Shown in pieces: positions 1-25,856 of a stretch of DNA of 25,856 nucleotides. Origin of the DNA: Lobulomyces angularis (lineage: Eukaryota; Chytridiomycota; Chytridiomycetes; Lobulomycetales; Lobulomycetaceae). The notes under the pieces are model-generated. The model saw only the letters and a list, made by a program, of their open reading frames with translations. It was not told the DNA's origin and ran no database searches. The stretch is from positions 1 to 25,856 of the forward strand of contig JADHYX010000324.1 of NCBI GenBank assembly GCA_027604685.1. Reading direction: 5' to 3'. Position 1 is the first letter of the stretch, and the number at the start of each line of letters is the position of its first letter. Both the position numbers and the translations under genes were made by a program.

Positions 1-132
1 GTTTTAAATATTCTATATTGACAAGATAATGTTTTTGTTGTTGATGACCTGTTATTTGTTACACTAATTATATCTGATTATCATCTTTAAAGTTACAGAT
101 TGCTAGTTCATGTACTTCAATCCTGATCTATT
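1..132. other. Left terminal non-coding region
   Basis: There is no gene here. The first 31 bases read like an inward-facing promoter: TTTTAAA at 2-8, then ACAAGATAAT at 21-30 followed directly by an ATG at 29-31. That ATG opens only a 12-codon frame ending at 67. The same ACAAGATAAT sits immediately before the start of the membrane-protein gene at 23171 and again at 23539-23548. The extreme bases GTTTTAA are matched in inverted orientation by TTAAAAC at the right end. This may be the remainder of a terminal inverted repeat or telomere that the assembly did not complete. Confidence 0.5.
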
Positions 133-1266
133 TTATCTACATGTACAACCAGGCTCACTACATTTTCTACATTTAGCACCAGTAAGAGTGTTATTAGCAG
201 TTATATAGATTTGTGATCCATCTGTTAGAGATGGAATACTAATATATTTATAATTGTCGATAATCATTGAATCCGCCATTCTACATGTCCCACATTTCAT
301 ACATGAACCGACACAATCAGAATTAACTCGTTCTCTATAAAGTTCTATATAATTCATCGCATTTCCTGAACATGCGTGATTTGATGGCGCCTTCCACATA
401 TTTTCCCTAGAATCTATATATATTTTCAGTATTACGGCATTACAACCTTTATATAGTAATCCTATACACATTCTAACAACCTGATTTGTGCCTATATAAT
501 CAGCTAGATGATTCCTTGCCCTACTGAGTAATCTGCCAGGACTAGCTCCACATTCGTGATTCACACTCCACACATATGTATGCATGGCTAGATTATCTAG
601 GACTGCTCTTTTAGTAAGTTCGTGATTATTTATTTTGTTAGTGTCAGCATTAAATACCTCTACAGAATCTAATAGTCCATTCTCGTTAGTTTTGGCAATT
701 ACATGAAAATCATTACTACCATTGATAAATCTTTTATCATATTCTATAGTATATCCAGAATTATCAATTATGTCTGTTGTATTAGATATATATAAATCTA
801 GCAAGGGATCTTCTGTTACTGATTGCATAATTGATTTGTAATCATTACCAAGTGGGAGTGTTGCAAATTGTCCAGTAGTCCTACCACCCCACTTTCCAGA
901 TATAAATGCGGCACCTGCTGCTAGTGATGCACCCGAAGCCATAAGTTGACCAGCTGAAACAGATAGTACCTCTGACGTTGCACCTATAAATGTTACAGCA
1001 CCTGGAAATGGTGCAATTAATGCGAAAAATCCTCCACTTACGAAGGTTAATAGACCAAGGACAGCGGCCGTAGCTGCAAATGCTCCACCCCTTTTATGCA
1101 ATCTAGATTGTAATGAAGTATGATAATTACTTTTCCATAAATCAATGGAAGTAGCATTATCCAATTCTTTATGTATATCAGATAGAGATATAGTCGTTTC
1201 AGATGTTGCTATGGTTACAATAGTCGTTACCAATAAAATTATAGCTACACAATATTTTCTATTCAT
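133..1266 (-). CDS. Secreted preprotoxin-like cysteine-rich protein
   Basis: This is a 377-residue precursor. Residues 1-22 form a signal peptide (basic start, hydrophobic core). KR at 58-59 is followed by a long Gly/Ala-rich hydrophobic stretch, about 60-124. A second LTKR site lies at 217-220. Everything after it (221-377) is hydrophilic and holds 12 cysteines, including C-x3-C-x2-C-x2-C and a terminal C-x2-C-x4-C-x-C. N-glycosylation sequons lie near 37, 162, 182 and in the tail. There is no C-terminal membrane anchor. A signal peptide, Kex2/furin-type sites, a hydrophobic alpha-like segment, a glycosylated spacer and a disulfide-rich beta-like segment match the layout of yeast killer preprotoxins. 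This is inferred from architecture only, as I recognise no sequence family. The alternative is a fusion or attachment glycoprotein, because a dibasic site before a hydrophobic Gly-rich stretch also occurs there. It is the outermost left gene, transcribed outward from an upstream TTAAAAAATTA element. Confidence 0.6.
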   Translation of the reverse strand: MNRKYCVAIILLVTTIVTIATSETTISLSDIHKELDNATSIDLWKSNYHTSLQSRLHKRGGAFAATAAVLGLLTFVSGGFFALIAPFPGAVTFIGATSEVLSVSAGQLMASGASLAAGAAFISGKWGGRTTGQFATLPLGNDYKSIMQSVTEDPLLDLYISNTTDIIDNSGYTIEYDKRFINGSNDFHVIAKTNENGLLDSVEVFNADTNKINNHELTKRAVLDNLAMHTYVWSVNHECGASPGRLLSRARNHLADYIGTNQVVRMCIGLLYKGCNAVILKIYIDSRENMWKAPSNHACSGNAMNYIELYRERVNSDCVGSCMKCGTCRMADSMIIDNYKYISIPSLTDGSQIYITANNTLTGAKCRKCSEPGCTCR

Positions 1267-1290
1267 TATCTAATTCTATGTTCTATAGTA

Positions 1291-1322
1291 TCTTATTAAG
1301 TATTTATTTAATTTTTTAATAT
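1291..1322 (-). promoter_or_regulatory. Likely promoter of the preprotoxin-like gene
   Basis: Read on the minus strand this is ATATTAAAAAATTAAATAAA followed by TACTTAATAAG, 25-56 bases before the ATG. It matches the TTAAAAA-TTA core seen before many other genes here. Confidence 0.45.
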
Positions 1323-1342
1323 ATTCCAAGTATATCAATCAC

Positions 1343-1364
1343 ATATATATATATATATATATAT
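1343..1364. repeat. (AT)11 microsatellite
   Basis: Eleven AT units run up to and touch the stop codon of the 1364-1675 gene. A tract like this can vary in length between copies or assemblies. It lies at the 3' end, so it should not change a protein. Confidence 0.9.
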
Positions 1365-1675
1365 CATACGACTGTGTTACAATTGGTACATAACGAATCT
1401 CTTGATGTTGTAACTTGAGAATATTTATTCTTGAGATATCGTCTCATGTATACATTAAATGTAATTGTAGGAATACAGAATGCTAATAATATATAGATTC
1501 CTATAAATTTATTTGTCTCATACATTATTAATGTCATTGAACATGCGAATGTGCCAACAATAAACACAGTAAGGGAATATTGATAGGCTACCATGGCACT
1601 ATAGAGTTGAGTTTCCGCACTTTCTTTACATTCATAAGAAGATCCAATATTATTAAGTAATGGTTTATTGCTCAT
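1364..1675 (-). CDS. Two-helix membrane protein, terminal family (left copy)
   Basis: This 103-residue protein has a hydrophilic N-terminus starting MSNKPLLN and two closely spaced hydrophobic segments (about 30-52 and 57-76). They are joined by a short loop containing YETNKF, and a basic tail rich in K/R/Y follows. Positive charges flank the hairpin on both sides, suggesting both ends are cytosolic. It is the closest relative of the right-arm protein at 24761-25132, which starts MSSKPLLN and has YDTNKY in the same loop. The two genes point outward at opposite ends. I recognise no known family and the function is unknown. It ends in TGA at 1364-1366, showing that TGA is used as a stop. Confidence 0.8.
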   Translation of the reverse strand: MSNKPLLNNIGSSYECKESAETQLYSAMVAYQYSLTVFIVGTFACSMTLIMYETNKFIGIYILLAFCIPTITFNVYMRRYLKNKYSQVTTSRDSLCTNCNTVV

Positions 1676-1790
1676 AATATATATTTATAATATAATATTA
1701 TTATCTATATCTTATATTAGGGATATGTATATATTTTAAAATTTTAACTATGATGGTTGGATTACGAATTATAATATATAGAGTTGTATT

Positions 1791-2105
1791 CTATACAGGT
1801 TTAGTCATAGATTTTTGCCTTCTTGATCTTTTCCATTTAGAATAAAGTAATGCTGATAATCCAGGAGAATATATAAAAAGTACAACGAATAGTCCTGCAA
1901 ACTTCCAAGCGGGATAGAGTAAAATACTTATTAAAGAGGTTCCTATTGATGTAGCTAATGATATTTTATAATGAAGCAAATAGTTATTTGTTGTACTCAT
2001 GTCATCAGTAATAGCACTCATCTTAATGTTATCATTATCATCCTTTATATCTATTATCATCCTGAGGGATTCTAGTATAGCAGTTAAATTTTTATTTAGT
2101 ATCAT
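1791..2105 (-). CDS. Two-helix membrane protein, terminal family
   Basis: A 104-residue member of the same family. A hydrophilic N-terminal half (about 1-45) is followed by two hydrophobic segments, about 47-66 and 70-89, and a strongly basic C-terminus (KWKRSRRQKS). The loop between helices, YPAWKF, corresponds to YETNKF in the neighbour at 1364. It is separated from that gene by 115 bases and read in the same outward direction. Length, topology and position support a tandem duplication that has since diverged. No function can be assigned. The start is the first ATG in frame, within an A+T-rich upstream stretch, and only 24 bases separate it from the next gene. Confidence 0.7.
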   Translation of the reverse strand: MILNKNLTAILESLRMIIDIKDDNDNIKMSAITDDMSTTNNYLLHYKISLATSIGTSLISILLYPAWKFAGLFVVLFIYSPGLSALLYSKWKRSRRQKSMTKPV

Positions 2106-2129
2106 ATATTATTTTCTAATGTGTTTAAA

Positions 2130-2624
2130 TTAATACTTATTCATAAGAAATGTACTATATATACAATATAATATTATTATCGCAATTATTTCACAACCCA
2201 TAATACCATATACTAGATGGTGACTAAGAGGAGATTCCACCTTATTAAATATTATAAGTGATAATAGTGAGCCTATCATGAATATGGATATAATGCATAT
2301 CATTAGTGAAAGCACAGTCTTCCTATATCGTAATAGTAACATCATATCATTATCTCGTTTCTTAGTGACTGATAAGTATATATGTGTAAAACCAAATGTA
2401 GTCACCGCAAGTATTTGGAATGCTATTGTACCATAAGCTATATAATATCCTATCCTACCATTCCAGTTAATGATTATGAAATTAGAACCCATCGACAATA
2501 CCATAAGACCATATGATATGATTATCGTGGAATGTATGGATATCGATCTATGTACTTCCATGGCTTGCTGATAATCCTCATTATTATCATTATTTTGATC
2601 CTGTTCTATACAGTTATCTTTCAT
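2130..2624 (-). CDS. Four-helix membrane protein made of two family units
   Basis: This 164-residue protein has a short acidic/Asn-rich N-terminus and four hydrophobic segments in two pairs. The first pair (about 32-55 and 60-84) ends in a basic KKRD stretch. The second pair (about 102-124 and 134-160) ends NKY. Each pair has the family signature of a helix, a short polar loop, then an aromatic-rich start of the second helix (GYYIAYGTIAFQI in unit one, HHLVYGIMGCEII in unit two). It therefore looks like an in-frame tandem duplication or fusion of two family units. It lies between a normal family member and a broken one, consistent with local recombination. Function unknown. Confidence 0.7.
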   Translation of the reverse strand: MKDNCIEQDQNNDNNEDYQQAMEVHRSISIHSTIIISYGLMVLSMGSNFIIINWNGRIGYYIAYGTIAFQILAVTTFGFTHIYLSVTKKRDNDMMLLLRYRKTVLSLMICIISIFMIGSLLSLIIFNKVESPLSHHLVYGIMGCEIIAIIILYCIYSTFLMNKY

Positions 2625-3202
2625 TGATTTGTGTATATTTTAATTTATTATTCATAATTATTCCTAAAGTTCTAAATATCTGATAACTATATATGTATCT
2701 ATTTATACATTCTATTATTCTAAACTCTTTCATCAGGAAAATTTGGTTTCTCATTGTTTACTAATGATAGGACTTTAGATGTTTGCATGCCTAATAATAT
2801 TAAAATAGTAGGTATATGCGAACAGAATAATGCTACTAACCCTCATAATTTACTATTTTCATATGTAGTTATTGTGACAAGATACATTACTAATGATAAT
2901 ATTATCGAAAAGAAAGAATAGATGGCATACATTCTTACGATACCATCAATGATCTGAGCTGAAATCTGGTGTTAACTGATGTCATCAAATACAGTATTAT
3001 CTCTTGTCATTATATTAGTATATAGCTTTTACCAGAATGATATTATTTGTAACTATATAAATCTTTAATCCGTCTAGTATAATATACTGTATTATAAGGG
3101 GAATAATATGATTGGTAATTATATCTATGATGTCAAGTATTAATTATACTATTGAATGCTAAGTTGAGTTTTAAATTTTTGCGGTGACTTATACTAGTAT
3201 AA
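2625..3202. other. Gene-poor left-arm gap
   Basis: This 578-base gap contains the broken membrane-protein gene at 2720-3010. The rest, mainly 3011-3202, is A+T-rich with no open frame I would call. On the minus strand a TTTAAAACTCAAC element near 3160-3177 is probably the old promoter of the pseudogene. Confidence 0.6.
2720..3010 (-). pseudogene. Broken copy of the two-helix membrane protein gene
   Basis: Reading leftward from an ATG at 3008-3010, one continuous frame of 97 codons runs to TAG at 2720-2722. It is interrupted by TAA at 2972-2974 (codon 13) and TGA at 2843-2845 (codon 56). The 97-codon span equals the length of intact family members (95-104 residues). Between the stops the frame encodes a basic-then-hydrophobic stretch and the loop YENSKL, which aligns with YETNKF of the 1364 gene. 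After the TGA it continues LVALFCSHIPTI, matching LLAFCIPTI there. The lesions are nonsense changes, not frameshifts. An upstream TTTAAAAC element survives near 3165-3175. Reading TGA as tryptophan would not repair the TAA. Confidence 0.75.
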
Positions 3203-3925
3203 TTATGCTGATATATATAAGATATTGTATATACAATCAATAATTAGAGAATAATCTTTCATCCATCTATCTTTGTTTTGCATCATTAAAGGAAATGCAA
3301 CTGGTATTTCTTCAGATATGGAGATTTCACCATCCTTATAAGTTACCATTTGCCATGCAATACCGGTAGTAAGTAAGCCAAAGACTCTTTTTCCATCATT
3401 ATTATTATCATAACAATCCTTTAACGCCAATATGCATTGTTTAAGACATGATATAAGATTTGTATTTTTGGTCTCTACAACAAGTATATATCTGTCTATT
3501 AATTCTATACAATCTACAACAATATATTCTTCTCTACCACCGGTTTGGTTATCTTTTGAGACTATAGTACTTTCTCTCCTAAGCTTTATGCTTGATATAT
3601 TTTCAGTATCTTTATAATATTTCATAACATTTGCTAATACTATGAACGCAAAATCTGCGGTATTAGCTTCTTTAAATGGCTCTATATTACCTATAGGATA
3701 ATCCTCTAGGTCTATACACATGCATAATCCCTTGTAGATTTCATCCTTTATATTCTTTGATTTATCTATAGTATTATTTAGATCTAGTAATTCATTTACT
3801 GGTCTTGCATTATTACATATGTCAGTAAATCTCTTTCCTATGCGTTCTTCGGCCTCTGATTGAGTACATGATGAATAGGATCTCTTCCATTCTAACTTTC
3901 GTCTTTTTGTCCTATCTAATGACAT
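3203..3925 (-). CDS. PD-(D/E)XK nuclease-like protein
   Basis: This 240-residue protein has a basic, nuclear-signal-like start (KRRK at 7-10) and a helical middle. Its C-terminal half reads like a restriction-endonuclease fold: D138 at the end of a strand, then VVETK at 149-153 giving the E-x-K half of the catalytic signature. A helix with Q163 follows, then a strand-turn VFGLLTTG at 181-188 and W191. The order acid, E-x-K, helix with Gln, then a G-(I/L)-x-T-x-G-x-x-W strand is one I associate with nuclease-like domains of fungal and oomycete proteins. The assignment rests on pattern, not on a search. It could cut DNA, or be an inactive binding domain. It is solitary, transcribed outward, with an A-rich TTAAAAAAAATTAA element before the start. 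Signal peptide and membrane segments are absent. Confidence 0.5.
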   Translation of the reverse strand: MSLDRTKRRKLEWKRSYSSCTQSEAEERIGKRFTDICNNARPVNELLDLNNTIDKSKNIKDEIYKGLCMCIDLEDYPIGNIEPFKEANTADFAFIVLANVMKYYKDTENISSIKLRRESTIVSKDNQTGGREEYIVVDCIELIDRYILVVETKNTNLISCLKQCILALKDCYDNNNDGKRVFGLLTTGIAWQMVTYKDGEISISEEIPVAFPLMMQNKDRWMKDYSLIIDCIYNILYISA

Positions 3926-3936
3926 AATGTTGCAGC

Positions 3937-3954
3937 TTAATTTTTTTTAATTAT
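3937..3954 (-). promoter_or_regulatory. Likely promoter of the PD-(D/E)XK-like gene
   Basis: The minus strand reads AATTAAAAAAAATTAAGC, ending 11 bases before the ATG. This is the A-rich TTAAAAA-TTA core shared with other genes. Confidence 0.45.
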
Positions 3955-3996
3955 ATGTAAATGCCATCTTTATCTATTATCTACTTATCATTATAC

Positions 3997-4458
3997 TCAA
4001 ATAATATCTGTAGAATTTTGTCCTAGTATTATCATAGTATCATAAGGCATTCTAAGTTTGGGCATATGGATTTTCTCATCTATTATATATTCTGATGTCT
4101 CAATAGTATTATCTTCTTGTTTATCTATTCTAAACAATTCTATAAGGTTATGAACTATATCTGCTTGTATGTTATTATTATTACTAATATTGGATTTATC
4201 ATGTATATAATATTCATCATTACATAGGCTTTGCGATATTCTCTTTATTATAGATATTTGTCCCCGTCTTTTAGTAGTTAAGGTAGGTTGATGCTTTTGC
4301 GTATTATCTTTCAGTTTATTATCTGTGTCTATATTTGATTTTGTATCTATGATTGGTATGATGCGCCTTTTGTGAGTTGATTCTTTCGCTAATGATATAT
4401 GATTTGTGTCATGATCATATAGAACAGGTATTATGCGTTTTCTATGTTCGCCACTCAT
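3997..4458 (-). CDS. Small hydrophilic protein with repeated basic-IP motifs
   Basis: This 153-residue protein has no recognised family. It is hydrophilic and probably disordered for its first 100 residues. Two near-identical short motifs, HRKRIIPVL (5-13) and HKRRIIPII (29-37), occur near the N-terminus, and a weaker KRRGQISII lies further on. The same type of motif occurs in the UDG fusion protein (6891-8984) and the 478-residue protein (17077-18513). This suggests that the three proteins bind a common partner or share a targeting signal. The C-terminal third contains a possible helix (ADIVHNLIELFRI) and a short hydrophobic end. It is divergent from the capping enzyme gene, sharing an 84-base intergenic region. 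Confidence 0.65.
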   Translation of the reverse strand: MSGEHRKRIIPVLYDHDTNHISLAKESTHKRRIIPIIDTKSNIDTDNKLKDNTQKHQPTLTTKRRGQISIIKRISQSLCNDEYYIHDKSNISNNNNIQADIVHNLIELFRIDKQEDNTIETSEYIIDEKIHMPKLRMPYDTMIILGQNSTDII

Positions 4459-4542
4459 GATACTAATATTATTTGTGCTGTTGTTAGATGTAATGTTTCC
4501 TAATATTTTACTCTATATTTTCGCTTGATAGGCAAACAATTG
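4459..4542. promoter_or_regulatory. Shared divergent promoter region
   Basis: These 84 bases lie between the minus-strand gene ending at 3997 and the plus-strand capping enzyme. They contain TAATATTTTACTCTATATTT at 4501-4520 and no open frame. Both promoters must lie here or in the gene starts. No exact copy of the TTAAAAA core is present. Confidence 0.4.
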
Positions 4543-6840
4543 ATGAATTTACCTATAGATATAATGATTGTTGGTAATGATGATATTTGTTTATTCTGTG
4601 GACTGAGTAAGCTGGGTCAACTCATCGGTAGACGACAGGGCGCTGATGAAGCCCGTGTATTAGTTAAATGTTCATGTGTATCAGATAATGAGGTGAGTAA
4701 GATGATATATGATAGTGAGGAGCTTGCATATTCGGTGGTATTAACTTCGGATCCATTGATTGAGGAATTAATAACATCTACTAATAATAGCGTCAATGGA
4801 TTACCAAGTAGAACATTTGATATGTCATCCCATACCTTGCATAATGAAATAGAGATAACTTTATCACCTAGTTTATCATCTATATGTTTCAATAAAATAG
4901 ACAATTATGCTGAAATGATAATATTTGAAGCTGGTCATCCAGGAACTAATATAAATGGCAATTTGATGCTTTCATCCAATGTGAGATTTAGGATCGCGAC
5001 TCATATAACTCATAATGCAGAAAGTGATAATGATCCACAACTTAATAGTCTCTTACATAAATCTGTAACATGTAATGTAAAGAATATAGTATCTAAATTC
5101 TGCTGCGCTCCCGATATGACCTATAAATCTTCATATGAGTTTGATGTGATAGATTGGAAGCCATTTCTGGATAACCACTTATGTAAACAATCATACTCTA
5201 TCATGTTTATTGAGCGTATATGTATAATTGGGGATTGGTTATGCAGAACTAGAAGATACTCCCCGGATGATGTATATTCATGCGAATTCGAGTACATTAA
5301 ATCTGGTAGACCATCTGATGAGGATGCATTATACATTCTTGACATTATCCATTCGAGGTTTATATATGAGACTAATTATAGAAAGTACTTGAGACAGGAG
5401 TATATTGATATACTTAGGCATAGCGCTAGACCAACAAAGGATATCAAACATATTCCAGGGTCTAACAATTCATATAGAATTAAAGTTGATGGTGAATATG
5501 CTTGGGTATTTGATGTAGGATCACTATGGTATATATGTCGTAATGATCCAAAATTGACAGTTGTAGGTTATATAATGAAGCAATTCATTAGTACCTTTAG
5601 AGCATTGCATACCGTAATCAGAGTTGAACAAATGGTTGATGGCACACTTGTATTGATAGATGTCTTATGTCTTAATGGAAAGGTAAGAGATATAACTCGT
5701 AGATATGATGATGCGACCAGTGTACTCAAGAATGGCGCAATATTCCCTCCCAATATGGTTATCAGGCATGAATATAATACTATCGAGGAAGTACAAAGAG
5801 CCAGACTAGCATCTGATATTCCTAGTGATGGTATCATAATAATTGAGAAGAATACATCAATCACCTATAGAATTAAGAGTCCTACCATCGATTTATTATG
5901 TACAGGTAAGAGCCTTGTAACTATAAATGAGAATAAAAGAATGAGTAAAGTTATGGATAGTCTTGAGGGTATGCAAAAGAATGTGATTTATGAATGTAAT
6001 ATTAAATTATGTGATAATGATAGATTAAGTATAGTTAAGGCCATGCCTAGATATGATAAAGTAGTGCCTAATAGACCTCAAGTTCTCAAGGACATCATAT
6101 CTGTTCTCAAGTCAGATGATATGATAGATTATACACTTATTGATCGAGTGTCAAATTATTCATTCTTTGTGCGTAAATATATGTATTCATGGGCTAATAA
6201 TAGAATGCGAGATAGTAAACTTATAATTGATGTTGGATCTGGAAGAATACAATCTATATCATGTATTAAAGATAATCCAAATTATTCATATCTATTATGT
6301 GATCCTAAATTAAAGATTCCAAATAGTATTGATTCAAGTAAATGGTTAGATGCTACCAATTATGATGATAAGTCTAAGCTTAATCTACTTGAAAGACTGC
6401 ATAGGGGTAAGGATAAAATAGCATATTACAAAGGGAGTATTGAATCATTTTTCACATCATACAATATATTAAACTTCATAATAGATAATAGATGTATGCT
6501 TATATATTGCTTTAGTTTGTCATATATGATACCATTCTTTAATGATATGGCTAGCAGGGGTGCAAAACAGATAGGTTCATGTTATGTATATGATAATATT
6601 AGGGAAGATTCTACTCTAGTTGATATAAGTGGTATAAGATTGCGAGCTGAAAATGAATCTAGAAAGACTGCTATTGCAACATTCGGTAATAAAGTTGAAT
6701 ACAGAGAGCCTTTAATCACTTCTAATGATATAAGAGCTAGGGAGATAGATCTGGCAATTAATCTTCCATTAACTATCTCTAATATAGAGCATGATGTAAG
6801 AATGGTTGTTTCCAATATTATTGTTGCTAAGAGTTTTTAA
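4543..6840 (+). CDS. mRNA capping enzyme (triphosphatase-guanylyltransferase-N7-methyltransferase)
   Basis: This 765-residue single chain would cap viral mRNA in three steps, like the large subunit of poxvirus capping enzyme (about 840 residues there). Residues about 95-260 look like a tunnel-type metal-dependent RNA triphosphatase, with paired E-x-E strands EIEITL (102-107) and EFEYIKSG (248-255). The guanylyltransferase follows, with the covalent lysine in KVDGE (K314), DG at 429-430 inside SDGIIII, and RIKS with K445. The C-terminal third is an S-adenosylmethionine methyltransferase with IIDVGSGR (glycine motif at 561-568) and SLSYMIPFF near the substrate site. The frame can be extended to a TTG at 4525, but the first ATG is 4543 and I prefer it. 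No separate D12-like stimulatory subunit was recognised. The gene stands alone on the plus strand and ends at a TTTTTAAAA palindrome shared with the convergent UDG gene. Confidence 0.93.
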   Translation: MNLPIDIMIVGNDDICLFCGLSKLGQLIGRRQGADEARVLVKCSCVSDNEVSKMIYDSEELAYSVVLTSDPLIEELITSTNNSVNGLPSRTFDMSSHTLHNEIEITLSPSLSSICFNKIDNYAEMIIFEAGHPGTNINGNLMLSSNVRFRIATHITHNAESDNDPQLNSLLHKSVTCNVKNIVSKFCCAPDMTYKSSYEFDVIDWKPFLDNHLCKQSYSIMFIERICIIGDWLCRTRRYSPDDVYSCEFEYIKSGRPSDEDALYILDIIHSRFIYETNYRKYLRQEYIDILRHSARPTKDIKHIPGSNNSYRIKVDGEYAWVFDVGSLWYICRNDPKLTVVGYIMKQFISTFRALHTVIRVEQMVDGTLVLIDVLCLNGKVRDITRRYDDATSVLKNGAIFPPNMVIRHEYNTIEEVQRARLASDIPSDGIIIIEKNTSITYRIKSPTIDLLCTGKSLVTINENKRMSKVMDSLEGMQKNVIYECNIKLCDNDRLSIVKAMPRYDKVVPNRPQVLKDIISVLKSDDMIDYTLIDRVSNYSFFVRKYMYSWANNRMRDSKLIIDVGSGRIQSISCIKDNPNYSYLLCDPKLKIPNSIDSSKWLDATNYDDKSKLNLLERLHRGKDKIAYYKGSIESFFTSYNILNFIIDNRCMLIYCFSLSYMIPFFNDMASRGAKQIGSCYVYDNIREDSTLVDISGIRLRAENESRKTAIATFGNKVEYREPLITSNDIRAREIDLAINLPLTISNIEHDVRMVVSNIIVAKSF

Positions 6841-6842
6841 AA
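6834..6842. terminator. TTTTTAAAA element between convergent genes
   Basis: TTTTTAAAA overlaps the stop codon of the capping gene and lies 49 bases beyond the end of the opposing UDG gene. Similar palindromes occur at the two other convergent junctions (17063-17072 and 21244-21252). A role in transcript ending is inferred from position only. Confidence 0.35.
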
Positions 6843-6890
6843 TTTCTGATATGTCAGTGATAGTATAATGTATATTGATAATATAAATTA

Positions 6891-8984
6891 TTATTGGGAA
6901 TCAATAGTTGGTAATCTTCTGCGACGCATTGGAGTCAGTGGTGCAGAATTATGAGATACTGGAACTTGACTAATCTTTGGTATACTCCTTGATCTCCTCG
7001 ATGTAGTGGATAACTGAGATGACATTGATAGTTGGGATACTTGCGAGTCTATAGATGATATAGATATTTGAGATAAAGTTCTCTCCCTCTTGTTAATATT
7101 TGATGCCATATTACTAGTTGTATCATCACTTGGTATTGTTGGTATTCTCCTTCTACCTTTATGACCAAGAGTAGGTGATTGGAAGGGAGAATGCAAGTTA
7201 GACCATAGAGAATTATTATTATCATATTCTACATGCGCATTAATAGATTTACCTTTATCCTCGTTATCCCCAACCGTGGTATTAGGTACATATGTCTGTG
7301 AGAACATAGATGTAAACATAGAGTATTTAGATGGTAGAAGATCAACTTCATCTTGTTCATATTCATCATCCCCATCTACACTATTTTCCCAATTAAAGGC
7401 ATCTATTGCACTACTATTATCATCATTATAATCGGATGCATTATCTATATTCATTGTGGGCATTCCTGAATTAGCACTATCGGCTTTTGTATTTTTGGTA
7501 TTAGTAGCAGATTTACTAGCATTTTGGCTATCTGCCCTTATATTATGTGATTGCGATGATGATACTGTAGCTTGTTTTGTTGATGATGATTGAGATGGTT
7601 TTCCCAGATCCTCACTTAATGCTGATGCAAAGTCGACATCATATGTTTGGGGTGTGGCTGTCTTTATTATTGGGGGAATTGATGCACCTGTAATATCAAT
7701 ATATGATGTTTGAGATGTTAATGCTGGATTGATTGATGCAAAGAATGCAATGGCAGTAGATAGCGATCCTGCAAAATCATCTATGCAACTTACAAGAGAT
7801 GTAACTGATTCCCTATCATCTGGATTAAGTCTGGTTATAGCATTATGTACATCTCTTGATACTTTGATAGCATAATTCTTTATTTCAGTACCATTATCCA
7901 ACATTATTCTGAGGGTATTATATATCGAGTATTGATAGTCACTCATACCTTTCTTATTTGTGTCTCTCTGTTGATTGCTCATGCTAGCTATGCGATCCTT
8001 TGCTGATATTGCGATTAGCAGTAAGTTATCAATGTTTTGTTCTCTAATCTGCAATATTATATCTTTCCTGAACTGATTAAAGATTTTTGCCAATCTTTCA
8101 TTATTACCTATGAGTATAAGACTGTATTGATGATAGTCATTCCAATTATGTGATATTACCACCTTTTGATCATGATATGAATCTGATACTAATCCTATCT
8201 CATGTAATTCTGTATTCATGAATTTCTCAATATATTCACATGTGTCAGAAGGTGTAATATTATGTCTTATTGCTATGGGTCTTCTCGATCTTGATACAAA
8301 TACGGGATTCTGAAGATATACCTTTGCTATATGTATTGATCTAGTTATTTCTGATGGTATTGAGCTAAGCATGGATTTAATAGTCTTGGATGCAACATCA
8401 CCTAGGCATATTAACTCTATGCTAGTAGAATGTAATAATTTAGATGATAGGATAATATTTGAACATAACTCACTGAAATATGATTCTACCTTCATCTTTT
8501 CCTGATCTCTCAATCTTGAGGACGGATGAACATTAATACAAATGATACCATAATCCAATAATACATAGCTACATGAGAGTAGATCAGCTATATGAGATAT
8601 TCTTGATTTATCTCCCATACATATAAATTGACTTAACACCTGTATTGATGGTGTAAAGCCATTAACTGCCAAAGGATTAAATGCAAATGCAGAACCTATG
8701 GATGGAAGTATATCAGATGCATAAGGCTCTTGACCAATCATTATAACTTTGATAGGTAGGAATGATGGTATCATTGACAGATAAATACATATTCGCTGAT
8801 CAATTATTTGATACATAGCAATGGATGACTTCATTATATATGACTGTATTGCTTCATTCATTATCTGAGTAACAGGATCTATTAATTGATGCTTATCTAC
8901 TGTTATATTATTATCATGTATCTTTCCTTGAGGAAATCTGATGGCACCTGTAAGTCTTGTGTCTAATGTTCTGAGTTCATCCAT
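6891..8984 (-). CDS. Uracil-DNA glycosylase-like fusion, probable DNA polymerase processivity factor
   Basis: This is a 697-residue protein. Residues 1 to about 215 form a family-1 UDG-like domain with the water-activating loop GQEPYA (84-89), FAFNPLAVNG shortly after it, and the leucine-loop histidine in NVHPSS (H153). The usual aspartate of GQDPY is glutamate here (E86), so activity may be weak or lost. Residues about 215-440 are folded but unrecognised. Residues 440-697 are Ser/Thr/Gln/Asn-rich and probably disordered, with an acidic patch and basic motifs RRSRSIPKI (663-671), RRRIPTI (611-617) and RRRRLPTI (687-694). In poxviruses the UDG D4 works with A20 as polymerase clamp. A fused D4-A20-like chain is a reasonable reading, supported by neighbours in the replication block. 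No poxvirus-style A20 similarity was established. Its promoter TTTTAAAAACTTATACTG lies at 9009-9026. Confidence 0.8.
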   Translation of the reverse strand: MDELRTLDTRLTGAIRFPQGKIHDNNITVDKHQLIDPVTQIMNEAIQSYIMKSSIAMYQIIDQRICIYLSMIPSFLPIKVIMIGQEPYASDILPSIGSAFAFNPLAVNGFTPSIQVLSQFICMGDKSRISHIADLLSCSYVLLDYGIICINVHPSSRLRDQEKMKVESYFSELCSNIILSSKLLHSTSIELICLGDVASKTIKSMLSSIPSEITRSIHIAKVYLQNPVFVSRSRRPIAIRHNITPSDTCEYIEKFMNTELHEIGLVSDSYHDQKVVISHNWNDYHQYSLILIGNNERLAKIFNQFRKDIILQIREQNIDNLLLIAISAKDRIASMSNQQRDTNKKGMSDYQYSIYNTLRIMLDNGTEIKNYAIKVSRDVHNAITRLNPDDRESVTSLVSCIDDFAGSLSTAIAFFASINPALTSQTSYIDITGASIPPIIKTATPQTYDVDFASALSEDLGKPSQSSSTKQATVSSSQSHNIRADSQNASKSATNTKNTKADSANSGMPTMNIDNASDYNDDNSSAIDAFNWENSVDGDDEYEQDEVDLLPSKYSMFTSMFSQTYVPNTTVGDNEDKGKSINAHVEYDNNNSLWSNLHSPFQSPTLGHKGRRRIPTIPSDDTTSNMASNINKRERTLSQISISSIDSQVSQLSMSSQLSTTSRRSRSIPKISQVPVSHNSAPLTPMRRRRLPTIDSQ

Positions 8985-9008
8985 CTTCTAATTAAGTATT
9001 ATAGTAAC

Positions 9009-9026
9009 AGTATAAGTTTTTAAAAT
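9009..9026 (-). promoter_or_regulatory. Likely promoter of the UDG fusion gene
   Basis: The minus strand reads TTTTAAAAACTTATACTG, ending 24 bases before the ATG at 8984. The AAAAACTTATA core recurs, with variants, in the right arm (24581-24604 and 24638-24657). Confidence 0.45.
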
Positions 9027-9051
9027 CAGTATTTACACTACCTAGTAATTA

Positions 9052-10017
9052 TTAATTGGATGAAGGTACCTGACTTTGATGACCAGGGAGGTTGCCTATT
9101 CCACCTATAATAGACTCAGCTTCCGGTGCTGTGGTAGCACGACCACGCAAACTATCCAATAATCTAGCTGAGGTTACAACATTCTTAGGAGAGAATTCCA
9201 CAGCCTTGTTCAATGGTGGAGATGAAATATCAGTCTCATCAATAACTTGCATCATCTTCAGGCTAGGTGATAAAAGATATTCACGCTTATTCTCAGTAAA
9301 ACCCGCTGATCTCTTAAGGTTTATTTCCATAGCAACCACACCGATGAAGTTCTTCTTAGCAGTCATAAGGGCTGACTTCAAATTCTGCTTTGAATCACCT
9401 AGTATCTTAACCTGATTGGATGCCAGTATGACTATCATAGGAGGAATGTAATCACGAGTGATATTGACATTTATCCATAGATAATTATTGTGTTCCTGAT
9501 CCTTTGGGCCCTTAATGATAGATATATCTGCTTCAAGCGCAAATTCAACTAACCACTTATAGCGCTGTATAGGGATACCAATGGAGGCATAAGTTACCAT
9601 GTATCTAGGTTGAGTACCAGTAGCCTTATTTATCTTTCCAGATGCTTTATCAATATTCTTTCTGTATTCAAGTATTGCATCATCAAAACAGAACATACTA
9701 GTCTTTTCGCCACTATTCCATCCGACACCAATTGGAAGAGTGTATATAGGCCTAGTAGCTCCAGTTAATCTTCCTGATATATCTTCTTCATTACCTATAA
9801 GCACAAATGGTTCACCGCGATTAACATCATTATCATCATCAGCTGGAAGTATACTATCTTGAGTTGAAACATACATACCAGTATTTTCATTCTTCATTAC
9901 ATACTTCCCTTTAGCTATCATTTCCAACTTTGTTTGTGGGATTTTGTTGACATGCAATTTGGCATTACCACCTGTAAGATCAATACCTTCATATACTGGT
10001 TCTGTGAGGGTACTCAT
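9052..10017 (-). CDS. Abundant-type protein of the replication block (possible ssDNA-binding or virion protein)
   Basis: This 321-residue protein belongs to no family I can name. Its codon use is clearly different from its neighbours: many C/G-ending codons, and visibly higher G+C than the 30% background. In such genomes that usually marks a very highly expressed protein. The chain is mixed alpha/beta and soluble, with no signal or membrane segment. It has basic patches (KASGKINKATG, KNFIGVV, NLKRSAGF) and a flexible Gly/Pro/Ser tail of about 30 residues. It sits between the UDG fusion and the dUTPase-like and SF3 helicase genes, all co-directional, which favours a replication role such as single-stranded DNA-binding protein. 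A capsid or core protein is the main alternative, since no other gene here looks like an abundant structural protein. The promoter ATATTAAAAACTAACTTAG lies just upstream. Confidence 0.6.
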   Translation of the reverse strand: MSTLTEPVYEGIDLTGGNAKLHVNKIPQTKLEMIAKGKYVMKNENTGMYVSTQDSILPADDDNDVNRGEPFVLIGNEEDISGRLTGATRPIYTLPIGVGWNSGEKTSMFCFDDAILEYRKNIDKASGKINKATGTQPRYMVTYASIGIPIQRYKWLVEFALEADISIIKGPKDQEHNNYLWINVNITRDYIPPMIVILASNQVKILGDSKQNLKSALMTAKKNFIGVVAMEINLKRSAGFTENKREYLLSPSLKMMQVIDETDISSPPLNKAVEFSPKNVVTSARLLDSLRGRATTAPEAESIIGGIGNLPGHQSQVPSSN

Positions 10018-10028
10018 ATTGTTATGTG

Positions 10029-10050
10029 ATACTAAGTTAGTTTTTAATAT
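10029..10050 (-). promoter_or_regulatory. Likely promoter of the abundant-type protein
   Basis: The minus strand reads ATATTAAAAACTAACTTAG followed by TATC, ending 11 bases before the ATG at 10017. It contains the ATTAAAAACT core. Confidence 0.45.
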
Positions 10051-10185
10051 ATTTTAATACAATGTATTGAGGCCTATGATGATAACTATTATGTATGATT
10101 ATGATATGTGTTATATTCATTTATTCAGCTATTTAATACATTGGAAATTTTATTCAATGATATAGTTTTAAAGAATGAATGCTAA

Positions 10186-10647
10186 TTAAATATGTAGGGA
10201 GCTAACTTCCTGAGAACCTGTAACTATGATATCATTTGTTATGTCATTGCTTGCCATATTCTGTATAGGAATTGTCATAACTACTGATTTATCGAAGGCC
10301 ATCATCAGGACTGTATCCTTATTTATATTTAGAGGCATCCATGTATTATTAGTAAGTATAAATTTTATAGGCATCGATGTATTGAATGATGATCCCTCCT
10401 GGCTCATTGTGATACCATCAGGAAGTTGGCCTTTTGTTATAATGATATTACCGGATTCCTGATTTGGATAATCTAGACTTATAAAAGTATTATGTGTCCA
10501 TGATGACCATGGATGAATAGTTATATTCTTAGGGCATTTGAAATATAAGAGACTTCCATCTCCATTTATTGTATAATCACTCTCCAATCTATTCTTTATA
10601 TCTCGTGTTACAACTGAACCATCTGTATTATATTGTCTGATCTTCAT
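10186..10647 (-). CDS. dUTPase-like fold protein, probably not catalytic
   Basis: This 153-residue all-beta protein is close to the length of trimeric dUTPases (about 140-160). The strand pattern fits that fold: an early ITIHPWSSW where dUTPases have their pre-sugar strand, then a Gly-x-Ile turn (ESGNIIITKGQLPDGI). Next is an Asn-rich strand with LTNNTWMPLNINKDTVLMMAF, resembling the N-x-(3)-h-x-I-x-x-G-D-x-(I/L)-A-Q motif, and a loose C-terminal tail. The dUTPase RSGLA motif and the catalytic YRG/Asp motif are not visible, so hydrolysis is unlikely. The assignment is by eye and moderate. A jelly-roll-like virion protein is an alternative. It lies in the replication block between the helicase and the abundant-type protein. 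Its upstream element AAAAACTTTAAAATACAAC recurs almost unchanged before the last ORF of the window. Confidence 0.5.
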   Translation of the reverse strand: MKIRQYNTDGSVVTRDIKNRLESDYTINGDGSLLYFKCPKNITIHPWSSWTHNTFISLDYPNQESGNIIITKGQLPDGITMSQEGSSFNTSMPIKFILTNNTWMPLNINKDTVLMMAFDKSVVMTIPIQNMASNDITNDIIVTGSQEVSSLHI

Positions 10648-10671
10648 TACTATGTTATCCTAATATTAATA

Positions 10672-10690
10672 GTTGTATTTTAAAGTTTTT
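10672..10690 (-). promoter_or_regulatory. Likely promoter of the dUTPase-like gene
   Basis: The minus strand reads AAAAACTTTAAAATACAAC, ending 24 bases before the ATG. The plus strand at 25624-25641 carries AAAACTTTAAAATATAAC before the ORF at 25664. Confidence 0.45.
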
Positions 10691-10743
10691 CTTCAATGGT
10701 ATATTACTTGCATGATAGTGCAATGCTATATTACTGATTTATG

Positions 10744-12174
10744 TCAATATGGTGTAAGTTCGATCTCCATTCCTCTTATTGCATATGACCAGATATTCTT
10801 CTGAAAGTCTGTAGGTATTATACCATTCTTATCAATTATTAGCTGTGGTGACATAGCTATAAATAATCTAATGAGATCTGGTATTCTTATACATGATAAT
10901 AGTGATATAGAATGAGTAGCTGCTAGACAATTGAGGTATGATGCTGATTCATTAAACTTTATACCTCTAGAATAACTTCTTGCCCTAGATCCAAAGATAG
11001 TAATAATAGCCATCTCTGTTGTGACTGGTATATACTTATATTTTGATCTTATTACTAGACAATTATGTACGAATAAGAGAATCTCATTATCAGTGAAGCT
11101 CTCTACTGGTTTGGGTAGATCGGTAGATGGTTTTCTGATTCGAATACAGACAACTCTCCTGCTAAACCATGGCATTGTGAGAGTAGGATAAGGAAACCAG
11201 AGATGATTGGTTGCAAATAAACCAGCACATTGTAATTTACCAACTATAGTAGGTGTTGATATAGTATCATTACCTGATATCATTTTCAGAAATCCCTCAT
11301 TCATTTCTCGCTTTTGATTCAAATTTACATCACCATAGCAGACAAATCTGTTACATATCATTCTTTCTATATCTACTGAATCTATATCATTTCTTTTAGA
11401 TCCCACATAATCTCTTGTTAATGTACCTATGCAATTTGGAAGGTTGGCCTCTAACATGCTGATAGTGAAACTCTTACCTTCTCCACCCTCACCATAAAGA
11501 AATATAGTTCTTGGTGTTAAGACTGGATCCTGCAATGAATTTCCAATACACCACATTAATACTTGCAGCGATGATTGATTTATAGTAGCTGATAATATTA
11601 CTTCAACAGTTGATATTATGCCTAATGGAATCTCCTTTGGTATACTTCTTATTGCAACTGGCATAAAGCAGAATGATGAAATGCGTATTTCCGCATGTGC
11701 ATATTCATCTGGTAGTGATACAACATTATGTACTGATTTGAAGATAGTGGATTTTTCACCAATACTATAATATAATCTGAATACACCAATACAGACACTC
11801 CGTGGAATTCCATATGCTTGTACTGAATATATATCCATGAGATTTATATAGCTTAACGCTGCAATATGATAACTCACTGTTACATTATCCATACCAAGAT
11901 ATGAAGCTATATACCTTCCCGCGTGAGTACTCCTTGTATGATGCCATGATCCTGTACTTGGAACATAGATATAGGTAGCACCTTTATACTTGACTGTTCT
12001 CTTACCTGTTACAACCATTTCTACTACCTTCCGCTCTGAAATATTAAAGTTATCTGTTAGAGGTCCACTGATTGGAAAATCTTGTCTGATTATTTCACCA
12101 CCATGAAAATCCTCTCGGTCATCATACTCAAGAGTATTAAGATATGGTACTCCCTGAAATGATGGAGGAAACAT
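10744..12174 (-). CDS. SF3 helicase, poxvirus D5-like, without primase domain
   Basis: This 476-residue protein is probably the replicative helicase. Walker A is GEGGEGKS at 228-235 (K234). Walker B lies in CYGDVNLN (D282), the B' motif is FLKMISGND (to D303) and the sensor asparagine is in FATNH (N323). This order and spacing is superfamily 3. The N-terminal half, with a tryptophan-containing YVPSTGSWHHT segment, corresponds to the D5 N-terminal region that precedes the ATPase. Poxvirus D5 (about 785 residues) also begins with an archaeo-eukaryotic primase domain. That domain is absent here, and I found no DxD-type primase motif in other genes. The gene is divergent from the DNA polymerase with only 35 bases between start codons, so the two are likely controlled together. 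Confidence 0.9.
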   Translation of the reverse strand: MFPPSFQGVPYLNTLEYDDREDFHGGEIIRQDFPISGPLTDNFNISERKVVEMVVTGKRTVKYKGATYIYVPSTGSWHHTRSTHAGRYIASYLGMDNVTVSYHIAALSYINLMDIYSVQAYGIPRSVCIGVFRLYYSIGEKSTIFKSVHNVVSLPDEYAHAEIRISSFCFMPVAIRSIPKEIPLGIISTVEVILSATINQSSLQVLMWCIGNSLQDPVLTPRTIFLYGEGGEGKSFTISMLEANLPNCIGTLTRDYVGSKRNDIDSVDIERMICNRFVCYGDVNLNQKREMNEGFLKMISGNDTISTPTIVGKLQCAGLFATNHLWFPYPTLTMPWFSRRVVCIRIRKPSTDLPKPVESFTDNEILLFVHNCLVIRSKYKYIPVTTEMAIITIFGSRARSYSRGIKFNESASYLNCLAATHSISLLSCIRIPDLIRLFIAMSPQLIIDKNGIIPTDFQKNIWSYAIRGMEIELTPY

Positions 12175-12209
12175 ATTTGTTACCTAATAAATTTTTAACT
12201 TGGAACATA
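12175..12209. promoter_or_regulatory. Compact divergent promoter, helicase and DNA polymerase
   Basis: The whole space between the two ATGs is 35 bases. It contains AATAAATTTTTAACTT, which on the minus strand reads AAGTTAAAAATTTATT, an almost exact copy of the TTAAAAATTTATA core seen at 20172. The polymerase promoter must overlap it or lie inside the start of the helicase gene. Confidence 0.5.
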
Positions 12210-14483
12210 ATGAATGACAGTTTCAGAAAATATAAGAAACTATTAGATAAGGGTTGGATTCCTATATGGACAGGTTATATAAAGATGGCTAATAGATGTG
12301 AACAGGATCATGATAGTTCGAGATCAAACCTGATCTATGTAAGATTAGCTAAAGATTCAATGAGAATATGGTCTGATATCATGGTGGAATATCAAATACC
12401 TGAATCATATGAAGTATTAGTGAAAAATACAGCTATAAGTCCAAGCTCAAATGTTGATATACTACCATCAGTAAATTCCGATATTGGTAGAACTAGAGTA
12501 GCCGCCGTGCTTGGTATCGCACCATTCTGCATTCCTGGCCTAGGTGTCTCTCGTCCTCTAAGTCTTCCATCTGTTATCAAGATTATTGGATTAGATATTG
12601 AACAATCAACATATTATCGCAGAGGTGCATTCCCATTACCCCATGATCCATTAATAAGTATAGCAATTGCAACATGGGATGGTAGATTCTATTGCGGTTA
12701 TATACCAGGAACACATAATGAACATATATGTGCACCATCAAATAACTATAAGATTATTAAATTTAGCAATTCTACTGAGTTAGCTGATTGGGCTATAATG
12801 TGGATAGTTAAAGAAATGCCTGATTTTGTTGCAATCCATAATGGATTCAAATATGATATTTCCAGACTTGGCGCACATTGCTCATCCTCATTCTCTAAAT
12901 ATTTCATTGAACTAAATCTTGGAAAGGTTGATAAAGGCTATGATTTAATAATTCCCGGTATTACTGTGATTGACACATATTGGTTTCTAAGCAAACTTCA
13001 TAATACCGATTATCAGACATTTGCTCTAGATGCACTAGCTTCATCAATAGGTGAATCTGGAAAGCTACAACATCCAACCATGCAAATTAATGTCAAAGAT
13101 AATAATATAGATATGACGAAGATGATTCAGTATAATATTCATGATGCATATCTACATATTCAGGTCGCATTGAAGACCAGATGTCTAACTGAAATATGTA
13201 CTATGTGTGCGGTATTTAAAGCACCAATCTGTGATATAACGAGATTTATCAGTGGTACAGTTGTCTGTTCTATGGCATCATCCTATGCATTATCCAAAAG
13301 TCTGGTCATTGATTGGTCAGAGGATGATCTCTTCAATGTGAGATTTAGAGGAGGATTTGTGATGACGCCAATAACCGGATTGCATAAGAATGTGATAGTT
13401 CTAGATTTTGCATCTATGTATCCAAGCATAATTATAGGTGCTAATATATCACCAGAAACAGTACATGTAGTTACTGATGAGAATGTTCGTCTGAGAATCA
13501 TTAGGGATTATCAACTAACAAGACCACAAACTGAAGGTGATATAGCTCTAGGATGGAATAATGAATTTATATTTATTAGATCATCAGATGTAGTATTTTG
13601 CATTGATAGATCAGAAGAAAGTATATCAGCGCAGGTAATGAGAGAACTAGTCTCGAGAAGAAAGTCTTTACCTGATAAGAATAGCGCTGAGGGTTGGACA
13701 TTAAAGATTGGTGCTAATAGTATTTATGGTGTTTATGGTGCATCAACATCAGGATTGAGTTCTAGGTTATCAGCAATTAGTGTGACTGGGATTGGAAGAT
13801 ACCTAATTGGTAAGGTAATGGAATTCGCTGTGAAGTTAAAATTCGAGGTATTATATGGTGATACAGATTCTGTATTCATAAAGGTTGGATTAGATTGTAA
13901 GAATAGTAGTGATGATCTTATGGATATGTATCATCAATGGGCATCACAGACTCCATTCTTCACTGTAAGATTGGAATTTGATAAATCATACTCTGATATC
14001 ATTCTTATTAAACCAAAGATATATTTTGGCAGAGAATACGGCAAAGATCATTCCAAACCTATGATGAAAGGAATGGCATCTAAGCGCCGAGATAGACCAG
14101 ATATATCACGAACTATACTGAAAGATGTATGTAATATAATCTGTGACAATAATATAGAGATAGCAACTTGTAAGATATCACAATTATTGTATAATACATA
14201 TAAGAGTGTTAATCGTGGTTTGATAAAGTATGATTTATGCATGAAAGAGATGAAGAGGGAAGGAATCATAATTTATTCTTATAGATCAGTATCAGGGCAA
14301 CATATTACTCTCGATAAGTCCAAATATGATGGAAGTATTCCAGAGCCTATTGATACTATATGGCTTATGAATAGTATTAAGAGTTCTATCTCCAATGTCC
14401 TTAGTGTTTGTGGCATACCTACATTTGATAGATTAATAGATAAGATTGAAAATCTAGCTGATGATATTGAGGATATTATTTAA
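12210..14483 (+). CDS. Family B DNA polymerase with proofreading exonuclease
   Basis: This 757-residue replicative polymerase has all exonuclease motifs: LDIEQ (D129, E131), NGFKYD (N211-D216) and YNIHD (Y308, D312). It also has all polymerase motifs: DFASMYPS (D399), K-IGANSIYG (K499, N503), YGDTDS (D551, D553) and KPKIYFG (K601, Y605). About 104 residues separate motifs A and B, leaving no room for the TPR2 insertion of protein-primed enzymes. The NSIYGVYG and later TGIGRY residues are typical of RNA/DNA-primed viral enzymes. At 757 residues it is much smaller than poxvirus polymerase (about 1000). The frame extends upstream to an ATG at 12144, but that would overlap the divergent helicase gene, so I take the ATG at 12210. 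RPB2 starts 22 bases after its stop, suggesting linked expression. Confidence 0.97.
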   Translation: MNDSFRKYKKLLDKGWIPIWTGYIKMANRCEQDHDSSRSNLIYVRLAKDSMRIWSDIMVEYQIPESYEVLVKNTAISPSSNVDILPSVNSDIGRTRVAAVLGIAPFCIPGLGVSRPLSLPSVIKIIGLDIEQSTYYRRGAFPLPHDPLISIAIATWDGRFYCGYIPGTHNEHICAPSNNYKIIKFSNSTELADWAIMWIVKEMPDFVAIHNGFKYDISRLGAHCSSSFSKYFIELNLGKVDKGYDLIIPGITVIDTYWFLSKLHNTDYQTFALDALASSIGESGKLQHPTMQINVKDNNIDMTKMIQYNIHDAYLHIQVALKTRCLTEICTMCAVFKAPICDITRFISGTVVCSMASSYALSKSLVIDWSEDDLFNVRFRGGFVMTPITGLHKNVIVLDFASMYPSIIIGANISPETVHVVTDENVRLRIIRDYQLTRPQTEGDIALGWNNEFIFIRSSDVVFCIDRSEESISAQVMRELVSRRKSLPDKNSAEGWTLKIGANSIYGVYGASTSGLSSRLSAISVTGIGRYLIGKVMEFAVKLKFEVLYGDTDSVFIKVGLDCKNSSDDLMDMYHQWASQTPFFTVRLEFDKSYSDIILIKPKIYFGREYGKDHSKPMMKGMASKRRDRPDISRTILKDVCNIICDNNIEIATCKISQLLYNTYKSVNRGLIKYDLCMKEMKREGIIIYSYRSVSGQHITLDKSKYDGSIPEPIDTIWLMNSIKSSISNVLSVCGIPTFDRLIDKIENLADDIEDII

Positions 14484-14505
14484 AACATTACCCATATACC
14501 TAGAT

Positions 14506-17061
14506 ATGTTTACTGATGAGGATAATATATTTGATCATTCCTCCATTGATGAAAATAATGATCTATTAGATGAGTTAGTTACTAGCAAGGATAAGTCTAT
14601 CAGTGATATATATAACATATCATTAAAGACAGGTGATTGGAGATATGAGTCTAAATTACCATTATTTATAGATCATGCATTACCAATGAGAGCTATGTAT
14701 GTTGACTATTTTAATGAACCAAGAAGGACTATCAGATATGGAAAGGAGACTACCGAACCTGAATGTAGATTATCATATGACATACTTGGTTCATGCTTTA
14801 TTCCAAGATTATATAGGCCATTAGTATCATTACCTATAATAATAAATGATTCTATTCACGCAATGATATATTCTGATATTGATGGTATTGATGGAATAAG
14901 TGAAAGTATCAAATATTTATCTAATTCTGGTACATCGTGGTACTTCCCTAATGCTAAATTAATACAGATAGATAAAAATGATCTAGTAATGAATCTTATT
15001 ACTTCATGCTATAAATTCCAACCTTTACATATATTTTCAGATATAGCCATTCATGAGATAGCTCAGCATCCTACTGGAATGGGGATATGGAGAAGATTGT
15101 TCGATAATATTGAGGATTTTACCAGAAGACCAGGAATATTTGGTATAATTCATGATAATTCTATCATAGATATAAGACCATATGATCATGATAGTGACAT
15201 AATTAATGATTCCAGAAATATTGAGGCTAGACTAACACAGGATCATTGGTCAGGGTTTATTGATTGTACATATACACCTATGAGTCTTGAAGCTGGAAGA
15301 ATAAGAAGTCTGGTTCATGGATGTAAGTATAGAGTAATGACATCGACAACAATTAAGATGGCTAGATCAATATTAAGTCTTGTAAGGGATGGTATTAAAT
15401 TTAATGTTGCATCTAACAGAAATATCACGGCTGAAGATTGGATATTCTATTGTTGTGGCAAGGCATGTATAATCACTGCAGGATGTGTAATGAATATTAT
15501 TGAATTATGGAGAAGCTTCAGAAGTCATAACGCCCCAAGTATTCATGCATTCAATAATATCAGAATAATGGTAATGACAGTGAGTTCGGGTTGCATAATG
15601 AAACCAATTAATGCTAAATATGGTCTCAATGACTATAATGTATGGGATAATGCAATGTGGGTGGATTCGGTTGTATACAATACTCCGGGAATGTTAGAAT
15701 TTATGACTGGCTATAGAAGATTCGATAATAATAATCCATTTGATAATGTCAAGATGAGTATGCACCTTATTCCATTCTTCTTAGATGATGAACCACCAAG
15801 ACCTGCATTAGCAACATCTATGTCAATGCAAGCTATATGTAGACCAAGGGTGGAACTCACATCCACTATTGCTGCTAAACATGAATTCCTACCAATAGTC
15901 CGAACCCCTTTGATGCAAGCATTAATTGAAGCAATGCCTAATCGCCAATATATTTCTATTCCAGGAGTCCCACTACTTGTTGTATTTGCCAATATGAAAG
16001 CGAATTATGAAGATTCGGTAATTATTAACAAATCTGTCAATGATCTGGGATTATTTGCACATACTAGTCTAATTCATCATCCGGTTCCTGATAGAGTGCC
16101 AGTTCTCAAACCTGGTTATAAAATTACAGAGAAAGATAAGTGGTTCAGGCCTCACGCAAATGCCACAGTTGTCAAAGAGGGATTATCACGAAGTAAAGCA
16201 AGATATGTTACAGTAAGAATGGAATCAACTATTATTGATATTGGTGATAAACTTGGTACATGGCATGGACAGAAATTTACGGTATCATCAATTCTATCAG
16301 AAAGTGAGATGCCTACTTTCATATGTTGTAAAACTAATGAGAGAATTATACCTCATATAATAGTAGCTGCTACATCTGTACATAATAGAGGAACATTAGG
16401 ACAAATATATGAATCATGGATTGGAATGCAAACAGTAGGTAATATTAAATTTGATCCATCCAAGAATGACGAGTATGTTATTATTGATTCATTCGATGAA
16501 CAATTGCCATCAATGCAACAATATAGTTGTTATATAAATAATAATGATGATAATATAATGGAAAGCTTTACGAATGATGACTATAAATATGTAAAAGCTG
16601 ATTATGGCATAAGTCACTTTTGGTTGTTATCACATTTAGCAAGAGACAAACAACATTATATGAATGAGTATCCTATGTCAACAACACCAAAGAAGGGTAA
16701 GCTTAGAGGATCATCAGTAAGATTTGGTGAGATGGAGACATTATCAATGATGTCAGGTGGATTAATAAACTCCCTATCTTATCTCAGTGATACATCAGAT
16801 TTAGTTAATATTACAGTCTGTGTCAAATGCAGACGGCTATCATTATTATGTGATTGTCCAACATCTCATATTGATGAGACTAATATCTTAGTAAGAAATC
16901 CATTAGTAAGATTTGATATTTTCAGAAGTATCTATTCGGCTAACGGAGTTACAAAAATAGATGATGATTCTAATATAGTGAAGGACGAATCTAGTATCGA
17001 ACTTGAAGGTAAGCATAAATCAGATCCATTTATTGCTGAATCATTCAAATATTATACATAG
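14506..17061 (+). CDS. RNA polymerase second-largest subunit (RPB2/beta-like), reduced
   Basis: This is an 851-residue subunit of a DNA-directed RNA polymerase. Conserved landmarks run in the normal order: PLLVVFANMKANYEDSVII (N500-D503, the GYNxED region), GDKLGTWHGQK (K582, H587, K590; the active-centre lysines), and HIIVAATSVHNRGTLGQIYE (hybrid-binding region). GEMETLSMMSGG follows, and a C-terminal zinc site with C772, C775, C782 and C784 completes the series. The N-terminal half (lobe and protrusion) is very divergent and shortened, since poxvirus RPO132 is about 1160 residues. The last zinc half-site is C-x-C, not C-x2-C. The frame opens at an ATG at 14461 inside the polymerase gene, but ATG 14506, downstream of TATTTAAAACATT, is more likely. 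It ends three bases from a TTTTTAAAAA palindrome. Confidence 0.93.
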   Translation: MFTDEDNIFDHSSIDENNDLLDELVTSKDKSISDIYNISLKTGDWRYESKLPLFIDHALPMRAMYVDYFNEPRRTIRYGKETTEPECRLSYDILGSCFIPRLYRPLVSLPIIINDSIHAMIYSDIDGIDGISESIKYLSNSGTSWYFPNAKLIQIDKNDLVMNLITSCYKFQPLHIFSDIAIHEIAQHPTGMGIWRRLFDNIEDFTRRPGIFGIIHDNSIIDIRPYDHDSDIINDSRNIEARLTQDHWSGFIDCTYTPMSLEAGRIRSLVHGCKYRVMTSTTIKMARSILSLVRDGIKFNVASNRNITAEDWIFYCCGKACIITAGCVMNIIELWRSFRSHNAPSIHAFNNIRIMVMTVSSGCIMKPINAKYGLNDYNVWDNAMWVDSVVYNTPGMLEFMTGYRRFDNNNPFDNVKMSMHLIPFFLDDEPPRPALATSMSMQAICRPRVELTSTIAAKHEFLPIVRTPLMQALIEAMPNRQYISIPGVPLLVVFANMKANYEDSVIINKSVNDLGLFAHTSLIHHPVPDRVPVLKPGYKITEKDKWFRPHANATVVKEGLSRSKARYVTVRMESTIIDIGDKLGTWHGQKFTVSSILSESEMPTFICCKTNERIIPHIIVAATSVHNRGTLGQIYESWIGMQTVGNIKFDPSKNDEYVIIDSFDEQLPSMQQYSCYINNNDDNIMESFTNDDYKYVKADYGISHFWLLSHLARDKQHYMNEYPMSTTPKKGKLRGSSVRFGEMETLSMMSGGLINSLSYLSDTSDLVNITVCVKCRRLSLLCDCPTSHIDETNILVRNPLVRFDIFRSIYSANGVTKIDDDSNIVKDESSIELEGKHKSDPFIAESFKYYT

Positions 17062-17062
17062 G

Positions 17063-17072
17063 TTTTTAAAAA
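17063..17072. terminator. TTTTTAAAAA palindrome between convergent genes
   Basis: This perfect ten-base palindrome occupies most of the 15-base gap between the ends of the RPB2-like gene and the opposing 478-residue gene. It probably marks transcript ends on both strands, by position and by likeness to the other convergent junctions. Confidence 0.4.
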
Positions 17073-17076
17073 TATG

Positions 17077-18513
17077 CTATAGGTCGAAGATTACAATCTC
17101 CTTATCTTTTAACTCGGCTAACCCTGCCATAAGAGCAGTCTTCTTCATTGTTATATTACCAGCTGCTGATGCTTTCCTAGCTTTATCTTCTTTATATAAC
17201 TCAATAGATTTCGATCTAGCATTGATAGGCATGACATTCGATAATCTTAATGGTACATAATACTTGATACAATCAAGTGGTAAGGTTTGATATGCACTTT
17301 CATCAGTTGTGGCATTTCTAATAATTATATTATTGAAGTCTATCAATATAGTTCCATTATCTGATACAAGATTATCTGAGATTCCTAGTATTATTTCACT
17401 AGCTGGAGGAGGTAATACTTCAGGCATCATCTTCAATAATCTAAATATCTCAGTAAGAGTTCTAAAGATATCAGTATGTAATCTTGTATTACGAAGACTC
17501 AATAATGTATGACCATCAATTCTAAGTATATCATTCTTATTCTTTCTCCTCAGAATACTTAAGAGCTCTTTATCCTTGAGAACTCTCGGTATTACAATGA
17601 TGGGATTAGTACTCTTGCATACCATAGAAATTGTTCTTGTGAATCTATTATAACATTCTGAAAAACCCCTTGTGTAGCTTCCATTCCTAGCAATCTCAAT
17701 TCTTTCCTGTATGTATGTAATAACACCAAGTATAATTGCTGAGAACACTTGTGCATTCTCGTTGTATCTCACATTTATACCATGGGTATTAGTCTCATGT
17801 TGTGATTGTTGGTGTTGTACATGATCACCAAATTTTGACTGCATATTCACACTTTTATCAATTGTCTGAGCAGCTTGAGATGAATTAGGATATTCTATTA
17901 TATTATTAGATGTGGCATTACTATCTAACATACTATATAGTTTAAGACTACTATCTATAGAAGATTCATTGATTAGAATACTCTCCATATTATCTATAAT
18001 ACTCTCAGAATATGAGTTATTTATGGTATTATTATTGGTTGGCGATGATACATGCGATGAATGTTGTTTCATCTTTATATCAGAATTATTACTATGCATA
18101 ACTGATGTATTCTCAAGTGTGATAGAAGGTAAGAATCTATCATTAAATACCTTAGTCTTAATACTAGATATATCATTCTCAATATTATCTAATCGATGTA
18201 TAATATCATTTTGTCTTATCATCATTATCCTAATCAATCTTGATATCTCTCTTAATTCAGACATAGCTTTACTTGGTACTGATGCCTGACTTCCAGATGC
18301 ATCAATATTAGCCGTATCATGACCTACTGGTACAGTATTATTATCATTACCTTCATTATTGGAACTATGCTGATTTATAGAGGAATCATGATACACAGAT
18401 GCAGGTGTGATATCTGTAATTATCTTTGGTATCACTCTCTTTCTTCTGGGTGTTGATTGCTGGGAATTAGGGATAGAATTACCTGAATATGGAGATTTTA
18501 GATCTGAACTCAT
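17077..18513 (-). CDS. Unassigned 478-residue protein with disordered N-terminus, coiled coil and basic-IP motif
   Basis: I do not recognise this protein. Residues 1-85 are Ser/Asn/Gln-rich and disordered, with TPRRKRVIPKI at 21-31. The same basic-IP motif occurs in the UDG fusion and in the 3997-4458 protein. A heptad-like coiled coil follows (about 83-122, many I/L at regular spacing), then a second Asn/Ser-rich linker to about 255. The C-terminal 220 residues look folded, with several hydrophobic helices and strands and a basic stretch near RKASAAG. The layout of a disordered head, oligomerising coil and folded tail resembles scaffold or polymerase-cofactor proteins, but no function can be claimed. 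It ends 15 bases from RPB2 on the opposite strand, and is preceded by TATTTAAAATAATACT. The next gene upstream ends only 21 bases away. Confidence 0.75.
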   Translation of the reverse strand: MSSDLKSPYSGNSIPNSQQSTPRRKRVIPKIITDITPASVYHDSSINQHSSNNEGNDNNTVPVGHDTANIDASGSQASVPSKAMSELREISRLIRIMMIRQNDIIHRLDNIENDISSIKTKVFNDRFLPSITLENTSVMHSNNSDIKMKQHSSHVSSPTNNNTINNSYSESIIDNMESILINESSIDSSLKLYSMLDSNATSNNIIEYPNSSQAAQTIDKSVNMQSKFGDHVQHQQSQHETNTHGINVRYNENAQVFSAIILGVITYIQERIEIARNGSYTRGFSECYNRFTRTISMVCKSTNPIIVIPRVLKDKELLSILRRKNKNDILRIDGHTLLSLRNTRLHTDIFRTLTEIFRLLKMMPEVLPPPASEIILGISDNLVSDNGTILIDFNNIIIRNATTDESAYQTLPLDCIKYYVPLRLSNVMPINARSKSIELYKEDKARKASAAGNITMKKTALMAGLAELKDKEIVIFDL

Positions 18514-18534
18514 AGTATTATTTTAAATATTTTG

Positions 18535-19185
18535 CTATGCGGATTCATATAGGGAGCTTGTAATGGTTTGACATATGACATCAACATAGCTATCGGCATA
18601 TCGAGATTTGGATATTATTACCGGATATTTTGATGCATTACCATGTATATTATTAGCTTGTCTGATATCATTAATCAGCTGAGGTGCTATTGAACTCATC
18701 GTAGATTCATTAGTGGATGAATTATTAATATTGATATTGCGACTTGATGAATAACCGACTATACTTCTACCATTTATTAGTCTTCTAACCACATCCTTAT
18801 CTAATGATGTTTCTGATATTCTTTCTATGAGTCTCCATAGGCACTGAAAGGTTGATTCTGTGGCATTATGCCATGGAAAACTAGTGGCATTTACAGTATA
18901 TGAATGAGAGTAGAGCATAGTAATAATAATATCAATAGCGTCCAATCCCTCGGGTGGTACTGGAAAAGCAGTCCAACCTCTACTCACCTCTTCAATCAAT
19001 TGTCCTCTCAAATATGCATTATCATCAGATGATAAATATCTGACTGATATAAGTATAGTATTATTTGCAATGGAATCATTGATTATTTTGTGATATGATG
19101 AATCATAATCTTTATGACATGCTGTATCATCAAATAATTCAACTGATGCAAGCTTCCTAAGCTTATTAACAAGAGATAGATTCAT
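18535..19185 (-). CDS. Unassigned 216-residue soluble protein
   Basis: No family is recognised. The first 140 residues appear folded (helices around LVNKLRKLASVELF and AIDIIITMLYSHSY, plus a tryptophan-containing segment LWRLIERI). An Asn/Ser-rich linker near 150-165 and a final helical part follow. There is no signal peptide, membrane segment or cysteine cluster. It is one of three tightly packed minus-strand genes (17077, 18535, 19212) with gaps of 21 and 26 bases, between the two RNA polymerase subunit genes, so a transcription-related role is conceivable. Its own promoter element, TTAAAAAATTATAATCTTACAG, sits inside the 26-base gap, showing that it is individually transcribed. Confidence 0.75.
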   Translation of the reverse strand: MNLSLVNKLRKLASVELFDDTACHKDYDSSYHKIINDSIANNTILISVRYLSSDDNAYLRGQLIEEVSRGWTAFPVPPEGLDAIDIIITMLYSHSYTVNATSFPWHNATESTFQCLWRLIERISETSLDKDVVRRLINGRSIVGYSSSRNININNSSTNESTMSSIAPQLINDIRQANNIHGNASKYPVIISKSRYADSYVDVICQTITSSLYESA

Positions 19186-19187
19186 TG

Positions 19188-19209
19188 CTGTAAGATTATA
19201 ATTTTTTAA
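19188..19209 (-). promoter_or_regulatory. Promoter element copy A (TTAAAAAATTATAATCTTACAG)
   Basis: This 22-base minus-strand element ends two bases before the ATG at 19185. Copy B at 20172-20193 (plus strand) differs at only a few positions, and both end in TCTTACAG directly before the start. The two genes are otherwise unrelated and on opposite strands, so this is a shared regulatory sequence. Confidence 0.6.
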
Positions 19210-19211
19210 TA

Positions 19212-20156
19212 TTATTGCCTTAAAGCCAGATATATATCAGTTTCTGATTTAGGTGCATCATAGCAAAATAACTTTAATAGATTACAATCTCTGCAACGAC
19301 CATTCAATAATCTCATAGTTCTTACGCGTATATCATACCAATTGAAATGACCCTGGGATAATATAGTATTTATGCGATGATTAGAAATGCATTTAGATAT
19401 AATTAGGCAGATTATTTCAGTATATCTACCTGAGCATATACCTAGCATTATATCAAAGTTATTATTGAAACTTTCATAAAGTGTATTTAATTTAGCCATA
19501 TTTCTAAGCAGGGGAATTGCAATGATAAAACTATCTAGCTTGTACAATTTAGATATAGCATCATACTCGCATGTCTTGTATACATCCTCATTAACTAATT
19601 GATCATAGCTTCGTCCAACAATCACTAGATTAATCGAATTAGATACCACTTTATTATCTATCAACTTGAAGTAATCATTTAAATTATCAACTGATTCATG
19701 TATAATACTCAATTCCTCATCATGTAATGGGATAAGTTTCTTCTCCCTATGGCTAATCATAATCACATTCAACCTTCCAGTATATGTACTGCATTGCCAA
19801 AGATATCTGATTGATACAATTATATCATTTACATGAATGAAATTCCACATATCTATCAGATAAATATTGAAATCAGATGAGTCATGTGTTATTGAGCCAA
19901 AAGCTCTTAGTATAGAGCGCCAATATATATAATAAAGGCATATGTCCCTATTATTATCCAGTATATATCTTTCATTAGTGTTGCTGCATGAAGCAACTAT
20001 TTCACTGGCATATGTACATCTTGTCAAAGTATATTCTAATGAACTTGTATTAATACAATATCTTGATCCACCATGGGTACAGTGACCTATGACATATGAA
20101 TATAATCTACTTCTAATTCTTCTATTATTTATACTATCACCTTTATCCATAAGCAT
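19212..20156 (-). CDS. Unassigned 314-residue protein, possible NYN/PIN-like domain
   Basis: This protein has no certain family. The middle begins with a strand ending in an acidic D-x-x-N (IYLIDMWNF) and continues with alternating strands and helices (LNVIMISHR, NLVIVGRSYDQL, DSFIIAI). It also contains acidic CEYDAI. This is reminiscent of NYN/PIN-type nucleases, but the spacing of the acidic residues is not convincing. A Rossmann-like cofactor of the capping enzyme (the poxvirus D12 role, about 290 residues) is another possibility. The N-terminus is basic and cysteine-containing, and the C-terminal CRDCNLLKLFC could bind zinc. A second in-frame ATG two codons in (20150) may be the real start. 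It is divergent from the gene at 20197, with 40 bases between. Confidence 0.7.
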   Translation of the reverse strand: MLMDKGDSINNRRIRSRLYSYVIGHCTHGGSRYCINTSSLEYTLTRCTYASEIVASCSNTNERYILDNNRDICLYYIYWRSILRAFGSITHDSSDFNIYLIDMWNFIHVNDIIVSIRYLWQCSTYTGRLNVIMISHREKKLIPLHDEELSIIHESVDNLNDYFKLIDNKVVSNSINLVIVGRSYDQLVNEDVYKTCEYDAISKLYKLDSFIIAIPLLRNMAKLNTLYESFNNNFDIMLGICSGRYTEIICLIISKCISNHRINTILSQGHFNWYDIRVRTMRLLNGRCRDCNLLKLFCYDAPKSETDIYLALRQ

Positions 20157-20171
20157 ATAATATGTACAAAA

Positions 20172-20193
20172 TTAAAAATTTATATTCTTACAG
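20172..20193 (+). promoter_or_regulatory. Promoter element copy B (TTAAAAATTTATATTCTTACAG)
   Basis: The element ends three bases before the ATG at 20197. It is the plus-strand counterpart of copy A at 19188-19209. The 40-base divergent space also serves the minus gene starting at 20156, for which the complementary TAAATTTTTAATTTTG may act. Confidence 0.6.
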
Positions 20194-20196
20194 AAT

Positions 20197-21243
20197 ATGG
20201 ATTCATGGTCTCTACCTGTTGAGATATTAATAAGCGATAAACTATCATTAAATGAGAATCTCAAGTCTATACCAAAGCATAAAGATATTCTTCCGGGAGA
20301 TGGATTAAATGCTAAATGGGGTCGTGGAAAGCAAGAAGAATCAAGGATTAACTGTAAGATGTGCTTATCTATATTTTCTAACCAATTGGGGAATAATAAT
20401 GTAAGTAGGAATCCATCATTAGAAGGATTATATACTAATTTCAGAATTACAAGTTGGGGAACTATATATCCATTTAATACCTGGGAGGATAAGATCTATA
20501 GAGATGTAGCCAGAGGAATGGTTATTGAACAATTGAAATATCATAGCGCTAATCGACCAATAATAATAGTTGGAACATGGAAGTTATGTAAATCAGCAAC
20601 TGTAACAGTATTCTTTCTCATGCCAGCTATAGCAACATCGAGTTGGAGTATACCCTCTATAACAGATGATATAATTGAGCATGTTAGAAGCTATCTAAAT
20701 GTTGAATCCCCATCATCAAATATGAAAGATAATATATGTATAACAAAATCATATGGTCCTACCAAGATAGCAGGGCGATTAGCATGCTCCGCAGCTACTA
20801 TATTAGAATCAAACCCAATATTTCATACCTATGCCACTGAATTACATACACCTGTCTCAATTCACCTTGGATGTAGCAAACTTATGTATTTCATCCATCA
20901 TAATAGTAATACATATACATGTACCACATCTCTTGCTACACTCGAGAAATTAAATTTATATGGAGGTCAAACAATTAATATGCTATTTGATGAATATATG
21001 TCTCTATCAATATATTCTAATTCAGCGAGGCATAATATAATAAACAATATAAGATCTATACCTAGCAAATCATCTAATAGTTGTATAAGATTAATAGTAG
21101 ATGGTGGCCTTAGATTTCTCGGTAAGCCACATGCTATCGCTCAATCATTCCGAGATCTGCATAATCTTATATACATATCAATGTCAAATAATGAAAGAGC
21201 ATCATCTATAATTGCATCATTACGAGTACTATCTAGTACATAA
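20197..21243 (+). CDS. Unassigned 348-residue protein, possible transcription component
   Basis: No family is recognised. The N-terminal region has a C-x2-C pair (NCKMCLSIF, near residue 53) within a Gly-rich basic context. The middle has alternating hydrophobic strands and Trp-containing loops (RITSWGTIYPF, IIIVGTWKLCKSATVTVFFLM). The latter loosely recalls TBP-like or RNA polymerase accessory domains, but not enough to assign. There is no signal peptide. It is the only plus-strand gene between RPB2 and the right arm, and it converges on RPB1 with a 2-base gap. The company of the RNA polymerase genes suggests an early/late transcription factor or small polymerase subunit. This is context inference only. 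Confidence 0.7.
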   Translation: MDSWSLPVEILISDKLSLNENLKSIPKHKDILPGDGLNAKWGRGKQEESRINCKMCLSIFSNQLGNNNVSRNPSLEGLYTNFRITSWGTIYPFNTWEDKIYRDVARGMVIEQLKYHSANRPIIIVGTWKLCKSATVTVFFLMPAIATSSWSIPSITDDIIEHVRSYLNVESPSSNMKDNICITKSYGPTKIAGRLACSAATILESNPIFHTYATELHTPVSIHLGCSKLMYFIHHNSNTYTCTTSLATLEKLNLYGGQTINMLFDEYMSLSIYSNSARHNIINNIRSIPSKSSNSCIRLIVDGGLRFLGKPHAIAQSFRDLHNLIYISMSNNERASSIIASLRVLSST

Positions 21244-21252
21244 TTTTAAAAA
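21244..21252. terminator. TTTTAAAAA element between convergent genes
   Basis: The stop codons of the plus gene (21241-21243) and the minus RPB1 gene (21246-21248) are embedded in or touch TTTTAAAAA. This is the third convergent junction in the window with such a palindrome. Confidence 0.35.
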
Positions 21253-23069
21253 TTAGCCTCAGATTTCATGGTCTGATAGATATAATTACCTGTTATTATA
21301 GACATGACTGCAGACATAACATTGCATGAATCCATTGTTGTATCATACAATCTTTTACCTTTTCTTAAATCTAATTCATATATATCATCACATACTGCAG
21401 TTAATAATGATGGTGATTTGGTCTTGGCCAGAAACTTTATCTGCGATGAATCTGTCATTTTATCAGAATGATTATTGAAGGTAGAAGCCCATATACAGTG
21501 AGCAAACTCAACAACTTGTCTCCTTGTAGCTTTAATATTATTCAATTTACAGCCAAGATCAATCGCTATAATACATCTTCTGAATCTCTCTTTAACATCA
21601 TTCTCACGTGATAGCTGTGACCTAGATAATGAATATAATAGTTTTTCATCTACCCTATAATATGATTCCTCAGGTACTAATTTTCTACTCTTATCTGGAT
21701 ATTCTACTATACTGAATCCATTCTGATGAGTTAATATTGATAGAATTAAATCTCGCTTGGGTGCAGAGATAGCATGCTTGGCCTTATCAAGTAATGCCTG
21801 TTGAATCTTTCCCGAGATCTCAGATGATAGTTTTGTACCTGGATAACCGGCTTCTTCATCCTTAATGTTATTACATATCATTGTATCTATATTGTTGGAT
21901 TGATCATTAAGCCATAAGGTATTTAATATATTCTTATTGCTTGTAGTCTGTAATAATAGATGCTTTAATTGTCGCCCAACTGTGAATCCCTCTGATACTC
22001 TTATATGACTCTCAGTAAGTTCATGAATCGCTGTATTTGAATTTCTGACAAATGACTTCATTCTCTTGGCTCTATTATTACATCCAAATTCCACTATATT
22101 CCATAGCTCAGCCTTAGCACGACATAGTTTGTGTAATTTCTTGGATGGTGATTTATAACCAACATCAGTAAGACTCATAGTACTTGGAAGCATAAAATCT
22201 ATAACTAGCTTCATATCAATCTGCCTATTATGCCAAAAGTCTTCCAGGCATTCCTTAAATGTATTAGATGAAAATTTATCTAGTATATTTCTCTCCATAC
22301 TTAATTGTGCCTCACGCCTTGCTGATGATCCATCAATAATACAAATATGTACCTCATCACCATCATAATCAAGGTTTAATAGTGAACAAAACTCTGGATG
22401 TATACCTATAGACTTATGCTTCCAAGGAAGTAATTTAACACATTGAGTAGAATTATGTGACATTACAGGTGATCTTGACAGAATAGCATAATCACCCTTA
22501 CATGCATTTCTAATGGAGTAATATGGAGAGATTAGATCCTGGCTTTCCTTTCTTGTTATCACTTTGATTCTTGACATCCATCTCTCAGGAATCATTACAG
22601 TACGATAATCTTCACTCCAATGGCATGATGCAACACCTCTCATTGAAGTTGCAGGTGTAAATCCCATACATTTATACTTCAGTATACCTCTCTTACCAGC
22701 TATACAATTACGGAGAGAAATAGCATATTGGCGAGGATGTATAGAATGATTCATCAATCCTTTATTCAGCCTATCAGTTTCTGACATTTCTGTTGGATCA
22801 TCGGCTCTAGCACAAAATGGAGGTAAACCAATATTCTTACCATCACTGCTTTGTAAATGTCCCAGGCACTCATCATGATATGGACAAAATATAGAACTTG
22901 ATGAATTCATATTTTTTGCTTGCCATGGTATATATTTGAGATTATTTACATTGAGTTTGGCAAGATGAATAGATACAACTTTAGGTGCAGCATCAACTCT
23001 AGATCCAGGCTTAACAGCTTTATGCATTATGAAGGGCGGTGCATCAGATTCCTTATCTATAAGATACAT
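21246..23069 (-). CDS. RNA polymerase largest subunit (RPB1/beta-prime-like), extremely reduced
   Basis: This 607-residue catalytic subunit is about half the size of the poxvirus counterpart (about 1290). The order of landmarks is preserved. First is an N-terminal zinc fold C62-x2-H65-x2-C68-x-G-H71, then GKRGILKYKCMG with SMRGVAS (RNA exit and active-site entrance). SRSPVMSHNS follows, then the magnesium-binding NLDYDGDE with D234, D236 and D238. After that come a bridge-helix-like AKAELWNIVEFGC and a trigger-loop-like SHIRVSEGFTVGRQL. A short C-terminal closing helix region ends in ITGNY. Only about 30 residues separate the bridge and trigger elements, so the funnel, jaw and most of the clamp have been lost. 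The catalytic motif is N-L-D-Y-D-G-D, where most enzymes have N-A-D-F-D-G-D. It converges with the 348-residue gene. Confidence 0.92.
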   Translation of the reverse strand: MYLIDKESDAPPFIMHKAVKPGSRVDAAPKVVSIHLAKLNVNNLKYIPWQAKNMNSSSSIFCPYHDECLGHLQSSDGKNIGLPPFCARADDPTEMSETDRLNKGLMNHSIHPRQYAISLRNCIAGKRGILKYKCMGFTPATSMRGVASCHWSEDYRTVMIPERWMSRIKVITRKESQDLISPYYSIRNACKGDYAILSRSPVMSHNSTQCVKLLPWKHKSIGIHPEFCSLLNLDYDGDEVHICIIDGSSARREAQLSMERNILDKFSSNTFKECLEDFWHNRQIDMKLVIDFMLPSTMSLTDVGYKSPSKKLHKLCRAKAELWNIVEFGCNNRAKRMKSFVRNSNTAIHELTESHIRVSEGFTVGRQLKHLLLQTTSNKNILNTLWLNDQSNNIDTMICNNIKDEEAGYPGTKLSSEISGKIQQALLDKAKHAISAPKRDLILSILTHQNGFSIVEYPDKSRKLVPEESYYRVDEKLLYSLSRSQLSRENDVKERFRRCIIAIDLGCKLNNIKATRRQVVEFAHCIWASTFNNHSDKMTDSSQIKFLAKTKSPSLLTAVCDDIYELDLRKGKRLYDTTMDSCNVMSAVMSIITGNYIYQTMKSEANF

Positions 23070-23142
23070 TATGTCGAAATATAATAATTTAATTTACATG
23101 GTATTATAAGTACTTAGCATATTCGAAATAACTATAGATAAG

Positions 23143-23170
23143 TTAAAAATTAAAGTATATACAAGATAAT
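23143..23170 (+). promoter_or_regulatory. Promoter of the first right-arm membrane gene
   Basis: TTAAAAATTAAAGTATAT followed by ACAAGATAAT runs straight into the ATG at 23171. The ACAAGATAAT part is repeated at 21-30 and 23539-23548. Confidence 0.5.
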
Positions 23171-23467
23171 ATGATAGTAGAAGAGGTTAGAAGAGATATT
23201 GATAATGATAATATAGAACATTTAAATAGAGTTCCATTTCTAACACCTGCCGGATCCACTTCACTCATCGCAACTATCATATGGTTTTCTGGTATAATAT
23301 GCTCGGGTGTCATATTCATTATACTTACTATTATAGAGAATGAATCAAGATATTATATAGCGGGTTTCATATTAGTATTACAAATATTAGGATTTCTAAT
23401 AATGTGCTGTGGACATATAGTATCTATCATAAAAATCTTAATGATACGGAATGGTAAAATTAAATAA
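23171..23467 (+). CDS. Two-helix membrane protein, terminal family
   Basis: This 98-residue protein has an acidic/Asn-rich N-terminus (about 1-30) and hydrophobic segments at about 33-56 and 64-88. The family signature ESRYYIAGFILVLQI begins the second helix, and the tail is basic. The RYYI(A/S)...(L/I)Q pattern is shared with the three neighbours downstream at 23843, 24253 and 25170. It is the first gene of the right arm and transcribed outward. Function unknown. Possible roles for small paired-helix proteins at the ends of viral genomes include host interaction, membrane remodelling or self-protection, none of which the sequence decides. Confidence 0.75.
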   Translation: MIVEEVRRDIDNDNIEHLNRVPFLTPAGSTSLIATIIWFSGIICSGVIFIILTIIENESRYYIAGFILVLQILGFLIMCCGHIVSIIKILMIRNGKIK

Positions 23468-23842
23468 TAATTATATAACTATTACTACTAACTTCCAGAA
23501 TAGAATTTTAAAAATAGGTAATATACTACATATTTAGTACAAGATAATTATCCAAGCAATCAACCAAACAATATTGTGGATAATGTGCAAGATCTATACT
23601 TATATCGTGATCCTCATTCATATCAATATTCATTTTTAAACCTGGTATTGTGCTATATTATATCTAAATCCAATATCCATGTATAAATATACTGATACTC
23701 AAGATCGTGTGATCATACAATAATATGCATACATATAAATATTAATAATTACATTTAATCTACTATCAATTACAAACAGATACTTAGTACTATAGTCGTC
23801 CCCATTAATATATTAAAATATATACATAGATAGGTAGAAGCT
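23468..23842. other. Right-arm gap with a possible lost gene start
   Basis: These 375 bases contain no intact gene. TTTTAAAAATA (23506-23516) and ACAAGATAAT (23539-23548) repeat the promoter layout of the gene at 23171. The start codon is missing at the equivalent place (TATCC follows). An open frame of about 45 codons without ATG continues to a TAA near 23692, with no clear family signature. Beyond this are only very short frames and A+T-rich sequence, ending in TATTAAAATATATACATAG before the 23843 gene. Confidence 0.4.
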
Positions 23843-24136
23843 ATGATTATAGCACAAAATAAACGCATTGAGAATCCATTATTCAGCCAAGAAACACCGT
23901 TATGGTTTAAAAGAAACATGATAAAATATATAACTATCATATCATTTACAGGCTTATTCTTCCCGACATTTATATTCATTATATCATGCCAGACAGATTC
24001 TATCCATAAATATTATATATCAGGTGCTATTATAGGAATGCAAACACTCATGGCATTGCCATGGTTTTATATATGTATAATATTTGATAGAAAAACACGG
24101 GATAGGTCTCACCAGCAGACACAAGAATCATGCTAA
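23843..24136 (+). CDS. Two-helix membrane protein, terminal family
   Basis: This 97-residue protein has ETPLWFKRN before the first helix (about 27-48), KYYISGAIIGMQ at the start of the second (about 55-78), and a hydrophilic tail ending HQQTQESC. The next gene has EIPLWYRR, RYYISCTIIIIQ and DQQIRESC at the same places. The two are therefore clear tandem duplicates, including the C-terminal Cys. The terminal cysteine could be lipid-modified or disulfide-linked, but ESC is not a standard prenylation signal. Function unknown. Confidence 0.75.
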   Translation: MIIAQNKRIENPLFSQETPLWFKRNMIKYITIISFTGLFFPTFIFIISCQTDSIHKYYISGAIIGMQTLMALPWFYICIIFDRKTRDRSHQQTQESC

Positions 24137-24208
24137 TAATGATATTATACTATTCTGAAAATCCTACATTACTAAGATATATAGATAAGATATATGATAT
24201 TATACATA

Positions 24209-24220
24209 ATTAAAAATTTA
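24209..24220 (+). promoter_or_regulatory. Likely promoter of the 24253 gene
   Basis: ATTAAAAATTTA lies 33 bases before the ATG and is identical to the core of copy B at 20171-20182. Confidence 0.45.
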
Positions 24221-24252
24221 CTCCATATACTATAATTATATGAATAATATTC

Positions 24253-24549
24253 ATGAAAAAAAAAAAAGATGTACACATTACTAATAACAAGGATAAGGTT
24301 ATGGAAATACCATTATGGTATAGAAGAATGGTAGTATTACAAATGGCATCCATAATATTTATATCGGCGGTTTGTTCAACAATTGTACTTATAATATCAA
24401 ATACAGAAAACTCTAATGCCAGATATTATATATCATGTACAATTATAATAATTCAGGTGATTGATACGATAGTAATAGGTATTATATATGTATTAACTGG
24501 CAGAAGGATGATAACTAAAACCGATCAACAAATACGAGAATCGTGTTAA
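24253..24549 (+). CDS. Two-helix membrane protein with 12-A start tract
   Basis: A 98-residue family member, closest to the 23843 protein (shared PLW(F/Y)(K/R)R, (K/R)YYIS and QQ-x2-ESC). The helices are at about 29-49 and 57-80. Directly after the ATG come twelve A residues in a row, encoding four lysines. A length change of this tract by polymerase slippage would shift the frame and switch the protein off, so it could act as a phase-variable start, or simply be an error-prone site. If the tract varies, an in-frame ATG is available at codon 17 (near 24301), just before EIPLWYRR. Confidence 0.7.
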   Translation: MKKKKDVHITNNKDKVMEIPLWYRRMVVLQMASIIFISAVCSTIVLIISNTENSNARYYISCTIIIIQVIDTIVIGIIYVLTGRRMITKTDQQIRESC

Positions 24550-24580
24550 CATTAATAATACAAGTAAAATCGTTACAATC

Positions 24581-24657
24581 AATATTTTAAAAACTTCTGC
24601 ATATGTAGAATATATAAAGAAATAGGTATAATTAAGAAATATTAAAAACTTCTATAT
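24581..24657 (+). repeat. Two direct copies of AATATT(TT)AAAAACTTCT-x2-ATAT
   Basis: Copies at 24581-24604 and 24638-24657 share AAAAACTTCT and flanking AT-rich bases. AAAAACTT is also seen in the UDG promoter and at 25494-25501. These are probably promoter elements duplicated with the membrane genes. The 211-base gap between the 24253 and 24761 genes contains nothing else I can identify, apart from the 23-base repeat. Confidence 0.5.
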
Positions 24658-24686
24658 AAATATATAAATATCTTATCATATTATAA

Positions 24687-24709
24687 ATAAAATATTAAAA
24701 CATTCACAT
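24687..24709 (+). repeat. 23-base direct repeat, copy 1
   Basis: ATAAAATATTAAAACATTCA followed by CAT is identical over all 23 bases to copy 2 at 25132-25154. It lies 51 bases before the ATG of the 24761 gene. Confidence 0.85.
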
Positions 24710-24760
24710 TATTTTCATATATATATTATAATTAGATATACTGCAATTTAGCCATAAATC

Positions 24761-25132
24761 ATGAGTAGTAAACCCTTACTTAATAGTAATAATGACGATA
24801 ATAATGATATGACGCATAAAATTAATAATCAATTAATAAATAATATGCGCAAAGATTTTCTAATTACTAATAAAAATATTCATCGTGATTCTATAACTGG
24901 TATAGAAGCTAGACGATATGGCTTGGCTATATCTTCACAAACATCAGCGATATCACTTGTTACCGGAATTACATGCTGCCTTGTAACCATTCAATATTAT
25001 GATACAAATAAATATATAGCGATTTATATTTCGACTGCCATATGGATGCCAATCATTATAGCACATTACTGGGGAAAATATCTCTTTAATAGAAAATATC
25101 CTATTAATAATGATTATCAAATATTACCTTGA
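24761..25132 (+). CDS. Two-helix membrane protein, counterpart of left-arm gene
   Basis: This 123-residue protein starts MSSKPLLN and has a long Asn/Asp-rich hydrophilic N-terminus (to about 50). Its helices lie at about 55-77 and 86-104, the loop is YDTNKY, and a basic KYLFNRKYP segment follows. It matches the left-arm protein at 1364-1675 (MSNKPLLN, YETNKF, RYLKNKYS) better than its own neighbours. The two copies are about 23 kb apart in inverted orientation, as expected if one arm once duplicated the other. The additional 20 residues are in the N-terminal region. The stop codon overlaps copy 2 of the 23-base repeat. Confidence 0.75.
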   Translation: MSSKPLLNSNNDDNNDMTHKINNQLINNMRKDFLITNKNIHRDSITGIEARRYGLAISSQTSAISLVTGITCCLVTIQYYDTNKYIAIYISTAIWMPIIIAHYWGKYLFNRKYPINNDYQILP

Positions 25133-25154
25133 TAAAATATTAAAACATTCACAT
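25132..25154 (+). repeat. 23-base direct repeat, copy 2
   Basis: An exact copy of 24687-24709. It lies between two membrane genes, overlapping the stop of one and ending 15 bases before the ATG of the next, so it probably includes the downstream promoter (ATTAAAAC core). Confidence 0.85.
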
Positions 25155-25169
25155 AAATAAATATAGATT

Positions 25170-25457
25170 ATGAATACGGAACAAGTTACTCATGATCATA
25201 ATAATGATAAGATTGATAATAAGAACATTCCATTACAATATAGATTATTCATGTTAAGAGGTATGATACTTATATTATTTGGATATACACTATGTTCAAT
25301 ATTTATATTCACACTAGCCATCAGGATGAAATCCCCATCTCATTATTACATAATATATATTATCATTACAGGGCAGGTATTAGGAATATTATTATTATTC
25401 ATTTCATATGTATTACTTGTAAGAAAGGGTACGAGCAAAATCTCTCAGCAAATATAA
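25170..25457 (+). CDS. Two-helix membrane protein, terminal family
   Basis: This 95-residue protein has NIPLQYR before helix one (about 29-50), a polar loop, and HYYIIYIIITGQ starting helix two (about 55-78). The tail is basic (VRKGTSKISQQI). The arrangement matches the 24253 and 23843 proteins, but the ESC end is missing because the frame stops after QQI. An overlapping frame at 25292-25474 is only a shadow. Function unknown. Confidence 0.7.
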   Translation: MNTEQVTHDHNNDKIDNKNIPLQYRLFMLRGMILILFGYTLCSIFIFTLAIRMKSPSHYYIIYIIITGQVLGILLLFISYVLLVRKGTSKISQQI

Positions 25458-25620
25458 AGTCATCCTATAGATAATATACAGTATAATATATTTTAAAAAC
25501 TTAATACAATACTTAGAATAATGAGATATGTAAAGATTCATATGATATTCACCGTGAAAGTAATAATTGATACTTAGTGACAGTTATAATAATGGTAATA
25601 ATAATTATATAATTAGTACA

Positions 25621-25641
25621 TTAAAACTTTAAAATATAACA
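25621..25641 (+). promoter_or_regulatory. Likely promoter of the right-tip ORF
   Basis: TTAAAACTTTAAAATATAAC, 23 bases before the ATG at 25664, nearly repeats the element before the dUTPase-like gene (10672-10690). Confidence 0.4.
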
Positions 25642-25663
25642 TAAGCAACCGAGATTATCACTC

Positions 25664-25843
25664 ATGTCACCCGCCAAAAGGTTACATCGTAGAATAGGGA
25701 GGCCACAAAGGGATATAGATCAACCTCTACCTCAAGGACACTTTATCATCTATAGTACTGAATACTTTCAGCATATAGTAGATACAAATAACTGTAGATC
25801 CTATGGGCGACATTTTAATCCTGATGGTAGTGAGATTCTATAA
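25664..25843 (+). CDS. Small basic protein at the right tip (59 residues)
   Basis: This 59-codon ORF is complete, from ATG at 25664 to TAA at 25841-25843, only 13 bases from the end of the window. The N-terminus is very basic (MSPAKRLHRRIGRPQRD). The C-terminal part contains aromatic residues, one cysteine and three histidines. It is hydrophilic and unlike the membrane-protein family. Its codons are not obviously noisy, and it has an upstream element shared with a core gene. It may be an intact small gene, or the stump of a longer one cut at the terminus. I cannot assign a function, and the shortness keeps confidence moderate. Confidence 0.5.
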   Translation: MSPAKRLHRRIGRPQRDIDQPLPQGHFIIYSTEYFQHIVDTNNCRSYGRHFNPDGSEIL

Positions 25844-25856
25844 TCTTGATTAAAAC

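Follow-up and report, generated by a model that had tools for sequence, protein, structure and literature searches.

A 26-kb contig of the chytrid Lobulomyces angularis with poxvirus-like replication and transcription genes: a probable linear replicon without recognised virion genes

Introduction

Cytoplasmic linear plasmids are known from Saccharomycetales only, according to the part of PMC10328495 that we draw on, and the portions of PMC10640383 used here state that no virus with double-stranded DNA is known to infect fungi. The same portions describe an asfarvirus-related region of 1.5 Mb in Rhizophagus irregularis and report no homologue of the major capsid protein in fungal genomes.

The DNA considered here (the window) is one whole contig of the Lobulomyces angularis assembly, C324, of 25,856 nt (~26 kb). 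It contains 24 ORFs, all of them open, and RNA-gene scans returned neither a tRNA nor an Rfam match. We believe that it is probably a complete linear replicon, a member of a family of ~20-30 kb elements and an extranuclear virus-like element of L. angularis, as judged from its sequence and those of its relatives.

DNA-virus polymerase genes of fungi were reportedly treated by Gong, Zhang and Han in 2020, in a paper cited in PMC10640383, and an overlap with the present group is possible. No description of this group was found in the literature searched (bioRxiv and most subscription journals were outside the search); the preliminary description likewise pointed to no described group with exactly this gene set. 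The observations in that description largely stand, and its interpretation is supported in part.

Results

The window encodes two RNA polymerase subunits in separate ORFs on opposite strands: the second-largest subunit RPB2 (866 aa; 14461-17061, + strand; Pfam Rpb2_6, 6.3e-14) and a compact largest subunit RPB1 (607 aa; 21246-23069, - strand; Pfam Rpb1_2, 8.1e-8). Both had been named in the preliminary description, and both are recovered by Pfam profiles. The three-domain mRNA capping enzyme of that description is probable (4543-6840, + strand). Its motifs stand in the proper order (ExE at 102, KxDG at 314, DG at 429, KxK at 443 and a methyltransferase GxG near 561), and this order was matched by 0 of 20,000 shuffles, with a pattern written after the protein was read; Pfam and PDB searches, however, gave no support.

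The family B DNA polymerase (PolB; 12144-14483, + strand) matches DNA_pol_B (1.4e-45) and no other Pfam family. Of its 112 PDB matches, the best 60 belong to DNA polymerases of the delta, alpha, archaeal and similar types, none protein-primed by name; this sequence evidence supports a DNA-primed type, in line with the earlier statement that the polymerase is not protein-primed. What had been called a D5-like helicase is an SF3 (D5-type) helicase (10744-12174, - strand) by its motifs (Walker A, the ATN motif and SRR) and by a match to the helicase part of a PHROG primase family (2e-7), which begins at residue 199; the primase domain, on the other hand, was not recognised by family scans. A relative of this helicase is joined to PolB in Rhizoclosmatium.

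The proposed UDG fusion (6891-8984, - strand) is retained as a UDG-like N-terminal domain with a long low-complexity tail: GQEPY, an FxF, TPSI and a later N follow one another, an order found in 0 of 20,000 shuffles (the pattern again having been written after the protein was read), although Pfam and PDB searches returned nothing. The tail has three docking-type motifs, which are kept in Clydaea. Next to it lies a 321-aa family-specific protein (9052-10017, - strand) with three relatives at 69, 45 and 41% identity; profile searches of Pfam and PDB gave nothing above the cut-off, and a single-strand-binding role is our guess.

The arms face outward, as described before, with the left-arm ORFs on the - strand and the right-arm ORFs on the + strand. 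The left arm begins with a 377-aa protein (133-1266, - strand) having a signal-like start, a KR site, a long hydrophobic stretch and 13 Cys; it is without a match in Pfam or PDB and is predicted to be a secreted or membrane product. It is followed by three small membrane proteins (103, 104 and 164 aa; 1364-2624, - strand), two of which have paralogues on the right arm, and by proteins of 240 and 153 aa (3203-4458, - strand), the latter with two R-x-I-P-x-I/L motifs. Farther inward are a second 153-aa protein (10186-10647, - strand), a 478-aa protein with one R-x-I-P-x-I motif (17077-18513, - strand), proteins of 216 and 314 aa (18535-20156, - strand) and a 348-aa protein (20197-21243, + strand). 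Five small proteins are encoded on the right arm (98, 97, 98, 123 and 95 aa; 23171-25457, + strand); they are paralogous to one another and to left-arm proteins. A 59-aa gene closes the window (25664-25843, + strand). Its broken nuclear copy differs from it mostly at third codon positions (3, 5 and 12 differences at the first, second and third positions); 11 changed codons are synonymous and 9 are not.

TTAAAA, concentrated between genes, is a promoter-like motif in sequence terms: it stands upstream of 17 of the 24 ORFs (3.4 expected). It also follows 17 of the 24, so that part of the excess is simply intergenic, and the 7 ORFs without it upstream include PolB, RPB2, RPB1 and the capping enzyme. 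The palindrome TTTTAAAA is found at gene ends. The poxvirus early terminator TTTTTNT was found 3' of none of the 24 ORFs against 0.5 expected, a count too small to be informative.

Virion genes, noted earlier as not visible, were not recognised in a Pfam scan of all 24 ORFs, in which only PolB, RPB2 and RPB1 passed the cut-off and no capsid, protease or packaging family was matched. The only full P-loop, GxxxxGK[ST], is that of the SF3 helicase, and an A32-type packaging ATPase was represented in the window neither by a family match nor by a second full P-loop. In the L. angularis assembly, the A32 family gave one match of 32 positions, on contig C100. Because several ORFs are without a known fold, a diverged capsid could be present, and we have considered a small encapsidated DNA virus with such a capsid among the 321-, 348-, 314-, 478- and 153-aa proteins and an envelope made of the 377-aa and small membrane proteins. 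A particle would be in keeping with unassigned proteins occupying a large part of the element's centre, with the conservation of the 321-aa protein among relatives and with the hydrophobic proteins encoded on both arms. Against this stand the capsid, protease and packaging-ATPase families, all below the cut-off, and the single P-loop; we regard an encapsidated virus as less likely than a virion-less replicon.

It is improbable that the contig is only part of a larger poxvirus- or asfarvirus-like virus with capsid genes located elsewhere. The gene set does belong to the core of such viruses, contig ends alone are no proof of molecule ends, and at both ends the promoter-like motif points outward, as though a gene could come next. 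However, among the contigs that carry the 16 PolB relatives, none is longer than 30.1 kb and 8 are longer than 20 kb. The preliminary description had proposed a search for related contigs, and these exist and are similar in size: one in Clydaea has 26,321 bp (PolB at 96% and a 697-aa protein at 87% identity), and one in Geranomyces, 25,877 bp long, carries a relative of the 321-aa protein. In addition, the left terminus GTTTTAA (1-7) is an exact inverted copy of the right terminus TTAAAAC (25850-25856), a 7-nt match with a chance of 2.1e-4 for two random places, and a nuclear fragment extends up to the final base of the window; with matching termini and a fragment ending at the last base, the ends look natural. 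The RNA polymerase subunits are compact, and the NCLDV capsid family had no match in the assembly, but control queries were likewise silent. When PolB, RPB2, RPB1, the capping enzyme and the 321-aa protein were searched against the assembly, the window itself was recovered, and further matches appeared only for the three polymerase subunits, at 29-33% identity; these are most simply host genes. A piece of a larger capsid-bearing genome, one finding that would have overturned the preliminary description, was thus not encountered in contig sizes, ends or five-protein searches, and we set that possibility aside.

A chromosomal viral insertion assembled as a separate contig is very improbable: short related fragments do occur in contigs C263, C375 and C126, but they are broken where coding, whereas the window has 24 open ORFs and no host flanks.

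These broken fragments tie the element to this host lineage. In the PolB tree, the window and its relatives form one clade of 17 rows against 13 other PolB matches taken as outgroups, none of them a named poxvirus or asfarvirus. Related pieces were found with other fungi and one oomycete. Elsewhere, PolBs reached at most 32% identity among the IMG/VR matches listed and at most 30% among the matches listed from bacterial and archaeal genomes; further IMG/VR scans gave nothing, a plasmid scan gave haloarchaeal PolBs, and a phage scan with the 321-aa protein gave nothing.

Discussion

If the window is a complete extranuclear replicon, its RNA polymerase and capping enzyme would produce capped messages without the nucleus, while PolB and the SF3 helicase would copy the DNA. 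The 321-aa protein and the UDG-like protein are presumed to be accessory factors in this, and the tail motifs of the latter may serve to dock partners. Replication would most likely begin at folded or nicked ends, considering that neither a primase nor a polymerase of the terminal-protein type was recognised. The element may be inherited with the cytoplasm, via zoospores and with no virion, and the arm proteins may serve persistence or host interaction.

As to the wider proposal, we give about even chances to a deep lineage of cytoplasmic replicons without virions, so far undescribed, in fungi and perhaps oomycetes, derived from poxvirus-like stock independently of the yeast linear plasmids. 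If true, it would represent a second route from a DNA virus core to a plasmid-like passenger, with DNA-primed replication, an SF3 helicase and a UDG-like factor kept in 26 kb. A chytrid family with poxvirus-type replication genes would make particle loss by a DNA virus testable, as well as the smallest self-sufficient set for cytoplasmic replication and transcription and the question of a single or repeated origin of such cores.

The yeast cytoplasmic linear virus-like elements of the pGKL1/pGKL2 type, as presented in the sections of PMC6211774 used here, are similarly small linear DNAs of fungi, AT-rich and compact, with their own RNA polymerase subunits, a shortened largest subunit, a capping enzyme (here by motif) and no recognised virion genes. 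They differ in having a protein-primed PolB with a fused terminal protein (the window PolB is not of this type by sequence), an RPB2-RPB1 fusion protein (here two genes on opposite strands), an SF2 helicase (none found here by motif and family scans of the 24 ORFs) and the UCS promoter motif ATNTGA (not enriched here, 5 of 24 upstream stretches against 3.6 expected). On these four features a yeast-type linear plasmid was rejected, although the window would work in a similar way. Furthermore, the yeast elements have terminal inverted repeats with bound protein, whereas the inverted termini of the window have 7 nt; a three-domain capping enzyme and a cytoplasmic location also characterise the yeast elements, and in the window the former is probable from ordered motifs and the latter is presumed; and the SF3 helicase and the UDG-like protein set the window apart from them.

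With poxviruses and other Nucleocytoviricota, the window has in common a DNA-primed PolB, a D5-type helicase, its own multisubunit RNA polymerase (RPB1/RPB2) and, both by motif, a capping enzyme and a UDG-like protein. Poxviruses and asfarviruses have inverted gene families near their genome ends, as on the arms of the window. The window differs in having no recognised capsid or packaging family and a helicase protein without a recognised primase domain, and in its size, 26 kb against at least 70 kb for Nucleocytoviricota in the portions of PMC10640383 consulted. The R. irregularis region presented in those portions is likewise nucleocytovirus-type DNA associated with a fungus, but it is chromosomal and 1.5 Mb long, whereas the window forms a separate contig of 26 kb. 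What connects the window with poxviruses and with yeast linear plasmids is a resemblance.

Results

The window is contig C324 in its entirety (25,856 bp), in an assembly of 20.76 Mb and 533 contigs; its GC content is 0.316, and that of the other contigs examined here is 0.18-0.35 per kb. We worked with 24 ORFs, named by protein size, which span 90% of the contig. The preliminary assignments of PolB, RPB2, RPB1 and the SF3 helicase are upheld at the profile level. Those of the UDG-like domain and the capping enzyme rest on ordered motifs, and family and PDB searches gave them no support; the motif patterns were devised after inspection of the proteins, so that their matching 0/20,000 shuffles shows a non-random order and nothing beyond. 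The UDG-like protein (697 aa, 6891-8984, minus strand), identical over its full length (100%) to Lobulomyces angularis HDU92_004514, has GQEPY in place of the GQDPY of active enzymes; it may therefore be a scaffold, a role that the poxvirus UDG partly plays. RPB1 has 607 aa, and its residues 183-265 align with positions from about 390 on in other largest subunits, so a good deal of the N-terminal region typical of such subunits is absent or unrecognisable. A primase domain was not found in the helicase protein, whose matches start at residue 199. None of the larger unassigned ORFs (377, 240, 153, 321, 153, 478, 216, 314 and 348 aa) has a Pfam family above cut-off; the PHROGs and NCBIfam scans covered ten ORFs each.

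The earlier impression of no recognisable virion genes is borne out by the family scans: none of the ORFs in the window matches a capsid, packaging or protease family above cut-off, and the window contains one full P-loop. The NCLDV capsid family has no match in the whole assembly either; the controls in that search were likewise silent, so this negative carries little weight. The Pox_A32 family gives a single 32-position match on another contig (L179, C100:47202-47297), slightly above its cut-off with neighbours. Judged from its sequence, the element is probably one without a virion.

The possibility that the contig is a fragment of a larger genome was addressed by searching the assembly with five core proteins; beyond the window itself, this yielded matches of 29-33% for PolB, RPB2 and RPB1 alone. 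An inverted terminus of 7 nt, GTTTTAA, is common to both ends (probability 2.1e-4 for two places taken at random), with the caveat that TTAAAA doubles as a promoter-like motif pointing outward at both ends. Short, broken fragments on three other contigs of the assembly are read as putative nuclear insertions of related elements. On C263 (28,752 bp; L172, 6564-7222), one fragment is 89% identical to window 25588-25856 and ends exactly at the element terminus, with further pieces matching 23967-24147 (70%) and 25132-25172 (83%). Its end read inward, GTTTTAAATA, matches the left end of the window over 10 nt. It reaches the last base of the window, which stops at the junction, so the alignment could extend no further. 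One reading frame just beyond the junction contains YVDDM, a reverse-transcriptase-type motif, suggesting a change to other DNA at that point. The other two fragments lie on C375 (L175, 1881-2091; 77% identity around the 103-aa gene) and C126 (L177, 3930-3981; 52 nt of the helicase gene). A 203-aa ORF adjoining the C263 fragment (L172, 5805-6416) has a retropepsin-like DTG stretch and may be of element or retroelement origin.

The PolB search returned 130 proteins at E <= 0.001, and 16 of the 120 listed (P0001-P0016) are conspicuous. Together with the window PolB they form a single clade (support 100/100) relative to 13 outgroups from the other 104 listed hits. The claim is limited to these 13 outgroups, and the tree output flags long branches and differences in sequence composition. 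P0014-P0016 lie farther off than the other family PolBs. The Clydaea vesicula PolB is 96% identical (contig of 26,321 bp), and that of Rhizoclosmatium hyalinum is on a contig of 23,080 bp. P0005, P0007 and P0013 carry between them the labels Rhizopus arrhizus (14,381 bp), Peronospora belbahrii (30,110 bp, the longest) and Ascosphaera aggregata (2,170 bp), and may come from these hosts or from contaminants. The remaining contigs are of 6.7-27.2 kb, and 8 of the 16 family members exceed 20 kb. The 321-aa protein (9052-10017, minus strand) has three relatives, one of them named Geranomyces variabilis (contig of 25,877 bp). Of these genera, Clydaea is in the same family as Lobulomyces (Lobulomycetaceae), Geranomyces is in Spizellomycetales and Rhizoclosmatium in Chytridiales.

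The check for related contigs with a similar gene order gave gene models that cover parts of the set. A Clydaea gene model, on a contig equal in length (26,321 bp) to that of the Clydaea PolB, fuses the 321-aa orthologue to the 697-aa orthologue in the order of the window; the Rhizoclosmatium PolB model is fused to a relative of the window helicase (29% identity, E 4e-48). These joined genes indicate that portions of the gene set recur together.

Two candidate signals were found by looking, so the statistics are descriptive. TTAAAA occurs within 80 nt upstream of 17/24 ORFs, where dinucleotide shuffles expect 3.4 (maximum 12 in 200) and single-letter shuffles 6.7 (maximum 15 in 500); the same stretches read on the other strand have it in 4/24. 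The seven ORFs without it upstream are the 104-aa, the left-arm 153-aa and the 314-aa ones, the capping enzyme, PolB, RPB2 and RPB1. Downstream, 17/24 ORFs likewise have a copy within 60 nt (3.5 expected), so the excess is partly intergenic and not strictly upstream; on the two strands, 37 of the 47 copies are intergenic. The palindrome TTTTAAAA marks gene 3' ends (1734, 6835, 9018, 17064, 21244, 23506, 24585 and 25491): 8/8 copies lie in the interval from 2 nt before a stop codon to 53 nt after it; three of them are between converging genes, and two are also 38 and 63 nt ahead of a start. It is present in 9/24 downstream stretches against 0.17 expected.

The outward-facing arms were described correctly: left-arm genes face left and right-arm genes face right. 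Paralogues across the arms are the 103/123-aa pair (E 4e-10) and the 164/95-aa pair (E 8e-8 in one direction, 2e-6 in the other), both within the 24-protein set. The left-most protein (377 aa) starts with a signal-like segment and contains a KR site, 13 cysteines and a long hydrophobic stretch; it may be secreted toxin-like, immunity-related or envelope-like. The motif R-R-x-I/L-P-x-I/L, with close forms, was counted six times in three otherwise unrelated proteins (3997-4458, 6891-8984 and 17077-18513), against 0.15 expected and a maximum of 2 in 2,000 shuffles, the pattern having been picked after sighting. Of the three copies in the UDG-like tail, Clydaea keeps two unchanged and has a single change in the third; over residues 430-697 the identity is 78%. 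We take the motif to be a putative docking peptide.

Discussion

The comparison with the yeast cytoplasmic linear virus-like elements draws on PMC6211774; parts of PMC10328495, PMC11071308, PMC12142844 and PMC10640383 were also compared. The element shares a plan with the yeast elements, but several of the yeast-element features tested were not found; their ATNTGA motif is not enriched in the window (5/24 against 3.6 expected). With poxvirus-like viruses it shares enzymes, but it lacks their packaging ATPase; the paralogous arm proteins are like the terminal gene families of poxviruses and asfarviruses. We place the element in neither group, and from its sequence it would appear to work most like a cytoplasmic virus-like element.
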